From positions 2,216,436 to 2,280,435 of the forward strand of contig NZ_CP041352.1 of NCBI RefSeq assembly GCF_009746125.1: DNA of 64,000 nucleotides, given 5' to 3'. This stretch comes from Casimicrobium huifangae (lineage in GTDB: Bacteria > Pseudomonadota > Gammaproteobacteria > Burkholderiales > Casimicrobiaceae). This document shows, piece after piece, positions 1-64,000 of this stretch (positions are counted from its first letter, which is position 1; the number at the start of each line of letters is the position of its first letter). The position numbers were made by a program, and so were the translations under genes. Below the pieces are notes generated by a model. The model was given only the letters and a program-made list of their open reading frames with translations, was not told where the DNA came from and searched no databases.

Positions 1-2
1 AT

Positions 3-1160
3 ATCGAGAACGCCGCCTTCAGCATGGGCGCCACGCGCTGGCGGGTATTTCGCACCATGACGCTGCCGCTGGCGCTGCCCGGTATTGCCAACGCCTTCCT
101 GCTGCTGTTCGCCTGTTCGTTGGCGGATTTCGCTACGCCGCTGATCCTGTCGGGCAATGGCTTCCCGGTGCTGCCGACCGAAGCCTTCCTGCAGATCACT
201 GGCCAGTTTGATCTGCGCGGCGGGGCGCTGCTGTCGATCCTGCTGCTGGTGCCGGCGGCGATTGTTTTCTTCCTGCAGCGCTACTGGCTGGCGGGCCGCA
301 GTTTCGTCACCGTGAGTGGCAAAGCCGGATCGAAGAGCAGCGTCGAAATCCTCACGCCGGGCATGCGCTACATGCTGTTCGCCGCCTGCGGTGTGGTGGC
401 GGCGGCGGTGGCCTACTTCTATCTGGTGCTGCTGTTCGCCTCGCTGGTGGTGGCCTTCGGCGCCAATCACTCGCTGACCTTCAAGCACTATCACGTGATC
501 TTCACCGAAGGCATCCCGGCGATCCGCGACACGCTGATCATCGCGGCGATTGGCATGCCGCTCGGTGGACTGTACGGTGTGCTGGTGGGCTATCTGGTTG
601 CGCGCAAGCAGTTCATCGGGCGCCGCACACTGGAGCTGGTGTCGATGATCAACTACGCACTGCCCGGCACCATCGTTGGCATCGCCTATCTGCTGGCCTT
701 CAACGAAAAACCGCTGGAGCTGACCGGCACCGCGACCATCATCATCGCCTGCTACATCTTCCGCTACAGCCCGACCGGCATCCGCGCGACGGTCGCACTG
801 TTGCACCAGATCGACAAGAGCCTCGAAGAGGCCTCGGAAAGCCTCGGCGCCAGCAGCTTCACCACCTTCCGCCGCATCACGCTGCCGCTGATCATGCCGG
901 CGTTCTTCTCGGGGCTCGGCGTGGTGTTCATCCGTTCGATGACGGCGATCAGCGCGACGATCTTTCTCATCTCGATCAACTGGACGCTGGTGACCGTGCG
1001 CATCCTGGAGAACATGACCGAGCTCTCGCTCGGGCCGGCGGCGGCATTCTCGGTGTTCGTCGTGGTGGTGGTTTACGTGGTGCTCTGGGTCATCGGCAAG
1101 CTGCTCGCACGCTTCCGCACGGGCGAGGGCGGGCGCGTGGAAAGCATTCTTGGAGGTTAA
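3..1160 (+). CDS. ABC transporter permease, two-domain iron(III)/FbpB type (5' end missing)
   Basis: This is the C-terminal part (385 residues) of an inner-membrane permease, truncated by the window edge. The reading frame is already open at base 3. Two copies of the EAA loop that docks the ATPase are visible. The first is at the very start (ENAAFSMGA then LPLALPGI). The second is near residue 275 (LEEASESLGA then LPLIMPAFFSG). Two EAA loops in one chain indicate a fused, double permease as in FbpB/AfuB/ThiP-type importers, which usually exceed 500 residues. Many hydrophobic segments lie between them. The ATPase follows at once and its ribosome-binding site overlaps this gene's end, so the two are co-transcribed. 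Substrate (ferric iron, thiamine or another small ligand) cannot be fixed because the binding protein lies outside the window. The iron-type assignment is inference from the fused architecture and the ATPase. Confidence 0.85.
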   Translation: MENAAFSMGATRWRVFRTMTLPLALPGIANAFLLLFACSLADFATPLILSGNGFPVLPTEAFLQITGQFDLRGGALLSILLLVPAAIVFFLQRYWLAGRSFVTVSGKAGSKSSVEILTPGMRYMLFAACGVVAAAVAYFYLVLLFASLVVAFGANHSLTFKHYHVIFTEGIPAIRDTLIIAAIGMPLGGLYGVLVGYLVARKQFIGRRTLELVSMINYALPGTIVGIAYLLAFNEKPLELTGTATIIIACYIFRYSPTGIRATVALLHQIDKSLEEASESLGASSFTTFRRITLPLIMPAFFSGLGVVFIRSMTAISATIFLISINWTLVTVRILENMTELSLGPAAAFSVFVVVVVYVVLWVIGKLLARFRTGEGGRVESILGG

Positions 1161-1164
1161 TGGC

Positions 1165-2288
<1,124 letters not shown>

Positions 2289-2292
<4 letters not shown>

Positions 2293-2840
2293 AAAAACTG
2301 CTTCAACGTCACTGGTGCCTGTATGGCGCAGCGCTGATCGCCGTCGCCGGATTGGGGCTGGGTATCAACCTGGCTGCGGCGCAAGGCGATGGCAAGGCGG
2401 TGGCGCTGCACGGTGCCGACGCGGTGTTTGCCGCAGGCGACGTGGCGGTGGTCTGGGCGGTGCTCAAACAGCCGACCGCAGACAAGCCGGACCGCGCGGC
2501 GGTGTGGCTGCGGGTAGTCAACACCGGGCGCAAGTTCAGCCATGTCGCCATTGACGGCGTCGATCCCTTCAGCAAGAAGCGTGAACGGGTGGAGAAGGGC
2601 GTAACGCTTGGGGCGGAGGCGCGCATTGAGTCCGACCGCGACAGCTTTGCCGATTTCACCAGCCGCGAAATCCACTTCTACCGGAGCGAGGCCGACTGGC
2701 GCGCCGACAAACCGGCGGTGACGGTGTACTACCTCGGTGTGCCCGACACGACACCGGAATTCGCCAGCCGAGACGCGATGGACCGTTACCTGAGCACGGC
2801 GAAACTGGTGTCGCACCACCCGACGGAACTGAAGAAGTAG
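2289..2840 (+). CDS. exported protein of unknown function, coupled to ABC importer
   Basis: I do not recognise this 183-residue protein. It begins with a basic n-region (MKKLLQRH) and a hydrophobic stretch ending LAAAQGDG, a plausible signal peptide of about 34 residues, so it is probably periplasmic. The rest is soluble, rich in charged residues and without cysteines or an obvious motif; a segment around GVDPFSKKRERVEKG is strongly charged. Its start overlaps the ATPase stop by 4 bases, which implies translational coupling and suggests a role tied to the importer, for example as a periplasmic accessory. That role is inference from position only. It is too short to be a typical iron-binding protein of such systems. 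Confidence 0.7.
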
Positions 2841-2859
2841 TCGCGCGGCTCGCCTGCGA

Positions 2860-3543
2860 TCAAGACCAATCAAGGCGCGGCAGAATCCCGAGCAGATCGA
2901 GCGGCTTGCCAATCTCGTGATGCGCGCCCCAACTACGGGCGTGCCCGATGTCCGGCACGTAGCCGTAGGTAGCAAGAACGGGCTTCATGCCGGCGGCGAG
3001 GCTCGCGCGCATGTCGCTCTCGCCATCGCCGACGAACCAGCAGTCGGTTGCCTCAATCTCGGCATCGCGCGCGGCCAGCAGCAGCGGCGCCGGGTGCGGC
3101 TTCGGTGTTGGTGTGCTGTCACCGCACACCACGGCGGCTGGCGTGAAGGCACGGTCGCGCAGCAATTCGTGAATCATCGGCTCGGCCAGCCGCGAATTCT
3201 TGTTGGTCACGATGCCCCAGATCAGGCCGCGGCGTTCCAGCGCGATCAGCAGCTCCAGCACGCCATCGAAGAGGTGGGTGTGGTCCAGCTTGCGGCGGTC
3301 GTAGATAGCCAGAAAGCGTTTGCGCTGCGCGTCGTAGTCCGGGTCGTCGGGTGTCAGGCCGAGCCCGGCTTTCAGCAGGCTGCGGGCACCATAGGTGGCA
3401 TACGGCCGCAGCGACTCGAGCGGAAGCGCGGGCATGCCATCCTCGACGCGCATGTCGTTGACAGCACCAGCGAGGTCCGGCGCACTGTCGACGAGGGTGC
3501 CGTCGAAATCAAAAAAAACGGCGCGGGGCAAACTCATGGCCAT
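2860..3543 (-). CDS. gph: HAD-family phosphatase, phosphoglycolate phosphatase-like
   Basis: About 227 residues. HAD motif I is FDFDGTLVD just after the start (nucleophile and acid Asp), motif II is the Thr in IVTNKNS, and motif III/IV is a Lys followed by GDGESDMRAS. Phosphoglycolate phosphatase removes phosphate from 2-phosphoglycolate; close HAD relatives (pyrophosphatase PpaX, phosphosugar phosphatases) cannot be excluded. Start choice: ATG 3543 (or ATG 3537) puts motif I near the N-terminus as usual. An in-frame TTG at 3588 would add 15 residues and begins next to the intergenic repeat, so I reject it. No strong ribosome-binding site precedes either ATG. It is the last gene of a minus-strand series, separated from nudB by the repeat element. 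Confidence 0.82.
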   Translation of the reverse strand: MAMSLPRAVFFDFDGTLVDSAPDLAGAVNDMRVEDGMPALPLESLRPYATYGARSLLKAGLGLTPDDPDYDAQRKRFLAIYDRRKLDHTHLFDGVLELLIALERRGLIWGIVTNKNSRLAEPMIHELLRDRAFTPAAVVCGDSTPTPKPHPAPLLLAARDAEIEATDCWFVGDGESDMRASLAAGMKPVLATYGYVPDIGHARSWGAHHEIGKPLDLLGILPRLDWS

Positions 3544-3589
3544 TGGGCAGTGCCGGCGCAACGGGTAATCGGAAACATCAAAAGGCAAT

Positions 3590-3705
3590 CAACTTTATTC
3601 AGGAATGGCGAACGATCAGGGCTCCAGGCGCGAAATGATCAATAGTCGACTTTTCATCGAAATACCGGTTGAGCCCAGATTGGTCAAGGCTTCCAGCAAA
3701 AAGCC
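3590..3705. repeat. dispersed intergenic imperfect palindrome, copy 1
   Basis: The right arm (3646-3705) is 60 bases starting TCGACTTT, with AGCCC at positions 27-31 and ending AAAAGCC. It aligns without gaps with arms at 27024, 31300 and 45392. The left arm (3590-3649) is a degenerate inverted copy sharing the central TCGA and carrying GGGCTC in the mirrored register, so the unit can fold on itself. It lies 11 bases beyond the nudB stop codon, between nudB and the phosphatase gene. I do not know a named family that matches. It may be a MITE-like or REP/ERIC-like element acting at a transcript 3' end. Confidence 0.75.
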
Positions 3706-3716
3706 AATACGGCACG

Positions 3717-4178
3717 CTAAGACGATGGCGAGCAATGAAGTGCCGCGATTTTGACTGAAAGAGCGTCAAATACCGCAGCGTTGCTCCATGAGGTCACCGT
3801 TGTGGCAGCAGCGGCGAACGGCAGCCACTGCCAGGCGACGTGCTCGCGCGGGGCCAGCGTCGGTGTCAGCGTGGACGGCAGGCGCAACGCGAAACAGCGC
3901 TCTCGGTTGTGCGTGATGCCCGGCGGGTAGCGGTACCGCCAGCGCGGATAGATGCAGTAGACGCTCTCGTAGTCGAGGTCAATCAAGCCGCCGAAATCGG
4001 CCGCACGAAAGCCGGTTTCCTCATCGACCTCGCGGGCAGCTGTCTCGGCAAACGATTCGCCTTCGTCCTGCGATCCGGTGACCGATTGCCAGAAGCCGGG
4101 ATAGTCAGCGCGCTCAATCAGCAGCGTCTGGCCGTCGTCAGTGAAGATGACGACTAGAACCGAACGGGGGATTTTCAT
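3717..4178 (-). CDS. nudB: Nudix hydrolase, dihydroneopterin triphosphate diphosphatase-like
   Basis: 153 residues. The full Nudix box spans residues 35-57 (starts GSQDEGESF, ends REVDEETGF), matching G-x5-E-x7-REUxEExGU, which binds the catalytic metal. The N-terminus (MKIPRSVLVVIF) and the segment GFWQSVTGS are typical of NudB, which hydrolyses dihydroneopterin triphosphate in folate synthesis. Other Nudix substrates remain possible. It starts 27 bases after the small membrane gene on the same strand and is probably co-transcribed with the RNase/barstar genes upstream. The repeat element follows directly after its stop. Confidence 0.82.
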   Translation of the reverse strand: MKIPRSVLVVIFTDDGQTLLIERADYPGFWQSVTGSQDEGESFAETAAREVDEETGFRAADFGGLIDLDYESVYCIYPRWRYRYPPGITHNRERCFALRLPSTLTPTLAPREHVAWQWLPFAAAATTVTSWSNAAVFDALSVKIAALHCSPSS

Positions 4179-4205
4179 TGGCTGTGGATCGGGGATTTTT
4201 GGGCG

Positions 4206-4427
4206 CTACCGCCACCAACGCGAGGCGTCGATGATTGCATGGAGTGGCGAGTCGTCGTGATCGTCCGAGTTTCGTGCAATCAGGCAGTTGCGTCCCCACA
4301 AGGCTAAAAACACTGCGACGATCCAGAACCACCAGAAGGCCCGGCCCGGCCAACGCAGAAAAGCGAACAGGCCGATGACGACCAGAATCGCAGCGGCCGC
4401 GAAGCAAAAAAGCGCAAAGCCCCGCAC
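4206..4427 (-). CDS. small membrane protein of unknown function
   Basis: 73 residues beginning with GTG 12 bases after the barstar stop. Two hydrophobic helices are visible, about residues 5-24 (GFALFCFAAAAILVVIGLF) and 28-46 (GRAFWWFWIVAVFLAL). A short polar tail with DDHDDS follows. No family is recognised and there is no clear ribosome-binding site, so translation may depend on coupling to barstar. A longer reading frame in another phase overlaps this region, but only this frame gives a coherent two-helix protein. Because it sits between the barstar and nudB genes, it may belong to the RNase/inhibitor unit; that is inference. Confidence 0.5.
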   Translation of the reverse strand: MRGFALFCFAAAAILVVIGLFAFLRWPGRAFWWFWIVAVFLALWGRNCLIARNSDDHDDSPLHAIIDASRWWR

Positions 4428-4439
4428 CGGAACGAGCGC

Positions 4440-4772
4440 TCAGGCAAGCACCACGCGGAACACGCGATCTTTCTCGCCCCACCAGATACAGGCTTCGTCG
4501 AGGATATCGAGCAGCGTTGTCCAGTCATCGCCGAAGCGCTTGTCGCCCCCCTTGCTGTCGAGTAGCAGCGCAGTGATCGAGGCGCCTGGTGGCCCTTTTG
4601 CCCAGCCGTCATCCATCAGGCAATCGGCGAGGGCGTCCCAGTTATGCCCGAAATGGCGGGGCAGCTTGAGCCCGGCGGCGAGCGCCTCCAGCAGGGCTTT
4701 CTTCGAACGGACGCCTTTTAGGTCAACCTTGAGGACGGTCTCGGCGCGGAAATCATGCACGGCGTTTTTCAT
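4440..4772 (-). CDS. barstar-family ribonuclease inhibitor
   Basis: 110 residues, the usual size of barstar. The family hallmark is visible at about residues 40-52 (HFGHNWDALADCLMD), which corresponds to the acidic helix of barstar that plugs the ribonuclease active site. It has no signal peptide, so it acts in the cytoplasm and would protect the cell from ribonuclease that has not yet been exported. It lies 33 bases downstream of a gene for an RNase Sa-like secreted ribonuclease, on the same strand. Bacillus barnase and barstar and Streptomyces RNase Sa and its barstar homologue are the known precedents for this pairing. Direct inhibition of the neighbour is inference. Confidence 0.88.
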   Translation of the reverse strand: MKNAVHDFRAETVLKVDLKGVRSKKALLEALAAGLKLPRHFGHNWDALADCLMDDGWAKGPPGASITALLLDSKGGDKRFGDDWTTLLDILDEACIWWGEKDRVFRVVLA

Positions 4773-4805
4773 GGCAACCCCTCGGTGTTCTGCGTACGGT
4801 ACGGG

Positions 4806-5195
4806 TTAACGGACGATGCACTTGAACGACTGGTAGTGGTCGTCGCTGTAGTAGCAAGGCTCCGTCGCGCGCTGGTCGCCACCGCAAACAATGCGTCGCG
4901 CGCCGCGATTGCGCGCGCCCGGCGTACGCACGGTGTATTCGTGGTAGTAGCCGCGTGGAGCTTTGGGCAGAATCCGCTCGCGGTTGCCGAAGACGACACC
5001 ATCCCGACCATGTGGAAACGGGCCGCCGGAGGCGATCAGTGCCAGGGTGTCCCGTCCCTGTTTTGGCAGCTCGGCGACCGTGATGCTCTGGCCCAACGCG
5101 CAGGCACCCCGGGCAGCAACAGGGGCCGACAGAAGCGACAGACAGGCGAGCAAGGTCGCCGCTGCAAGTCCAAATCGTGATGAGCCTGATCGCAT
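4806..5195 (-). CDS. secreted guanyl-specific ribonuclease, RNase Sa/barnase superfamily
   Basis: 129 residues: a signal peptide (about 1-29, ending APVAARG) and a mature domain of about 100 residues, the size of RNase Sa. The motifs GPFPHGRDGVVF, YYHEYTV, TPGARNRGARR and DDHYQSF match RNase Sa closely. By that alignment the catalytic residues Glu54, Arg65, Arg69 and His85 correspond to Glu86, Arg97, Arg101 and His120, all present. It should cleave RNA 3' of guanosine outside the cytoplasm. Start choice: ATG 5195 gives a normal signal peptide and is preceded by GGGGTT; an upstream in-frame extension to 5330 has no family support. The barstar gene follows immediately. Cysteines at 32, 104, 114 and 126 could form disulphides. 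Confidence 0.9.
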   Translation of the reverse strand: MRSGSSRFGLAAATLLACLSLLSAPVAARGACALGQSITVAELPKQGRDTLALIASGGPFPHGRDGVVFGNRERILPKAPRGYYHEYTVRTPGARNRGARRIVCGGDQRATEPCYYSDDHYQSFKCIVR

Positions 5196-5268
5196 GACAA
5201 CCCCCGCGCAAACTGAACAGGGCACCGATAAAAGTCGCAGATCGGAGCCGAACGATACGAAGCGTAAC

Positions 5269-5688
5269 CTACTGGCCAGCCTTCCAGCTGCGGTACTCGA
5301 TCTTGATGCAGTGGTTCTGCACAACCGCAATGCCAGCGTCGCGTGCGATCTGCGCAGCTTCTTCGTTCATCACCCCAATCTGCATCCACAGCACCTTCGG
5401 CTTCAGCGACATGGCCGCGACAGCGCGGGCCACCTCGACCATCTCTTCGCTGCGACGGAAGCAATCCACGATATCCACCGGCACCGCAATTTCACTCAAG
5501 GCGCCGACGCACGGCTCTCCAAGGATGCTTTGTCCGGCAGCACGCGGATTCACCGGGATGATGCGGAAGCCGGCCCGCTGCATCACTTGCGCCACCTCGA
5601 AGCTTGGGCGGCTCGGGTTGTCGGACAGACCAACCACGGCAATCGTTTTCGCGGTGGTGAAGAGATCGTCGTAGCTGACTTCAGACAT
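5269..5688 (-). CDS. CoA-binding (Rossmann) domain protein, YccU-like
   Basis: 139 residues forming a single CoA_binding_2 domain. The nucleotide-binding start is TIAVVGLSDNPSRPS near residue 15, followed by GFRIIPVNPRAAGQSILG and, towards the end, VLWMQIGVMNEEA and QNHCIKIEY, which are conserved in the YccU family. The family is thought to bind CoA or acyl-CoA, but the cellular role is not settled. It precedes the RNase gene by 73 bases on the same strand, so they may share a transcript, though no functional link is apparent. Confidence 0.85.
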   Translation of the reverse strand: MSEVSYDDLFTTAKTIAVVGLSDNPSRPSFEVAQVMQRAGFRIIPVNPRAAGQSILGEPCVGALSEIAVPVDIVDCFRRSEEMVEVARAVAAMSLKPKVLWMQIGVMNEEAAQIARDAGIAVVQNHCIKIEYRSWKAGQ

Positions 5689-5713
5689 AGTGCAATGAAC
5701 CCGCAGCTGATCG

Positions 5714-6982
5714 TTAGCGAACGCGGCGGAACGACGAGATGCTGTCGTTCATGCCGGGTGGCATTTCGTTGTACTGGCCTGGGCCGAGCGTGAGGCAGCG
5801 GCCACGGTAATTTGAATCCTCGCAGAATTGCCAGGTGCCGAAGCTGATGAAGATCGACGAGGTGGCATCGTTGAGGCCACTTGACCCAAGATCGGCAACA
5901 TCACCCGTGGCGCGCACCGTGCGGCCGTTGAAATTGCTGTGTTCATAGAGCCACACCGGATGGCGGCTGCGCCCGGCGCCCTGGTCCATCACCACATAGG
6001 CGCCGCCGCCCGGTACCAGGCCGTTCCAGCTCGGCTCGCCCACGCGGCGCAGCGACGAAATCGAGCGATCAAGCTGTGGCGGCAGACGGCGGTAGTCGCC
6101 CGGCCCGAACACCATGCAGCTGCCACCGAAATCACGATCTTCGCAGGCCTCCCAGTTGCCGCCGAACACGCGCATCGACTGGATGCGGTCATTGAAACCA
6201 CTGTTGCGCAGGTTGTCGATGTCGTTGTCCAGCGTCATCGCGGCGCCGGTGAAATTGGGGTTGGTGAATACCTCAACACGGACGCGATCATTGTTCCATG
6301 CCGGTGGCGGTGCAACCGGCGGCGGCGCGACCGCAATCGGTGGAACCGCTGGCAGCGGCGTCGGACGACCGCCATCGACGACGCGCACACTGACGATGCG
6401 GTAGTTCAGCTGCGAGCCCAGATCGTTGTATTGCCCGGGTGGCAGTGCCTGGCAACGGCCGCCGAAGTTGTAATCGGTACAGACCTCCCAGGTGCCGCCG
6501 GTAACAATGGCGGACGCAGCGGTGAACCGGCTGCCGGCGTCGATATCAGCAATGCTCTGCTCGTAGGTCATGGTGCGGCCACGGAAGCCAGTGCGATCAT
6601 AGAGCTGGATTCGGGCGGGCGCGTAGCCGACGCCGGCCGACGCATAGGTGACATCGCGAAGCGACATGACCGTGTCGCCGTAGCGGCCACCCAGTTCACG
6701 GTAGTCGCCGGGCGACAGGCGGCGGCAGTCACCGGTGAAGTTGGCGCCGGTGCAGGCTTCCCACACGCCGGTCGCAACCCGCAGCGAACGCGCAGCGCCG
6801 ATGGGCAGATTGGCCTCGGACCGCGAGATGCGCGCAAAGGCGCCAGTGAAATCGCGCCCGCTGTAAAGCCAGACGTCGGAAGCGGCGGCAACGCCGGATG
6901 ACAGCGCAGCAAGCAGCAAGGCCCCCACGGCAATTTTGGGCGCACCGCCGAAAGCGTGTCGGGTGCGGCTGGAAATGTTCAT
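5714..6982 (-). CDS. exported protein with four beta/gamma-crystallin domains
   Basis: 422 residues. ATG 6982 is preceded by AGGAGGA at good spacing and gives a signal peptide ending about residue 33 (SSGVAAASD), so I use it rather than an upstream start. The mature protein holds four tandem units of about 85-100 residues. Each has a first motif with a Y/F-x6-F-x-G pattern (VWLYSGRDFTG, IQLYDRTGFRG, VEVFTNPNFTG, VWLYEHSNFNG). A second Cys-containing motif follows (WEACTGANFTGDC, WEVCTDYNFGGRC, WEACEDRDFGGSC, WQFCEDSNYRGRC) and leads into PGxY. Eight Greek-key motifs in all. A proline-rich linker separates domains 2 and 3. Such domains often bind calcium in microbes; the function here is unknown. 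Confidence 0.88.
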   Translation of the reverse strand: MNISSRTRHAFGGAPKIAVGALLLAALSSGVAAASDVWLYSGRDFTGAFARISRSEANLPIGAARSLRVATGVWEACTGANFTGDCRRLSPGDYRELGGRYGDTVMSLRDVTYASAGVGYAPARIQLYDRTGFRGRTMTYEQSIADIDAGSRFTAASAIVTGGTWEVCTDYNFGGRCQALPPGQYNDLGSQLNYRIVSVRVVDGGRPTPLPAVPPIAVAPPPVAPPPAWNNDRVRVEVFTNPNFTGAAMTLDNDIDNLRNSGFNDRIQSMRVFGGNWEACEDRDFGGSCMVFGPGDYRRLPPQLDRSISSLRRVGEPSWNGLVPGGGAYVVMDQGAGRSRHPVWLYEHSNFNGRTVRATGDVADLGSSGLNDATSSIFISFGTWQFCEDSNYRGRCLTLGPGQYNEMPPGMNDSISSFRRVR

Positions 6983-7083
6983 ACGGCGTCCTCCTGCGAG
7001 TAATTGAGGCCTGGCCGCGATGCATTGACGCGAAGCGGACGGCCGGGGCACATCGATGCCCAACGCTGATTAGAATCGGCGCG

Positions 7084-7111
7084 TTGACAGTCGATCTTTC
7101 ACTGGTAGCGT
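7084..7111 (+). promoter_or_regulatory. possible sigma70 promoter of the peptide importer operon
   Basis: A perfect -35 hexamer TTGACA (7084-7089) is followed after 16 bases by TAGCGT (7106-7111), a poor -10 match (3 of 6). It lies 38 bases upstream of the first permease gene in the gap after the divergent crystallin gene. The weak -10 keeps confidence low. Confidence 0.35.
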
Positions 7112-7149
7112 AGCGCAAATATCGCCACCAGCCACCACCAAAACTCTGA

Positions 7150-8130
7150 ATGCTGGCGTTTCTTCTCCGTCGACTGACGCAATCACTGCTGGTGCTGCTG
7201 GCGATGAGCGTGCTGGTATTCGTCGGCGTCTACCTGATCGGCAACCCGGTTGACATCCTGATCAGCAGTCAGGCCGATCAGACCGAGCGCGATCGTGCGA
7301 TCGTTGCACTGGGGCTCGACAAACCGCTGTGGGCACAGTACGGCAATTTCGTTCTTGGCGCCATAACTGGCGATCTCGGGCGCAGCTTTGCGCATGGCGT
7401 GCCAGCGCTGGAACTGATACTCAACCGCATGCCGGCGACGCTGGAGCTGGCCTTCGTAGCAATGCTGCTCGCTGTTGGCATTGGTATCCCGCTCGGCCTG
7501 ATCGCGGGCCTGAGACCGAATGGTGTCATTGGCAAGACCATCATGGCCGGTTCAATTCTTGGCTTCAGTTTGCCGACCTTTTGGGTGGGGCTGATGCTGA
7601 TCATGCTTTTCGCGGTGTTTCTCGGCTGGTTGCCGTCAAACGGACGTGGCGAAACGCGGGAGATATTTGGCGTTGGCTGGAGCTTTCTCACAGCAGATGG
7701 CTGGGCCCATCTAATCCTGCCGGCGGTGAATCTGGCGTTATTCAAACTGTCGCTGCTGATCCGGCTGACGCGCGCCGGTGTGCGTGAGGCGCTGGCGATG
7801 GACTACGTGAAGTTCGCCCGCGCCAAGGGGCTGTCGGCGTCGCGCATCGTCGGGGTGCATGTGCTGAAGAACATCATGATCCCCATCGTCACCGTGATCG
7901 GGCTTGAGTTCGGTTCGGTGGTTGCCTTTGCGGTGGTGACCGAAAGCGTGTTTGCCTGGCCCGGTATGGGCAAGTTGCTGATTGACTCAATCAATGTGCT
8001 GGACCGACCGGTGATCGTGGCCTATCTGTTGATCATCGTGAGTCTCTTTGTGTTCATCAACCTGCTGGTGGACCTGGCTTACTCCGCGCTCGACCCGCGC
8101 GTGCGGCTTGGCGATGCGGGAGCGCATTGA
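7150..8130 (+). CDS. peptide-type ABC transporter permease (DppB/OppB family)
   Basis: 326 residues with six predicted membrane helices, beginning with the characteristic MLAFLLRRLTQSLLVL. The N-terminal GNPVDILI segment and the EAA-like loop VREALAMDYVKFARAKGLS (about residue 210) are typical of DppB/OppB. It forms half of the inner-membrane channel of a peptide, nickel or oligopeptide importer. Its stop overlaps the start of the next gene by one base (TGATG), and four genes follow in tight overlap. Substrate cannot be told from the permease. Confidence 0.9.
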   Translation: MLAFLLRRLTQSLLVLLAMSVLVFVGVYLIGNPVDILISSQADQTERDRAIVALGLDKPLWAQYGNFVLGAITGDLGRSFAHGVPALELILNRMPATLELAFVAMLLAVGIGIPLGLIAGLRPNGVIGKTIMAGSILGFSLPTFWVGLMLIMLFAVFLGWLPSNGRGETREIFGVGWSFLTADGWAHLILPAVNLALFKLSLLIRLTRAGVREALAMDYVKFARAKGLSASRIVGVHVLKNIMIPIVTVIGLEFGSVVAFAVVTESVFAWPGMGKLLIDSINVLDRPVIVAYLLIIVSLFVFINLLVDLAYSALDPRVRLGDAGAH

Positions 8131-9023
8131 TGGCCAATGCAGTGCAGGCCGGCAATTCACTATGGCGCGAAAAGGCCGGTGAATTTGCGGCCGACCGCAT
8201 GGCGATGTTCGGTCTGGTGCTGTTTGTGCTGATCGTGCTGGCGGCGCTGGGGGCACCATGGCTGTCGCCGCAGAACCCCTACGACCTGTCGCAGCTGGAC
8301 GTGCTTGATGCGCGTCTGCCGCCGGGTAGCGCGGCGGCGGATGGCGGGCACTATCTGCTCGGCAGCGACGAGCAGGGGCGCGATCTGCTGTCGGCGATCC
8401 TCTACGGGTTGCGTATCAGTCTCGGTGTCGGCGTGGTTTCAACCCTGATTGCCGTGACGCTGGGCCTGCTGATCGGCCTGCTGGCCGCCTACAAAGGGGG
8501 GCGCTGGGACAGTGTGATCATGCGCGTGGTCGACATCCAGTTGTCGTTCCCGGCCATCCTGATCGCACTGATTTTGCTTGCGGTCCTCGGTCAGGGCATC
8601 GGCAAGATCATCGCGGCGCTGGTCACCGTGCAATGGGCGTACTACGCACGAACCGTGCGCGGTGCGGCGCTTGCCGAGAAAAACAAGGATTACATTGCCG
8701 CCGCACAGGGGCTCGGCTTGTCAGCTGGACGCATTGTGCTGCGTCATTTACTGCCAAACTGCCTGCCGCCGCTGATCGTGGTGGCGTCGGTGCAAGTGGC
8801 GCATGCGATAGCACTAGAGGCAACCTTGTCGTTTCTTGGGCTGGGTTTGCCGATTACGGAGCCATCGCTCGGGTTATTGATTGCCAACGGTTACCAATAT
8901 CTGCTCTCCGGCAAGTATTGGGTCAGCTTCTTCCCCGGCGTTGCGCTGTTGCTCACCATCGTCAGCATCAATCTCGTCGCCGATCAGCTTCGGGATGTGC
9001 TGAATCCGAGGCTCGCGAAATGA
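8130..9023 (+). CDS. peptide-type ABC transporter permease (DppC/OppC family)
   Basis: 297 residues and the partner of the preceding permease. It has the N-terminal DppC/OppC pattern: a short cytoplasmic segment, a first helix near residue 27 (MFGLVLFVLIVLAALGAPWL), a periplasmic stretch with GSDEQGRDLLSAILYG, then five more helices. The EAA loop reads AALAEKNKDYIAAAQGLGLS near residue 180. ATG 8130 is used; a TTG three bases earlier is in frame but less likely. The end overlaps the ATPase gene by ATGA. Confidence 0.9.
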   Translation: MANAVQAGNSLWREKAGEFAADRMAMFGLVLFVLIVLAALGAPWLSPQNPYDLSQLDVLDARLPPGSAAADGGHYLLGSDEQGRDLLSAILYGLRISLGVGVVSTLIAVTLGLLIGLLAAYKGGRWDSVIMRVVDIQLSFPAILIALILLAVLGQGIGKIIAALVTVQWAYYARTVRGAALAEKNKDYIAAAQGLGLSAGRIVLRHLLPNCLPPLIVVASVQVAHAIALEATLSFLGLGLPITEPSLGLLIANGYQYLLSGKYWVSFFPGVALLLTIVSINLVADQLRDVLNPRLAK

Positions 9024-10006
9024 CCGCACCGCTGCTTGAGGTACGCGGCCTGCAGACCTGGTTCGCCAGCAAGGCCGGCGAAGTCCGTGCCGTCGATGGC
9101 GTCGATCTCGCCGTCGGCGCTGGCGAAGTGCTCGGGTTGGTTGGTGAGTCCGGGTCCGGCAAGTCGGTGACCGGCTTTTCGATCATGGGGCTGGTTGATG
9201 CGCCGGGTCGCGTCGTTGCCGGCGAAATCCGCTTCGCTGGTCGCTCGCTGGTGGGGCTCGCCGAGCGGGAGTGGCGAGCGCTACGCGGGCGCGACATTGC
9301 GATGATCTTCCAGGATCCGATGTTGACCCTGAATCCGGTGCTGCGCATCGACACGCAAATCATCGAGGCGATTCGCGCCCATGCTGACGTCAGCGCCGCG
9401 CGCGCCCGGGAGTGGGCACAGCAGGCGCTGGCCGAAGTAGGCATTCCATCGCCTGGCGAGCGGATGCTGGCGTATCCGCACCAGTTTTCCGGTGGCATGC
9501 GGCAGCGGGTAGCGATCGCCATTGCCTTGCTGCATGGCCCGAAGCTGCTGATTGCCGATGAACCGACCACGGCGCTTGACGTGACGATCCAGGGGCAAAT
9601 CCTCGCCCAGGTGCAGGCGCTGGCCGCCAGCCGTGGGACTGCCGTCATCTGGATCACGCATGACCTGTCGGTGGTGAGCGGTCTTGCCGACCGCATCGCG
9701 GTGATGTACGGCGGCCGCATTGTCGAAGAGGGGCCGACGACGGCGGTGCTCGGCTCGCCGGCGCACCCGTACACGCGAGCCTTGCTGCGCTCGCTGCCGT
9801 CGCAAAACCAACCAGGTCAGCCTCTGGCCCAGATTCCCGGCACACCGCCGCAGCTGATCGGCCAACGCCTTGGGTGCGCCTTTGCGCCGCGTTGCGCAGA
9901 AGCAGGCGGGCGTTGCGGCGTGGACGATCCGGCGCCGCATCGCGTTCAGGCGCGTATGGCGCGCTGTCACTTCGCATTCGAAGCGGCGGCGGAGCAGCAA
10001 GCATGA
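9020..10006 (+). CDS. peptide-type ABC transporter ATPase (DppD/OppD family)
   Basis: 328 residues. Walker A is GESGSGKS near residue 48, the signature is FSGGMRQRVAIAIAL, Walker B is LLIADEPTTALDVT, and the switch His lies in WITHDLSVV. The C-terminal oligopeptide-transporter extension carries the cysteine pattern GCAFAPRCAEAGGRC plus a final RCHF, which in relatives binds an iron-sulphur cluster or metal. ATG 9020 overlaps the stop of the permease by 4 bases. A long upstream in-frame extension runs inside the permease gene and is not real. Confidence 0.92.
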   Translation: MTAPLLEVRGLQTWFASKAGEVRAVDGVDLAVGAGEVLGLVGESGSGKSVTGFSIMGLVDAPGRVVAGEIRFAGRSLVGLAEREWRALRGRDIAMIFQDPMLTLNPVLRIDTQIIEAIRAHADVSAARAREWAQQALAEVGIPSPGERMLAYPHQFSGGMRQRVAIAIALLHGPKLLIADEPTTALDVTIQGQILAQVQALAASRGTAVIWITHDLSVVSGLADRIAVMYGGRIVEEGPTTAVLGSPAHPYTRALLRSLPSQNQPGQPLAQIPGTPPQLIGQRLGCAFAPRCAEAGGRCGVDDPAPHRVQARMARCHFAFEAAAEQQA

Positions 10007-11028
10007 CTGGCAACAGCGCTGCTTCAGGCTCGGCGCCCATTCTTCGCGTTGAGGGCATTTCCAAGCGCTTCGTCAAGCCGCTTGGCTGGGCGGAGCGATT
10101 GGCAAATCGGCTGGGCGCGAACCACCGCGAGACTGTGGTCCAGGCGCTTGATGACGTCTCACTGGACGTTGCCCACGGTGAGGTGCTGGGCATTGTTGGC
10201 GAATCGGGATGCGGCAAGAGCACGTTGGGGCGCATCATCGCCGGGTTGATGCCGCCGAGCAGTGGCAGGGTCATCTTTTCAGCGCCCGACTTGGGAGGCG
10301 CTGCCGCGTCGGCGGTTAGTGCCGGGGCTCGGGGTGGGGCGCGACTCGCCCGGCAAATGATCTTTCAGGACCCGTCGGCGTCACTGAATCCTCGCATGCG
10401 GGTCGTCGGCCAGGTGGGCGAAGCTGCGGTTGCCCATGGATTGGTCACCGCAACGGACATGCGGGGCTACGTCCTCACTTTGCTGCGACAGGTCGGACTG
10501 GATGACTCGGCGCTCGACCGCTACCCGCATCAGTTTTCTGGTGGACAGCGGGCACGGATCGGTATCGCGCGCGCGCTGGCGGTGAAACCGGAGCTGCTGG
10601 TCTGCGACGAGTCAGTGGCGGCCCTCGATGTGTCGGTTCAGGCGCAAGTTCTGAATCTGTTTGCTGAACTCAGACGGGCGCTGGGTCTGACCTATGTTTT
10701 CATCAGTCACGACCTTGGCGTCGTGCGACATTTGAGTGATCGGGTGGCCGTGATGTACCTCGGTCGTGTGGTGGAAATCGGACCGGCGGCCAAGATTTTC
10801 TCGGCGCCACGACATCCTTACACGCAGGCATTGCTGGCTGCGATGCCTCGAGTACAGACTGGGAGGCAACACTTCGCCGCGATCCGCGGCGAAGTGGCGT
10901 CGCCGGTCAACCCTCCCGGCGGATGTCACTTTCACCCTCGCTGCCCACGAGCTGAAGCCCGCTGTGCAGTCGAAACGCCGGTCGTTGCCGAGCGCGAAGG
11001 CGTGCGGGTAATGTGTCACTTTTCCTGA
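10003..11028 (+). CDS. peptide-type ABC transporter ATPase (DppF/OppF family)
   Basis: 341 residues, the second ATPase of the importer. Walker A GESGCGKST, signature FSGGQRARIGIARAL, Walker B LLVCDESVAALDVS and the switch His in FISHDLGVV are all present. Note DES in place of the common DEP after Walker B; the catalytic Glu is kept. The C-terminal family extension ends with GGCHFHPRCPRAEARC. It begins at ATG 10003 overlapping its partner by 4 bases. No substrate-binding protein gene is found next to these four genes, so the binding protein must be encoded elsewhere. Confidence 0.92.
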   Translation: MTGNSAASGSAPILRVEGISKRFVKPLGWAERLANRLGANHRETVVQALDDVSLDVAHGEVLGIVGESGCGKSTLGRIIAGLMPPSSGRVIFSAPDLGGAAASAVSAGARGGARLARQMIFQDPSASLNPRMRVVGQVGEAAVAHGLVTATDMRGYVLTLLRQVGLDDSALDRYPHQFSGGQRARIGIARALAVKPELLVCDESVAALDVSVQAQVLNLFAELRRALGLTYVFISHDLGVVRHLSDRVAVMYLGRVVEIGPAAKIFSAPRHPYTQALLAAMPRVQTGRQHFAAIRGEVASPVNPPGGCHFHPRCPRAEARCAVETPVVAEREGVRVMCHFS

Positions 11029-11054
11029 TTTCTGAACTTTTCTGAAACAACAAG

Positions 11055-11807
11055 ATGGCGACTATGGGCTTGCGAAATCGTTGGGTAATTGGCAACTGGA
11101 AGATGAACGGCTCGCTTGCGGGCAACGCAGCGCTGCTTGGCGCGGTTGCGGCGGCTCCATCCAGCGTTGGAAAACTGGGCGTATGTGTGCCCTTTCCCTT
11201 TCTTGGGCAAGCCCAGTCGGCACTGGCTGGCGGCGCCGCAGTGTGGGGCGGGCAGGACGTCAGTGAGCACGCTTCAGGGGCATACACGGGCCAGGTGAGT
11301 GCGGCAATGCTGGTTGAGTTCGGTGCATCGCTCGTGCTCGTGGGGCACTCGGAGCGGCGGCAGTACAACGCGGAAACCAGCGATCTGGTCGCTCGCAAGG
11401 CTTCGGCAGCACTGAACGCCGGGGTTACTCCGGTCATTTGCGTGGGCGAAACGCTGGCGGAGCGTGAGGACGGCCACGCCGAGGCGGTGGTGGGTCAGCA
11501 ACTCTCAGCCTGCAGGGAGGTGTTGCTACGAGCACAGGGTGCAGCAATCCTGGCTTATGAACCGGTGTGGGCGATTGGCACCGGCAAGACGGCCACCCCG
11601 GCGGAGGCGCAGGCCATGCATGCCTTCATCAGGGCTACGCTGCGGGTGCTGGGAGCGGAGGCTGAGGCCACCAGCATCCTCTATGGCGGCAGCGTCAAGG
11701 CAGGCAACGCTCGCGAGTTGTTCTCCCAGGCCGACATTGATGGCGGCCTGATCGGTGGTGCCTCACTGGTGGCAGCTGACTTTCTGGCGATCGCGGCGGC
11801 ACTTTGA
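11055..11807 (+). CDS. tpiA: triosephosphate isomerase
   Basis: 250 residues, normal TIM length. The enzyme interconverts glyceraldehyde 3-phosphate and dihydroxyacetone phosphate in glycolysis and gluconeogenesis. Catalytic residues are all visible: Asn14 and Lys16 in GNWKMN, His98 in VGHSERR and Glu169 in AYEPVWAIGTGKTA, the latter followed by the flexible loop 6. The phosphate-binding GGS near the C-terminus (LYGGSVKAGN) is intact. ATG 11055 is used; ATG 11064 is a possible alternative. The order tpiA-secG-tRNA-Leu-nuo is common in betaproteobacteria. Confidence 0.97.
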   Translation: MATMGLRNRWVIGNWKMNGSLAGNAALLGAVAAAPSSVGKLGVCVPFPFLGQAQSALAGGAAVWGGQDVSEHASGAYTGQVSAAMLVEFGASLVLVGHSERRQYNAETSDLVARKASAALNAGVTPVICVGETLAEREDGHAEAVVGQQLSACREVLLRAQGAAILAYEPVWAIGTGKTATPAEAQAMHAFIRATLRVLGAEAEATSILYGGSVKAGNARELFSQADIDGGLIGGASLVAADFLAIAAAL

Positions 11808-11904
11808 TCACCTTTTCCGCCGGCAATCGGCAGTGCGCGGTGGTCTGGTTTGACTGGTCATGAAGTGCCACTCTGCCGCAGTGCAATATGTATAATGGCT
11901 GGCT

Positions 11905-12249
11905 ATGGAATTTGTTCTTCTCGCAGTTCACGTCGTCGCAGCAGCTGCCATTCTGGTGCTGGTGCTTTTGCAGCATGGCAAAGGTGCAGACATGGGCGCA
12001 GCGTTCGGCAGCGGCTCGGCAGGTAGCGTATTTGGCGCAGCTGGCTCGGCTAACTTTCTCAGCCGTGCCACTGGCGTCGCCGCTACCGTATTTTTTGCCA
12101 CCAGCGTTGCGTTGACCTACGTCGGCGCACATCGGTCGAATACCAGTGGTGGCGTGATGCAGGGTGTAACTGGCGAACCGGCAAAGACGGAGCAGAGCGC
12201 TCCGGCGCCGGTAGCCCCGGCCGCACCTAAGTCCGATATTCCGAAATAG
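11905..12249 (+). CDS. secG: preprotein translocase subunit SecG
   Basis: 114 residues. Two hydrophobic helices (about 3-20 and 52-72) flank the conserved cytoplasmic loop LVLLQHGKGADMGAAFGSGSA, the SecG hallmark. SecG joins SecYE in the inner membrane and eases SecA-driven export. The C-terminus is an Ala/Pro-rich tail (APAPVAPAAPKSD) of the kind seen in many betaproteobacterial SecG proteins. The ribosome-binding site is weak. It sits about 100 bases after tpiA and 44 bases before tRNA-Leu. Confidence 0.95.
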   Translation: MEFVLLAVHVVAAAAILVLVLLQHGKGADMGAAFGSGSAGSVFGAAGSANFLSRATGVAATVFFATSVALTYVGAHRSNTSGGVMQGVTGEPAKTEQSAPAPVAPAAPKSDIPK

Positions 12250-12293
12250 TTGAAGCTTTACGGTTTCTTGATAAATCGTAAGGCCCGTGTATA

Positions 12294-12378
12294 GCCGTCG
12301 TGGTGAAATTGGTAGACACGCTATCTTGAGGGGGTAGTGGCGAAAGCTGTGCGAGTTCGAGTCTCGCCGACGGCACCA
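12294..12378 (+). tRNA. tRNA-Leu (anticodon GAG)
   Basis: A complete cloverleaf can be drawn. The acceptor stem GCCGTCG pairs with CGACGGC, and A plus an encoded CCA follow. The D-arm contains AATTGGTAGAC, and the anticodon stem CTATC/GGTAG encloses loop TTGAGGG with anticodon GAG. A long class II variable arm follows, then T-arm GCGAG-TTCGAGT-CTCGC. The anticodon reads CUC/CUU leucine codons. It lies between secG and nuoA, its usual betaproteobacterial position. Confidence 0.97.
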
Positions 12379-12416
12379 ACAACAGCAGTCCTGGCAACGC
12401 TTCGCCAGGCACAAGG

Positions 12417-12449
12417 AGGCGGGGCAACTAAGTGTTCCGCCTTTTTTTT
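12417..12449 (+). terminator. rho-independent terminator-like hairpin directly before nuoA
   Basis: AGGCGG (12417-12422) pairs with CCGCCT (12437-12442) across a 14-base loop that may add a G-T pair, followed by an uninterrupted run of eight T (12442-12449). A second perfect hairpin, CCTGGC/GCCAGG, lies just upstream at 12390-12409. The terminator follows the tRNA by about 40 bases and ends only 15 bases before the nuoA start codon, so it would end tRNA transcripts or attenuate read-through into nuo. Confidence 0.75.
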
Positions 12450-12464
12450 GGGGATTTTTGAGTC

Positions 12465-12824
12465 ATGTCGCTAGAAACCTACGTCCCGATCCTGATGTTC
12501 ATGATCGTGGGCCTTGCGTTTGGTTGCGTTCTGCTCATCGCCGGCTGGTTGGTCTCGCCAGCGCGGCCCGACCCCGACAAGCTCGCTCCCTACGAATGTG
12601 GATTCGAGGCATTCGAAGACGCCCGCATGCGTTTCGATGTGCGCTACTACCTCGTCGCGATCCTGTTCATTCTGTTTGATCTCGAAATTGCTTTCCTTTT
12701 CCCGTGGGCGGTGGCGCTCAAGGAAATCGGCTTCGTGGGCTTTCTTTCCATGATGGTGTTCCTCGGCATTCTGACCGTCGGGTTCATCTACGAATGGAAA
12801 AAAGGCGCCCTCGATTGGGAATGA
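12465..12824 (+). CDS. nuoA: NADH-quinone oxidoreductase subunit A
   Basis: 119 residues, a membrane subunit of complex I with three transmembrane helices (about 8-28, 62-82, 89-109). The conserved loop between helices 1 and 2, [19 protein letters not shown], is intact, including the Cys that reports the active/deactive state in homologues. NuoA sits near the quinone-binding site at the joint of the membrane and peripheral arms. It opens the 14-gene nuo operon and directly follows a terminator-like hairpin. The ribosome-binding site is only a weak GGGGAT. Confidence 0.97.
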
Positions 12825-12887
12825 TTGAACGCGAACTTTCGTATTTGGTTTGACCGCGCATTAGCGCGCAGTGGAGTGTATTGAGTC

Positions 12888-13367
12888 ATGAGCCTTGAAG
12901 GCGTCCTCGAGAAGGGGTTTGTCACGACGAGCCTGGATACGCTCATCAACTGGTCGCGTAATGGGTCAATGTGGCCGATGACTTTCGGTCTTGCCTGCTG
13001 CGCCGTAGAGATGATGCATGCTGGTGCAGCGCGTTACGATCTCGATCGCTTCGGAATTGTGTTTCGTCCTAGTCCGCGTCAGTCGGACGTGATGATCGTC
13101 GCTGGAACTCTGTGCAACAAGATGGCGCCCGCCTTGCGCAAGGTCTATGACCAGATGGCCGAACCGCGCTGGGTGATTTCCATGGGCTCATGCGCCAACG
13201 GAGGCGGCTACTACCACTACAGCTACTCCGTGGTTCGTGGTTGCGACCGCATCGTTCCGGTGGACGTATACGTGCCTGGCTGCCCGCCCACGTCCGAAGC
13301 CTTGATCTACGGCATCCTGCAACTGCAGAACAAGATTCGCCGCACCAACACCATCGCCCGGACCTGA
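12888..13367 (+). CDS. nuoB: NADH-quinone oxidoreductase subunit B
   Basis: 159 residues, peripheral-arm subunit carrying the terminal 4Fe-4S cluster N2 that hands electrons to ubiquinone. The ligands Cys37, Cys38 ([10 protein letters not shown]), Cys102 (MGSCANGGG) and Cys132 ([10 protein letters not shown]) are all present. Only the standard family length is seen, without extension. It follows nuoA by 63 bases and precedes nuoC by 15. Confidence 0.98.
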
Positions 13368-13382
13368 ACCGGGGCTCGATAA

Positions 13383-13958
13383 ATGCTGAAAGACATAGTT
13401 TCTGAAGTATTGGGCAGCAAGGCGATTGCAATCGTCGCAGCGCTCGATGAAGTGACGGCAACGGTTGCGCCAGCCGACTGGGTGGAAGCGTGCCGCGCAC
13501 TACGTGATCACCCGAAGACGCGCTTCGATACGCTGATCGACCTTTGTGGCGTCGACTACTCGGCTTATGGCGGCGAGGGGCGTGAATCGGGGAAGTACGC
13601 GACGGTCATTCATCTGCTGTCCGTGGTGCTTAACCAGCGTCTTCGTGTTCGTTGCGTTGCTGCAGACGATGCGTTTCCGGTGGTGCATTCACTGGTTGAT
13701 GTGTGGCCGTCGGCCAACTGGTACGAGCGCGAGGCTTTCGATCTCTTCGGAATCGTCTACGAAGGTCATCCAGACCTGCGGCGCATCCTGACCGACTACG
13801 GCTTTGTTGGCCATCCATTCCGCAAGGACTTCCCGACTTCCGGCTATGTCGAGATGCGCTACGACCCGGAGCAGCGGCGCGTGCTCTATCAGCCTGTCAC
13901 CATCGAGCCGCGTGAGAACACACCGCGCATCGTTCGTGACGATAGTTACGCGAACTGA
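13383..13958 (+). CDS. nuoC: NADH-quinone oxidoreductase subunit C
   Basis: 191 residues, the 30-kDa type subunit of the connecting part of complex I. The signature [22 protein letters not shown]... is present around residues 118-138 and continues with [16 protein letters not shown]. It is separate from nuoD, unlike the fused nuoCD of Escherichia coli, which agrees with a betaproteobacterium. No cofactor is expected. It is followed 11 bases later by nuoD. Confidence 0.97.
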
Positions 13959-13969
13959 GGCGTCACATC

Positions 13970-15223
13970 ATGGCTGAAATTCGCAATTACACAATGAACT
14001 TCGGGCCGCAGCATCCTGCGGCACACGGCGTGTTGCGTTTGGTGCTCGAACTGGACGGCGAGACCATCCAGCGTGCTGATCCGCACATTGGTCTGCTGCA
14101 TCGTGCCACTGAAAAACTGGCGGAGAGCAAGACCTTCATCCAGTCGCTGCCGTACATGGATCGTCTCGACTATGTGTCGATGATGTCCAACGAGCACGCC
14201 TATTGCCTGGCCATCGAAAAGCTTCTGCAGTTGCCGGTGCCGGAGCGCGCCCAGTACATCCGCGTCATGTTCGACGAAGTGACGCGCCTGCAGAATCACC
14301 TGCTGTGGCTCGGCTGCCACGCGCTCGACGTTGGCGCGATGACAGTGTTCCTGTATTGCTTCCGTGAACGCGAAGACCTGTTCGATGCGTACGAGGCGGT
14401 TTCTGGTGCCCGCATGCACGCGGCGTATTACCGTCCTGGTGGCGTCTACCGTGACTTGCCGGACCGGATGCCGCAATATCAGGCGTCGAAGATCCACAAT
14501 GCAGCGGCCATCAAGCGGATGAACGAGAACCGTGAAGGCTCGTTCCTCGACTTTCTGGAGGATTTCACCAACCGCTTCCCGACCTACGTCGACGAGTACG
14601 AAACGCTACTCACTGACAATCGCATCTGGAAGCAGCGGACAGTCGGCATCGGTGTCGTAAGTCCGGAACGTGCGCTTGCGCTAGGCTTCACCGGCGCCAT
14701 GGTGCGCGGCTCCGGTATCGCTTGGGATTTGCGCAAGAAGCAGCCGTATGAAGTCTACGACCGCATGGATTTCGACATTCCGGTTGGTGTCAATGGCGAC
14801 TGCTACGACCGTTATCTTGTTCGCGTACAGGAGATGCGCGAGTCGAACAAGATCATCAAGCAGTGCATCGCCTGGCTGCGCGCGAATCCAGGGCCGGTCA
14901 TTACCGACAACCATAAGGTGGCGCCACCGAATCGCGAGTCCATGAAGTCCAACATGGAAGAGCTGATTCACCACTTCAAGCTGTTCACCGAGGGTATGCA
15001 TGTGCCACCGGGCGAAGCCTATGCGGCGGTAGAGCATCCGAAGGGTGAGTTTGGCGTGTACATCGTTTCCGATGGCGCCAACAAGCCGTATCGTCTCAAG
15101 TTGCGCGCACCAGGATTCGCTCATCTCGCAGCGCTCGACGAGATGTCGCGCGGCCACATGATTGCAGACGTGGTGGCAATCATCGGCACCCAGGACATCG
15201 TGTTCGGCGAGATTGACAGGTAA
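13970..15223 (+). CDS. nuoD: NADH-quinone oxidoreductase subunit D
   Basis: 417 residues, the 49-kDa type subunit that lines the ubiquinone pocket together with NuoB. The N-terminal loop [15 protein letters not shown] holds the conserved His that contacts the quinone head group, and the family signature [10 protein letters not shown] follows near residue 43. The C-terminus ends [12 protein letters not shown], as in typical NuoD. Full length, no anomalies. Confidence 0.98.
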
Positions 15224-15228
15224 GGAAG

Positions 15229-15711
15229 ATGGCACTTTCGCAGGACTCACTTCGCAAGATCGACCGGGAGCTGGCCAAGTTCCCCGCCGATCAGCGCCAA
15301 TCGGCTGTCATGGCCGCGCTCCGCATTGCCCAGACCGAACAGGGCTGGCTGTCTTCGGAGGTGATGCAGGAAATCGCTGACTACATTGGCATGCCGGCGA
15401 TTGCGGTGTACGAGGTCGCATCGTTCTACACGATGTACAACCTGAAACCGGTTGGCAAACACAAATTGACCGTCTGCACCAATCTGCCTTGCCAGTTGCA
15501 GGGGGCTACTGCCTGTGCGGAGCACGCCAGGAAGAAACTTGGCATCGAATTCGGGGAAACCACCGCCGATGGCCTGTTCACACTGAAGGAAGGTGAATGT
15601 TTCGGCGCCTGTGGCGATGCGCCCGTGTTCACCGTCAACAACCACGATGTTCGTGTCAAAGTGACAGCTGAGCGCTTCGACGCGCTCGTCGACGAATTGA
15701 AGAAGGCATAG
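15229..15711 (+). CDS. nuoE: NADH-quinone oxidoreductase subunit E
   Basis: 160 residues with a thioredoxin-like fold, carrying the 2Fe-2S cluster N1a of the NADH dehydrogenase module. Ligands are Cys83 and Cys88 (CTNLPC) and Cys124 and Cys128 (CFGAC). The N-terminal helical part is normal. It starts 5 bases after nuoD. Confidence 0.97.
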   Translation: MALSQDSLRKIDRELAKFPADQRQSAVMAALRIAQTEQGWLSSEVMQEIADYIGMPAIAVYEVASFYTMYNLKPVGKHKLTVCTNLPCQLQGATACAEHARKKLGIEFGETTADGLFTLKEGECFGACGDAPVFTVNNHDVRVKVTAERFDALVDELKKA

Positions 15712-15720
15712 GCGGAAGAC

Positions 15721-17019
15721 ATGCACTTCGGACCGCATATCAATCCGGCGTTGTTTGCCGATCTCCGGATCGAAGACGCCAATGACTGGCGCATCGGCCC
15801 CTACCAGTCGCGAGGGGGTTACGAGGCCCTGAAGAAGATCCTCGCCGAGAAGATCACGCCTGATCAGGTGATCGCCGAAGTCAAGAAGTCAGCCCTTCGC
15901 GGTCGCGGCGGCGCCGGCTTTCCGACGGGACTCAAGTGGAGCTTTATGCCGCGACAGTTCCCGGGGCAGAAGTACCTTGTCTGCAATTCGGATGAGGGCG
16001 AGCCCGGCACTTTCAAAGACCGCGACATCCTGCGCTACAACCCGCACATGGTGATTGAAGGGATGGCCATCGCCGCCTATGCGATGGGCATTTCAGTCGG
16101 CTACAACTACATTCACGGCGAAATCTTCCGTATTTACGAGCAATTTGAAGAGGCGCTTGACGAGGCGCGTGCGGCCGGATTCCTCGGCAACAATATTCTC
16201 GGTTCCGGTTTTGATTTCCAGTTGCACGCGTTCCACGGTTATGGCGCGTACATCTGCGGCGAAGAGACCGCGCTTCTGGAGTCGATCGAAGGCAAGAAAG
16301 GCCAGCCGCGCTTCAAGCCGCCATTTCCGGCGAGCTTTGGCCTGTATGGCAAGCCGACGACGATCAACAACACCGAGACATTTGCCGCAGTGCCATGGAT
16401 CATGCGCAAGGGCGGCGAAGCCTTCCTGAACCTTGGCCTGCCCAACAATGGCGGCACCAAGCTGTTCTCGGTGTCCGGCGACGTTGAGCGCCCCGGCAAC
16501 TTCGAAATTCCCCTGGGCACGCCGTTCTCGAAGCTGCTTGAGCTGGCCGGTGGCATTCGCGGCGGCAAGAAGATCAAGGCGGTGATTCCCGGCGGTTCAT
16601 CGGCACCGGTCATTCCGGGCGACACGATGATGCAAACCAACATGGATTACGACTCGATCGCCAAGGCGGGTTCCATGCTCGGATCCGGCGCAGTGATCGT
16701 GATGGACGAGACGCGCTGCATGGTCAAGTCGCTGCTGCGACTCTCGTACTTTTACTACGAGGAATCCTGCGGTCAGTGCACTCCCTGTCGAGAAGGCACG
16801 GGCTGGATGTGGCGCATGGTCAATCGTATCGAGCACGGTGAAGGGCGAATGGAAGACCTTGACGCGCTGAACTCGGTTGCCGACAACATTCAGGGCCGCA
16901 CTATTTGTGCACTCGGTGATGCGGCGGCGATGCCGGTGCGTGCCTTTATCAAGCACTACCGCGACGAATTCCAGTACCACATTGAAAACAAGCGGTGTCT
17001 TGTGCCCGCCTACCTCTGA
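15721..17019 (+). CDS. nuoF: NADH-quinone oxidoreductase subunit F
   Basis: 432 residues, the subunit that binds NADH and FMN and starts electron transfer. The NADH/FMN-binding glycine-rich loop [10 protein letters not shown] is near residue 61, the FMN region contains [15 protein letters not shown], and the 4Fe-4S cluster N3 ligands are in [13 protein letters not shown] plus a later Cys in TICALGDAA. Full length and collinear with the family. Confidence 0.98.
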
Positions 17020-17055
17020 CCCAACGGCGAACGACAGGACATTGCAAGCCCGCTC

Positions 17056-19380
17056 ATGTTGAACATCGAAATCGACGGCAAAGCGATACAGGTTTCGCCC
17101 GGCAGCACCGTGATGGATGCCGCGAATCAGGTCGGCGCTTACGTGCCGCACTTCTGCTATCACAAGAAGCTCTCCATCGCGGCCAATTGCCGCATGTGCC
17201 TGGTACAGGTGGAAAAGGCGCCGAAGCCCCTGCCAGCCTGTGCCACCCCGGTGACCGAAGGGATGAAAGTCTTTACCGCGTCCGAGCAGGCCAAGAAGGC
17301 ACAGCAGGGCGTGATGGAATTCCTGCTCATCAACCATCCCCTGGATTGCCCGATCTGCGATCAGGGCGGCGAGTGTCAATTGCAGGATTTGTCGGTCGGT
17401 TACGGCAAGTCCGCTTCGCGCTACACCGAAGAGAAGCGGGTGGTCTTCCACAAGAATCTCGGCCCGCTGATCAGTGCCGAGGAGATGAGCCGCTGCATTC
17501 ACTGCACGCGATGCGTCCGCTTTGGCCAGGAGATCGCCGGTGTCATGGAGCTCGGCATGGGCGGCCGCGGCGAGCACTCCGAAATTCTCTCGTTCGTTGG
17601 CAAGTCCATTGACTCCGAGCTATCGGGCAACATGATTGACGTTTGCCCGGTCGGCGCGTTGACGTCCAAGCCTTTCCGCTACAGTGCCCGCACTTGGGAA
17701 CTGCAGCGTCGCAAGAGCGTCAGTCCGCACGATGGCCTGAATGCGAATCTGCAGGTGCAGATCAAGGGCGACCGCGTGATGCGCGTATTGCCGCGCGAGA
17801 ACGAAGCGGTCAATGAGTGTTGGATCTCGGACCGCGATCGTTTCTCGTACGAAGGGTTGTACGCCGACGATCGCCTCACGTCGCCGATGATCAAACACGA
17901 CGGCGTTTGGCAGCAGGCCAGCTGGCAGGACGCATTGAACGCCGCTGCTGGCGCCATCGGTCTCGGCGTCAAGAGTCACGGGGCGGCGAAGACTGCCTTC
18001 CTCCTTGGGCCACACACGACGCTGGAAGAGGCCTCCCTCGCCAAACGGCTGGCGACCCATCTGGGCGGCGCTACCATTGACCATCGCCTGCGGGTGACCG
18101 ACTCCGCGCTCGATCAGGGCGGAGGCATTCCGTGGCTTGGCTTCAAGCTTGCCAATATTGCGGAAGTCGATCGTTTTCTGGTGATTGGCAGCAGTCTCCG
18201 TCAGGAGCAGCCGCTGCTGGCGCAACGTATCCGGCAGCGCGTCAAAAAAGGGGCGGCGCTGTCGATAGTCGGATCAATCGACGACGACCTGCTGTGCCCC
18301 GTGGCCGCAAAGGCGATCGTCAAGCCCTCGGGCTTGTGGGAAACCCTGTGCGGAGTGCTCTCAGCGCTGGCAAAGCGTGTCGGCAAAGAGACGCCGATCT
18401 CCGTCAGCAACATCAGCGCCAGTGAGGAAGCTATCGCAGCGTCACTGGCCAGTGGCAAGCGTGTGGCGGTGCTGATCGGCGACATGGCCTTGTCGCAGGC
18501 AGACGCCTCGCATCTCGAATCGCTAGCCTTCGCCATCGCCAACATGTGCGGTGGAAGCTACGGACGGCTCGCCTTGTCGGGCGGAGCCGGTGCCGCCTAT
18601 GTCGCCGGAGCCTTCCCCACCAACGGTGCTGCGACTGCGCGCGAAGCCCTCGGCAGTGATCCGGCAAACACGTTTGTTCTCGTCGGCTGCGAGCCGGAGC
18701 GGGATAGCAGCCTCGGCGCCGAAGCGCTTGCGGCCCTGGGTAAGGCCGATAAAGTCGTGTGTCTGACATCATTTGCTTCAGATGCGATGAAACAGTATGC
18801 CGACGTGCTGTTGCCTATCGCTCCCTTTACAGAAACCTCGGGCACCTATGTGTCGAACGACGGCACCGTGCAGTCGTTTGCCGGGGTCGTGCGTCCGCTC
18901 GGCGAAACCCGTCCCGGCTGGAAAGTGCTGCGCGTACTCGGCGATTTGCTGGAAGCGGATTTCTCGTCGTTCAATAGCAGCGAAGATGTGCGTAATGCGG
19001 CGTTGACGGGCTTCAGCGATGCCAGCCTCGGCGCCCGCATCCGCACTCTGGCGATGCCCGATGCGGCAGCTCCTGTCGGTCTGGAGCGCGTGGCGGACGT
19101 GCCGATCTACCACTCGGACGCACTTGCGCGCCGCGGTCAGGCACTGGCGACGTCAAGCTATGGCAAGCAGCCGCGCATTCGCCTTTCCGGTGAAACTGCG
19201 TCGTCATTGTCATTGACCAACGGCGCACGCATCAAGGTAACGCAAGCAGGGCAAACGACCCAGGCAACTGTCGCTGTAGACAATCGCGTGCCCCCCGGCA
19301 GCGTGCGTATCCCGCTGGCTACCGAAGTGTCTGCGGCACTCGGCAATGCCTCTGCCACAGTGACGCTGGAGGCGGTATGA
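17056..19380 (+). CDS. nuoG: NADH-quinone oxidoreductase subunit G
   Basis: 774 residues, the large iron-sulphur subunit. The N-terminal ferredoxin domain carries 2Fe-2S ligands ([15 protein letters not shown] and a later Cys in PACATP). A 4Fe-4S site with the unusual His-Cys3 ligation follows ([10 protein letters not shown]), then a second 4Fe-4S site ([10 protein letters not shown] with a distal CPVG). The C-terminal two thirds is a molybdopterin-oxidoreductase-like fold that has lost its cofactor, as in all complex I. The stop overlaps nuoH by 4 bases. Confidence 0.97.
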
Positions 19381-20438
19381 GCAATCCGGTCGAACTGGTT
19401 CTGGGCACCGATTTCCCGATGGTGAATTACGCCATCTGGACCTTGCTGAAGATCATCGTGATCGTGTTGCCAATCACGATCTGCGTTGCCTTCCTGACGC
19501 TCTGGGAACGCAAAGTGATCGGCTGGATGCAGGTTCGAATCGGTCCGAACCGCGTGGGCAAAGGCTGGCTCCAGCCGTTTGCCGACGTGCTGAAACTGAT
19601 CTTCAAGGAGATCGTGGTCCCAAGCGGCGCCAACAAGACGCTGTTCTACATCGCCCCCTTGCTGTCGATCGGTCCGGCGCTCGCGGCGTGGGCTGTTATC
19701 CCGTTCGACCCGACGCTGATTCTTGCCAATGCCAATGCGGGCCTCCTGTATATCCTGGCGTTGACTTCCGTTGGTGTGTACGGCGTCATCCTCGCCGGTT
19801 GGGCGTCGAACTCAAAATACGCTTTCCTCGGCTGCCTGCGCTCCGCCGCACAGATCGTTTCCTACGAAATCGCGATGGGCTTCGCGCTGGTCGGTGTGCT
19901 GATGGCAGCCAACAGCCTTAATCTGGCGGATATCGTGAACGCGCAGCAGGGCGGCTTGCACCAGTGGTACTTCATCCCGCTGTTCCCGCTGTTCATCGTG
20001 TACTTCATATCCGGCGTCGCAGAAACCAACCGCCACCCGTTCGACGTAGCCGAGGGCGAGTCTGAAATCGTTGCCGGCTTTCACGTTGAATACTCGGGTG
20101 TGACGTTCGCGGTGTTCTTCCTCGCTGAGTACGCCAACATGATCCTGATCGCAGTGTTGACCAGTGTGCTGTTCCTCGGCGGCTGGCTGTCACCGTTCCC
20201 GATCACGAACGAGCTTTCGCTGTTCGGCATCAAACCGTTTGCCGATGGATTTTTCTGGCTGGCCGCGAAAGTTTTCGTGGTGCTGTTCTTCTTCCTGTGG
20301 ATTCGCGCCTCATTCCCGCGCTATCGCTATGACCAGATCATGCGCCTCGGCTGGAAGATCTTTATCCCCGTCACGCTCGCCTTCATCGTGTTCCTCGCGA
20401 TCATCATGCAGACGCCGTGGGGCGTTGCGTTTCACTAG
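19377..20438 (+). CDS. nuoH: NADH-quinone oxidoreductase subunit H
   Basis: 353 residues, membrane subunit with eight or so helices that forms the entry of the quinone channel. The signatures [18 protein letters not shown] (near residue 43) and the acidic loop [20 protein letters not shown] (near 218) are intact. It starts within the last codons of nuoG (ATGA overlap), so the two are translationally coupled. Confidence 0.98.
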
Positions 20439-20450
20439 GAGGTAATGAAG

Positions 20451-20942
20451 ATGGTTGCCTCGATCAAGCATTATTTTTCAACCTTCCTGCTGTGGGAACT
20501 GCTGAAAGGCCTGTCGTTGACCGGCCGCTATCTGTTTGCGCGCAAGATCACAGTTCAGTTTCCGGAAGAAAAAACGCCACAAAGCCCGCGCTTCCGTGGC
20601 CTGCACGCGCTGCGCCGCTACGAGAATGGCGAAGAGCGTTGCATTGCCTGCAAGCTCTGCGAGGCGGTTTGCCCGGCGATGGCAATCACCATCGAGTCAG
20701 CCGTTCGCGATGATGGCAGCCGTCGCACGACCCGCTACGACATTGATCTGACCAAGTGCATCTTCTGCGGCTTCTGCGAGGAGAGTTGTCCCGTGGATTC
20801 GATCGTAGAAACGCGCATTCTCGAATACCACGGCGAAAAGCGTGGCGATCTCTACTACACCAAAGAGATGCTGCTCGCGGTCGGTGACCGCTACGAAAAA
20901 CAAATTGCAGCCGACCGGGCTGCAGATGCGAGGTTCCGCTAG
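20451..20942 (+). CDS. nuoI: NADH-quinone oxidoreductase subunit I
   Basis: 163 residues from ATG 20451. Start choice: the ribosome-binding site AGGAGG at 20437-20442 is 8 bases before ATG 20451 but only 2 bases before ATG 20445, so the shorter form is preferred. Two ferredoxin-type 4Fe-4S sites (N6a and N6b) are seen: [12 protein letters not shown] (Cys64, 67, 70, 74) and [12 protein letters not shown] (Cys103, 106, 109, 113). NuoI relays electrons from NuoG to NuoB. Confidence 0.97.
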
Positions 20943-20973
20943 GCCGCCTGCGGCTGTCTGAGCGAAAAAGCCC

Positions 20974-21636
20974 ATGCCTGAACTGTCCACCATCGTCTTC
21001 TACGTGTTCTCCGCGATTCTGCTGTTGGCAGCGTCGCGCGTGATTAGCGTCAAGAACCCCGTCCACGCCGCACTGTTCCTGGTGCTCGCGTTCTTCTCTG
21101 CGTCCGCGCTCTGGATGCTGCTCAAGGCTGAGTTCCTCGCCATCGCGCTGGTCCTGGTCTACGTCGGCGCCGTGATGGTGCTATTCCTGTTCGTGGTGAT
21201 GATGCTTGACATCAACTTCGAGGAGCTGCGCAAGCAGTTCCGCAGCTATCTGCCAGTCGGCCTGCTGGTTGGCGCGGCCGTGCTGGTCGAGATGGTGCTG
21301 GTCCTCGGCCTGTCGTTCGGCAAGAAATCCGGTGTGACCGGCGCGCCAAATGCAGTGACGGTTGATGGCAGCAATGCCAAGGCGCTGGGTGTCGAGCTGT
21401 TTACCAAGTACATCTATGCGGTCGAAATCGCCGGCGTGTTGCTGCTGGTGGCAATTGTGGCGGCCATCGCACTAACGCTTCGTGACCGCCGCGAGTCGCG
21501 TTACCAGAATCCTGGCGAACAGGTGCTGGTGCGCCGCAACGATCGCCTGCGCGTGCTCAAGATTGCGAGCGAGAAGCCGACTGCCGCTGAAACACCGGTG
21601 GCCGCAGCCGCGCCCGCTACCGAGGTGAAGAAATAA
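20974..21636 (+). CDS. nuoJ: NADH-quinone oxidoreductase subunit J
   Basis: 220 residues, a five-helix membrane subunit. The conserved region [20 protein letters not shown] forms the third helix with the pi-bulge implicated in coupling. The C-terminus carries a soluble Ala/Pro/Thr-rich tail (about residues 200-220) not needed by the fold. Its stop overlaps the nuoK start by one base (TAATG). Confidence 0.96.
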
Positions 21637-21950
21637 TGTTGCCCGCCCCCACCCTCAACTCCTACCTGATCGTGGCAGCCGCGCTGTTCACTATCAGCGT
21701 GATCGGCATCTTCATCAACCGCCGCAACGTCATCATCCTGCTCATGGCCATCGAGCTGATGCTGCTTGCCGTCAACCTCAACTTCATCGCGTTTTCGAGC
21801 TACCTCGGCGACCTGAGTGGTCAAGTCTTCGTGTTCTTCATCCTGACGGTGGCGGCAGCCGAGTCGGCGATCGGTCTTGCGATCCTCGTCGTCCTGTTCC
21901 GCAATGTCGGTTCTGTGGACGTCGATCAAATCGGCAAGCTGAAGGGATAA
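21636..21950 (+). CDS. nuoK: NADH-quinone oxidoreductase subunit K
   Basis: 104 residues with three helices. The family features [17 protein letters not shown] (conserved Glu in helix 2) and [18 protein letters not shown] (conserved Glu in helix 3) are present; these glutamates take part in proton transfer. Length is standard. It is coupled to nuoJ through a one-base overlap. Confidence 0.97.
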
Positions 21951-21956
21951 GAGCAG

Positions 21957-23948
21957 ATGAAACTCTCCTATCTCATCGTTCCATTCGCACCGCTGATTGG
22001 CGCAATCCTCGCCGGCCTCTGGGGCAGGCAGATCGGTCGCAAGGGCGCCCATACCGTCACCATTCTTGGTGTACTGATTTCGTTCATCGCGTCGTGCGTC
22101 GTGTTCGCGGACGTGCTTGCCGGCAATACCTTCAACGGCCCGCTGTATACGTGGATGGTGTCAGGTGGCGTCAAGTTCGAGGTTGGCTTCCTGATCGACA
22201 CGTTGACTGTCACCATGATGCTGGTGGTGACCTCGGTATCGCTGATGGTGCACATCTACACCATCGGCTACATGGAAGAAGACCCGGGCTATCAGCGCTT
22301 CTTCAGCTACATCTCGCTGTTCACGTTCTCGATGCTGATGCTCGTGATGAGCAACAACTTCCTGCAACTGTTCTTCGGCTGGGAGGCGGTGGGTCTCGTC
22401 TCATACCTGCTGATCGGCTTCTGGTACACGCGGCCGACAGCGATCTTCGCGAACATGAAGGCTTTCCTGGTCAACCGCGTTGGCGATCTGGGATTCCTGC
22501 TTGGCATTGGCCTTGTGCTCGCCTATACCGGCAGCCTCGACTACGCCACAGTATTCAAGAATGCGCCGTCGCTGGCGAATATTTCGGTGAACCTCGGTCC
22601 CGTTGGTATCCCGTCGTGGGCGACTGCGACCTGCATCCTGCTGTTCATCGGTGCCATGGGCAAGTCAGCCCAGGTGCCGCTGCACGTGTGGTTGCCCGAC
22701 TCGATGGAAGGCCCGACTCCGATCTCGGCGCTGATCCACGCCGCGACCATGGTGACTGCCGGCATCTTCATGGTGTCACGCATGTCGCCGCTGTTTGAGA
22801 TGTCGACAACGGCGCTGTCCTTCGTGCTGATCATCGGTGCCACGACTGCATTGTTCATGGGCTTCCTGGGCATCATCCAGTACGACATCAAGCGCGTCGT
22901 GGCCTATTCGACGCTGTCGCAGCTCGGTTACATGACTGTGGCGCTCGGTGTCTCGGCTTACAGTGCCGCGATGTTCCATCTGGTGACGCATGCCTTCTTC
23001 AAGGCGTTGCTGTTCCTCGCGGCAGGTTCGGTAATCATCGGCATGCACCACAATCAGGATATCCGCTACATGGGCGGTATCCGCAAGTACATGAAGATCA
23101 CCTGGCTCACCTCGCTGGTGGGGTCGCTGGCGCTGATCGGCTTTCCGCTGCTGTCAGGCTTCTATTCGAAGGACACGATTATTGAGGCCGTGCACGAGAG
23201 CAAGATTTTCGGTCATGGCTACGCGAATTTTGCGGTGCTGTGCGGTGTCTTCGTGACGGCGTTCTACTCGTTCCGCATGTACTTCCTCGTTTTCCACGGC
23301 AAGGAGCGCTACGACGAGGCACCGCACGATGACCACCATCATCATGACGACCACGGCCATGGGCACGACGCCAAGCCGCATGAGTCACCGTGGGTGGTTA
23401 CGTTGCCACTGGTGTTGCTGGCGATCCCGTCGGTCATTCTTGGCTACTTCGGCATCGACAAAATTGTCTATGGCGACTGGTTCAAGGGCGCCATCGCACC
23501 GATCGCGCAGGGCCACGACACGCTGGGGCCGCTGAAGGCGGAGTTCCACGGCGCAATGAGCATGGCGATTCACGGCCTGACTTCACTGCCATTCATCCTG
23601 GCCATGGCCGGTGTCGCCCTCGCGTACTACCTGTATGTGGTCAACCCGGCGCTGCCAGCCCGGTTGCGCAAGCAATTCAGCGGCATCGTGACGGTGCTCG
23701 AAGAGAAGTACTACTTCGACCGCTTCAACGAATTCTTCTTCGCCGGCGGTGCCCGCAAGCTCGGCGAGGGGCTGTTCCGCTTCGGTGATCGTGCCGTGAT
23801 TGATGGCGCGCTGGTCAACGGCTCGGCCAAAGGCATCGGGCTGATCGCCGGGTTGATGCGTCACCTGCAAACAGGTTTCATCTATCACTACGCATTCGTC
23901 ATGGTCGCAGGCGTGCTCGCCTTCCTGACCTGGCTGCTGCTTCGATAA
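21957..23948 (+). CDS. nuoL: NADH-quinone oxidoreductase subunit L
   Basis: 663 residues, the distal antiporter-like proton-pumping subunit with the long lateral helix. The channel core includes FGWEAVGLVSYLLIGFW, the lysine region MGKSAQVPLHVWLPD and the SALIHAATMV segment. A histidine/aspartate-rich insertion at about residues 455-478 (PHDDHHHHDDHGHGHD) lies in a loop between helices and could bind metal or simply be a hydrophilic loop. Otherwise full length and typical. Confidence 0.97.
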   Translation: MKLSYLIVPFAPLIGAILAGLWGRQIGRKGAHTVTILGVLISFIASCVVFADVLAGNTFNGPLYTWMVSGGVKFEVGFLIDTLTVTMMLVVTSVSLMVHIYTIGYMEEDPGYQRFFSYISLFTFSMLMLVMSNNFLQLFFGWEAVGLVSYLLIGFWYTRPTAIFANMKAFLVNRVGDLGFLLGIGLVLAYTGSLDYATVFKNAPSLANISVNLGPVGIPSWATATCILLFIGAMGKSAQVPLHVWLPDSMEGPTPISALIHAATMVTAGIFMVSRMSPLFEMSTTALSFVLIIGATTALFMGFLGIIQYDIKRVVAYSTLSQLGYMTVALGVSAYSAAMFHLVTHAFFKALLFLAAGSVIIGMHHNQDIRYMGGIRKYMKITWLTSLVGSLALIGFPLLSGFYSKDTIIEAVHESKIFGHGYANFAVLCGVFVTAFYSFRMYFLVFHGKERYDEAPHDDHHHHDDHGHGHDAKPHESPWVVTLPLVLLAIPSVILGYFGIDKIVYGDWFKGAIAPIAQGHDTLGPLKAEFHGAMSMAIHGLTSLPFILAMAGVALAYYLYVVNPALPARLRKQFSGIVTVLEEKYYFDRFNEFFFAGGARKLGEGLFRFGDRAVIDGALVNGSAKGIGLIAGLMRHLQTGFIYHYAFVMVAGVLAFLTWLLLR

Positions 23949-23975
23949 GCACAGAGCGGAACAAGAAGACTCGAT

Positions 23976-25466
23976 ATGCTGCTCTCACTCTCCATCTGGA
24001 TTCCGATCATTGGCGGGCTTGCCGTCCTGACCACGGGGCGGGACAAGAATGCCAATCTGACGCGCTGGCTGGCACTTGTCGCTGCCGTGGCCGGGTTCCT
24101 GGTCACCATTCCGCTCTACACCGGCTTCGATCCCTCCACCGCCGCGCTGCAGTTCGTCGAGAATGTGCCGTGGATTGATCGCTACAAGATTCGCTACTAC
24201 CTCGGTGTCGATGGCATCTCGATGTGGTTCGTGCTGCTCAACAGCTTCACGACGATTCTGGTCGTGATCGCTGGCTGGGTGGTGATCGAGAAGCAGCCGG
24301 CGCAATACTTCGCAGCATTCCTGATCATGTCGGGCCTGATCAACGGCTCCTTCGCCGCTGCCGACGCCGTGCTGTTCTACGTTTTCTTCGAAGCGATGCT
24401 GATCCCGATGTACCTGATCATCGGCATCTGGGGCGGCCCCAATCGCCTGTACGCAGCGATCAAGTTCTTCCTGTACACGCTGCTCGGCTCGCTATTGATG
24501 CTGGTGGCGCTGCTCTACCTGTACAACGTCACCGGCGGCAGCTTCACCATTGCTGACTTCCACAAAGTACCGCTGGCCAAGACACCGCAAATCCTGCTGT
24601 TCATCGCCTTCTTCATGGCCTTCGCCGTAAAGGTGCCGATGTGGCCGGTGCACACTTGGTTGCCCGATGCCCACGTTGAGGCGCCCACCGGCGGTTCGGT
24701 GGTGCTCGCGGCCATCACGCTCAAGCTCGGTGCCTACGGCTTTCTGCGCTTCATCCTGCCGATCGTGCCGGATGCCTCGCACATGCTGGCACCGTTCGTG
24801 GTCACCATCTCACTGATCGCAATCGTCTACATCGGCTTCGTGGCTTTGGTGCAGACTGACATGAAGAAGCTGGTCGCCTATTCGTCGATCTCGCACATGG
24901 GCTTCGTCACGCTCGGCTTCTTCCTCTTCGTGGGCGGGCAGGGCAGTGCGCTCGGCATCGAGGGCGGCCTGATGCAAATGATCTCGCACGGCTTCGTCTC
25001 CGCCGCGATGTTCCTCTGTATCGGCGTGATGTACGACCGCCTGCATAGCCGCAACATTGCGGACTATGGCGGCGTGGTCAATGTGATGCCAAAGTTCGCC
25101 GCGTTGTTGATGCTGTTCGGCATGGCCAACGCCGGCTTGCCGGGTACCTCCGGTTTCATCGGCGAATTCACGGTTACGCTGGCTGCCGTGAAGCAGGGCA
25201 TGTTCTGGACCGCGGCCTGCGCCGGTCTCGCGCTGATCCTCGGCGCTGCCTACACGCTGTGGATGTACAAGCGCGTGATGTTCGGCGAGATTGGCAACGA
25301 TCACGTCAAGAACGACATGCCAGATCTATCGCGTCGCGAGTTCTGGATGCTGGTGCTGGTCGCCGCGTGCGTGCTCGGCATGGGGCTCTATCCGGCGCCA
25401 TTCACCGAAGTCATGCACAAGAGTGTGGAAGAGCTGATCACCCATGTCGCGCGCAGCAAGCTCTAA
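23976..25466 (+). CDS. nuoM: NADH-quinone oxidoreductase subunit M
   Basis: 496 residues, the second antiporter-like proton-pumping subunit, homologous to NuoL and NuoN. Key features are the Glu in FFEAMLIPMYLIIG, the Lys in FAVKVPMWPVHTWLPDAH and the broken-helix region near KLVAYSSISHMGF. About fourteen hydrophobic helices. No anomalies. Confidence 0.98.
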   Translation: MLLSLSIWIPIIGGLAVLTTGRDKNANLTRWLALVAAVAGFLVTIPLYTGFDPSTAALQFVENVPWIDRYKIRYYLGVDGISMWFVLLNSFTTILVVIAGWVVIEKQPAQYFAAFLIMSGLINGSFAAADAVLFYVFFEAMLIPMYLIIGIWGGPNRLYAAIKFFLYTLLGSLLMLVALLYLYNVTGGSFTIADFHKVPLAKTPQILLFIAFFMAFAVKVPMWPVHTWLPDAHVEAPTGGSVVLAAITLKLGAYGFLRFILPIVPDASHMLAPFVVTISLIAIVYIGFVALVQTDMKKLVAYSSISHMGFVTLGFFLFVGGQGSALGIEGGLMQMISHGFVSAAMFLCIGVMYDRLHSRNIADYGGVVNVMPKFAALLMLFGMANAGLPGTSGFIGEFTVTLAAVKQGMFWTAACAGLALILGAAYTLWMYKRVMFGEIGNDHVKNDMPDLSRREFWMLVLVAACVLGMGLYPAPFTEVMHKSVEELITHVARSKL

Positions 25467-25484
25467 CCGGACGAGACCACAACA

Positions 25485-26921
25485 ATGAAAGACATCCTTC
25501 TCGTTCTCCCTGAAATCGTCCTGCTGAGTCTGACCAGCCTGCTGCTGGTAGTGGACCTGTTCGTCGGTCGCACCCAGAAACATTTCACCTTTGCCTGCGG
25601 TATCGGCGCGCTACTGTGGACGGCGCTGTTCGTTGGCGCGCAGTTCACGCCGATTGGCAGCTTGCCGAGTGAGACGGCATTTGCCGGCCTGTTCGTCGCC
25701 GATGGCGCCGCCACAGCGCTCAAGCTGGCGATCCTGCTCTCGGCAGCGGTTGCATTGGCTTACTCGTGGACCTACCTCAAGAAGCACGGTCTGGACAACG
25801 GCGAATTCATCGCGCTGGTGCTGCTTGGCACGCTCGGCATGATGGTGATCGCCAGCGCAGCAAGCATGCTGACCGCCTACCTGGGCCTTGAGCTGCTGAG
25901 CCTGTCGATGTACGCACTGGTCGCGCTCAAGCGCGATGACCGTATCGCGACTGAAGCGGCGATGAAGTATTTCGTGCTCGGTGCGCTGGCGTCGGGTCTG
26001 CTGCTATTCGGCATGTCGATCATTTACGGCGCCACCGGCTCGATCAGCCTGGGCGGCATCTCGGCCGCACTGGGCAAGGCGAACCCGACGGCGGTGGCCT
26101 TTGGTCTGATCTTCATCGCGGCTGGCGTCTCGTTCAAACTGGGTGTGGTGCCTTTCCACATGTGGGTACCGGACGTTTACAACGGTGCGCCAACAGCTGT
26201 CACGCTGTTCCTCGGCACCGCGCCGAAAGTCGCAGCGTTCGCGCTGGCGTACCGTTTGTTCGGCAGTGGCCTTACACCAGCGGCGGGCGACTGGTCAGTG
26301 ATCCTCGCCGTGATTGCTACCTTGTCGGTGGTCCTTGGCAACCTGATCGCTATCGTGCAGACCAACATCAAGCGCATGCTGGCTTACTCCGCCGTCGCCA
26401 ACATGGGCTTCCTGTTGCTCGGCTTCGTCGGAGGTGGTAAGGAGGGCTACGCTGCGGCGCTTTTCTACGCCGTTGCCTACGCGATTACCGGCCTCGTCTC
26501 GTTCGGCATCCTCGTGCTGCTCTCTGGCCGTGGCGTCGAGTTCGACAATATTGACGACCTCAAGGGCCTCAACACCCGCTCGCCGTGGTTCGCGTTCCTG
26601 ATGTTGCTGGCAATGTTCTCGCTGGCGGGCATTCCGCCAACCATCGGCTTCTGGGCCAAGCTGTCGGTGATTGAGTCGGTCGTCGGCGCCGGGTACACCT
26701 GGATCGCCGTGATCGCCGTGCTGGCCTCGCTGGTTGGCGCGTTCTACTACCTGCGCGTCGTTCGCGTGATGTATTTCGCTGAACCCACCGAGGGTGCGCT
26801 CGCCTTGCCGAACCGCAGCGAGACGGTGTTGATCTCGGCCAATGCGCTGGCGATTCTGGTGCTCGGCGCGCTGCCCAGCACCATCATGGCGGTCTGCCTG
26901 AAGGCACTGCAGACTGGCTGA
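25485..26921 (+). CDS. nuoN: NADH-quinone oxidoreductase subunit N
   Basis: 478 residues, the third antiporter-like proton-pumping subunit. The Glu of the first channel lies in YLGLELLSLSMYALVAL, the Lys in GVSFKLGVVPFHMWVPDVY and the second broken helix near NIKRMLAYSAVANMGF. It closes the nuo operon; a hairpin and then a copy of the intergenic repeat follow the stop codon. Confidence 0.98.
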   Translation: MKDILLVLPEIVLLSLTSLLLVVDLFVGRTQKHFTFACGIGALLWTALFVGAQFTPIGSLPSETAFAGLFVADGAATALKLAILLSAAVALAYSWTYLKKHGLDNGEFIALVLLGTLGMMVIASAASMLTAYLGLELLSLSMYALVALKRDDRIATEAAMKYFVLGALASGLLLFGMSIIYGATGSISLGGISAALGKANPTAVAFGLIFIAAGVSFKLGVVPFHMWVPDVYNGAPTAVTLFLGTAPKVAAFALAYRLFGSGLTPAAGDWSVILAVIATLSVVLGNLIAIVQTNIKRMLAYSAVANMGFLLLGFVGGGKEGYAAALFYAVAYAITGLVSFGILVLLSGRGVEFDNIDDLKGLNTRSPWFAFLMLLAMFSLAGIPPTIGFWAKLSVIESVVGAGYTWIAVIAVLASLVGAFYYLRVVRVMYFAEPTEGALALPNRSETVLISANALAILVLGALPSTIMAVCLKALQTG

Positions 26922-26931
26922 CCTGAATCGA

Positions 26932-26949
26932 CCGCAGCCAGCGCTGCGG
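26932..26949 (+). terminator. hairpin at the 3' end of the nuo operon
   Basis: CCGCAG (26932-26937) pairs perfectly with CTGCGG (26944-26949) across a six-base loop, 10 bases after the nuoN stop. No T-run follows, so this is not a canonical rho-independent terminator; it may protect the transcript end or work with Rho. Confidence 0.4.
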
Positions 26950-26967
26950 CCTGTTCGCCAAGTCATC

Positions 26968-27083
26968 AGCTTTTTGTCGAAACGGCCATTCCGCATGGGC
27001 TTGGCCCACAGAAACACGCTTTATCGACTTTCGCCGATTTTGCGCTGATAGCCCAATGCCGATGCGGCTTTGATTGAAAAGCC
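26968..27083. repeat. dispersed intergenic imperfect palindrome, copy 2
   Basis: The right arm 27024-27083 begins TCGACTTTCG, has AGCCC at positions 27-31 and ends AAAAGCC after exactly 60 bases. The left arm 26968-27027 is an inverted, diverged copy (28 of 60 positions complementary to the right arm by hand count) that shares the central TCGA and has TGGGCT in the mirrored register. It lies 46 bases beyond nuoN in a 311-base gap before the LysR gene. In the remaining 150 bases of that gap (27084-27232) I see no gene or recognisable signal. Confidence 0.72.
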
Positions 27084-27232
27084 GTGTCCCTTTGTCCATG
27101 CTTGGTGGCAATTCACTTCGGGCGTTGCCGGCGTGAAGTTTCGTTCCTGGGCGCAGCACTCTCCAAGGCGAACTGGCCCAAATCTGACGCCCCTACGCCG
27201 TCAGTTCAAGCGCCGCCGCCGCAATCGGGATA

Positions 27233-28168
27233 ATGTCCCGCATGCCGCGCTCCGACACCCGTTTCCCCCCGATTGACGCTTTGCGTGCCTTCGAGGCCGC
27301 CACACGACTCGGCTCGTTCGAGCAGGTCGCCGCCGAGCTGGCAATCACCGCCAGCGCCGTCAGCAAACGCATTACCGCGCTGGAACACCTGCTGGGGGTG
27401 GCGCTGCTCGACCGCGCCGGGCGGCGCCTGGTGCTCACCGCCGCCGGCAAGGAGTACGCCGAGCAGGTGCGTGCCGCGCTGAACCAGCTCGCCGCGGTCG
27501 GCCTGCATCAGCGCACAGCGCAATCGCGGCAGCGATTGCGCGTGCTGTCCACGCCTACCTTCGCGCGCGAGGTGCTGGTGCCCCGCCTCGGCGCGTTCAC
27601 TGATCGTCACCCGGACGCCGAAATCGAGGTGGTGGTCGCCATCCCATACCTTGATCTCACGCCGCCGGAGGCCGACGTCACGGTCAGTTTCGGTCCGCGC
27701 CATTCCACCAATGACGGCGCCCGTTCGATGGCCACGCCGCTGCTGTTTGAGCCCGCGTTTGCTGTCGCAGCTCCGGCACTTGCCAAGCGCCTGCGTCTCA
27801 AGCAGCCGGTTGACCTGTTGCGCCGTTCGCCCACCGTGCCGTTGCTGCGGTGCCCGCTGGAGCCGTGGTCACCCTGGTTTCGCGCTGCCGGGCTGGACGC
27901 CGCCGAGCCCACCACCGGGTTGAAGCTGGTTGATCTGGGGCTGGCGCTGGAAGCCGCTGCCAGCGGGCAGGGCGTCGCCCTCGCGCGGCGCAGCCTTGTC
28001 AGCCACTGGCTGGCGCGTGGTGAGCTGGTGGATCTGTTCGCCCTGCGTTCGCTGTCACGTGACGGCTACAGCTTGAGCGTGCAGCAGGCCAGCCCGCTGG
28101 CGCTAGATTTTGCGCAGTGGCTGCAGCGCGAGTGCGCGGCGCTTGAAGCTGCCTCCGCCAATACATGA
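27233..28168 (+). CDS. LysR-family transcriptional regulator (GcvA-like)
   Basis: 311 residues. A winged helix-turn-helix near the N-terminus (about residues 13-72) reads FPPIDALRAFEAATRLGSF then AAELAITASAVSKRITALE and LGVALLDRAGRRLVLT, the GcvA subgroup pattern. The rest is a periplasmic-binding-like effector domain. The lldD-type dehydrogenase gene follows 111 bases downstream on the same strand with an inverted repeat between them, so that gene is the likely target. Such regulators more often sit divergently from their target; the tandem arrangement weakens the link. ATG 27233 is used and ATG 27242 is possible. Confidence 0.88.
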   Translation: MSRMPRSDTRFPPIDALRAFEAATRLGSFEQVAAELAITASAVSKRITALEHLLGVALLDRAGRRLVLTAAGKEYAEQVRAALNQLAAVGLHQRTAQSRQRLRVLSTPTFAREVLVPRLGAFTDRHPDAEIEVVVAIPYLDLTPPEADVTVSFGPRHSTNDGARSMATPLLFEPAFAVAAPALAKRLRLKQPVDLLRRSPTVPLLRCPLEPWSPWFRAAGLDAAEPTTGLKLVDLGLALEAAASGQGVALARRSLVSHWLARGELVDLFALRSLSRDGYSLSVQQASPLALDFAQWLQRECAALEAASANT

Positions 28169-28191
28169 AAACTTTTCCGGCGAAATTTTCA
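28166..28191. promoter_or_regulatory. imperfect inverted repeat between LysR gene and hydroxy-acid dehydrogenase gene
   Basis: A 26-base imperfect palindrome with outer half-sites TGAAAA and TTTTCA and a central CCGG, beginning at the LysR stop codon. By hand 20 of 26 positions are symmetric. There is no T-run, so it is less likely a terminator than an operator or a transcript-end hairpin. It lies 89 bases before the dehydrogenase start. Confidence 0.4.
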
Positions 28192-28279
28192 CCAATTGCC
28201 GGCGCACACGCTACGATCCTGTGCAGCCAATAACCGCAGCGCAATGCTGCGGACGAACCGACAGCCCGAGGAGGAACTC

Positions 28280-29431
28280 ATGCCCGTCATCACCAATATC
28301 GAAGACCTGCGCGTCTTGGCCCAGAAGCGCGTGCCGCGCATGTTCTACGACTACGCCGATTCCGGCTCGTGGACGGAGAGTACCTACCGTGGGAACGAGG
28401 CAGATTTCCAGACCATCAAGTTCCGTCAGCGCGTTGCGGTCAACATGGAGAACCGCACCACACAAACGACCATGGTGGGGCAGGTCGCGAAGATGCCTGT
28501 GGCCATCGCACCGGTGGGTTTGACAGGCATGCAGCACGCTGATGGTGAAATTCTCGCGGCCAAGGCGGCCGAAAAGTTTGGCATCCCGTTCACGCTGTCG
28601 ACCATGAGCATCTGCTCCATCGAAGACATCGCAGCGAACACTACAGCGCCGTTCTGGTTTCAGCTCTACATGATGCGTGACCGCGACGCCATGGTGCGCA
28701 TGATCGAACGCGCCAGGGCTGCCAAGTGCAGCGCGCTCGTGCTCACGCTTGACCTGCAGGTTATCGGCCAGCGTCACAAGGATCTGAAGAACGGTCTCAC
28801 AGCACCGCCGCGCCCGACCGTCGCCAACATCGTCAATCTGATGACCAAGCCACGCTGGTGCCTCGGCATGCTCGGCACCAGGCGGCACACCTTCGGCAAC
28901 CTCGTCGGCCACGTCAAGGAAGTGAGCGACATGAAGTCACTCTCGTCCTGGACCAATGAACAGTTCGACCCACGCGTATCTTGGCCAGACGTCAAATGGG
29001 TCAAAGAGCAGTGGGGCGGCAAACTGATCCTCAAAGGTATTCAGGACGTTGAGGACGCAAAGCTCGCGGTTGAAAGCGGCGCCGACGCCATCGTGGTGTC
29101 CAACCACGGCGGCCGCCAGCTCGACGGCGCAGAAACCTCCATCCGCGCGTTGCCCGCCATCGTTGCCGCTGTAGGCGACAAGATCGAGGTGCACATGGAC
29201 GGCGGCGTCCGCTCCGGCCAGGATGTGCTCAGGGCCTGGGCGTTAGGTGCAAAGGGTGTGTGGATCGGTCGTGCGATGGCTTATGGCTTGGGCGCGATGG
29301 GCGAAGCAGGAGTCACCAAAGCGCTACAGATCATCCACAAAGAGCTGGACGTGAGCATGGCGTTTTGCGGCCACACCAACATCCAGAACGTCGACAAGCA
29401 GATTCTTTTGCCGGGGACGTTTCCGACGTAA
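28280..29431 (+). CDS. FMN-dependent alpha-hydroxy-acid dehydrogenase (L-lactate dehydrogenase family)
   Basis: 383 residues. ATG 28280 is preceded by GAGGAGG, which fixes the start. The family signature SNHGGRQLDGA carries the catalytic His276, and HMDGGVRSGQD and the phosphate-binding GRAMAYGLGA for FMN follow. N-terminal residues DLRVLAQKRVPRMFYDYADSG are typical of LldD/mandelate dehydrogenase relatives. The enzyme oxidises an (S)-2-hydroxy acid such as L-lactate, glycolate or mandelate to the 2-oxo acid and passes electrons to quinone or oxygen. The exact substrate cannot be told. It may be controlled by the upstream LysR protein. Confidence 0.9.
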   Translation: MPVITNIEDLRVLAQKRVPRMFYDYADSGSWTESTYRGNEADFQTIKFRQRVAVNMENRTTQTTMVGQVAKMPVAIAPVGLTGMQHADGEILAAKAAEKFGIPFTLSTMSICSIEDIAANTTAPFWFQLYMMRDRDAMVRMIERARAAKCSALVLTLDLQVIGQRHKDLKNGLTAPPRPTVANIVNLMTKPRWCLGMLGTRRHTFGNLVGHVKEVSDMKSLSSWTNEQFDPRVSWPDVKWVKEQWGGKLILKGIQDVEDAKLAVESGADAIVVSNHGGRQLDGAETSIRALPAIVAAVGDKIEVHMDGGVRSGQDVLRAWALGAKGVWIGRAMAYGLGAMGEAGVTKALQIIHKELDVSMAFCGHTNIQNVDKQILLPGTFPT

Positions 29432-29473
29432 TATAGCGTTCATGTTCACGCGCGCAAACAACGGCAGACGAGA

Positions 29474-30247
29474 ATGAGTGTTCGTAGCATGGCCGAGCGT
29501 GTGTTCGGCACCTTCAGTGTCGTTAGGCGTTTGCCGGCTCCTTTTGAGACGACGAGGATTGTTGCCAGCGGAAAAGTAGGCGGCCTCAAGTTCATCTTCA
29601 AGCGTTCCAGTGCTTGGGACGCTGAGCTGTTGAGAATCGCGCAACTACTTGTCCATCGTAGTGATGTGGTTTGGGACGTCGGCGCGAATGTTGGGCTATT
29701 TTCCTTAGCGGCCGCGTCGCTTGTAGGTGAAAGCGGCTCTGTCTTAGCAATAGAGGCCGACTTCGATGCCGTCTCACTGCTGCACAAAAGCCGCGTGTTG
29801 CTTTCAGGGGATCAGCAACTAAGAATTCTGCCCGCCGCCGTCGCCGACAAATTGGGTGTAGTTGAATTTGCGATCTCAAATCGGGCTCGCGCGTCTAATT
29901 CGATCGCAGGGTTTGGTTCAACCCAAACTGGCGGAGTGTCAGAGACGCGACTCGTTCCAAGCTTTGCCTTGGACGATCTTTTGCAAGTATTTCCGAAACC
30001 GAATGTCCTAAAAATCGACGTTGAAGGTGCTGAGTTACTTGTTCTGAATGGATCGACTCGCTTGCTTTCTGAAGTTCGACCAGCAATCTACTGTGAAGTG
30101 TCGTGTTCGACGGCAGAGAAAGTCACTGATCTTCTGACATCGGCCGGCTACAGACTCTGGGATGGAGCGACATTCTCTTCATCAAGCGACGATCCGATAT
30201 CGAAAGCCACTTTCAATACGGTGGCCCTTCCCGTCGAATACAGTTAG
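29474..30247 (+). CDS. FkbM-family SAM-dependent methyltransferase
   Basis: 257 residues. The SAM-binding motif VVWDVGANVGLFSLAA (about residue 65) is followed by an acidic residue in VLAIEADFDAV, and the FkbM signature NVLKIDVEGAELLVLNG lies near residue 180. FkbM proteins methylate sugars or polyketides; the substrate here is unknown. Base composition is lower than in the neighbours: bases 30001-30060 hold 26 G or C of 60 and 29521-29580 hold 33 of 60, and codons such as TTA, AGA and ACT are common. That suggests acquisition by transfer, though no mobile-element remnant is seen beside it. Confidence 0.88.
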   Translation: MSVRSMAERVFGTFSVVRRLPAPFETTRIVASGKVGGLKFIFKRSSAWDAELLRIAQLLVHRSDVVWDVGANVGLFSLAAASLVGESGSVLAIEADFDAVSLLHKSRVLLSGDQQLRILPAAVADKLGVVEFAISNRARASNSIAGFGSTQTGGVSETRLVPSFALDDLLQVFPKPNVLKIDVEGAELLVLNGSTRLLSEVRPAIYCEVSCSTAEKVTDLLTSAGYRLWDGATFSSSSDDPISKATFNTVALPVEYS

Positions 30248-30273
30248 CCCGTGAATCGCCAGCGTGGCCAAGG

Positions 30274-31125
30274 CTATACCGCCACCGGCACCACCCCACC
30301 CAGCTTCTCTGTAATCTCCCGCGCGGTATGCGCAACCAGCGGGCCGAGCTTGAGGATGCGCTCGTCGGTCAGGCGGGCGATGGGGCCGGCGAGCGAGATG
30401 GCGCCGAGCGGTTCGGCGAATTCGTCGTAGATCGGCGCCGCCACGCAGCGCAGCCCCATGGCGTTTTCCTCGTCGTCGTAGCTGTAGCCGCGAGCGCGGA
30501 TGGCGGCGAACTGCTGGCGCAGTTTGTCGGGGTCGGTGATGGTTTTTGACGTCAGCTGTACCAGGTTGGAATTGCGCAGCACGATCGCCAGCTCGTCTTC
30601 GGGCAACGCCGCCAGCATCGCCTTGCCCGATCCGCTCGCGTGCGCGGGGATACGCGAGCCCAGGCGCACCAGCATGCGCATGACCTCGTGGCATTGCACC
30701 TGGCCGATGAAGCAGGCGTAGGTGCCGTCGAGAATCGAGAGGTTGGCGGTCTCGCCCGAGGCCTCCATCAGCTTGCGCAGATAAGGGTGGCTTTCGCCAA
30801 CGAAGTCGCGGGTGGAGACGAATGCGCAGCCAACGCGATAGGTCTTGAGGCCGACGTACCAAAGGCCGGATTCCTTGGCCTGATAAACAAAGCCCATGTC
30901 GGCCAGCGTGTTGAGCAGGCGGTGCGCAGTAGAGGGCGGTAGGCTGACGCGGCTGGAAATCTCGGTAAGCGTGATACCGCCTTCGGTTTCGGCCAGCTTT
31001 TCCAGCAGTGTCAGACCGCGCGTCAGGCTTTGCACGCCGCCGCTGGCGGATGCCGCGCCGGCACCGCGTGCACGGCGGCCGGCCGGAGCGGCCGTGTCGG
31101 CATGGAAGGGGGTGCGGGACGGCAT
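30274..31125 (-). CDS. IclR-family transcriptional regulator
   Basis: 283 residues. The winged helix-turn-helix (about residues 33-90) reads GLTLLEKLAETEGGITLTEI then VSLPPSTAHRLLNTLADMGF, standard for IclR. The effector-binding domain follows, with GSRIPAHASGSGKAMLAALP and, near the C-terminus, GAISLAGPIARLTDERI. The N-terminal 30 residues are Ala/Gly/Arg-rich and probably disordered. No catabolic operon lies next to it in this window, so its target is unclear; a palindrome upstream suggests autoregulation. Confidence 0.92.
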   Translation of the reverse strand: MPSRTPFHADTAAPAGRRARGAGAASASGGVQSLTRGLTLLEKLAETEGGITLTEISSRVSLPPSTAHRLLNTLADMGFVYQAKESGLWYVGLKTYRVGCAFVSTRDFVGESHPYLRKLMEASGETANLSILDGTYACFIGQVQCHEVMRMLVRLGSRIPAHASGSGKAMLAALPEDELAIVLRNSNLVQLTSKTITDPDKLRQQFAAIRARGYSYDDEENAMGLRCVAAPIYDEFAEPLGAISLAGPIARLTDERILKLGPLVAHTAREITEKLGGVVPVAV

Positions 31126-31149
31126 GGCGGTTCCTTGGTCAGAGCTGCG

Positions 31150-31181
31150 CTCGAAAATTCGAGTCTAACGAATCCCGTTCG
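31150..31181. promoter_or_regulatory. candidate operator upstream of the IclR gene
   Basis: A perfect inverted repeat CTCGAA-AA-TTCGAG (31150-31163) begins 24 bases before the IclR start codon. It is followed by a second symmetric motif CGAA-N5-TTCG (31169-31181). The shared TTCGAG-type half-sites and the position suit autoregulation by the IclR protein, but this is inference. Confidence 0.4.
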
Positions 31182-31299
31182 AGCGTGAAAACAAGTTTCG
31201 CAGGCCGGAACTGCGTCTGCGCGCCGGCAGCGACGGCGACCGCCGGACGCCGTGCAAGGTCAGCAACACGCTAAAGACGCAGAGAAAACGCCAGAAAGA

Positions 31300-31359
31300 T
31301 CGACTTTCGGCCAAATCACCGCCTGAGCCCAACGCCATCAAGGCCTTCAGCGAAAAGCC
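31300..31359. repeat. dispersed intergenic repeat, copy 3 (single arm)
   Basis: A 60-base arm with TCGACTTTCG at its start, AGCCC at positions 27-31 and AAAAGCC at its end, matching the other three arms without gaps. Only the bases nearest the centre (GAAAGATCGA) suggest a left arm here; the GGGCT block is absent, so this copy appears to be a half element. It ends 9 bases beyond the glnE stop codon. The remainder of the IclR-glnE gap outside this and the operator shows no gene. Confidence 0.75.
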
Positions 31360-31368
31360 ATTGACCGG

Positions 31369-34008
31369 TCACGGCGCCATCACCGCGTCGTAAAACGACC
31401 GGATCGCGCTGCGTTCGTCAGCGAGTTCGGTCAGCGGCACTGCGGCGCGTTCGGCGCCCTGCAGTCGGATGGCGTGCTGCCGCGAGCGCAGCGTGCGGTA
31501 GGCGTTGGCGGCGGCCAGCCCGGCCTCGGCGGTGACCAGGCCGAGTTCTCCGGCGCGAATCGCCAGCGCAATATTGCCGTGGTCGGCGCGCATGGTGGGC
31601 TGCACGGCGCCATAGCGCAGCACCAGCGCCTGCACGGCAAACTCCATGTCGACCAGACCACCGTTGTCGTGCTTCAGGTCGAACAGTTCGCTGGCCTTGC
31701 GGTTGGGATGGCCTTCCGCGACCCGGGCGCGCATTTCGATTACGTCGGCGCGCAGCTTCGGCCAGTCGCGCGGCCGGGCGATGATCTCGTTGCGGATACG
31801 TTCAAACTCGGCGCCCGTTGCTGCATCGCCGGCGGCGAAGCGGGCGCGGGTCAGCGCCTGATGCTCCCAGGTCCAGGCTTTGTCGCGCTGATACTCGGCA
31901 AAGGCGCTGACGGTGGACAACAGCAGGCCAGCGGCGCCATCCGGCCGCAACCGGACATCGATATCGTAGGCGCGCCCCGCAGCGGTCATCGTCGTCAGCC
32001 AGCTCTGCAGCCGTTGCGCGACACGGGTGAGCTGGTCGCGATGTTCGACGGCGTCGTCCGGCATCAAAAAGATCAGGTCGAGGTCGCTGGCATAGCCGAG
32101 CTCCTTGCCGCCCCAGCGGCCATAGGCAATGACGGCGAGACGTGCCGAGTCGGGCAGTTTTGCCGCGCGCAGCAGGTGTGCAAGCGTGACTTCCACCACC
32201 GCGTCTGCAAGCGCTGACAGATGATCAGAGAGGATTTCCAGGGGCAGCAGACCGGCAATGTCCTTCAGCAGCAGGCGGAAGGTTTCGTTCTGCTGGAAGT
32301 GCCGGATGTCGTCGATCGCGCGCTCAGCGTCGTCGCCGGCCGCATTGAAGCGCGCTGCCAGATCGCGGCGCCACGCCTGATAGTCGATCGCTGTGGCCAG
32401 CGTGCGGCCGTCCATCAGTTCGTCAAGCAGCAACGGGTGGCGGGTAACGTAGCGCAGCGCCCAGTCACTGGCTGCGGCGAGGTCAATCACCCGGTCCAGC
32501 ACCTGCGGCCGTTCAATCATCAGCGCCAGATAACTTGACCGCGAGGCCACCGCCAGCAGCAGATCGAGCGTGCGTTTGCAGGCTGCGTCGGGGAGCGGCG
32601 TGCGGGCGGCGTAGGTGAAGGTCGCCTGTACCAGGCGCCGAAAGCGCTCACCGCTGGCCGCCGGCAGGGCGCGCACGCGGGTGCCGTCAAGCGTGGTGCT
32701 GATGTAGGCGGCAGTGCCTTCGGCATCGGCATAGCCAGCCGTAGCAAGCGTTGCAGCATCCACCCCCGCTCCGGTGGGCGGCGCTGAGGCTGGAGCAGCG
32801 GTGCTGGCGGCGATACGCGCAGCGGTGTCGTCACTGACACCGAATGCGCCAGTCAGGGTGCCATCGAAGAAGGCGGCGACGTCGCTGCGGGTGCGTTCGA
32901 GCTGGGCATCGAGCGCCGCCGCGCTGCCAAAGCCGAGGGCGAGGGCCAGTTCGTTACGCTCGGCAGCGTCGCGCGGCAACATCTGCGTCTGCTGATCGTC
33001 GCGGTATTGCAGCACATGCTCAATGCGACGCAGCAGGGCGTAGTGCTGCGCCAGCGTCTCAGCCTGCGTTGCGGTGATGTTGCCTGCGCGTGCCAGCGCG
33101 TTTAGTGCCGGCACCGTCGGTTTGGCGCGCAATGCGGGGTCACGTCCGCCACGAACCAGCTGCCGGAGCTGGGCGCCGAACTCCAGTTCGCGGATGCCGC
33201 CGCGGCCCAGCTTGATGTTGTTGGCGTCATTCTTTTCGGCGCGCAACTGCGCGTGCAACTCGCGCATGCCGGCCACCGCATCGAAGTCGAGATAGCGGCG
33301 AAACACGAAGGGCGTGGTCAACGCAGCCAGCGCCGGTCCGAGCGTGCCGCATGCCACCCGTGCCTTCAGCCACGCCAGCCGCTCCCACATGCGGCCTTGA
33401 GCAACGAAATACTGCTCCAGAAAATCGAGCGAGGGCACCATTGGACCGGCGTCGCCATAGGGCCGCAAGCGGGTATCGACGCGGAATACGAACTCGCCGT
33501 CGATCTCCTGATTGAGCGATCGGGTGACGCGCCGCGCCAGCAGGTTGAGCGAATCCATCGCGTCGGCGTCCGGTTCATCACAAATGAACACGATATCGAT
33601 ATCGGACGAGGCATTCAGCTCCTGTGCTCCCAGCTTTCCCATCGCAACGGTAGAGAAGCCGCAGGGTGGCTGCACGCTGCCAAAGATGGTCTGGCTATGC
33701 GCCGCGGTGGCGCCGGTCAGCGCGAGATCAGCAAAATCGGATAAATCAGTGACCAGTTCATCAAGAGGCGCCGCTTTGACCAGATCCCGCAGCACGGTAC
33801 GCAGCATCAATTCACGGCGCATGCGGCGCAGAATGTCGTCTATGGTGCTTGCGTCGGTTGTTGCCAGTTCGCGACGCCACGCCGGCAGCGGCGGGCGCTC
33901 GTCAATGCTGGCCACGACACGCTCGTACAGGCTCGCGTCACGTCGCGCCACGCGTTGCGCGAACCGGCTGTAGTTGAACGCAATCGCGCTCGGCTGAGTC
34001 TGATCCAT
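31369..34008 (-). CDS. glnE: bifunctional glutamine synthetase adenylyltransferase/adenylyl-removing enzyme
   Basis: 879 residues, slightly shorter than the 946 of the E. coli enzyme. It has two nucleotidyltransferase domains: the N-terminal adenylyl-removase with NASSDIDIVFICDEPD (about residue 135) and the C-terminal adenylyltransferase with ELGYASDLDLIFLMPDD (about residue 645). The paired Asp residues of both metal sites are present. The enzyme adds or removes AMP on glutamine synthetase in response to PII protein and glutamine. It diverges from yhdP, with only 34 bases between the start codons. Confidence 0.97.
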   Translation of the reverse strand: MDQTQPSAIAFNYSRFAQRVARRDASLYERVVASIDERPPLPAWRRELATTDASTIDDILRRMRRELMLRTVLRDLVKAAPLDELVTDLSDFADLALTGATAAHSQTIFGSVQPPCGFSTVAMGKLGAQELNASSDIDIVFICDEPDADAMDSLNLLARRVTRSLNQEIDGEFVFRVDTRLRPYGDAGPMVPSLDFLEQYFVAQGRMWERLAWLKARVACGTLGPALAALTTPFVFRRYLDFDAVAGMRELHAQLRAEKNDANNIKLGRGGIRELEFGAQLRQLVRGGRDPALRAKPTVPALNALARAGNITATQAETLAQHYALLRRIEHVLQYRDDQQTQMLPRDAAERNELALALGFGSAAALDAQLERTRSDVAAFFDGTLTGAFGVSDDTAARIAASTAAPASAPPTGAGVDAATLATAGYADAEGTAAYISTTLDGTRVRALPAASGERFRRLVQATFTYAARTPLPDAACKRTLDLLLAVASRSSYLALMIERPQVLDRVIDLAAASDWALRYVTRHPLLLDELMDGRTLATAIDYQAWRRDLAARFNAAGDDAERAIDDIRHFQQNETFRLLLKDIAGLLPLEILSDHLSALADAVVEVTLAHLLRAAKLPDSARLAVIAYGRWGGKELGYASDLDLIFLMPDDAVEHRDQLTRVAQRLQSWLTTMTAAGRAYDIDVRLRPDGAAGLLLSTVSAFAEYQRDKAWTWEHQALTRARFAAGDAATGAEFERIRNEIIARPRDWPKLRADVIEMRARVAEGHPNRKASELFDLKHDNGGLVDMEFAVQALVLRYGAVQPTMRADHGNIALAIRAGELGLVTAEAGLAAANAYRTLRSRQHAIRLQGAERAAVPLTELADERSAIRSFYDAVMAP

Positions 34009-34042
34009 GACGGCAAATTAACGTCGATACAATGCCTTGAGT

Positions 34043-37000
34043 ATGCAGGAGAAAGCCGGTTCTGCCGCTGACAGTGGCGCCCCCCGTGCGGAGCCGGAGC
34101 ACCCGTCGCCGAAGTGCGTGCCGTTGTGGCGTCGCTGGACCGGTCACGGCATCCGGCTGACCTTCTGGTCGGTGCTGGCGCTGACGCTGCTGTTTGCCGG
34201 CGCCGTGGCGGTAACCCGCTTCTGGCTGGTGCCGAATGCCGACAGCTTCCGCCCCCGGGTCGTCGAGGAGCTGACCCGCCTGTCCGGGCAGCGCGTCGTC
34301 ATTGGCGGCTTTCAGGCCGGCTGGAACGGCTGGTCGCCCGAACTGAAGATGACGCGGCTGCAGATGCTCGATGCCCGCGGCCGTACCTTGCTGCAACTGC
34401 CCGAGGTGGACACCACGATCTCGTGGCGCTCGCTGTTTTTCTTCGAGCCGCGCCTGAGCGCGCTCACGGTGCGGGCGCCGCGAGTTATTGTGCGTCGCAC
34501 CGCCGAGAACGCGCTGACGGTGGCCGGTATCGACCTTGATCTCTCGGCGCAGACTGAAGGCGATAGCGGCCTGATCGAATGGCTGCTCAAGCAGCGGCTG
34601 GTGCAAATCGCTGGCGGCGAGGTCGAGTGGCAGGATGAGTGGCGCAAGCTGCCGCCACTGCGTCTTCGCAATGTGAACATCCGCCTGCAGAATGACGGTC
34701 GCAGGCATAGCGTCGGCATGACCGCAGTCCCGCCGACCGAGCTCGCTGCGCCGCTAGACCTGCGCTGTGAGTTCACCGGGACCGACCTGCGCAAAGTCAG
34801 TGATTGGGATGGCCTGGCCTATTTGCGTGCCGACTACGCCAATATCGGAACGCTCAGTCGCTACTTCCCGCTGCCGGTGCAGATTTCGCGCGGCGAGGGC
34901 GGCATGCAGGTGTGGTTCGAATTTGATGACGGCAAGCCGGTCGCCGTGACCACCGACATGGTGGTTCGCAACGCGAGGCTGCAATTGCCGTCAACGGCTT
35001 CCGGTGCGTTCAGCGCGGAAAGCGCGCCGGCGGCACCCGGCAGTGCCTTGGCGGGGGCGACCACCGCAGCGCCGCCGAATGCCGCGATGGCGCCGGAGCC
35101 GATTGATTTGCACACCCTGAGCGGTCGTCTGTCGTGGCGTGAAAAGCGTATCAGCGGCAGCGATCCGGCCAGCGCAGTCACCCAGCAGCGATGGTCGGTA
35201 CGTGATCTCGTGGCGGTGACTACCAGCGGCCTGCATGCGCCATCGAGCAACGGCGAAGTGCTGGTTGACTATCGTGGCGGACAAGTCACCGGTGGCGCAT
35301 TGCGGGCTCCAGCCATTGATGTTGGCGCCGCGACACCGTTGCTGAAAACCTTGCCACTGCCGGCAGATGTCGTCACGCGCTGGTTGTCATTGCAGCCGAC
35401 AGGACATCTGCGCAATATCGACCTGCGTTGGCGCGACGACGGCGAGCAGTCGAGACTGGGCCGTTTTCACGCAGAGGGAGCCATTGATCTTGACGGCCTC
35501 AGCTGGCGCGCGCAAGGCAGCCTGCCGGGCGTTTCCGGCCTGAGTGCTCGGTTTACCGGTTCAACGCGCGAGGGCGAGGTTCGTCTTGCGGTGGGAGAAG
35601 CGGCGCCGACAGAGGGCAAACGCAACCCATTGGCCTTGCCGACGACGGCCAAAGCCGCGAAAGCGACTGACGCGAAGCAACCGCTCGCGCTCGACTTCGG
35701 CTCTACCTTCAGCGCCCCGCTGTCGTTCGATGCGTTTCGCGGCAAGCTGGCATGGAAGCGGTCCGTTGCTGCCGATGGCAGCGTCAACCTCCACGTGGAT
35801 GCGTCGGACATGGAGGTTGGCAACGCTGACGCGCTCGCGAAGTTTGCTGGCAGCTGGGACAACGACAAACTGGGGCCGGGGGTATCAAACATCAGCGGAA
35901 CGCTGGTTCGGGCCGATGCCACTTCCGTCCATCGCTATCTGCCCACCAGCGTCAGCGCCCATACGCGCGAATGGCTGCGACAGGCCATCGTCAAGGGCGA
36001 CGCGAAGGACGCCAGGTTCATCGTCAAAGGCGCCTTGTGGCACTTTCCGTTTCACAACGACCAGCATGGTGTATTCGAGATCGACGCCCAGGTCGCAGGC
36101 GGCATCCTTGACTACGCCGATCGCTGGCCACGTGCCGAATCGATCAACACCCGCCTGCTGTTTCGCGGCAGCAGCCTGCATGCGCAGGTGGCTGGCGCCG
36201 TGATTGCGGGCGTGCCCGTCGCAGCCACCGAAGTCAAAATTACCGACATGAGCGGATCGCCCGCCGTGCTGGACATCAAGGGCGGCGCCGCTGGTCCCAT
36301 GGACGCCTTCCTGCACTGGGTGGTGGCCAGCCCGGTCAATGGCTGGCTGGATGGCTTTCTGGCCAACGCCAAGGCGACCGGCAATGCGCGGCTTAGCCTG
36401 AGCATGAGCATGCCGCTCGACGACACCGAGAAAACGCAGCTCAACGGTGAACTCACTCTGGCGGGCAATCGTATTGACCTTGGTGGCGACATCCCGGTCC
36501 TTGACGGGGTCAACGGACGGTTGCGTTTCACCCAGGCGGAGGTGCGTGCCACTGATGTCGCCGCCGAGGCGCTTGGCGGACCGTTGCGGTTGTCGATCGG
36601 TACCGAGGCGGGACGCGTGAAGGCACACGCCAGTGGAACCGCCATGCTGGAACGTGTACGCGAGCGTTACGCCTATCCGCTCGTCGAACAACTTGCAGGC
36701 AGCGTGCAGTGGCAGCTTGACTTCACTCAACCTTCGAAGCCACTGGCCAACGCGCAGGCTGCAACGGCTGCCGCCGACGGTGGACTGCAGCTCACGGCAA
36801 CCACGCTGCAGCCGCGCTGGCCGCTCGACAGCATCATGCAGGTGGGTACGACACCCCGGGACGTAACGGTGCCGATCAAGGCGGCCCTGGTGCGCACATC
36901 GCTTGAGCGCGGACGAGATCGCGTCACGGTAGACATCCCCGGACAATTGCATTCAATCCTCGAACGGTCGGCGCCGTCGGCCTCGGGTCTGCGTACGGTT

Positions 37001-38320
37001 GAACGGGCAACGCTGGACCTTGGCACCCAGCGCACTGCCTTGCCGGCCCGGGGCTACGCACTGCGCGGTGACCTTGCGCGCATTGACGCCGACGTGGCGA
37101 TGGCATTGCTGACGACGGCATCGGCGACCGGAGGCAAGGCCGTTGGTGGCCTGACCAGCGAAAGCAGCAGCGCCGACTTTGTCAACATCAACCTTCGCGC
37201 CAGTGAGGCTGTGCTTTACGGCCATCGTTTCAACGACGTCTCGTTGCGGGCACAGCCATCAGGCCAGCGATGGCGGCTGGCGCTGCGCAGCAAGGAGGCG
37301 ACCGGCGCGATCGCGCTCGACACTCATGCCGACACCGGTGCAGTGGATGCTGTGTCCATCCGGCTGCAGCGCCTGTCGTTCCCGGCGGCGGTGACACCCG
37401 CGCCCGGCAGCCCGCTGGCGCCGGCGACGGCCAACGCAGCTGCGCAGGGCTCAACCCGGTGGCCGAAACTCGAATTGGTTGCCGATGCTTTCGTCAGCGA
37501 AGGGCGTGACCTCGGCAAACTGGAAGTAAAGGCACAGCCAGCGCGTGATGAATGGCAGATCGAACAGGTCAAACTGTCGAGCAGCGATGGCAGTATCGAG
37601 GCGAAAGGGCGATGGCGTCCGGCAGCTCCAACCGCTGCCGTGCCGACCGCAGTCGGCGATACCGAAGTGGATGTTGCGCTGCGCTGGAACGATGCCGGCA
37701 AGTTCATGAACCGTTTCGGCCTGCCGAAGGGCGTCGAGCGCGGGTCCGGCACCTTGTCGGGCACGCTGCATTGGGCTGGGAGCCCGTCGCAGTTCAACTA
37801 CGCCCGACTGGGTGGCAAATTCACGCTGGAGACTGCCGGTGGGCGATTCACCGAGATGGAGCCTGGCATCGCGAAGTTGCTGGGCGTGTTGTCGCTGCAA
37901 TCACTGCCACGCCGACTAACCTTTAACTTTGATGACCTGTTCGGCAAGGGGTTTGCGTTCGACGAAGTGAAGGCCGAGGTTGCCATCGCCGATGGCGTTG
38001 CACGCACGGATGGCTTTGCGATCAACGGCCCGTCCGCTCGCGTGCAGATTCGCGGCAGTGCCGATATCAACCGCGAAACGCAGGACTTGCAGGTGCGCGT
38101 CTATCCCAGCCTGTCGACGGCGACGGCCATTGGTATCGGGCTGGTGACGGCAAACCCCGCCATCGGCGCAGCGGCGCTGCTGGGCCAGAAGCTGGCTCGC
38201 GACCCGATCGAGCGCATGCTGATGCAGGAGTTCGAAGTGAAGGGAACGTGGACCAATCCCGACGTCAAGCAGACGCGGGCTATCGCCAGTGGCACCACGC
38301 CATCGACCGCGACGCAGTGA
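34043..38320 (+). CDS. yhdP: large AsmA-like membrane protein, YhdP family
   Basis: 1425 residues. One transmembrane helix near the N-terminus (about residues 37-58, LTFWSVLALTLLFAGAVAVT) is followed by a very long beta-rich periplasmic region and a C-terminal AsmA-like domain (GRFTEMEPGIAKLLGVLSLQ, then GSADINRETQDLQVRVYP). This architecture matches YhdP, which with TamB and YdbH is implicated in carrying phospholipids from inner to outer membrane. An Ala/Pro-rich linker lies near residues 325-350. ATG 34043 is preferred to TTG 34037. Pairing with glnE is common in betaproteobacteria. Confidence 0.88.
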   Translation: MQEKAGSAADSGAPRAEPEHPSPKCVPLWRRWTGHGIRLTFWSVLALTLLFAGAVAVTRFWLVPNADSFRPRVVEELTRLSGQRVVIGGFQAGWNGWSPELKMTRLQMLDARGRTLLQLPEVDTTISWRSLFFFEPRLSALTVRAPRVIVRRTAENALTVAGIDLDLSAQTEGDSGLIEWLLKQRLVQIAGGEVEWQDEWRKLPPLRLRNVNIRLQNDGRRHSVGMTAVPPTELAAPLDLRCEFTGTDLRKVSDWDGLAYLRADYANIGTLSRYFPLPVQISRGEGGMQVWFEFDDGKPVAVTTDMVVRNARLQLPSTASGAFSAESAPAAPGSALAGATTAAPPNAAMAPEPIDLHTLSGRLSWREKRISGSDPASAVTQQRWSVRDLVAVTTSGLHAPSSNGEVLVDYRGGQVTGGALRAPAIDVGAATPLLKTLPLPADVVTRWLSLQPTGHLRNIDLRWRDDGEQSRLGRFHAEGAIDLDGLSWRAQGSLPGVSGLSARFTGSTREGEVRLAVGEAAPTEGKRNPLALPTTAKAAKATDAKQPLALDFGSTFSAPLSFDAFRGKLAWKRSVAADGSVNLHVDASDMEVGNADALAKFAGSWDNDKLGPGVSNISGTLVRADATSVHRYLPTSVSAHTREWLRQAIVKGDAKDARFIVKGALWHFPFHNDQHGVFEIDAQVAGGILDYADRWPRAESINTRLLFRGSSLHAQVAGAVIAGVPVAATEVKITDMSGSPAVLDIKGGAAGPMDAFLHWVVASPVNGWLDGFLANAKATGNARLSLSMSMPLDDTEKTQLNGELTLAGNRIDLGGDIPVLDGVNGRLRFTQAEVRATDVAAEALGGPLRLSIGTEAGRVKAHASGTAMLERVRERYAYPLVEQLAGSVQWQLDFTQPSKPLANAQAATAAADGGLQLTATTLQPRWPLDSIMQVGTTPRDVTVPIKAALVRTSLERGRDRVTVDIPGQLHSILERSAPSASGLRTVERATLDLGTQRTALPARGYALRGDLARIDADVAMALLTTASATGGKAVGGLTSESSSADFVNINLRASEAVLYGHRFNDVSLRAQPSGQRWRLALRSKEATGAIALDTHADTGAVDAVSIRLQRLSFPAAVTPAPGSPLAPATANAAAQGSTRWPKLELVADAFVSEGRDLGKLEVKAQPARDEWQIEQVKLSSSDGSIEAKGRWRPAAPTAAVPTAVGDTEVDVALRWNDAGKFMNRFGLPKGVERGSGTLSGTLHWAGSPSQFNYARLGGKFTLETAGGRFTEMEPGIAKLLGVLSLQSLPRRLTFNFDDLFGKGFAFDEVKAEVAIADGVARTDGFAINGPSARVQIRGSADINRETQDLQVRVYPSLSTATAIGIGLVTANPAIGAAALLGQKLARDPIERMLMQEFEVKGTWTNPDVKQTRAIASGTTPSTATQ

Positions 38321-38362
38321 TTGCCGGCGTCGGAGTGATTGCAGAAATGACGCGAGCAAGTC

Positions 38363-39229
38363 TTACCGGCGCGCTGGCAGAAACAGCTCCGGCTCGACGC
38401 TGGTCCCGTTGAGGTAGACCGACCAGTGCAGATGCGGCCCGCTGGCGCGCCCGGTAGCGCCTGATCTCGCGACGGCCTGACCTTTGCGCACGCTATCGCC
38501 CACCCTTGCATCCCATTCGCTGAGATGGCAAAACAGGCTCAGCAGGCCATTGCCATGGTCGATGAACATCGTCTTGCCACAAAAGTAGTAGTCGCCGATG
38601 TCGAGGATTACGCCGTCGGCGGGCGCAAGGACGGCAGTTCCCGTCATCACCGCGACATCCAACCCGGCATGTGGTGCCCGCGGCTTGCCGTTCAGTACAC
38701 GGGAGCCGCCAAAGCGCCCCGACAACCGACCCTTGGCAGGCTGCACGAAGGCGGCATCCGTCGCCGCTGTCTCGCGCCACTGCGAACGCACGACTTTCAG
38801 GTGCGCCGACTCGCGTTCGATGCGAGCCATGACATCGGCGGGCGGCTCGACCATTGCCTGGTCGCGCAAGGTGACATGCTGCACCGGGTAGCGCTTGGGT
38901 TTGACGGTGAATGTGATGGTCCTGGCCGCGCCGTCGGCACTCCGAACGTCGACTTGTTGCTCGCCGGGTTGGAGCGACAGCGGCAACCCGACGGCGGCAA
39001 CCCACTGCGTGGCCTGCCTGCTGACCCACACCGGCACGCCGTCACGGCTCACCGCTGGCCTGGGTTCGGTGGCGTCGCCCACGTGCAGCAGCGCCACGCC
39101 GCCAGGTACGCGGGACTCGCGGGGCAGGGCGCCCGCGTGTCCAACGCCTGCGATGAGTGCGGCACCGGCGAGCACCGCTGACAGCTTCCACGTTGCCCTC
39201 GCGCTCCAGTCAATACAGGCGAACCTCAT
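38363..39229 (-). CDS. M23/LytM-domain murein peptidase
   Basis: 288 residues. A hydrophobic N-terminus (about 14-33) is probably a signal peptide. Then comes an immunoglobulin-like N-terminal domain (LSLQPGEQQVDVRSADG) and a C-terminal LytM domain. Zinc ligands are His187 and Asp191 in HAGLDVA and His268 in HLHW, with the general-base candidate His266. The motif GRLSGRFGGSRVLNGKPR leads into the active site. It should cleave peptidoglycan cross-links in the periplasm. Its ATG directly abuts the stop of the Smr gene (TAGATG), so the two are co-transcribed, though no functional link is known. Confidence 0.9.
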   Translation of the reverse strand: MRFACIDWSARATWKLSAVLAGAALIAGVGHAGALPRESRVPGGVALLHVGDATEPRPAVSRDGVPVWVSRQATQWVAAVGLPLSLQPGEQQVDVRSADGAARTITFTVKPKRYPVQHVTLRDQAMVEPPADVMARIERESAHLKVVRSQWRETAATDAAFVQPAKGRLSGRFGGSRVLNGKPRAPHAGLDVAVMTGTAVLAPADGVILDIGDYYFCGKTMFIDHGNGLLSLFCHLSEWDARVGDSVRKGQAVARSGATGRASGPHLHWSVYLNGTSVEPELFLPARR

Positions 39230-39967
39230 CTACTTGCTTCCTCGCAGCAACACCAGCACTGCACCGCTGCCACCGCCATTGGGCCGCGGTTCGCAATAGG
39301 CGAGCACCTCGTCCTTGTGTTGCAGCCAGCGACGCACCTTGTTACGCAGCACCGGGAGCTTCTGGTGACTCGACAGCCCTTTGCCGTGGATAATGCGCAC
39401 GCAGCGCCAGCCGGCCAGCCGTGCCATACGCATGAATTCCATCAGCGCCTCATGTGCCTCGTCCTGATTGTGATGATGCAGGTCGATCTCGGCATTGATC
39501 GTCCATTCGCCGCGCCGCAGCTTGCGCAGCAGATCGGGGCTGACGCCGCCGCGCAGGTAACTCTGTTCGTCTTCAATGTCAGCGCCAATGTCCCAGCTCA
39601 TCGGGCTCGGATGCATTGCCAACTGGCTGGCGGCCAACGCAGCCAGCTCGTCAGCCTCCCGATGCCGTGCGTGTGGCGCGGGTCGTACATGTCCGGCGTC
39701 GGCGCGTGGCGCCACGCGCAACGGCTCCACGTCCTGCACCGCCGCACGGAACGCAGCAAGATCATCGGCTGTGGGTGGCGTGAACTCCCGCCAGGGACGG
39801 AAGAAGTCGGCGAAACGCTCTATCGGCACATCCGGCACTGACTTCTCCGCTGCGGACTGTTCCGACATCAGTTCAGAGCGCTCAGCTGAACGCCGCTCCT
39901 TGCGGGCGGCCTTGCGTTCCTGCTTCAGCAGGGTGCCGAGGTCGGCGAGATCGTGCGCAGACGCCAT
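39230..39967 (-). CDS. Smr-domain protein
   Basis: 245 residues. The C-terminal Smr domain is complete, with EIDLHHHNQDEAHEAL (the LDLHG-like motif) near residue 163 and IIHGKGLSS (the HGxG motif) near residue 200, ending GGSGAVLVLLRGSK. The N-terminus is a charged helix (KQERKAARKERRSAERSEL). Smr domains are nicking endonucleases, lately linked to mRNA cleavage at stalled ribosomes. Proteobacterial relatives include YdaL and SmrA/SmrB. The stop lies against the start of the M23 gene. Confidence 0.9.
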   Translation of the reverse strand: MASAHDLADLGTLLKQERKAARKERRSAERSELMSEQSAAEKSVPDVPIERFADFFRPWREFTPPTADDLAAFRAAVQDVEPLRVAPRADAGHVRPAPHARHREADELAALAASQLAMHPSPMSWDIGADIEDEQSYLRGGVSPDLLRKLRRGEWTINAEIDLHHHNQDEAHEALMEFMRMARLAGWRCVRIIHGKGLSSHQKLPVLRNKVRRWLQHKDEVLAYCEPRPNGGGSGAVLVLLRGSK

Positions 39968-39997
39968 TGCCGACTCCGTCTGACCACCCGGCGACCA

Positions 39998-40987
<990 letters not shown>

Positions 40988-41039
40988 TTATGGGTTGCGT
41001 CGTGCGGAGAATGCAGAAGTTGACAGAGGCTGGCGAGCA

Positions 41040-41660
41040 TCAGCCCCCAGTCATGGCCACCATGCGGATCAGATGGGCCAACGAGGTCGCCTCCATCTTT
41101 TCCATGACACGGGCACGATGCGCCTCGACCGTTTTGATGCTGATGTCAAGGTCATAGGCAATGGTCTTGTTCATCTTTCCGGTGACCACGGCATCAAGCA
41201 CCTGACGTTCGCGTTCCGAGAGCGACGCCAGTCGCCCCTCGATGCCCGCAATCTGGCTTTGCTGCGCCTGGGCCTCGACGGCGAAGGACAGCGCTTCCTC
41301 GATGCGTTTCAGCAGATCGCTTTCGGCAAATGGCTTCTCGATGAAGTCGAAGGCGCCACGCTTGATGGCGGTGACCGCAATCGGGACGTCAGCATGCGCC
41401 GTGACGAAGATGAGGGGCATCTGAACGCCCCGTTCGACCAGCGCTTCCTGCGTTTGTGGTCCGCTCAGACCGGGCATGCGCACGTCAAGCACCGCGCAGC
41501 GGGGCGGGCCGCCCACGCCGGGCTTCACTTCGGCAAGAAAGCTCTCGGCATCGGGAAAAAGGCGGGCCTGGTAGCCATTGGACTGCAGCAGCCAGGCAAC
41601 CGAATCGCGGAACGCCTCGTCGTCATCGACTACGTAAACAATGCCGGGGTGAATGCTCAT
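41040..41660 (-). CDS. FixJ/NarL-type response regulator
   Basis: 206 residues. The receiver domain has the acidic pair Asp12/Asp13 (VVDDDEAF), phosphoacceptor Asp59 (VLDVRMPG), Thr in VTAHADV and Lys in IEKPFAE. The C-terminal LuxR-type helix-turn-helix reads LSERERQVLDAVVTGKMNKT then LDISIKTVEAHRARVMEKM, the FixJ family pattern. It overlaps the kinase gene by 4 bases, so the kinase is its partner. No target operon (such as dicarboxylate transport or terminal oxidases) is next to it here. Confidence 0.93.
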   Translation of the reverse strand: MSIHPGIVYVVDDDEAFRDSVAWLLQSNGYQARLFPDAESFLAEVKPGVGGPPRCAVLDVRMPGLSGPQTQEALVERGVQMPLIFVTAHADVPIAVTAIKRGAFDFIEKPFAESDLLKRIEEALSFAVEAQAQQSQIAGIEGRLASLSERERQVLDAVVTGKMNKTIAYDLDISIKTVEAHRARVMEKMEATSLAHLIRMVAMTGG

Positions 41661-43786
41661 GCGTGGGCTCCGTCGCGCTCGTTCTCGGCAGGCGGGCGGG
41701 CCTGCGGTTGGTCTTGGGGGTGATCAGCGGCGTGTTCGGCACTGTGGTCGAACGGCAGGGTAAACCTGAACACGGCACCGCAGGGCTCATTTTGTCCGAA
41801 AGTGAGGTTGCCCTCGTGATATTCAATCAGCGAGCGGCAGATGTTGAGCCCCATACCCATGCCATCGTTCTTGGTACTGAAAAACGGCGAGAAGAGCTGT
41901 CGTGCTGCCTCCGGCGAGATTCCTACGCCGCGATCAGCCACTTCGACCATCGCATGGCTGCCGTCGACCCGTGTGGTGCGAATCTCGGCGATCCGCTGGG
42001 CCGGCGCCAGATGCTGCATGGCTTCGCGGGCGTTGCGCAGGAAATTAAGCAGCACCTGTTCGATCATGATGCGATCGGCAAACACCAGCGGCAGATCACG
42101 CGCCAGACGTAGCTCACAGGTCAGGGCGCGCTGCTCGTCGTCACTCTGCGCCAGCTTCACCACTTCGATGACCAGGGCATTGACGTCGAGCGGCTGCCGC
42201 TGCGGCTCACGGGTGCGCACGAATTCACGAACACGGCCAATGATGGCGCCGGCACGCGCCACCTGGGCATCAGCCTTTTCCATGGCACCGATCACTGCCT
42301 GATCGACGTTCCCATTGTTCTTCAGCCGACGGATACAGCCGTTGACATAGTTTGCGATCGCCGCCAGCGGCTGGTTGATTTCGTGGGCGAGGGTAGAGGC
42401 AATCTCGCCGACGGTCATCAACCGTGAGGTGCGTGTCAGCTTGTCCTGCTGCGTTTGCCGGATGCGTTCGGCGTTGACCCGGTCCGTAATGTCGCCCAAC
42501 GTGGTCAGGCGCGCGATGCGGCCATCCACCCAGCGCACGGCGCGGGTGCGCATCAGGAAATGGCGGTGGTCACTGTGTTCGAGCTCGTCCTTGAACACGT
42601 CCCCCGGTTCGCCCTCGCGGGTCAGCAACATCGGCGCCGGGAAGCGGTTGCTGGGGCTGTCGAGAAAGCCATCTTCAAACTGCCGGGCGTCGCGGCCAAT
42701 TTCGATGGCAGGGAAGGTTTCGTGCAGGTGCGAATTGGCGTACAGCAGCTCGTTGCTGCGCAAGTCACTCACATAAACCGAGACATCGAGCGAATCGAGT
42801 ACGGTTTCAAAGCGTTCGTTGGTGACCCGCAGGTCAGCGATCGACTGCGCATAAGTGCGGTCGCGCTCCACCTCGGCCTGCTTGCGCATGCGCTGCTGCT
42901 TGCGCAACCCGATCGAAGTCCACACCATCAACCCGGTCAGCGCCAGCACAGCGGTCGACAGCGTCAGATTGGGCAGCAGCGTCGATGGCTTGGCGCCGAC
43001 CAGCGTCAATTGCAGATCGCGCCAGGGCAGCGACAGCGGTACCGTGTGTTTGACCACGCCGGATTCGATATGCATGGCCTCGGCATTGGTCATGCCCTGA
43101 CCGCTGGCGTCGGAGATCACCGCACGGTACTTGCGCCCGGCCCATTCCGGGGCTGCCTTTTCGAGCAGCGCATCGAAAGAGATGACGCTGTTGATGGTGC
43201 CGACGAAATCGCCCTGCGCCACCACCGGCGCCGCGTACTCGATGTAGTAACGCCCTAGATCATTGCGGTAAGGCTGGGAATAGGTGCTGCGGCTGGTCTT
43301 GCGCGTCAGGCCGGTCATCCACACCTGATCGGCGAACGGCGCGCGACCACGCAGCACCATCTCGAGCGAGCGCGAACCTGGGGCATGCTGCACGACATCG
43401 AGCTCGGGCGTGACGCGCATGATGTCGGTGACATATCCCGACTCGACCGCCCGTTTGCTGGCCACGCGGTCGAATTCCTCCGGCGAAATGCGTTCGCCGC
43501 CGACATCGAGTGCCAGTCGGTCAAAGAACTGCTGATCGTTTTCCAGGCGCCGAGAGATGGACTGCTCAACCACCGCTGCGTCGCGGATGATTTCGGCCTT
43601 CTCGAATTCCTGTTCGTGCTGTGCGACGAAATAAATCAGCAACATCATGCCAGCCGCAAAGGCCAGCAGCATCCATTCATGCACATACCAGTCACGTTGC
43701 GGTGCACCGGTCACTGAGGCAATGCGCGGCTTGCCTGGGGCAACGGCCTGTTTGCTCGTGGTCGGGGCGGCGGACGGATCGGGCAT
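41657..43786 (-). CDS. membrane sensor histidine kinase with periplasmic sensor and PAS domain
   Basis: 709 residues from ATG 43786; an upstream in-frame extension to 43966 has no family support. Two transmembrane helices (about 35-53 and 305-325) enclose a periplasmic Cache/CHASE-like sensor of about 250 residues. A PAS-like domain follows (about 360-450). The phosphoacceptor is His468 in LAHEINQPLAAIANYV, and the ATPase has NFLRNAREAM, DRGVGI and GMGMGLNICR. The EINQPL form places it in the FixL/DctB group. The ligand is unknown. The gene overlaps its response regulator by 4 bases. Confidence 0.92.
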   Translation of the reverse strand: MPDPSAAPTTSKQAVAPGKPRIASVTGAPQRDWYVHEWMLLAFAAGMMLLIYFVAQHEQEFEKAEIIRDAAVVEQSISRRLENDQQFFDRLALDVGGERISPEEFDRVASKRAVESGYVTDIMRVTPELDVVQHAPGSRSLEMVLRGRAPFADQVWMTGLTRKTSRSTYSQPYRNDLGRYYIEYAAPVVAQGDFVGTINSVISFDALLEKAAPEWAGRKYRAVISDASGQGMTNAEAMHIESGVVKHTVPLSLPWRDLQLTLVGAKPSTLLPNLTLSTAVLALTGLMVWTSIGLRKQQRMRKQAEVERDRTYAQSIADLRVTNERFETVLDSLDVSVYVSDLRSNELLYANSHLHETFPAIEIGRDARQFEDGFLDSPSNRFPAPMLLTREGEPGDVFKDELEHSDHRHFLMRTRAVRWVDGRIARLTTLGDITDRVNAERIRQTQQDKLTRTSRLMTVGEIASTLAHEINQPLAAIANYVNGCIRRLKNNGNVDQAVIGAMEKADAQVARAGAIIGRVREFVRTREPQRQPLDVNALVIEVVKLAQSDDEQRALTCELRLARDLPLVFADRIMIEQVLLNFLRNAREAMQHLAPAQRIAEIRTTRVDGSHAMVEVADRGVGISPEAARQLFSPFFSTKNDGMGMGLNICRSLIEYHEGNLTFGQNEPCGAVFRFTLPFDHSAEHAADHPQDQPQARPPAENERDGAHA

Positions 43787-43968
43787 CAGGCGATTGTAGG
43801 TAAGGCGGCGGTTACCGCGTTCAGCACGCCGGTATGCTTTTGGGTGTACGCTAGCAACGCGCAGGTCTGTTGTTGGGTCAGTCAGACATTTTGGTCGCGC
43901 CGACATGTCGCAAGCTGCAGCGAGATACCGCGCAAAGTACATGCACAACGAGACACGGGAGGACATCC

Positions 43969-44430
43969 ATGCTGGTCAGTGAAATTCTTCGCATCAAGGG
44001 CAGTACGCTGTTCACGGCAACGCCCGACATGAGCGTCAAGGACGCTGTGCATTCGATGGCGGAGCAGGATATTGGCTCGCTGGTGGTGATGGACAAGGGC
44101 AAGCTGGTCGGCATGCTCACGTTTCGCGAGCTGATCAAGGTGCTTGACGAGCGCGGCGCGGAGCTGAAGTCGCTGGCGGTGGGTGCAATCATGGAGGCCA
44201 ATCCGCTGACCGCTGACCCGCACATGGAGGTGAACGCCCTGCGCGGTGCCATGCTGGAGCGTCACGCCCGTTATATCCCGATCATGGAGGCCGGCACCCT
44301 GATGGGCGTGTTGTCGTTCCATGACGTGGCGAAGGCTGTGTTCGAAGAGCAGAGCTTCGAAAACCGCATGCTCAAGAGCTACATCAAGAACTGGCCGGAC
44401 GAAGAAGAAACAGCGGCACAATCCAGCTAG
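43969..44430 (+). CDS. CBS-domain-pair protein
   Basis: 153 residues made of two CBS domains: the first about 8-65 (TPDMSVKDAVHSMAEQDIGS then GMLTFRELIKVL), the second about 75-135 (TADPHMEVNALRGAMLERHARYIP then GVLSFHDVAKAV). Such stand-alone pairs bind adenine nucleotides and act as energy sensors for partners; the partner here is unknown. ATG 43969 is preceded by GGGAGGA, which decides the start over an in-frame upstream extension. Its stop codon shares CTAG with that of the convergent exporter gene. Confidence 0.9.
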   Translation: MLVSEILRIKGSTLFTATPDMSVKDAVHSMAEQDIGSLVVMDKGKLVGMLTFRELIKVLDERGAELKSLAVGAIMEANPLTADPHMEVNALRGAMLERHARYIPIMEAGTLMGVLSFHDVAKAVFEEQSFENRMLKSYIKNWPDEEETAAQSS

Positions 44431-45326
44431 CCGGCGGCTTGGCTGGTTGGTTTGGTAGCTGGCCGCAACACCAGAATCACCGCCACGACTATCGCCAGCA
44501 ACGCCACATAGTCGAACGGCCGTGGCCGTTCGCCGAGCAGCAGCATGCCGCTGGCGAAGCCAACGATTGGCACTGCCAGCGAGCTGATGCCGGTAATCTG
44601 CGCCGGCAACGCCCGTACCAGTTCGTTCCACGCGAACCAGCAGAAGCCAAACACCACCAGCACGTTGAACAGGAGACCGGCCCAGGCACTGGCGGCGACC
44701 GGTAGCCACGGTCCGTGCCCGAACAGCGCGAGGCCGGTGAACAGCGGCCAGCCACCGAGCACAAAGCTCCAGATCATCAGGGTGGTGGTCGGGATTGATT
44801 TTGGGAAGCCCTTGAACAGCACGATGCCAACGGCCCACAGCAGGCCTGACGCCACCATCATCAGTGCAGCAACCGGCGCGCCGCGCAGCGCCTGGAACTC
44901 GTCCACCAGCAAGAGCGCGATGCCGCCCATGCCGATGCTGATCGCGGCAATTCGCGAAGGGGTGAGCACCTCCCCCAGGAACACTCGTGACAGCAGCACC
45001 ACCCAGAGCGGCATGGTGTAGGCCAGCACGCCAGCGCGGCCCGAGGGCAGCATGGTCAACGCCGCAGCAGAAAGGATGTTCCACGCCGCCACGTTGCACA
45101 GCGCGCAGACCAACATGCGCCCCCAGTGCTCGCGCGGCAGCGTGAGCGGGACGCCGCGCTTCAGGTTGAAAGCAACAAACCAGAGCAGGCCGGCCGCGAT
45201 GCAGTAGGAGCGGAACACCCAGAAGTTGAGCTCCGCCAACGCCATCTTCATCATCGGCCAGTTCACGCCCCAGAGCAGCACGACGGCGACAAAAAGTCCC
45301 AGTTCACGGCGTCCGATCACGGGCAT
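44427..45326 (-). CDS. EamA/DMT-superfamily transporter
   Basis: 299 residues with ten hydrophobic helices arranged as two EamA repeats (LLWGVNWPMMKMALAEL in the first, VFGFCWFAWNELVRAL in the second). DMT exporters expel metabolites such as amino acids or nucleobases; the substrate is not evident. ATG 45326 is used; the AAAAGG 10 bases before it lies in the end of intergenic repeat copy 4, so the repeat may supply part of the ribosome-binding site. An in-frame TTG at 45350 inside the repeat is rejected. The C-terminus converges on the CBS gene. Confidence 0.9.
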   Translation of the reverse strand: MPVIGRRELGLFVAVVLLWGVNWPMMKMALAELNFWVFRSYCIAAGLLWFVAFNLKRGVPLTLPREHWGRMLVCALCNVAAWNILSAAALTMLPSGRAGVLAYTMPLWVVLLSRVFLGEVLTPSRIAAISIGMGGIALLLVDEFQALRGAPVAALMMVASGLLWAVGIVLFKGFPKSIPTTTLMIWSFVLGGWPLFTGLALFGHGPWLPVAASAWAGLLFNVLVVFGFCWFAWNELVRALPAQITGISSLAVPIVGFASGMLLLGERPRPFDYVALLAIVVAVILVLRPATKPTSQAAG

Positions 45327-45335
45327 TGCAGCATT

Positions 45336-45451
45336 ACCTTTTGGCCACAATTACCGCTGCATGCGGGCTTGGCAATGAATAACGTCAAAACTCGACTTTC
45401 GCATAAAACGGCCCCTGAGCCCTGATCGAATAAGCCATTCAGCCAAAAGCC
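45336..45451. repeat. dispersed intergenic imperfect palindrome, copy 4
   Basis: The right arm 45392-45451 (TCGACTTTCG start, AGCCC at positions 27-31, AAAAGCC end, 60 bases) aligns without gaps with the other arms. The left arm 45336-45395 shares the central TCGA and carries GGGCT in the mirrored register. Here the symmetry reaches further. The right end continues as GCCAAAAGCCAATGC and the left end, read on the other strand, as GCCAAAAGGTAATGC, so terminal inverted repeats bound about 45331-45456 (126 bases). It lies between the DMT gene start and the DUF2863 gene end. Confidence 0.75.
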
Positions 45452-45513
45452 AATGCAACGGGTGGTGCCATCAGCCACCGACGCAACCGTGGGTGACAGC
45501 AGGATTCGCCGGC

Positions 45514-46695
45514 TCAATGCAGGTGCATCGAACCGGTGTTCGCTTCCTCGGGCAGATGGGCGTGCAGCATTTCGCCTTCGCGGTTTGGGAAGTGCGGGGC
45601 GCCGCAGTCGTCACAGAACTCCAGCGGCAACTGCTCCTCGAGATGCACGATGGTCCCCACGTTCGCCGCGCGGAGCAGGCTTTCGATCTCATCCACCACT
45701 GGCGTGTCGTCGCCTTCATCGGACACCAGCGGCCACACACAGCCGTGCACCACCTCTTCGCTATCGCCCAGCGTGAAGCCGATGCGGTATTCCTCCAGCC
45801 CGTTGCCCCAGCAGCCGCCAATGGTGGCCACAATCTTGTCCGGCGTGATGCCGGTCACCGCTTCGAGGAATGACACCGAGGCGCCGATCGAGTAGGCGCG
45901 CGAAGCCAGATCGGCATCGCGGCAGGCAGCGAAGAATGAGCGCGGCAGCGTCAGTTCGTGCGGAAAGCCCACCAGCAGTGGCTTGATCGCATTGCCGCCC
46001 TGGGTGCGCCAGACGCCGAGGCAGGTCTGGCGCGCTTCTTCAACCGGTGTGGTCATTTCCTGCCAGGCGTAGAACGGCTCGCCCTCCGTCACCTGGAAGG
46101 CACCCACGATCATGCGCATATCGCACACCACGTCAGGCGCTTCCTCCAGCGATTCCGGTGGCATGGTGAGGTGTTTGCGTTCGCGGATCGATTCGGCCAG
46201 CAGTTGCAGCAGCTCGCGCGAGGCGCTGTAGCTGTGCGGTAACTGATCCGGCGCGAACAGGTAGTCCACCAGCGCGATCTTCACCTTCGACGAAAAGACG
46301 TGCGCCGACAGCTGCACCGCGATGTCCTGCAACTGCTGCTTCGGGATGGTTCGCGTCGGAATTTTGCTGCGGCCCCACACCAGAATCGGCGCACAGAACA
46401 GCGTTACTCGCTGCGGGCCTGTCTCGGAATCAAGCACGATCGACTCAGTGAGCGATTCAACCATGTCGGCCAGCGCGTCAAAGGTGGCATCCGGCGCATC
46501 GTGAGCCTTGTCCAGCGCCCGGTTAATCGCTTCCTCGTCATTGTTTTCGAGGTGCTGCGTCACCGCGGACTGCAGCTCGCGCTCCCAGTAGACGTCCTCG
46601 GCACGACTTTTGGACGAGGCAAGCCCTTCCGCCAGACGGACCAGCTGATTGGCTTCACGGGCACCGCTCTTGCGGCGAAATGGGGCGCGGGGCAT
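45514..46695 (-). CDS. DUF2863-like protein of unknown function
   Basis: 393 residues. It resembles the DUF2863 proteins that I associate with betaproteobacteria, judged from overall length and the C-terminal pattern; I cannot verify this by search. There is no signal peptide or membrane helix. The N-terminus is basic (MPRAPFRRKSGAREAN). Near the C-terminus CDDCGAPHFPN with following histidines (LHAHLPEE, SMHLH) looks like a possible zinc site. The gene stands alone, divergent from the HExxH gene. Function unknown. Confidence 0.7.
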   Translation of the reverse strand: MPRAPFRRKSGAREANQLVRLAEGLASSKSRAEDVYWERELQSAVTQHLENNDEEAINRALDKAHDAPDATFDALADMVESLTESIVLDSETGPQRVTLFCAPILVWGRSKIPTRTIPKQQLQDIAVQLSAHVFSSKVKIALVDYLFAPDQLPHSYSASRELLQLLAESIRERKHLTMPPESLEEAPDVVCDMRMIVGAFQVTEGEPFYAWQEMTTPVEEARQTCLGVWRTQGGNAIKPLLVGFPHELTLPRSFFAACRDADLASRAYSIGASVSFLEAVTGITPDKIVATIGGCWGNGLEEYRIGFTLGDSEEVVHGCVWPLVSDEGDDTPVVDEIESLLRAANVGTIVHLEEQLPLEFCDDCGAPHFPNREGEMLHAHLPEEANTGSMHLH

Positions 46696-46842
46696 GATGA
46701 TTCCTTGAAACTAGCGGCCATTGTACGAAGCCGCCGGAAGCCGATGTCGCAAACCCGCTCGCCGATGCGTCTACGCGTTCAGGCGGCGCTTTTCTACATC
46801 CGCAGTGCCATGGGTGCGGGCGTCGCCAACGGGAGAGTGCAA

Positions 46843-47310
46843 ATGATGCAAATCAACATAGGCGATCACGTGTCGCCGCGCGCCGGATGGCTCGCTGTCC
46901 CCAACAATTTGCGCGATCAGGTGCGCTGGGCGCGCACTCACGCTTTCCGCATTACGCGTGAAATTACCGGTGCCAATACCTATTTCCGCACCCTGCCGGG
47001 CGGGCGATCGCTCTCGGACCTTCTGAACGATGGCTCGCTGTGGGTCAACTATGACCCGGTGATGCTTGAGTTCGGGCGAACCAACAACGTGCACCGCGAG
47101 ATGGCGATCGGCATTCCGGCCTTCCGCATCGGTCGCTGGACGGTGCTGGCGACCCTGGTTCACGAGCTCGCGCACATCAACGGCGCCCCTGGCGGTAATG
47201 ACCGGCGTGCCGAAGAAGCCGTGCTTGCATGCGGCATGGGCCGTCGGTCAGAGAAGGCTTCGGGCGTCGACGATCCGTGGACACCGTACAACCCTGGCAT
47301 TGGCGGTTAG
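46843..47310 (+). CDS. small HExxH protein, putative metallopeptidase-like
   Basis: 155 residues from ATG 46843, preceded by GGGAGA at 6 bases; ATG 46810 and ATG 46744 are possible longer starts. The zinc motif HELAH (His107, Glu108, His111) is followed by NGAPGGNDRRAEEAVLAC, in which Glu124 or Glu125 could be the third ligand. No signal peptide is seen. The arrangement of an HExxH helix after a beta-hairpin segment (IGRWTVLATLVHE) resembles small metallopeptidase toxin domains, but I recognise no named family. The next gene, 90 bases downstream, encodes a TIMP/NTR-like exported protein. Confidence 0.6.
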   Translation: MMQINIGDHVSPRAGWLAVPNNLRDQVRWARTHAFRITREITGANTYFRTLPGGRSLSDLLNDGSLWVNYDPVMLEFGRTNNVHREMAIGIPAFRIGRWTVLATLVHELAHINGAPGGNDRRAEEAVLACGMGRRSEKASGVDDPWTPYNPGIGG

Positions 47311-47400
47311 CGGGCAAACCGTGACTCACCTGATCCAGAAATACATCTCTGGCGTCTGCATAAGGACGGAAACAGGGCAACGCACCAACAGGAGACTGTG

Positions 47401-47835
47401 ATGGTCAAACTTTCTGCGCTTTGGCGCATCACTGCTGCGCTCGCCTGGCCAGGTCTGGTGGGCATCGCATCGGCCTGTCGCTGCGTCGAGCCCATTGCGC
47501 CGTCACCCGCCTATCGCCACGCGACGACCGTCGTTCAGGGCAGGGTAGATGGGGTCAAGCTAAACGCCGCCGATCAGTCTGCCACCGCGACCATCACCAT
47601 CATCGGTGCGTGGAAGCAGGCGGTGCCGGCGACCATAGAAGTGTTTACCGATACGAATTGCGCTTATCCGTTCGAAACAGGGCGCGAATACGTCCTCTTT
47701 CTGCTGAAAGATCGACCGCTAGCTGGCTACGTGACAGGGCGCTGCATGGGCAATCAGCCCGCAAATCAGGCCGACACGGTGTTGCGCTGGCTTCGCCGCA
47801 ATGGCGCTGTGCGCGACGTTTCGCCCAAGCCCTAG
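47401..47835 (+). CDS. exported TIMP/NTR-like domain protein
   Basis: 144 residues. AGGAGA precedes ATG 47401. A signal peptide of about 25 residues ends GIASA, so the mature protein would begin with Cys26 in CRCVEP. An N-terminal Cys-x-Cys, a following strand VVQGRVDGVKL, WKQAVPATIEVFTDTNC and a late Cys in TGRCMGN fit the netrin/TIMP-like (NTR) fold found in bacterial secreted proteins. In animal TIMPs the N-terminal Cys chelates the zinc of the inhibited protease. Whether this protein inhibits anything is unknown; a gene for an HExxH protein lies just upstream. A lipoprotein processing site is a less likely alternative because the residue at -3 is Ala. Confidence 0.65.
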   Translation: MVKLSALWRITAALAWPGLVGIASACRCVEPIAPSPAYRHATTVVQGRVDGVKLNAADQSATATITIIGAWKQAVPATIEVFTDTNCAYPFETGREYVLFLLKDRPLAGYVTGRCMGNQPANQADTVLRWLRRNGAVRDVSPKP

Positions 47836-47863
47836 CAATCAGGGGCTCTGGGGTGACTTGCGC

Positions 47864-49468
47864 CTAGCGCTGACAGGCCTTCTGCTGATCAAGCCAGGCG
47901 ATGGCGGCGGCGACAGCCGCGTCTCCATTTGGCGAGGCAACCCGAGTGCCATCGGTCAGCTCGTCCGGGGCAAGCTTGCCGCCATATCGCTTGCCGGTGC
48001 GATCCAGCATGACGGAGCCGGTGATGGCGAGTGTTGTCCCGTCAGCCAGTTTGACCGGGCGATTGCCGGTGGTCAGACCGGCCGTGGGTGCACCGAAACT
48101 CCGTGTGTTCGGGCGCCCGACAAAAGCGATGGCGACAGCCTCGCCGGAGCTTCCGGTCGTCTGGCCAAGCAATACGGCGACAGGTGTATTGCCGTTGCCA
48201 ATTCGCATGGCCGGCTGTGCTGCACGGGTGACGTTGTCGTGCTCTTTGCTGGACGCGACAAATGCACCGTCACGGAAACGCCACGTGACAGAGCCGTCGT
48301 TGGCGGTCGCCAGGCCGCCCACGTCGCCGTCAGCGAAGAGTGGCGCGAGGCCCGCCAACATTGGAAACATGTTGCCACCCGTGTTGCCACGCAGATCAAG
48401 GAGCAAACCGCATTCGGGCTTGTCCATGCTCGCCAACGACTGCTGAAGTTTGGACGCGAACTGTTGAGCATCGTCGCGATCCATGCTGGCGAAGCCGGGC
48501 ACAAAGAGCATGGGGCGCCCGGCGATTACCGAGACACGAGTGTCAGTCAAGGACTGATTGGCTGATCGCGCTGCCGCCGCGTTGTCCCTCGGCGTTCGCA
48601 GGATGCTGTGCCCGTCGCCGAGCAGGCGCAGCACGTGCCGAATGGAGGGGTAAGTGTCGGCGGTCGTGATGGCGCCGCTTGCCAGAGCACGCGCCTGTGA
48701 TGTGGCCGCCGGCCAGTCGACCCGCGCGCTGTTTAGTGCCTGTTGCCGGATTGCTGTGATCGCGTCGTTCAGGTACTTCTCGGCGGGAGCAGAGATTGCG
48801 TCCGGTACAGTTGTTGCAACGCCCCACGTGAGTGCGTCGACGTCGTCAAACCAGAGCGTTCCGGCGCCGGTTAGCCGTAAGCCCAACTGAAGGTGGGCAG
48901 CGTTCGGAGGTACCAGCATGCGAACCTGTTGCTGCACCCAGTCGTTGCTGCCGTCGCCCGCTGATGATTCCGATAGAGCGAATGCAATCATCTTGCGGTC
49001 ATCGCCGGTCGCGAACAGTATCAGTGCGCCGCCGGTGTCCGCGCCTTCAGTGCGCGTCCACGCACGTAGCGAGACGACGGTATTGCGCAGTGGTTCCGCC
49101 GGGAATGTTTGCGCCACGGCGGTCAATGGCGCGCCTTCAGACCGGGTAATCCGGAGGCTGGCAGCGCCATTGCGAAACACTTTTCGGTCGAGCTGAAAGC
49201 TATCGCCGGGGCCGGCCTTGTTCCAACCCGCTGGTCGCGAGGCGTCGTCTTCGCGAGCTCTTTCGAAATCGGCGTTTGCCAACTCGATGGGCGTCGCGTG
49301 CGTCGGTATCGGCTGTGACGCAGCGACTTGTGGTGGCAAGACGAACTTCATGACGGCGAGCACAACGACCAGTACTTGCCGAGCCAAGCGAGCGAATCGT
49401 GGCAGAAGTGGTCCGATCGGCCCATTGCGTGAACGCGCACGGTTCATGTTGACCAGATCAGTTTGCAA
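47864..49468 (-). CDS. S41-family peptidase with N-terminal carbohydrate-binding-like domain
   Basis: About 534 residues. A GGAGG inside the end of queG lies 5 bases before TTG 49468, which I take as the start; ATG 49447 is an alternative. A hydrophobic segment (RQVLVVVLAVMKFVLPPQVAA) acts as signal peptide. A jelly-roll-like domain follows (about 60-200, ending LQLGLRLTGAGTLWFDDVDAL), then the S41 core with LLLDLRGNTGGNMFPML and the catalytic Ser in TTGSSGEAVAIAF. The PDZ domain of CtpA is not obvious. It is likely a periplasmic C-terminal-processing type or tricorn-like peptidase. Confidence 0.82.
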   Translation of the reverse strand: MQTDLVNMNRARSRNGPIGPLLPRFARLARQVLVVVLAVMKFVLPPQVAASQPIPTHATPIELANADFERAREDDASRPAGWNKAGPGDSFQLDRKVFRNGAASLRITRSEGAPLTAVAQTFPAEPLRNTVVSLRAWTRTEGADTGGALILFATGDDRKMIAFALSESSAGDGSNDWVQQQVRMLVPPNAAHLQLGLRLTGAGTLWFDDVDALTWGVATTVPDAISAPAEKYLNDAITAIRQQALNSARVDWPAATSQARALASGAITTADTYPSIRHVLRLLGDGHSILRTPRDNAAAARSANQSLTDTRVSVIAGRPMLFVPGFASMDRDDAQQFASKLQQSLASMDKPECGLLLDLRGNTGGNMFPMLAGLAPLFADGDVGGLATANDGSVTWRFRDGAFVASSKEHDNVTRAAQPAMRIGNGNTPVAVLLGQTTGSSGEAVAIAFVGRPNTRSFGAPTAGLTTGNRPVKLADGTTLAITGSVMLDRTGKRYGGKLAPDELTDGTRVASPNGDAAVAAAIAWLDQQKACQR

Positions 49469-50528
49469 CGTTGCCTCCTTGCGCCAGCGCCCACTCCACG
49501 TGCTCACGCACCAGCGGGTCAGGATGCCCGCTGCGTGAACTCAGCGCCTGCAACGTAGCTTGGGTTGCTGGCGCATTTCCCAAGGCTACGGCAATATTCC
49601 GCAGCCAACGCACATGACCGATGCGACGAATCGGGCTGCCTTGCAGGCGTTCGTTGAAGTCGGCCTCGTTCCAGGCGAACAGTTCGATCAATACAGCGCT
49701 ATCAAGGCCGTTGCGTGGCTCGAAATCCGGGACTGTTGCCTTGTGGGCAAATTTGTTCCACGGGCATACGAGCTGGCAGTCGTCGCAGCCGTAGATGCGG
49801 TTGCCTATCGGCTTGCGAAATTCTTCCGGGATACTGCCTTTGTGTTCGATGGTGAGGTAGCTGATGCAGCGGCGCGCATCCAGCCGGTGCGGCGCGGTGA
49901 TGGCGCGGGTCGGGCACACGTCGATGCAGGCGGCGCAACTGCCGCAATGACTGCTTTGCGCGGCAGACTGGGCTAACAGCAGCGAGGTGTAGATCTCGCC
50001 GAGGAAGAACAGCGAACCGCGCTCGCGGTTGAGCAGCAGGGTGTGCTTGCCGCGCCAGCCCAGGCCAGCTTTCACTGCGAGCGGAATTTCCATCACCGGC
50101 GCCGAGTCGGTGAACACCCGGAAGTCGTGCGCAGCGATCTGCTCGCCGATGCGTTCGGCAAATGCCTGCAGTTTGTTGCGCAAAACCTTGTGATAGTCGC
50201 GACCAAGCGCATAGCGCGAAACGTAAGCTCGATCAGTTGACTGCAGCGTAGCCTCGGCGCCGGCGGCGCGCTGCGGCCAGTAGTCGAGGGCAACACAGAT
50301 CACCGATTGTGTGCCGGGCTGCAAGTCATCGGGCTGCCATCGAAGGCTGCCGTGGCGGGCCATATACTCCATCTCGCCATGATGACCGGCCGCAATCCAC
50401 GCCTGATACCCCTCCGCCTCGCGCTCGAGTGCGATGTCTGCGATGCCCACCGCTGCCCAGCCCAGTTCGAGCCCGAGCTGCACAATGCGTTGCTCAGTGG
50501 TGGCGGATGCGGGGGCAGGCGCTGACAT
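49458..50528 (-). CDS. queG: epoxyqueuosine reductase
   Basis: 356 residues. QueG reduces epoxyqueuosine to queuosine in tRNA using cobalamin and two 4Fe-4S clusters. The cluster motifs are CGSCAACIDVCP and CDDCQLVCPWN, and the conserved GWRGKHTLLLN and SRYALGRDYHKVLRNKL regions are present. The last part is HEAT-like (GHPDPLVREHVEWAL). The start codon at 50526-50528 overlaps the start codon of tsaE on the other strand (CATG), so an in-frame extension beyond it is rejected. Confidence 0.96.
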   Translation of the reverse strand: MSAPAPASATTEQRIVQLGLELGWAAVGIADIALEREAEGYQAWIAAGHHGEMEYMARHGSLRWQPDDLQPGTQSVICVALDYWPQRAAGAEATLQSTDRAYVSRYALGRDYHKVLRNKLQAFAERIGEQIAAHDFRVFTDSAPVMEIPLAVKAGLGWRGKHTLLLNRERGSLFFLGEIYTSLLLAQSAAQSSHCGSCAACIDVCPTRAITAPHRLDARRCISYLTIEHKGSIPEEFRKPIGNRIYGCDDCQLVCPWNKFAHKATVPDFEPRNGLDSAVLIELFAWNEADFNERLQGSPIRRIGHVRWLRNIAVALGNAPATQATLQALSSRSGHPDPLVREHVEWALAQGGNVAN

Positions 50529-50985
50529 GTCGCCGATTGTAGAAAGCCCGCTGTTTCTCGCTGACGAGGCCGCAACTCTGGCGTTCGCACAGCGCTTCGC
50601 GGCAGACGTGCAGCCGCCGTGCTCGGTAGCGCTGGTGGGGGACCTGGGGGCAGGAAAGACCACCTTCGTCCGTGGCGTGCTGCGTGCATTGGGCGTGACC
50701 GGGGCCATCAAGAGCCCGACCTATGCACTGGTCGAAACCTATGAGACGTCAAAGGGCGAGGTGCATCATCTCGATGCCTATCGCATCGAGGGCGTTGACG
50801 ATTTCGAGGCGCGCGGCGGCTTTGAGTACTTTCAGTCACCGTCGATCCGCTTTGTCGAGTGGCCAGAGCGGTTGCACGGCGCTGTGGCTTTTGATCTGGT
50901 CATCCGTTTTCAGTTTGACGGCGATGGTCGGCGGGTCACAGTGACGACCGGCGAAGTGCAAGCCGAAGCGCGGAGCGGCGCGTGA
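50527..50985 (+). CDS. tsaE: tRNA threonylcarbamoyladenosine biosynthesis ATPase TsaE
   Basis: 152 residues. Walker A GDLGAGKTTF (about 38-47), the Thr/Tyr segment SPTYALVETYE and the conserved HHLDAYR, with FVEWPERL near the C-terminus, identify TsaE. TsaE works with TsaB and TsaD to make t6A37 in ANN-decoding tRNAs. ATG 50527 overlaps the queG start on the opposite strand and its GTGA end overlaps amiC. Pairing with an amidase gene is classical in proteobacteria (tsaE-amiB/C). Confidence 0.96.
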   Translation: MSPIVESPLFLADEAATLAFAQRFAADVQPPCSVALVGDLGAGKTTFVRGVLRALGVTGAIKSPTYALVETYETSKGEVHHLDAYRIEGVDDFEARGGFEYFQSPSIRFVEWPERLHGAVAFDLVIRFQFDGDGRRVTVTTGEVQAEARSGA

Positions 50986-52277
50986 ATCGCCGCGATGCGC
51001 TGCGACTGCTGGCGGCTGTGCTGGCTGGCGGAGGCGCCGGGTTGGTGTGGGCTGGCCCACGTGTACTCGCGGTGCGCGCTTGGCCCGGCAAGGAGAGCAC
51101 TCGCGTCACCATCGAATCCGACGCCGAACTGCGCTTTTTCGTATCGTCGCTGGCCAACCCCGACCGCACGGTCGTTGACATCAACAACGTGCAGGCGGAT
51201 GCGACCTTTCAAAAGGCGCTGGAGACACTGCGCAATGACACGGGAGTGCTGTCGCGCGCGCGCATTGGCCAGTACCGGCCCGACACCGCACGGCTGGTGC
51301 TGGAGTTGAAGGGCCGCGCCGAGGCTGCTGCGTTCGCGTTGCCGCCTGTGGGGCCCTACCGGCACAGGCTGGTGATTGACCTGACACCGGTTGACGCCGA
51401 CGACCCCATTGCCAGCTTTCTTTCGAAGATTCTGGAGCGCGAGGCGCAACTGGAAAGGGCAGCGGCAGAGGCGGATGCAGCTGCCGCCAGGGCGCCGCCA
51501 GTGCTGCCACCGGTATTGCCCAGCAAACCTGTGCCCGCGCCGCCGCCGCCGGTAGCGACCCGGCCGCCGACGCAACGCCACGTCAAGCCGTATGTCGTGG
51601 TGCTCGACCCTGGGCACGGCGGCGAAGACCCCGGAGCTGTGGGGCCGGGCGGCACCTATGAAAAGGACGTGGTCCTCGCGATCGCGCATCAGACGAGACA
51701 ACTGCTGGAGCAGGATCCGCGTGTCGTCGTTTTCATGACGCGCGAGGAAGACGTATTCATTCCGCTGGCCGATCGCGTGCGCAAGGCGCGCAGTGTCAAT
51801 GCCGACGTGTTCATCTCCATTCACGCTGACGCCTTCACGCGACCGGACGTACGGGGCAGTTCGGTTTTCACCCTGTCGGAGCGTGGCGCCAGCAGCACCG
51901 CAGCGAAGTGGATCGCCGACAAGGAAAACCAGTCCGACCTGATCGGCGGCGTGCGGCTGGTCGGGCGCGATCCCATGCTGGCCAGGATGCTGCTGGAAAT
52001 GAGCCAGTCAATCACCAACGCCGATTCGCTCAAGTTGGGGCGCGGGCTGGTCACCGAGCTGAAGCCCGTCGGCAAGATGCACAAGGGCACAGTTGAACAT
52101 GCCGGCTTTGCCGTGCTGCGCGCGCCGGACATCCCTTCGGCGCTGGTCGAAACTGCCTTCATCTCCAATCCGGAAGAGGAGCTAAAACTGCGCAGCGCAG
52201 CGCATCAGCTGAAGCTCGCCCGGGCAATCCGAGGCGGCATCCGGCGCTTTCTGGCGACGCAGCCGATGCGGGCTTAA
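50982..52277 (+). CDS. amiC: N-acetylmuramoyl-L-alanine amidase with AMIN domain
   Basis: 431 residues from GTG 50982, which overlaps the tsaE stop (GTGA). The N-terminus MNRRDALRLLAAVL is a twin-arginine signal, as in AmiA and AmiC. An AMIN septum-targeting domain covers about 30-140. A Pro/Ala-rich linker (about 165-200) leads to the Amidase_3 domain with zinc ligands in VLDPGHGGEDPGA, a Glu in TYEKDVVLAIA, the His in SIHADAF and the catalytic Glu in ALVETAFISNPEEE. It splits septal peptidoglycan during cell separation. The AmiC/AmiB assignment is by domain order. Confidence 0.93.
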   Translation: MNRRDALRLLAAVLAGGGAGLVWAGPRVLAVRAWPGKESTRVTIESDAELRFFVSSLANPDRTVVDINNVQADATFQKALETLRNDTGVLSRARIGQYRPDTARLVLELKGRAEAAAFALPPVGPYRHRLVIDLTPVDADDPIASFLSKILEREAQLERAAAEADAAAARAPPVLPPVLPSKPVPAPPPPVATRPPTQRHVKPYVVVLDPGHGGEDPGAVGPGGTYEKDVVLAIAHQTRQLLEQDPRVVVFMTREEDVFIPLADRVRKARSVNADVFISIHADAFTRPDVRGSSVFTLSERGASSTAAKWIADKENQSDLIGGVRLVGRDPMLARMLLEMSQSITNADSLKLGRGLVTELKPVGKMHKGTVEHAGFAVLRAPDIPSALVETAFISNPEEELKLRSAAHQLKLARAIRGGIRRFLATQPMRA

Positions 52278-52625
52278 AGTGAACGTCACAACCAATTCGA
52301 TTATTGCCAGTGGCCCGCAAATTGGCAGAGCCAGTTCTGTAAGCGCTTGATTTGCAAGCCTTAATGCCGCGCAACAACGAGTTGACGAATCGTCTGGCAA
52401 GTGCACTTGGGTGCGCCGCAACATGTGCCGACCGGGCGTGCGAGCACGCGTCCAGTCTGAATGCAGGCAAAACCGACAGGTCTGCGTCAGCGCAGTGCAG
52501 CATACTAGATACTATTGTGGCGACGGCCGCGCGGAGGCAGCTTGGCTGACGGCGCGAACGTTGCAAATCGAATCTGAATCGCTCGGTGCGCCAGGTGGCC
52601 GCGGGCTCTGTGGAGGAAGCTAGTC
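52278..52625 (+). other. 348-base gap upstream of the thiolase gene
   Basis: No convincing gene or RNA is seen. The region is less GC-rich near its start and holds a TACTAT (52510-52515) that could be a -10 element, but no good -35 lies 16-18 bases upstream. A promoter for the thiolase gene is expected here; I cannot place it. Confidence 0.5.
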
Positions 52626-53810
52626 ATGTCGAAGCGTGAAGTCGTAGTGTTGAGTGCCGTCCGTTCCGCCGTCGGAACGTTCAGCGGAACCCTGGCTGAT
52701 ATTGAGCCCGCCGAGTTGGCTGGCACCGTGATGAAAGCGGCGGTCGAGCGCTCGGGCGTTGACCCGAAGGTGATCAACTACGTGACGGTGGGCAACACGA
52801 TCCCGACCGAAAGCCGCTTCCCGTACGTGGCGCGCGTTGCATCCATTCAGGCCGGTCTGCCGATGGATTCGGTGGCAATGGCCGTGAACCGCCTGTGCTC
52901 ATCGGGCCTGCAGGCAATCGTGACCACCGCACAGAACATCCTGCTCGGTGATTGCGACTACGGTGTTGGCGGCGGCGTCGAAGTAATGTCGCGCGGTGGC
53001 TACCTCTCGCCAGCGCTGCGCTCAGGCGCACGCATGGGCGACAGCAAGATGATCGACATGATGGTTGCCACGCTGACCGACCCGTTCGGCGTGGGCCACA
53101 TGGGCATCACCGCTGAAAACCTCGCCACCAAGTGGAACATCACACGCGAAGACCAGGACGCATTCGCCGCCGAATCGCATCGTCGCGCCGCTGCGGCCAT
53201 CGCTGCCGGGCACTTCAAATCGCAGATCGTGCCGATCGTCAAGCAGACGCGCAAGGGCGAAGTGGTGTTCGACACCGATGAGCACGTCAAGGCCTCCACC
53301 ACCATCGACACGCTGGCCAAGATGAAGCCGGCGTTCAAAAAGGATGGTTCGGTCACCGCCGGCAATGCGTCGGGCATCAATGACGGCGCGTCGTTCTTTG
53401 TGCTCGGTGAAGCCAGTCTCGCTGCTGCTGCCGGTTACAAGCCGATTGCACGTCTCGTGTCCTATGCCGTCGCCGGCGTGCCGAACGATGTGATGGGCGA
53501 AGGCCCGATCCCGGCGTCGAAGCTGGCGCTCAAGAAGGCCGGCCTGTCGGTCGATCAGATGGACGTGGTTGAATCGAACGAAGCCTTTGCCTCGCAGGCG
53601 CTGACGGTGGCAAAGGGCTTGGGCCTTAACCCGGCCAAGACCAACCCGAACGGCGGTGCCATCGCCTTGGGCCATCCGATTGGAGCCTCCGGCGCGGTCA
53701 TCGCCACCAAGGCGCTGTACGAGCTGCAACGCGTGAATGGCAAGTACGCGCTGGTGACCATGTGCATCGGCGGCGGCCAGGGCATCGCGGCGGTGTTCGA
53801 GCGGCTGTAA
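52626..53810 (+). CDS. acetyl-CoA acetyltransferase (beta-ketothiolase)
   Basis: 394 residues, standard for a biosynthetic or degradative thiolase. Catalytic Cys91 is in NRLCSSGLQA, His350 in ALGHPIGASG and Cys380 in MCIGGGQG. It condenses two acetyl-CoA into acetoacetyl-CoA or cleaves 3-ketoacyl-CoA. The sequence is of the PhaA/BktB type that feeds polyhydroxybutyrate synthesis in many betaproteobacteria, but no pha genes are nearby, so fatty-acid or amino-acid degradation is equally possible. It is preceded by GGAGG and stands as a single gene. Confidence 0.95.
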   Translation: MSKREVVVLSAVRSAVGTFSGTLADIEPAELAGTVMKAAVERSGVDPKVINYVTVGNTIPTESRFPYVARVASIQAGLPMDSVAMAVNRLCSSGLQAIVTTAQNILLGDCDYGVGGGVEVMSRGGYLSPALRSGARMGDSKMIDMMVATLTDPFGVGHMGITAENLATKWNITREDQDAFAAESHRRAAAAIAAGHFKSQIVPIVKQTRKGEVVFDTDEHVKASTTIDTLAKMKPAFKKDGSVTAGNASGINDGASFFVLGEASLAAAAGYKPIARLVSYAVAGVPNDVMGEGPIPASKLALKKAGLSVDQMDVVESNEAFASQALTVAKGLGLNPAKTNPNGGAIALGHPIGASGAVIATKALYELQRVNGKYALVTMCIGGGQGIAAVFERL

Positions 53811-53829
53811 GCAGCCAAAGGTGCTCGCG

Positions 53830-54630
53830 ATGATTCGGCCAAGACAGGCGTCGGATCGGGCGAGTCGGCGCCACGCTGAAGACGGGCGGTGTTTCACTGC
53901 TCGTTTTTGTTGGCGCTGGCCTCGGCTGGCGGGGTTATGCGCTACGGTTGCTCAGGCTGCGATGCTTTGCGTTACTCCAGCGCAGGCGGCGGATGATCCG
54001 TTCAAGCTCACTGCCGGCTACTACCGCATGAGCGAAAACGGCGGTGGGGTCGACGTCAATCTGCGCCACTCATCTGACTACGGCAACGCCTGGCTCGGTG
54101 TCTTCCGGGCGCCGACGCTGGATGTACAGCAGTGGCGCGGCGGTTGGGATCGCAGCTTTGGTGAGACCGTCCGCCTGCAACCTTCAGCGCAGATGGCCTC
54201 GGGCGGTTTCGTTGGCGGCAGCCTCAACATCGAGACGGGCGGCACCTGGGTCGCCGGAGCCGGCTTTGGCCGTACCAATCTGCGCCCCTACTACAACCTG
54301 AACTTTGATCCGAATGATTCATGGTCGCTGCTGGTGGCTTATCGCGGTGAAGACGGCCCCAGTGTTACGGCGTCCTACATCCGTGACAACCGACAAAACC
54401 CCGACCAGCAGCACTTTCACCTGACCGTTCGGTCCCATGTGTCCGGCAGCGACCGCTTGACTGGCGACTTGCTATACAAGCGCGGGCTCGTCGAAGGCAA
54501 GCGCATCGCCCGGACCGGCGCCACGGTGACCTATGACTGGCCGCGCTACTTTGTCCGACTGGCCTACGACCCGTACAGCAACTTCAGTGTCGACAACGTC
54601 TGGCGACTGAGCGTCGGCATGCGTTTCTAG
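53830..54630 (+). CDS. putative outer-membrane beta-barrel protein (YfaZ-like)
   Basis: About 266 residues. The N-terminus is Arg-rich and then has a hydrophobic stretch ending TPAQAADD, a signal peptide candidate. The mature part shows regular amphipathic strands (GGVDVNLRHSSDYGNAWLGVF, VTYDWPRYFVRLAYDP) and ends with Phe (WRLSVGMRF), as expected of outer-membrane barrels. The size and the VNLRH pattern resemble YfaZ-type proteins, but the family is not certain. ATG 53830 is chosen because AAAGG lies 8 bases before it; GTG 53821 is possible. It converges on the czc operon. Confidence 0.65.
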   Translation: MIRPRQASDRASRRHAEDGRCFTARFCWRWPRLAGLCATVAQAAMLCVTPAQAADDPFKLTAGYYRMSENGGGVDVNLRHSSDYGNAWLGVFRAPTLDVQQWRGGWDRSFGETVRLQPSAQMASGGFVGGSLNIETGGTWVAGAGFGRTNLRPYYNLNFDPNDSWSLLVAYRGEDGPSVTASYIRDNRQNPDQQHFHLTVRSHVSGSDRLTGDLLYKRGLVEGKRIARTGATVTYDWPRYFVRLAYDPYSNFSVDNVWRLSVGMRF

Positions 54631-54674
54631 GCGCAGAGCGCAGGTGGCAGCAGCAGGGTGGGTGTACCCCATGG

Positions 54675-54716
54675 CGGACGACCGTTCTCGATGCATGTGC
54701 GAGTGAGAACCGTCCG
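54675..54716. terminator. hairpin between convergent outer-membrane gene and czcA
   Basis: CGGACG (54675-54680) pairs with CGTCCG (54711-54716) and GTTCTC pairs with GAGAAC (54705-54710), interrupted only by an ACC bulge on the left, with a loop of about 15 bases. It sits in the 99-base gap between two converging genes and could end transcripts from both sides. It lacks a T-run on either strand. Confidence 0.45.
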
Positions 54717-54729
54717 GGTAGGACAAGCG

Positions 54730-57700
54730 TCAGTGGACGGTGGTGCCCACGGTTGCGGGTGCTGTCTCGCCAATGTCGTCAAAGCTGTCTGCTGACTTTC
54801 CTCGCGTGAACCAGGCAACGTACAGCGCGGGCAGCACAACGAGCGTGAGCAGCGTCGCCGTAAACAAGCCACCAATGACGACGATAGCCAGGGGCCGCTG
54901 CGTCTCGGCGCCGATGTCATGGGAAAGCGCCATCGGCAGCAACCCGAGAGCGGCCAGCATCGCCGTCATCAGCACAGTCCGCAGGCGAGCCATTGAGCCG
55001 TTGCGGACCGCGTCGGCGACCGACATCCCACTTGCTTCGTACTGCTGAAACACAGAGAGCATCACCACACCATTAAGGACTGCCTGGCCTGACAACGCGA
55101 TGAAACCGATCGCGGCGGAAACCGACAACGGAATCGAGAAGATCCACAGTGCGACGAAACCACCCACCAGCGCCAGTGGCACGTTAAGCAAGATGAGCGT
55201 AGCTCGTTTGAACGAGCCGAAGGCGTCAAACAGCAGTACGAAGATCAGCAACAGCGAGATTGGCACCACGACGGCGAGACGCTTCATCGCCCGCTCCTGA
55301 TTTTCAAATTCGCCAGACCAGCCAAATGTCTGGCCGGCCATGAGTTTGACGTTTTTGTCGACGCGAGCCTGCATGTCGGCGACCACTGATCCCATGTCGC
55401 GCCCCTTGATGAAGATGCCGATCGCCATGGTCCGCCGGCCCGCTTCACGGGCAATGTCCATGGCGCCGGTTGATTCGCGGATGTTGGCGACCGCGCCGAG
55501 CGCGACATAGCCACCGTCGGGCGTCGCAATGGGCACCGTTGCGAGATTGGACATGGCGCGACGCTCTTCCGGCAGACGGACAGCTACCGCAAACTTCCGT
55601 TCGCCTTCCCACAACTGCGTCGCTGCCTTGCCAGCCAGCGCGGCTTCGATCACGTCCTGCACATCGCCGACGTTCAGTCCAGCGCGAGCTGCCCGGGCGC
55701 GGTCGATTTCGATCAGCAGGTGCGGAACGTCGCCGAGGCGGTCAATCTCTGCACGGTAAACCCCTTGTACCTGGCGGATTTCTCGTTCGATCGCCTGGGC
55801 GGTTTTCTTCAGCTCCACCAGATCGTCGCCGGCAATCTTGATGACAATCTGGCCATCGATCTGGGAAATCGATTCCAGTACGTTGTCGCGGATCGGCTGC
55901 GAGAAGCTCGGTTCCATGCTTGGGATCGTCGATACTGCGCGATCCATCTCGTCGATCAGTTTCTCCTTGGTCATGCCGGGGCGCCATTGCTCTGGCGGCT
56001 TGATATCGACAAATATCTCGGCCATGCTGATGGTTTTCGGATCGGTACCATCTTCAGGCTGACCGGCCTTGGAGACTGCAGTGACCACCTCCGGCACGCT
56101 ACGCAATGCCTTGCGCGCTGTTGCCAGCACACGCGACGCCTCCTGCGTCGAAACGCTGGCGGGCAGCCGAATGTTGACCCAGATGGTGCCCTCGTTCAGC
56201 TCCGGCAGGAACTCTGAACCCAGCTGGCTTGCGCAGACCAGCGACAACGCGAATGCGGCCAGGCCTACACCCAGCACCTTCAGTCGGTTGCCAAGTGCCC
56301 AGTCGAGAACTGGTCGGTAAATCCGCTTGCTCAAGCCAACAATCCAGTTGTCATGATGCGGCACTTTTTTGCGCAGCGTCCAGTAGGCCAGCAGCGGCAC
56401 CAGCGTCAGCGAAAAGATCAGCGAACCAACCAGCGCAGTTGTTACCGACAGCGCCATCGGCTGAAAGATGCGGCCTTCGTGGCGCTGCAAGGCAAAGATC
56501 GGGATGTGCGCTGCAATGATGATCAGCATCGAAAACAGGGTTGGCCGCCCTACCTCGTTGGCCGCATCGGCGATCACCTGCTTGCGCTCGTCGTTGGAGA
56601 GCGTTTCTGGTTGCTGCGAAAGGCGGGCCAGGATGTTTTCGATCACGATCACCGCACCGTCGACGATGATGCCGAAGTCCATCGCCCCGAGCGAGAGCAG
56701 GTTGGCCGGTACGCCCATGATCTTGAGGCCAAGGAAGGTCGATAGCAGCGCCAGCGGAATGATGACGACCACAGCAAGACTGGCGCGAATGTTCGAGAGG
56801 AACAGATAAAGCACGATCGACACCAGTACCGCGCCCTCCACCAGATTGCGGAACACCGTTGACAGCGTCTTGCCCATCAGCCAGGTGCGGTCGTAGTAGG
56901 GCTCGATCTTCATGCCAGGCGGCAGGCCCTTTTCGTTGAGCGCGGTGATCTTCTGTTTGATGCCCTTGAGCACTTCGCTCGGGTTTTCACCTTTGCGCAT
57001 GACGACGATGCCGGTCACGATATCGTCGTCGGCATCCTGGCCAACGACACCAAGTCGCGGCACTGCCCCGACCTTCACCTGCGCCACGTCCCGAATCAGT
57101 ATCGGCGTGCCGCCGCGGGAGGTAAGCACGATACGGCCGATGTCGTCAGCCGACGCCAGCAGCCCGATACCGCGGATGGCGTATTGCTGTGCTCCTTGCG
57201 CCACGTAGCTGCCACCCGCGTTGGAGTTGCCGCGCCCAAGCGCATCAAGCAGATTCTGAAAGGTCAGCTTGTAGGCCCGCAGCTTGTCGAGGTCAGGCTG
57301 CACTTCGTATTGCTTGATGGCGCCGCCCATGGCTACAACGTCGGCAACGCCCGGGACCTGGCGCAGCGTCCGTTCAACCACCCAGTCCTCCACGGTGCGA
57401 ACGTCGGTGGCGGAGTAGCCGTCTCCGCGCAGGCGGTAGCGCATGACTTCCCCGACCGGCGTCGAGTTGGGGGCGATATTTGCCTCTACGCCCGGAGGCA
57501 AATCGACGCCGCGCAACCGCTCGTTGACCTGCTGCCGGGCGGTCATTACTTCGGCCTTGTCGTCATAGGTAATGACGGTGTAGGACAGGCCGAACTGGGT
57601 GTGCGAGAAAACGCGCAGCGCATTCGGCAGTCCGGACACCGCGACTTCGATCGGCAGCGTGACCTGTTTCTCCACTTCCTCAGCGGCGCGGCCGGGGTAC

Positions 57701-57852
57701 AGCGCAATGATCGTGACCTGGGTATCGGTCACATCGGGAAACGCTTCGACCGAGAGATTCCTGAACGCCGTCACACCGGCAAGGATGAAGAGCAGCGTAC
57801 CGAGCACCACAAAAAGTGGCTGCGTCAGCGCATAACCAATCAGACGCTTCAT
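54730..57852 (-). CDS. czcA: heavy-metal RND efflux pump, CzcA type
   Basis: 1040 residues, an inner-membrane proton-driven pump of the HME-RND group. It starts MKRLIGYALTQPLFVVL and has the group hallmark AEEVEKQVTLPIE near residue 58. The intramembrane motif DFGIIVDGAVIVIEN (about residue 397) contains the two Asp and the Glu that carry protons and metal in CzcA. The presence of D, D and E in this motif favours divalent cations (cobalt, zinc, cadmium) over copper or silver. Twelve helices in two halves with large periplasmic loops. The start overlaps czcB by 4 bases. Confidence 0.95.
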   Translation of the reverse strand: MKRLIGYALTQPLFVVLGTLLFILAGVTAFRNLSVEAFPDVTDTQVTIIALYPGRAAEEVEKQVTLPIEVAVSGLPNALRVFSHTQFGLSYTVITYDDKAEVMTARQQVNERLRGVDLPPGVEANIAPNSTPVGEVMRYRLRGDGYSATDVRTVEDWVVERTLRQVPGVADVVAMGGAIKQYEVQPDLDKLRAYKLTFQNLLDALGRGNSNAGGSYVAQGAQQYAIRGIGLLASADDIGRIVLTSRGGTPILIRDVAQVKVGAVPRLGVVGQDADDDIVTGIVVMRKGENPSEVLKGIKQKITALNEKGLPPGMKIEPYYDRTWLMGKTLSTVFRNLVEGAVLVSIVLYLFLSNIRASLAVVVIIPLALLSTFLGLKIMGVPANLLSLGAMDFGIIVDGAVIVIENILARLSQQPETLSNDERKQVIADAANEVGRPTLFSMLIIIAAHIPIFALQRHEGRIFQPMALSVTTALVGSLIFSLTLVPLLAYWTLRKKVPHHDNWIVGLSKRIYRPVLDWALGNRLKVLGVGLAAFALSLVCASQLGSEFLPELNEGTIWVNIRLPASVSTQEASRVLATARKALRSVPEVVTAVSKAGQPEDGTDPKTISMAEIFVDIKPPEQWRPGMTKEKLIDEMDRAVSTIPSMEPSFSQPIRDNVLESISQIDGQIVIKIAGDDLVELKKTAQAIEREIRQVQGVYRAEIDRLGDVPHLLIEIDRARAARAGLNVGDVQDVIEAALAGKAATQLWEGERKFAVAVRLPEERRAMSNLATVPIATPDGGYVALGAVANIRESTGAMDIAREAGRRTMAIGIFIKGRDMGSVVADMQARVDKNVKLMAGQTFGWSGEFENQERAMKRLAVVVPISLLLIFVLLFDAFGSFKRATLILLNVPLALVGGFVALWIFSIPLSVSAAIGFIALSGQAVLNGVVMLSVFQQYEASGMSVADAVRNGSMARLRTVLMTAMLAALGLLPMALSHDIGAETQRPLAIVVIGGLFTATLLTLVVLPALYVAWFTRGKSADSFDDIGETAPATVGTTVH

Positions 57853-59105
57853 GGTTTCTTGACGTTGTCCTTTTTGTCGGCGGTCGCAACGGTGCCACTT
57901 TTTGCACCGTTCGCTGCTGACGTCTTGTCCGGTGCAACGGTTTCGTCACCTTCCGCCTTGTCCTGCGATAGCGCGAATTGCCGCGCAAGCAGCAGTGTGT
58001 TTTCCGCGATGACCTTGTCGCCGACTTCGAGTCCGCGGGCAATCACCGCCTGCTTGCTGTCCTGCCACGACAATTTCACCTCGTGCGGCTCAAAGGAGCC
58101 GGGGCCGGTCTGCACGAACACCACATGCTGGCCGTTGCGCAACACGATGGCGCTGCTCGGCACCACCAGGCCACCGCCCAGGTGGCGCTCAAGCCTGGCG
58201 TTGGCCAGCATCTCGGCCTTCAGCCGGCGATCTGGGTTGGCAATTTCGCCACGCACCTTGATGGTTCGGGTCGCCGGGTCGATGGCATCAGCCTGAGCGA
58301 CGACCTTGCCGGTGAATTTCTCGTTGTTGAGGGACGGCACGATCAAATCGAAGTTGGCGCCGGTCTTCAGGCTGCCGAGGTCCGATTCACGGGCATCGAT
58401 CTGCACCCACAAGGTGGTCGGATCGGAGACCACGAACAGCGCCGGAACGCCAACGCCCGACTGGTCGGGGCGCAGCTCCTGTCCCGGGTTGAGGTTGCGT
58501 TCAACCACGACGCCGTTGATGCCAGCGGTGATCGCGAGCTGCTGATTGACGCCGGTACCCCCACCGTAGAAACGGGTGCGCGCTTCGGTCCTTGTCGCCT
58601 CTGCCTGTGCGCGTGCGAGGTCCGCCTCGGCCTGATCGTATTCCTTGCGGGCCAGCACGCCGGCGTCCAGCAGCTCCTTTTGCCGCTTGAGGGTTTTGGT
58701 TGCCAGCTGCATGTCGACGCTGGCGCGCGCGGCATCGGCCTGGGCCTGACCGAGATCCGGCGAAGCCAGCGATGCGAGCACGCTACCGGCCTTGACGGCC
58801 TGACCTACATCGGCGCGAATGGCCGTGACACGACCGGCCAGTGGCGCGTAGATGCGCTGGGTGCGCGCCTCGTTCCAGATCAGGCGTGCCGGCAATTCGA
58901 TGGCCACGGCCGTTGACGGGCGGACCTCGACGGCTTTGAGCAGAGTCAGTTGCGGATGGCCGCTCGGATAGCGCAGTTCTGCGCCCTGAATCACCGCCGA
59001 GGCAGGTTCCGGTACGGCGGGAGGCGGGGCTTCCGAGCAGGCAGCAAGCAGGGCCGCCGCGGCGGCGCTGAAGACAGTGTGGAGGCGAATGGATGGCATG
59101 GTCAT
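57849..59105 (-). CDS. czcB: RND efflux membrane-fusion protein, CzcB type
   Basis: 418 residues. The N-terminus has a lipobox (ALLAACSEA), so it is probably a lipoprotein anchored to the inner membrane. A barrel-sandwich part (RIYAPLAGRVTAIRADVGQAVKAGS) flanks a helical hairpin (about 115-170), followed by a beta-barrel domain. The C-terminal 40 residues are a Lys/Asp/Ala-rich tail. The His-rich metal-binding N-terminus of classical CzcB is absent. It joins the CzcA pump to the CzcC outer-membrane channel. Confidence 0.93.
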   Translation of the reverse strand: MTMPSIRLHTVFSAAAAALLAACSEAPPPAVPEPASAVIQGAELRYPSGHPQLTLLKAVEVRPSTAVAIELPARLIWNEARTQRIYAPLAGRVTAIRADVGQAVKAGSVLASLASPDLGQAQADAARASVDMQLATKTLKRQKELLDAGVLARKEYDQAEADLARAQAEATRTEARTRFYGGGTGVNQQLAITAGINGVVVERNLNPGQELRPDQSGVGVPALFVVSDPTTLWVQIDARESDLGSLKTGANFDLIVPSLNNEKFTGKVVAQADAIDPATRTIKVRGEIANPDRRLKAEMLANARLERHLGGGLVVPSSAIVLRNGQHVVFVQTGPGSFEPHEVKLSWQDSKQAVIARGLEVGDKVIAENTLLLARQFALSQDKAEGDETVAPDKTSAANGAKSGTVATADKKDNVKKP

Positions 59106-59175
59106 CGGGCAGGATCAGAACAAATGAGGCAGACACATGAGCAGGTCGACAACGTCCGACCGCAGATCAGGTCTG

Positions 59176-60480
59176 TCAGGGGCTGGCAGTGATGAGTACT
59201 TCAGGCCGTGTGCGAAGCAGCAGGGCGGTCTCCGCTTTGGCTGCATCAAGCTGGGCTGCAAGCGCGTCCAGTTGCGTGCTACGGTGTGTACGGCGGGCGT
59301 CGAGCAGGTCGGTCAGGGGGATGGCGCCACGCGCGAACGCAAACTCTGCCTGCTTGAGGACGGTCGATGCGCGGGGCGCAATCTGCTCGCGGAACTGCCG
59401 GACACGCTCGCGATTGCTACGTGCTTCCGCCGCCAGCCGGTCCTGCTCAATTCGGGCGTCGCGCAGGGTGCGCTCTGCGACGAGCTCGGCTTGCGACAGC
59501 TCGGACTGTGCGCGCGAAATTTCGCCCTGATAGTTGTAGCCGAGCGGCAGGGGAATCTGCACGCGCAGTTCGACCAGACGATTGGACACGCCGGGGTAGT
59601 GGTCGAAAGAAAGCCCCCAGGTCGGATCAAGCTTGCGCAGGGCGAGGGCGCCGTCAACCGATGCCCGCGCGGCCTCGACGCGTGCCTGCGCAGCCCGCAC
59701 GTCGCCACGCGCCTGCAATGGCGGTGTCGGCGCAGCTGTTGCGCTGTCGCCACGCGGCTCTGGCAGATTCGGCCAGATGACTGCACTGCTGCGGGCGACG
59801 ACCAGATCCTGCCGCCGGACAAACGTGCTCAGCGCAAGCTCGGCGCGTTCGAGGTCAACGGTCGCCAATTGCAGGTCGGCTGCGACCCGCTCGCTGTCTA
59901 TTTCAACGCGCAGCGCATCTTGTGCAGACAAGTCACCAGCATCACGGCGGCGGTTGGCAGCTCTTGCTGCCTCCTGCGCGACTGCTGCCGTATCGCGCAT
60001 CAGCCGCACCCGTTCGCGCGCGCCGAGCCAGTCGAAATAGAGGCCCTGTGCGACCAGCATCTGCTGCAAGGCGGTCTCTACGGTGTCAGCCCGGGTGGCG
60101 GCGAGTGCCCGTTCAGCGGCGCGGGTTCGGTGCAGGCGCTTGTCGCCACGTTCCCAGGTCCAGTCGATCCCGATCGACTTGTCCATCCGCTTGCGCCCCA
60201 GCGGATCGCCGGGGCCAAGGCCATTCTGCAAATCGATTTGTGAAAGCTTGCCGGACAGTGTGGGCAACGGGGCGTGGTCGGCGCTTGTCACCTCGGCTTC
60301 GGCGCTACGTTCGGCCTGTGCGGATTGGCGAACCTCAAGACCGGAATTCACGGCGCGCAGCACATCCTGCAGGCTGGGTTCGGCAATTGCAGAACCATTG
60401 GCAAGCGCAATCAACAGGGCCGGCAGAGACACTACCCCGGCAAATCGACAGTTTCGTACCGCTAACATTGTGTTCACCAT
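59176..60480 (-). CDS. czcC: RND efflux outer-membrane channel, CzcC type
   Basis: 434 residues, an outer-membrane efflux protein of the TolC fold. The signal peptide ends about residue 33 (GSAIAEPS). Long helices rich in Ala, Glu and Arg repeat twice (ERALAATRADTVETALQQML and AAEARSNRERVRQFREQ), as expected of the duplicated barrel. The family features VEIDSERVAADLQLA and GAIPLTDLLDARRT are present. First gene of czcCBA, starting 110 bases from the divergent regulator gene. ATG 60480 is used, ATG 60468 is possible. Confidence 0.9.
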   Translation of the reverse strand: MVNTMLAVRNCRFAGVVSLPALLIALANGSAIAEPSLQDVLRAVNSGLEVRQSAQAERSAEAEVTSADHAPLPTLSGKLSQIDLQNGLGPGDPLGRKRMDKSIGIDWTWERGDKRLHRTRAAERALAATRADTVETALQQMLVAQGLYFDWLGARERVRLMRDTAAVAQEAARAANRRRDAGDLSAQDALRVEIDSERVAADLQLATVDLERAELALSTFVRRQDLVVARSSAVIWPNLPEPRGDSATAAPTPPLQARGDVRAAQARVEAARASVDGALALRKLDPTWGLSFDHYPGVSNRLVELRVQIPLPLGYNYQGEISRAQSELSQAELVAERTLRDARIEQDRLAAEARSNRERVRQFREQIAPRASTVLKQAEFAFARGAIPLTDLLDARRTHRSTQLDALAAQLDAAKAETALLLRTRPEVLITASP

Positions 60481-60507
60481 GTCAAGGCCGGGAATGTCTC
60501 GCGAAGC

Positions 60508-60526
60508 GCCTGACCGATGCCTGACC
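60508..60526. promoter_or_regulatory. candidate response-regulator operator between czcC and its two-component system
   Basis: A perfect direct repeat GCCTGACC-GAT-GCCTGACC with an 11-base period (60508-60515 and 60519-60526). Tandem half-sites about one helical turn apart are the typical target of OmpR/PhoB-type regulators, and the site sits in the divergent promoter of czcCBA and the regulator gene. Binding is inference. Confidence 0.5.
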
Positions 60527-60590
60527 CTGTGGCTGGTCCAATGGGTGCCTCGGCAGCGAGCACCCCGATGTGAGAGGTTGTCAGCAGCAA

Positions 60591-61265
60591 ATGCGAATCC
60601 TGGTAGTTGAGGACGACGCCGTCCTTCGTAGCGTCATGACCAAGAGCCTGCATGAAGCAGGGCATCGGGTAGACGCCGTACAGCGCCTTGCCGAGGCCGA
60701 GCAGCTCTGGCAGTACCAGCCGTTTGACGCCGTGCTGCTTGATCTCAATCTGCCCGATGGCAACGCGCTTGACGGCTTGCGGCGGGCACGCGCGCGCGGC
60801 GATCGCACGCCGGTGCTGGTGCTGACTGCGCGTAACCGCACTGACGAGCGAATTGCTGGTCTCGATGCAGGCGCCGACGACTACCTGGGCAAGCCGTTCG
60901 ACCTGGCCGAGGTCGAGGCGCGGTTGCGGGCGCTGGTGCGCCGATCACAGGGCGGGGCCAACGTCGTTGAATTGGGCCGCCTTCGTTTTGATGGGGTGGC
61001 TTCGCGCATTTTCCTGGGCGAGGAGGCGTTCGACTTGCCGGCGCGGGAGTACGAAGTCCTCTGGGAGTTGGCCCATCCACCCGGTCGCGTGGTCAGCAAA
61101 CGGGCGCTCTCCGACAAGCTGTCGGGGCTTGAGGACTCGTTGGGCGACAACGCACTCGAAGCCTTTGTTTCCCGCCTGCGCCGCAAGCTGGCCGGCACCG
61201 GGGCCACCATTCGCACCCTGCGTGGGCTGGGCTACCTGCTGGAGCGGAACGAGTCCGAACCGTGA
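60591..61265 (+). CDS. OmpR-family response regulator, CzcR/QseB-like
   Basis: 224 residues. Receiver domain: acidic pair in VVEDDAVL, phosphoacceptor Asp51 in LLDLNLPDG, Thr in VLTARNR and Lys in YLGKPFD. The C-terminal winged helix has LSDKLSGLEDSLGDNALEAF and RLRRKLAGTGATIRTLRGLGYLL, standard for OmpR/PhoB. Encoded head-to-head with czcCBA and coupled to its kinase by a GTGA overlap. It likely activates the efflux operon when metal is sensed. ATG 60591 is used; GTG 60570 is an in-frame alternative. Confidence 0.93.
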   Translation: MRILVVEDDAVLRSVMTKSLHEAGHRVDAVQRLAEAEQLWQYQPFDAVLLDLNLPDGNALDGLRRARARGDRTPVLVLTARNRTDERIAGLDAGADDYLGKPFDLAEVEARLRALVRRSQGGANVVELGRLRFDGVASRIFLGEEAFDLPAREYEVLWELAHPPGRVVSKRALSDKLSGLEDSLGDNALEAFVSRLRRKLAGTGATIRTLRGLGYLLERNESEP

Positions 61266-62707
61266 ATAACACGGAGGCAGTCATTGCCCCGACGCTTCGG
61301 CAGCGTTTGCTGTCGCACGTACTGTTGCCGGTGTTCGTGGTGTGGCTAACCAGTACCGCACTGATCATTGAGATCGCCTACCTCTACACGCAGCGGGCTT
61401 TCGATCGCGCTCTGATCGACGATGCCTACGCACTGTCTGCACATGTACGCCAGAGTGGCGAGGGCCTGACGCTGGAGTTGTCAGCACGTGAGCTGGATTC
61501 AGTTCTGTTTGACCAGTCGGAGAAAGTCTATTTTGCGGTGGTCGGGATTGACGGACGCGTGCTGGCCAACAACGCGCCATGGCTGGTCTCGCAATCAGCA
61601 CTGGCGCAACCGGGCGCCACAATTGACACCGGTAGTCCGTACGTCTTGAGCGACCGCTTCCATGAGGGGGAGCCACTGCGATCAGTCGAATTGCTGCTGT
61701 CCGAAGGGCGGGCATGGCGCGTCATCCTGGCGCAGACGATAAGGTCGCGGACCAAACTTTTGCAGCAGATGCTGCTTTATGCGGTAGTGCCGGAAGTCCT
61801 GCTCTTCACGCTGCTCGGCATCTGGCTGTGGCGGGCGATCGGCAATGATCTCGATCCGATGAACCGGTTGCGGCTCGCGTTGCAATCTCGCGATGTGACC
61901 GACCTATCGCCGGTTCCAGTCGATGCGTCTTCGCGTGATGTGGCGCAGGTCGCACAGGCGGTGAACGCGCTGTTCGGGCGGGTGAGTGCCGGTGTCAGCG
62001 CGCAGCGTGAGTTCGCCGGTAACGTCGCCCATGAGCTGCGCAATCCGCTCGCGGGTATCCGGGCGCTGGCCGAATACGGGATGCGCCAGGACGACCCCGC
62101 CGCCTGGCGTCAGCAACTCGCGGCGATCCTTGAGCGCCAGGCCAGTGCAAGCCATCTGATTGACCAGTTGCTGGCCCTGGCATTTGCCGATGAAGCCCGC
62201 GACACCCTTGCGGTCGGGCCGGTGGATATTGGCGGCGTCGTCGAACGTAGCGTGCTCGCTGCCTTGCCGCGTATTGATGCCAATCAGGGCGAAATCGTGG
62301 TGCACGGGCTGGATGCTCTGGTGCTGGTCGAGGGCAACGAAGGATTGTTGGCCGCCATGCTGACCAATCTGCTCGACAACGCCGCACGACACGCCCGTCC
62401 GCCGTCAGGACAGCGGCTGAGCATCGCAATCGTGGTGGAACGCTCGGTTGACGACGGCGAAGCCGTGACGATTGCGGTTGAAGATAACGGCCTTGGGCTT
62501 GACCCTGCAACGCTCGAAGCGCGTACCCGCTGGTCGCGCGGCACCGGCGTGGAGGGGGCGCAGGGCAGCACCGGGCTTGGCCTTGCCATCGTTGCCCGCT
62601 ATGCGGAACTGCTGGGCAGCAAGCTCACGCTGGCCAACCGGCCAGCGGGCGGGTTGCGGGCTTCAATTCAGTTGCGCCGCGCCGCTTCGGACTCGGTACC
62701 AGACTGA
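61262..62707 (+). CDS. sensor histidine kinase, QseC/TctE-like
   Basis: 481 residues from GTG 61262 overlapping the regulator stop. Two transmembrane helices (about 18-42 and 170-188) enclose a periplasmic 2CSK-type sensor domain of about 125 residues. A HAMP-like linker follows. The phosphoacceptor is His257 in NVAHELRNPLAGIRALA, and the ATPase has LLDNAARHA, VEDNGLGLD and GSTGLGLAIVARY. Position beside czcCBA suggests that it senses periplasmic metal; no obvious His cluster is seen in the sensor loop. Confidence 0.92.
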   Translation: MNNTEAVIAPTLRQRLLSHVLLPVFVVWLTSTALIIEIAYLYTQRAFDRALIDDAYALSAHVRQSGEGLTLELSARELDSVLFDQSEKVYFAVVGIDGRVLANNAPWLVSQSALAQPGATIDTGSPYVLSDRFHEGEPLRSVELLLSEGRAWRVILAQTIRSRTKLLQQMLLYAVVPEVLLFTLLGIWLWRAIGNDLDPMNRLRLALQSRDVTDLSPVPVDASSRDVAQVAQAVNALFGRVSAGVSAQREFAGNVAHELRNPLAGIRALAEYGMRQDDPAAWRQQLAAILERQASASHLIDQLLALAFADEARDTLAVGPVDIGGVVERSVLAALPRIDANQGEIVVHGLDALVLVEGNEGLLAAMLTNLLDNAARHARPPSGQRLSIAIVVERSVDDGEAVTIAVEDNGLGLDPATLEARTRWSRGTGVEGAQGSTGLGLAIVARYAELLGSKLTLANRPAGGLRASIQLRRAASDSVPD

Positions 62708-62716
62708 TTGCGCCGC

Positions 62717-63118
62717 TCAGTGCGCCGGCGCCGAGCCGTCGGGTGAAGACCCGCCGCGACGGGCGCTACGCACCACGAACCAGATAATGAGGCCGAACAG
62801 GATGAGCGGCAGCCCGGTGAGCGTGGCGGCGATTCCGAGGGCGACGGAGGTGGCGGCCAGTGCGAACAGTGTGGCCAGTACGGCGATGATGATGGCCAGC
62901 GTGATCGCCGCCCAGGCAATGCCGAACTCCAGCGTTCCGGCAGAGAAAACGTTGTTGAGCTCGACGGCGTGATGACCGAATTGCACCTTGGCGCCATGCG
63001 CCGACGGCCAGAGTTGGGCCGCTACCAGCGTCCCGAAGGCGAGGACTGCTGCGACAGCGGCAAGGATGACGATCGACCACATTGCAATGCGGAGCGCGGA
63101 GCGGACACCTGGTTTCAT
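62717..63118 (-). CDS. small membrane protein of unknown function
   Basis: 133 residues from ATG 63118, with GGGGAAAC just upstream. Three hydrophobic helices are visible, at about residues 12-34, 67-92 and 93-115. The tail is charged with SSPDGSAPAH. No family is recognised. A longer in-frame reading to 63928 overlaps the comEA-like gene and is rejected. It ends 9 bases from the convergent kinase gene. Confidence 0.7.
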   Translation of the reverse strand: MKPGVRSALRIAMWSIVILAAVAAVLAFGTLVAAQLWPSAHGAKVQFGHHAVELNNVFSAGTLEFGIAWAAITLAIIIAVLATLFALAATSVALGIAATLTGLPLILFGLIIWFVVRSARRGGSSPDGSAPAH

Positions 63119-63373
63119 GTTGTTTCCCCAAACGACGATGGCTGGATTGTCAGCCGGCTCCCTGCGCTCCGACACAGCCAGGCGATTGTTTGCGGGTGAA
63201 ACGGACGAAATGCGGGCGGGCAGTGCAATTGGCGACCGTGGGGCTGTCAACCGGCCGCGACAAATGCCGTTAGTTCCGCTACATTGCCCGCGACACCAAA
63301 ATTCGTGGTTGGCGCCGCGCGAGTGGCGTGCAACCGGATATTCATCGTTACCCACCTGGAGAGGAGTCACCGA

Positions 63374-63700
63374 ATGAAACGCATCATCACCGCCATGCTG
63401 GCTGCTGCCGTGCTGGCAAGCCCGCTGTACGCACTGGACGACAAGCAGGCCAAGAAGGATGTCGCTGCAGCGACCAAGGCACCGGAAAAGGCCCCGGCCC
63501 TGATGGACATCAATACTGCAACTGCCAAGCAACTGGCGACGCTCGATGGCATTGGCGATGCACGCTCGGCCGCGATCGTGAAGGGTCGCCCCTACAAGGG
63601 CAAGGATGAACTGGTCGAGAAGAAGATCATCCCGCAGGATGTCTACGACAAGATCAAGGACAAAATCATCGCCAAGCAGGCGCCTGAAAAGAAGAAATAG
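63374..63700 (+). CDS. exported helix-hairpin-helix protein, ComEA-like
   Basis: 108 residues. GAGAGGAG precedes ATG 63374. A signal peptide ends about residue 20 (ASPLYALDD), a Lys/Ala-rich linker follows, and a ComEA-type double helix-hairpin-helix lies at about 43-95 (DINTATAKQLATLDGIGDARS then KGRPYKGKDELVEKKIIP). The tail is Lys-rich. ComEA binds incoming DNA in the periplasm during transformation. Stand-alone short ComEA-like proteins are common in betaproteobacteria and may have other roles. Confidence 0.88.
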   Translation: MKRIITAMLAAAVLASPLYALDDKQAKKDVAAATKAPEKAPALMDINTATAKQLATLDGIGDARSAAIVKGRPYKGKDELVEKKIIPQDVYDKIKDKIIAKQAPEKKK

Positions 63701-64000
63701 CCAGCCACGACGGGGTGATCTCGTTTTTCGTGCTATTTGTGGCGCTTCATCCTTTGGGGCCAAGAATTGGGCGACGGAACTGGGAGATTTCCGTTCGCTG
63801 AGTGTCGAGTGACGACATCGCGCATGCACTTCGATGCCGCGACGTCTGGCAAAGGTCGATCCGCAGGGGGCGAAACGGTCGGGTTGGCGTGTGCCGTCAA
63901 AACCGCAAAAAGTGAGGCTTCCCGGCACGGCCTGAGTAGTGATCGGATACGCGCCGACTTAGGCTGCCGGTCGATCTCGACTGTTTGACACTCGCCGACG
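63701..64000 (+). other. last 300 bases, no supported gene
   Basis: After the ComEA-like stop there is an open frame of 83 codons (63737-63988), but it has no ribosome-binding site, no recognisable domain and shadow-like composition, so I do not call it. A weak ACGA/TCGT stem followed by TTTT (63707-63728) could be a terminator but is too small to rely on. Confidence 0.5.

Follow-up and report, generated by a model that had tools for sequence, protein, structure and literature searches.

Rigid 122-bp DNA dyads dispersed along the Casimicrobium huifangae chromosome: candidate docking sites for a symmetric protein complex

The chromosome of Casimicrobium huifangae carries a large family of mirror-symmetric DNA elements, each a rigid dyad in which a central AAAGTCGACTTT palindrome is accompanied by a second palindrome ∼34 bp to either side. 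Sampling 864 kb of this genome (G000) yielded 67 symmetric elements, corresponding to ∼346 per genome. In related species, elements occupy many of the orthologous positions but are spelled in a dialect of their own. A few hundred mirror-symmetric sites, spaced more evenly than chance and with a species-specific inner spelling, point to an undescribed chromosome-wide protein-docking system. The best reading is that they are docking sites in chromosome architecture, read by a putative fast-changing protein, with an uptake-sequence-like drive as the main rival.

If these sites organise the chromosome, domain spacing in a bacterium would be spelled out in sequence, which is not the case for the degenerate gyrase motif of Escherichia coli. 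Close relatives would also provide a natural experiment, their chromosome-wide code having been respelled while its places stayed fixed. A comparison of the sister lineage G008/G016, where the family is nearly absent, with the remaining genomes would then make testable what sets the size of supercoil domains and how a genome-wide binding code changes. If the family is driven by DNA transfer instead, it would represent an uptake-type signal of new size and geometry.

Elements of the window and their architecture

The window, a stretch of 64,000 nucleotides (contig NZ_CP041352.1, positions 2,216,436 to 2,280,435; coordinates below count from its first base), contains four copies. All four 60-base arms described in an earlier note on this DNA match TCGACTTT-N18-AGCCC-N22-AAAAGCC with 0 mismatches, against a chance expectation of 0.01 matches in the window. 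The inverted second arms reported for copies 1, 2 and 4 are real, with dyad scores of 88.2, 90.3 and 75.2 (own-genome profile) versus a maximum of 6.3 in reversed sequence, and copy 3 is indeed one-armed (right arm 39.9, left arm −36.7). The length given for the dyads, 116 bases, needs correction, as the symmetric core extends ∼61 bp from the axis in either direction (122 bp). The extended mirrored ends noticed at copy 4 are present, but instead of a special feature resembling terminal inverted repeats they largely reflect the outer consensus of the family as a whole, AAAAGCYRAT.

Element 1 occupies positions 3587..3708, with its axis between 3647 and 3648 (TCGA at 3646-3649), and lies between nudB, whose 3′ end is at 3717 on the minus strand, and a HAD-phosphatase-like gene, which turns its 5′ end towards the element; its flanking (beta) palindromes, at 3603..3624 on the GGGCT side (∼34.5 bp from the axis) and 3671..3692 on the AGCCC side, both correspond to d24-45 of the consensus. 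Element 2 (26965..27086, axis between 27025 and 27026) starts 44 bp past the nuoN stop (26921), and element 3, a half element consisting of the right arm only (31300..31359, plus strand), ends 10 bp before the 3′ end of glnE (31369, minus strand). The placement of these three copies 3′ of nudB, nuoN and glnE, as originally noted, agrees with the gene positions. Element 4 (45333..45454, axis between 45393 and 45394) lies between an EamA-type transporter gene (5′ end at 45350, minus strand) and a DUF2863 gene (3′ end at 45514, minus strand); no strand is assigned to the three full dyads.

The geometry is rigid: of 65 arms in G000 that have a partner no more than 300 bp away, 64 meet it at an offset of 0 to 2. 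Beta-alpha-beta, with a spacing of 33-34 bp, is the commonest multi-module pattern in all six genomes, and A/T tracts within the elements are phased at ∼10 bp (the best-fitting period ranges from 9.55 to 10.05 bp over 6 genomes). In G002 and G006, arms offset by 66-67 and 133-134 bp had raised the possibility of longer module arrays, which the module-pattern count shows not to be common; these offsets arise because the arm has a near-symmetry of its own at about 34 bp. Of the 28 strong flanking palindromes present across 200 kb of G006, full elements account for 25 (control, 0), the three lone ones having 3 mismatches each and lying inside predicted genes. Since the flanking palindromes in these 200 kb occur nearly all in full elements, and elements lie away from 5′ ends, we rejected a transcription-factor regulon of independent operators scattered at promoters. 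Without correction for small sample size, the information per element amounts to ∼38 to 90 bits.

The dispersed family proposed in the earlier note proved genome-wide, with 0 symmetric elements in the reversed-sequence controls. Arms with ≤3 mismatches number 158 forward and 147 reverse across the genome, and the arm pattern read backwards yields 0 forward and 0 reverse matches at the same threshold. These totals show no sign of a strand bias that had been suspected from good arms being mostly plus below 3 Mb among the matches listed; at least one perfect minus-strand arm exists beyond those (the left arm of the element at 1642468). Elements are present in 16 of 18 scattered 20-kb stretches, and G000 has 6 half elements, a count that excludes two shadows of full elements (1201044, 57 bp from 1200987, and 1876065, 1 bp from 1876064). 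The family is absent from the three other genera sampled. That it might be undescribed, as had been suggested, is borne out by Rfam at gathering thresholds, which gave no match to the family in the window, and by literature searches, in which we found no paper describing it.

Spacing, gene context and orthologous places

Successive elements lie ∼5 to 16 kb apart, and their spacing is over-dispersed in three of four genomes tested, relative to simulated placement constrained to intergenic positions. The CV is 0.64 vs. 0.92 in G000 (p = 0.007; 2 spacings under 5 kb vs. 10.6 expected), 0.56 vs. 0.88 in G002 and 0.46 vs. 0.81 in G006 (0 of 5000 simulations for each of the latter two); regularity is not significant in G012 (n = 18, p = 0.13). 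Most G000 elements (62/67) are in or beside gaps of at least 60 bp, occupying 17 of 63 convergent, 32 of 241 tandem and 13 of 98 divergent gaps. An enrichment at gene 3′ ends, a check proposed earlier, was found: of the 32 elements in tandem gaps, 24 are closer to the 3′ end than to the 5′ end (p = 0.007). In G002, 14 of 41 elements are inside predicted genes.

The nuoN site (element 2) bears an element in 10 of 14 same-genus loci examined, and the transporter site (element 4) in 12 of 15, the window's own locus included in each case; the nuoN site of G004 and G013 has no element. When gaps were compared between G011 and G000, placement matched in 6/6 element gaps versus 1/15 other gaps. Across dialects (G000-G012, G000-G015, G000-G010, G002-G006 and G006-G010, the G010 profile having been seeded from that of G006), the corresponding values are 6/9 and 0/32, leaving three element gaps without an element in the partner genome.

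The flanking palindrome, AGCCC in G000, reads AACGACC in G012, while the centre, A/T tract and outer block are retained between these two genomes; column correlations are 0.95, 0.96 and 0.91 for these three, respectively, and 0.21 for the inner half of the flanking palindrome. Each of these two dialects occurs in two sub-clades of a three-protein tree, a distribution that leans on G003 (85% complete, 7% contamination).

Copied repeats, transposons and transcript ends

The family is not a copied repeat, as the bases between the conserved blocks vary as column composition predicts: identity between copies at low-information positions is 0.296, compared with 0.307 predicted (66 elements). The earlier note had envisaged a folded element of the REP/ERIC or MITE kind, which is not supported, given the absence of arm covariation, copies that share only the motif, and sites that are orthologous across species; being orthologous but in another dialect, such sites are unlike a spreading repeat. 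Complementarity between arms at low-information positions is 0.287 within the same element and 0.302 between different elements, and compensatory pairing, sought in the inner palindrome and between arms, was not found. Like REP, BIME and REPIN sequences, the elements are intergenic, present in many copies, often near gene 3′ ends, and arranged as inverted pairs, but they have neither a GTAG-type head nor the compensatory pairing that marks the 20-40 nt stem-loops of REP sequences. The genome's own GTAG repeat differs in sequence, and we rejected REP identity on this basis together with the lack of covariation.

REP, MITE, terminator and transcription-factor-regulon readings all fit poorly. A dispersed non-autonomous transposon (MITE or TIR pair), whose target immunity would produce even spacing, could account for mirrored ends, ∼346 copies and over-dispersion, yet is extremely improbable given that there is no shared descent outside the motif, that positions are orthologous across species, that two dialect patterns had no matches in the viral contigs searched (phage sequences were likewise uninformative), and that target duplications, another check proposed earlier, are not convincing (best z 2.8 among 140 distance/length combinations). 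Very unlikely, too, is an element acting in RNA as a bidirectional terminator or transcript-end hairpin; the 3′ end bias, an inner palindrome followed by TTT that resembles a short terminator, and the folding of copy 2 on both strands (z −2.06 and −2.44) are in its favour, whereas the six remaining strands of the window copies have z-scores of −1.58 to 0.49, neither the inner palindrome nor the arms covary, and 13 elements are in divergent gaps, where no transcript ends.

A classical REP/RAYT-like GTAG hairpin repeat is present separately in G000 beside the one Y1 transposase gene inspected. It has 8 copies in 864 kb, 0 of them within 200 bp of an element. Y1_Tnp matches occur in 10 of 12 genomes, comprising 8/8 with the dyad system and 2/4 without (none in G008 or G016).

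Candidate readers and rival explanations

We give roughly even chances to the elements being dispersed docking sites at which protein and DNA form a symmetric, chromosome-organising complex. In this complex ∼122 bp of duplex would be bent or wrapped, the sequence placing A/T-rich minor grooves every ∼10 bp about an axis between GTC and GAC. A homodimer may read the palindrome ∼34 bp on each side, as suggested by the palindromic nature of the flanking sites and the concerted change of both halves in G012; the centre, the phased A/T tracts and (for G000 vs. G012) the outer AAAAGCY would be read by a less-changing domain or a second protein. Selection would hold the sites where they are, for the most part behind genes and with ∼5 to 16 kb from one to the next, and they may serve as boundaries of chromosomal loops or supercoil domains. 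The places of the sites are orthologous to the extent described above, and a lineage-specific shift in reader specificity, followed by point changes that rewrite the sites in place, could have produced the dialects. Somewhat more tentatively, and just short of an even chance, we propose a new class of chromosome element: evenly spaced, three-axis docking dyads that would partition the chromosome, with places inherited and the code switched as a set in some lineages, because the reader would change specificity or be exchanged between lineages. As dialects AGCCC and AACGACC each occur in two sub-clades (again leaning on G003), the reader gene itself would be a mobile code. HU/IHF and ParB were rejected as readers, as their counts fail to distinguish genomes that have the system from those that lack it.

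That the elements are strong DNA gyrase sites, with GyrA2GyrB2 cleaving the central TCGA and wrapping both arms, seems quite unlikely from the sequence comparisons made here. The known gyrase motif (PMC6379681) is 130 bp long, with two-fold symmetry around a 4-bp stagger, a central 36 bp and two 47-bp periodic flanks, and the elements share this layout of ∼130 bp, the two-fold symmetry about a 4-bp centre, and the phased A/T and G/C flanks that also characterise the strong sites of Mu, pSC101 and pBR322. A/T-only versions of four profiles place the annotated Mu cut (axis 17881) at ranks 704, 1426, 483 and 126 among 36,568 positions, and with the ranks summed it comes 343rd, within the top 0.9%, but the top A/T-profile positions in Mu fall elsewhere, and base-specific profiles miss the site (ranks 11165, 14465, 1734 and 3582). 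The gene 3′ end bias fits removal of positive supercoils, and 13 of 17 genus genomes have one full-length GyrA-type gene with no ParC match (in the other four the GyrA-type gene is fragmented into two partial matches); genera without the motif, however, likewise have gyrase only. Among other family genomes, five have one full-length GyrA-type match, G020 two, and G022 one fragment. The E. coli motif is degenerate with a period of 10.75 (PMC6379681), whereas the elements have base-specific blocks >90% conserved and a period near 10. Central preferences reported in PMC12324340 are −4G/+8C, −2A/+6T and +1G/+4C; the elements lack +8C (C 15%) and +4C (C 1%), showing only +6T (81%). Finally, the GyrA wrapping domain hardly changes where the dialect does; it is 99.1% identical between G011 (AGCCC) and G012 (AACGACC) and 97.5% between G000 and G012, leading us to reject gyrase as sole reader.

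The main rival to a docking system is a drive like that of uptake sequences, in which element-bearing fragments would be preferentially taken up or transferred and recombined, so that sites accumulate and drift into dialects with no need of an intracellular role; we consider it unlikely. DUS (Neisseriaceae) and USS (Pasteurellaceae) number hundreds to thousands of copies, show lineage dialects (PMC3630211), change by point mutation where they stand and not by insertion, consist of a core plus A/T tracts (both PMC7811141), and often form inverted pairs at gene ends. The elements share these features, including over-representation with lineage dialects evolving in place, and their motif strength would be natural under drive, as would their information content, which is far above that needed for finding a few hundred sites, so that drive would explain the excess more simply. 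Even spacing, moreover, once led to the proposal that uptake sequences compact DNA (PMC1939737), a precedent that counts against the architecture reading here. ComEC is encoded in 16/16 genomes searched, but also in genera without the motif, and hence does not discriminate. Against drive, DUS (∼12 bp) and USS (∼30 bp) are short motifs usable singly and abundant inside genes, whereas a 122-bp dyad with exact two-fold geometry has no known need in uptake. Uptake sequences are placed within genes at 65% (H. influenzae) and 35% (N. gonorrhoeae) and lie ∼1 kb apart, in contrast to the mostly intergenic elements of G000 (62/67 in or beside gaps), which are an order of magnitude sparser.

The sites of matS/MatP, Noc and SlmA are also palindromic and dispersed over the chromosome, measuring ∼12 to 24 bp and often being confined to parts of it. 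The elements described here differ in their length of 122 bp, their three axes, and their presence in nearly all (16/18) of the scattered 20-kb stretches.

Anatomy and Copy Number of the Dyad Elements

Elements of 122 bp, composed of two mirrored arms extending 61 bp to either side of an axis, occur genome-wide in Casimicrobium huifangae (G000) and in same-genus relatives, combining a rigid three-axis geometry and conserved places with even spacing in three of four genomes and species-specific spellings, or dialects. The four arms located in the window by the earlier note were all exact, and the family it had suspected extends across the whole G000 genome, in which 158 forward and 147 reverse arms were found at up to three mismatches, and none for the arm pattern read backwards. 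The sample searched, 864 kb out of the 4,465,898 bp of the genome, consisted of the window, a contiguous 440 kb (3.00-3.44 Mb) and 20-kb stretches at 18 scattered places. In it, a symmetric profile built from the arms identified 67 dyads scoring at least 20, 61 of them at least 56; the reversed-sequence control reached a maximum of 6.3 and yielded none. Extrapolation gives ∼346 elements in total. In the scattered stretches, the mean per 20 kb is 1.72 (variance 1.15), with at least one element in 16 of the 18. Copy 3 of the window, described earlier as apparently one-armed, is among six genuine half elements in this sample (two shadows of full elements having been removed).

The G000 arm profile, numbered from the axis towards the outer end, comprises GACTTT (positions 1-6), an A/T tract (13-15), AGCCC (25-29), A/T (30-37), GG.T (41-44), TTT (44-46), AAAA (52-55) and GCY (56-58); columns outside these conserved blocks are near background. 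A single arm is almost symmetric about 34 bp, and in a consensus reading the axis of the flanking palindrome (AGCCC..GGGCT) lies at 34.5 in G000, 34.0 in the same-genus genomes G012 and G006, and 33.5 in G002. A central palindrome flanked at 33-34 bp on both sides is the most frequent multi-module pattern in all six genomes scanned, at a lenient threshold where lone flanking palindromes are also frequent (15 in G002, 18 in G006). Of 65 paired G000 arms, 64 join at an offset of 0, 1 or 2, and the A/T profile has a period of 9.55-10.05 bp across six genomes.

The elements are not copies of one repeat and are unlikely to act as RNA. Column composition predicts an identity of 0.307 between copies at 21 low-information positions, and the observed value is 0.296; the two arms of a single element agree no more often (0.287) than arms drawn from different elements (0.302). 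The inner palindrome exhibits no convincing pair covariation (best p 0.06 among 11 pairs), and the target duplications proposed as a check did not emerge convincingly (best z 2.8 among 140 combinations). RNA folding, likewise proposed, gives z -2.06 and -2.44 for the two strands of copy 2; the other six of the eight strands are unremarkable. In keeping with the earlier statement that no named family fits, no Rfam family reached threshold anywhere in the window, and no description of such a dyad was found in searches of open-licence papers.

Dialects and Conserved Places

Arms of the G000 pattern number from 0 to 305 in 16 same-genus genomes, are absent from seven other genomes of the family, and number 0-2 in genomes of the order, as do controls. 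De novo inverted-pair searches with symmetric refinement revealed that pattern-poor or pattern-free same-genus genomes share the geometry but spell it in other letters. Information per arm, uncorrected for small samples, is 39.4 bits in G000, 44.7 in G012 (AACGACC..GGTCGTT), 41.8 in G015 (TyAGCCCyTA), 37.0 in G010 (only 11 elements), 26.1 in G006 (GCCCAATTnAATTGGGC) and 19.2 in G002 (TAGCCC). The G006 inner palindrome alone has 133 matches at up to one mismatch (control, 0), and each of four genome-trained profiles detects elements in every other genome of that scan.

No element-like score was obtained in three other genera (160, 160 and 80 kb; best 12, control 16), where the remaining matches above control all had negative scores. 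Within the genus, 140 kb of G016 yielded no element and 120 kb of G008 a single one; genome-wide arm matches are 1+1 and 3+3, respectively, and the system is therefore nearly absent from both. In G008, the stray copies could be remnants or could stem from contamination of the assembly. A scan of named-species genomes returned at least 120 stretches; among the matches listed, 116 come from eight beta-proteobacterial or Burkholderiales metagenome assemblies, and four single ones, in Caballeronia, Algoriphagus (two) and Paenibacillus, are probably due to chance.

Elements occupy orthologous places. An element lies 3′ of nuoN in 10 of 14 same-genus loci, its axis 73-133 bp past the end of the protein match (absent: G004, G013, G008, G016), and 5′ of a transporter gene in 12 of 15 (absent: G008, G016; the G004 locus is cut off by a contig end). 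These orthologous elements are written in each species' own dialect, for example AGCCC in G000 and G011, the AACGACC type in G012 and G003, the GCCCAATT type in G006. In an unselected comparison from G011 to G000, 6/6 mappable element gaps retain an element versus 1/15 element-free gaps, the G011 pieces having been picked for containing elements; across dialects (G000-G012, G000-G015, G000-G010, G002-G006, G006-G010), 6/9 element gaps are conserved versus 0/32 others. Column correlations between G000 and G012 are 0.95 at the centre, 0.96 in the A/T tract and 0.91 in the outer block (AAAAGCY), versus 0.21 and 0.49 in the flanking-palindrome halves. Over all 15 genome pairs, the A/T tract is the only block with consistently high values (0.80-0.99), the centre and the outer block being more variable outside the G000-G012 pair. 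In a small three-protein tree, where G003 is incomplete and partly contaminated, the AGCCC and AACGACC dialects each occupy two sub-clades. Single in-frame stops interrupt otherwise well conserved matches in G015 nuoN (TAG) and the G011 (TGA) and G003 (TAA) transporter genes, possibly reflecting sequencing errors or decay.

Spacing and Genomic Placement

In contiguous DNA, spacing is more even than random intergenic placement in G000 (CV 0.64 vs. 0.92, p 0.007, n=35), G002 (0.56 vs. 0.88, n=41) and G006 (0.46 vs. 0.81, n=38; 0/5000 simulations in each of the latter two), and not significantly so in G012 (0.71 vs. 0.91, p 0.13, n=18), with mean spacings of ∼12.7, 4.9, 5.4 and 15.6 kb, respectively. 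CVs calculated without simulation are 0.54 in G015 (n=17) and 0.44 in G010 (n=11). Two G000 regions, 3298300-3334800 (∼37 kb, GC 0.620) and 3367200-3411500 (∼44 kb, GC 0.597), lack any full dyad in an otherwise regular array.

Gaps of at least 60 bp contain or adjoin 62 of the 67 elements sampled in G000, which occupy 17/63 convergent, 32/241 tandem and 13/98 divergent gaps; gene starts are approximate because gene prediction relied on a simple hexamer method. The suspected preference for gene 3′ ends held in tandem gaps, where 24/32 elements are nearer the 3′ end (p 0.007; medians 98 vs. 169.5 bp), and convergent and divergent gaps of at least 150 bp do not differ significantly (p 0.22). Elements also fall within predicted genes in G002 (14/41) and G006 (6/38).

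Candidate Readers and Related Systems

We give about an even chance to a protein complex that would dock at the dyad sites and bend the DNA, thereby organizing the chromosome, a reading suggested by sequence patterns. The search for such a reader, conducted through four families (PF00521, PF00216, PF02195, PF01797), did not find it. The closest physical analogy is DNA gyrase, whose motif spans 130 bp, with periodic flanks and symmetry around a 4-bp stagger (PMC6379681), and which wraps DNA on six-bladed domains touching the minor groove (PMC11626157). A/T-only profiles place the annotated gyrase cut of Mu in the top 0.3-4 percent (summed rank, 343 of 36,568 positions), but not at the top position, and base-specific profiles miss it. 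Several results speak against gyrase as the reader: G011 and G012 use different dialects yet share 99.1% identity in the GyrA wrapping domain, the A/T period of the dyads differs from that of the gyrase motif, and two of three central gyrase preferences fail in the elements.

The nearest evolutionary analogy is the DNA uptake sequence, for which dialects (PMC3630211), evolution in place via point mutation (PMC7811141) and a disputed even spacing (PMC1939737) have been described. No uptake sequence known to us matches the dyads in their rigid 122-bp two-fold geometry, intergenic restriction (in G000) and low density. A scattered regulon is unlikely, since full elements contain 25 of the 28 strong flanking palindromes in 200 kb of G006.

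In most within-genus pairs, conservation is higher in the GyrA DNA-wrapping domain (residues ∼520-840) than in the N-terminal part (92.5% vs. 89.4%, G000 vs. G006). A single full-length GyrA/ParC-type match is present in 13/17 genus genomes; four fragmented ones have two partial matches, which overlap in G003. Outside the genus, five other family members have one such protein, and G020 has two, as do 8/10 genomes belonging to the order's other families; topoisomerase IV seems to have been lost in the lineage.

Separate repeats were also encountered. A Y1-transposase (RAYT-like) gene in G000 (∼3283700-3284500; 3700-4500 of sampled piece L184) has GTAGCCTCGATGCAGCGAAGCGGAATCGAGG repeats on its flanks. 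These form a classical REP-type family, with eight copies at up to four mismatches across the 864-kb sample, and no copy comes within 200 bp of a dyad element. Y1_Tnp matches occur in 8/8 searched genomes with the dyad system, are absent from G008 and G016, but are present in G017 and G019, which also lack the system. The first 100 kb of G010 contig C31 harbors an unrelated clustered repeat of CAGATT/AATCTG and GACGCA-type units.
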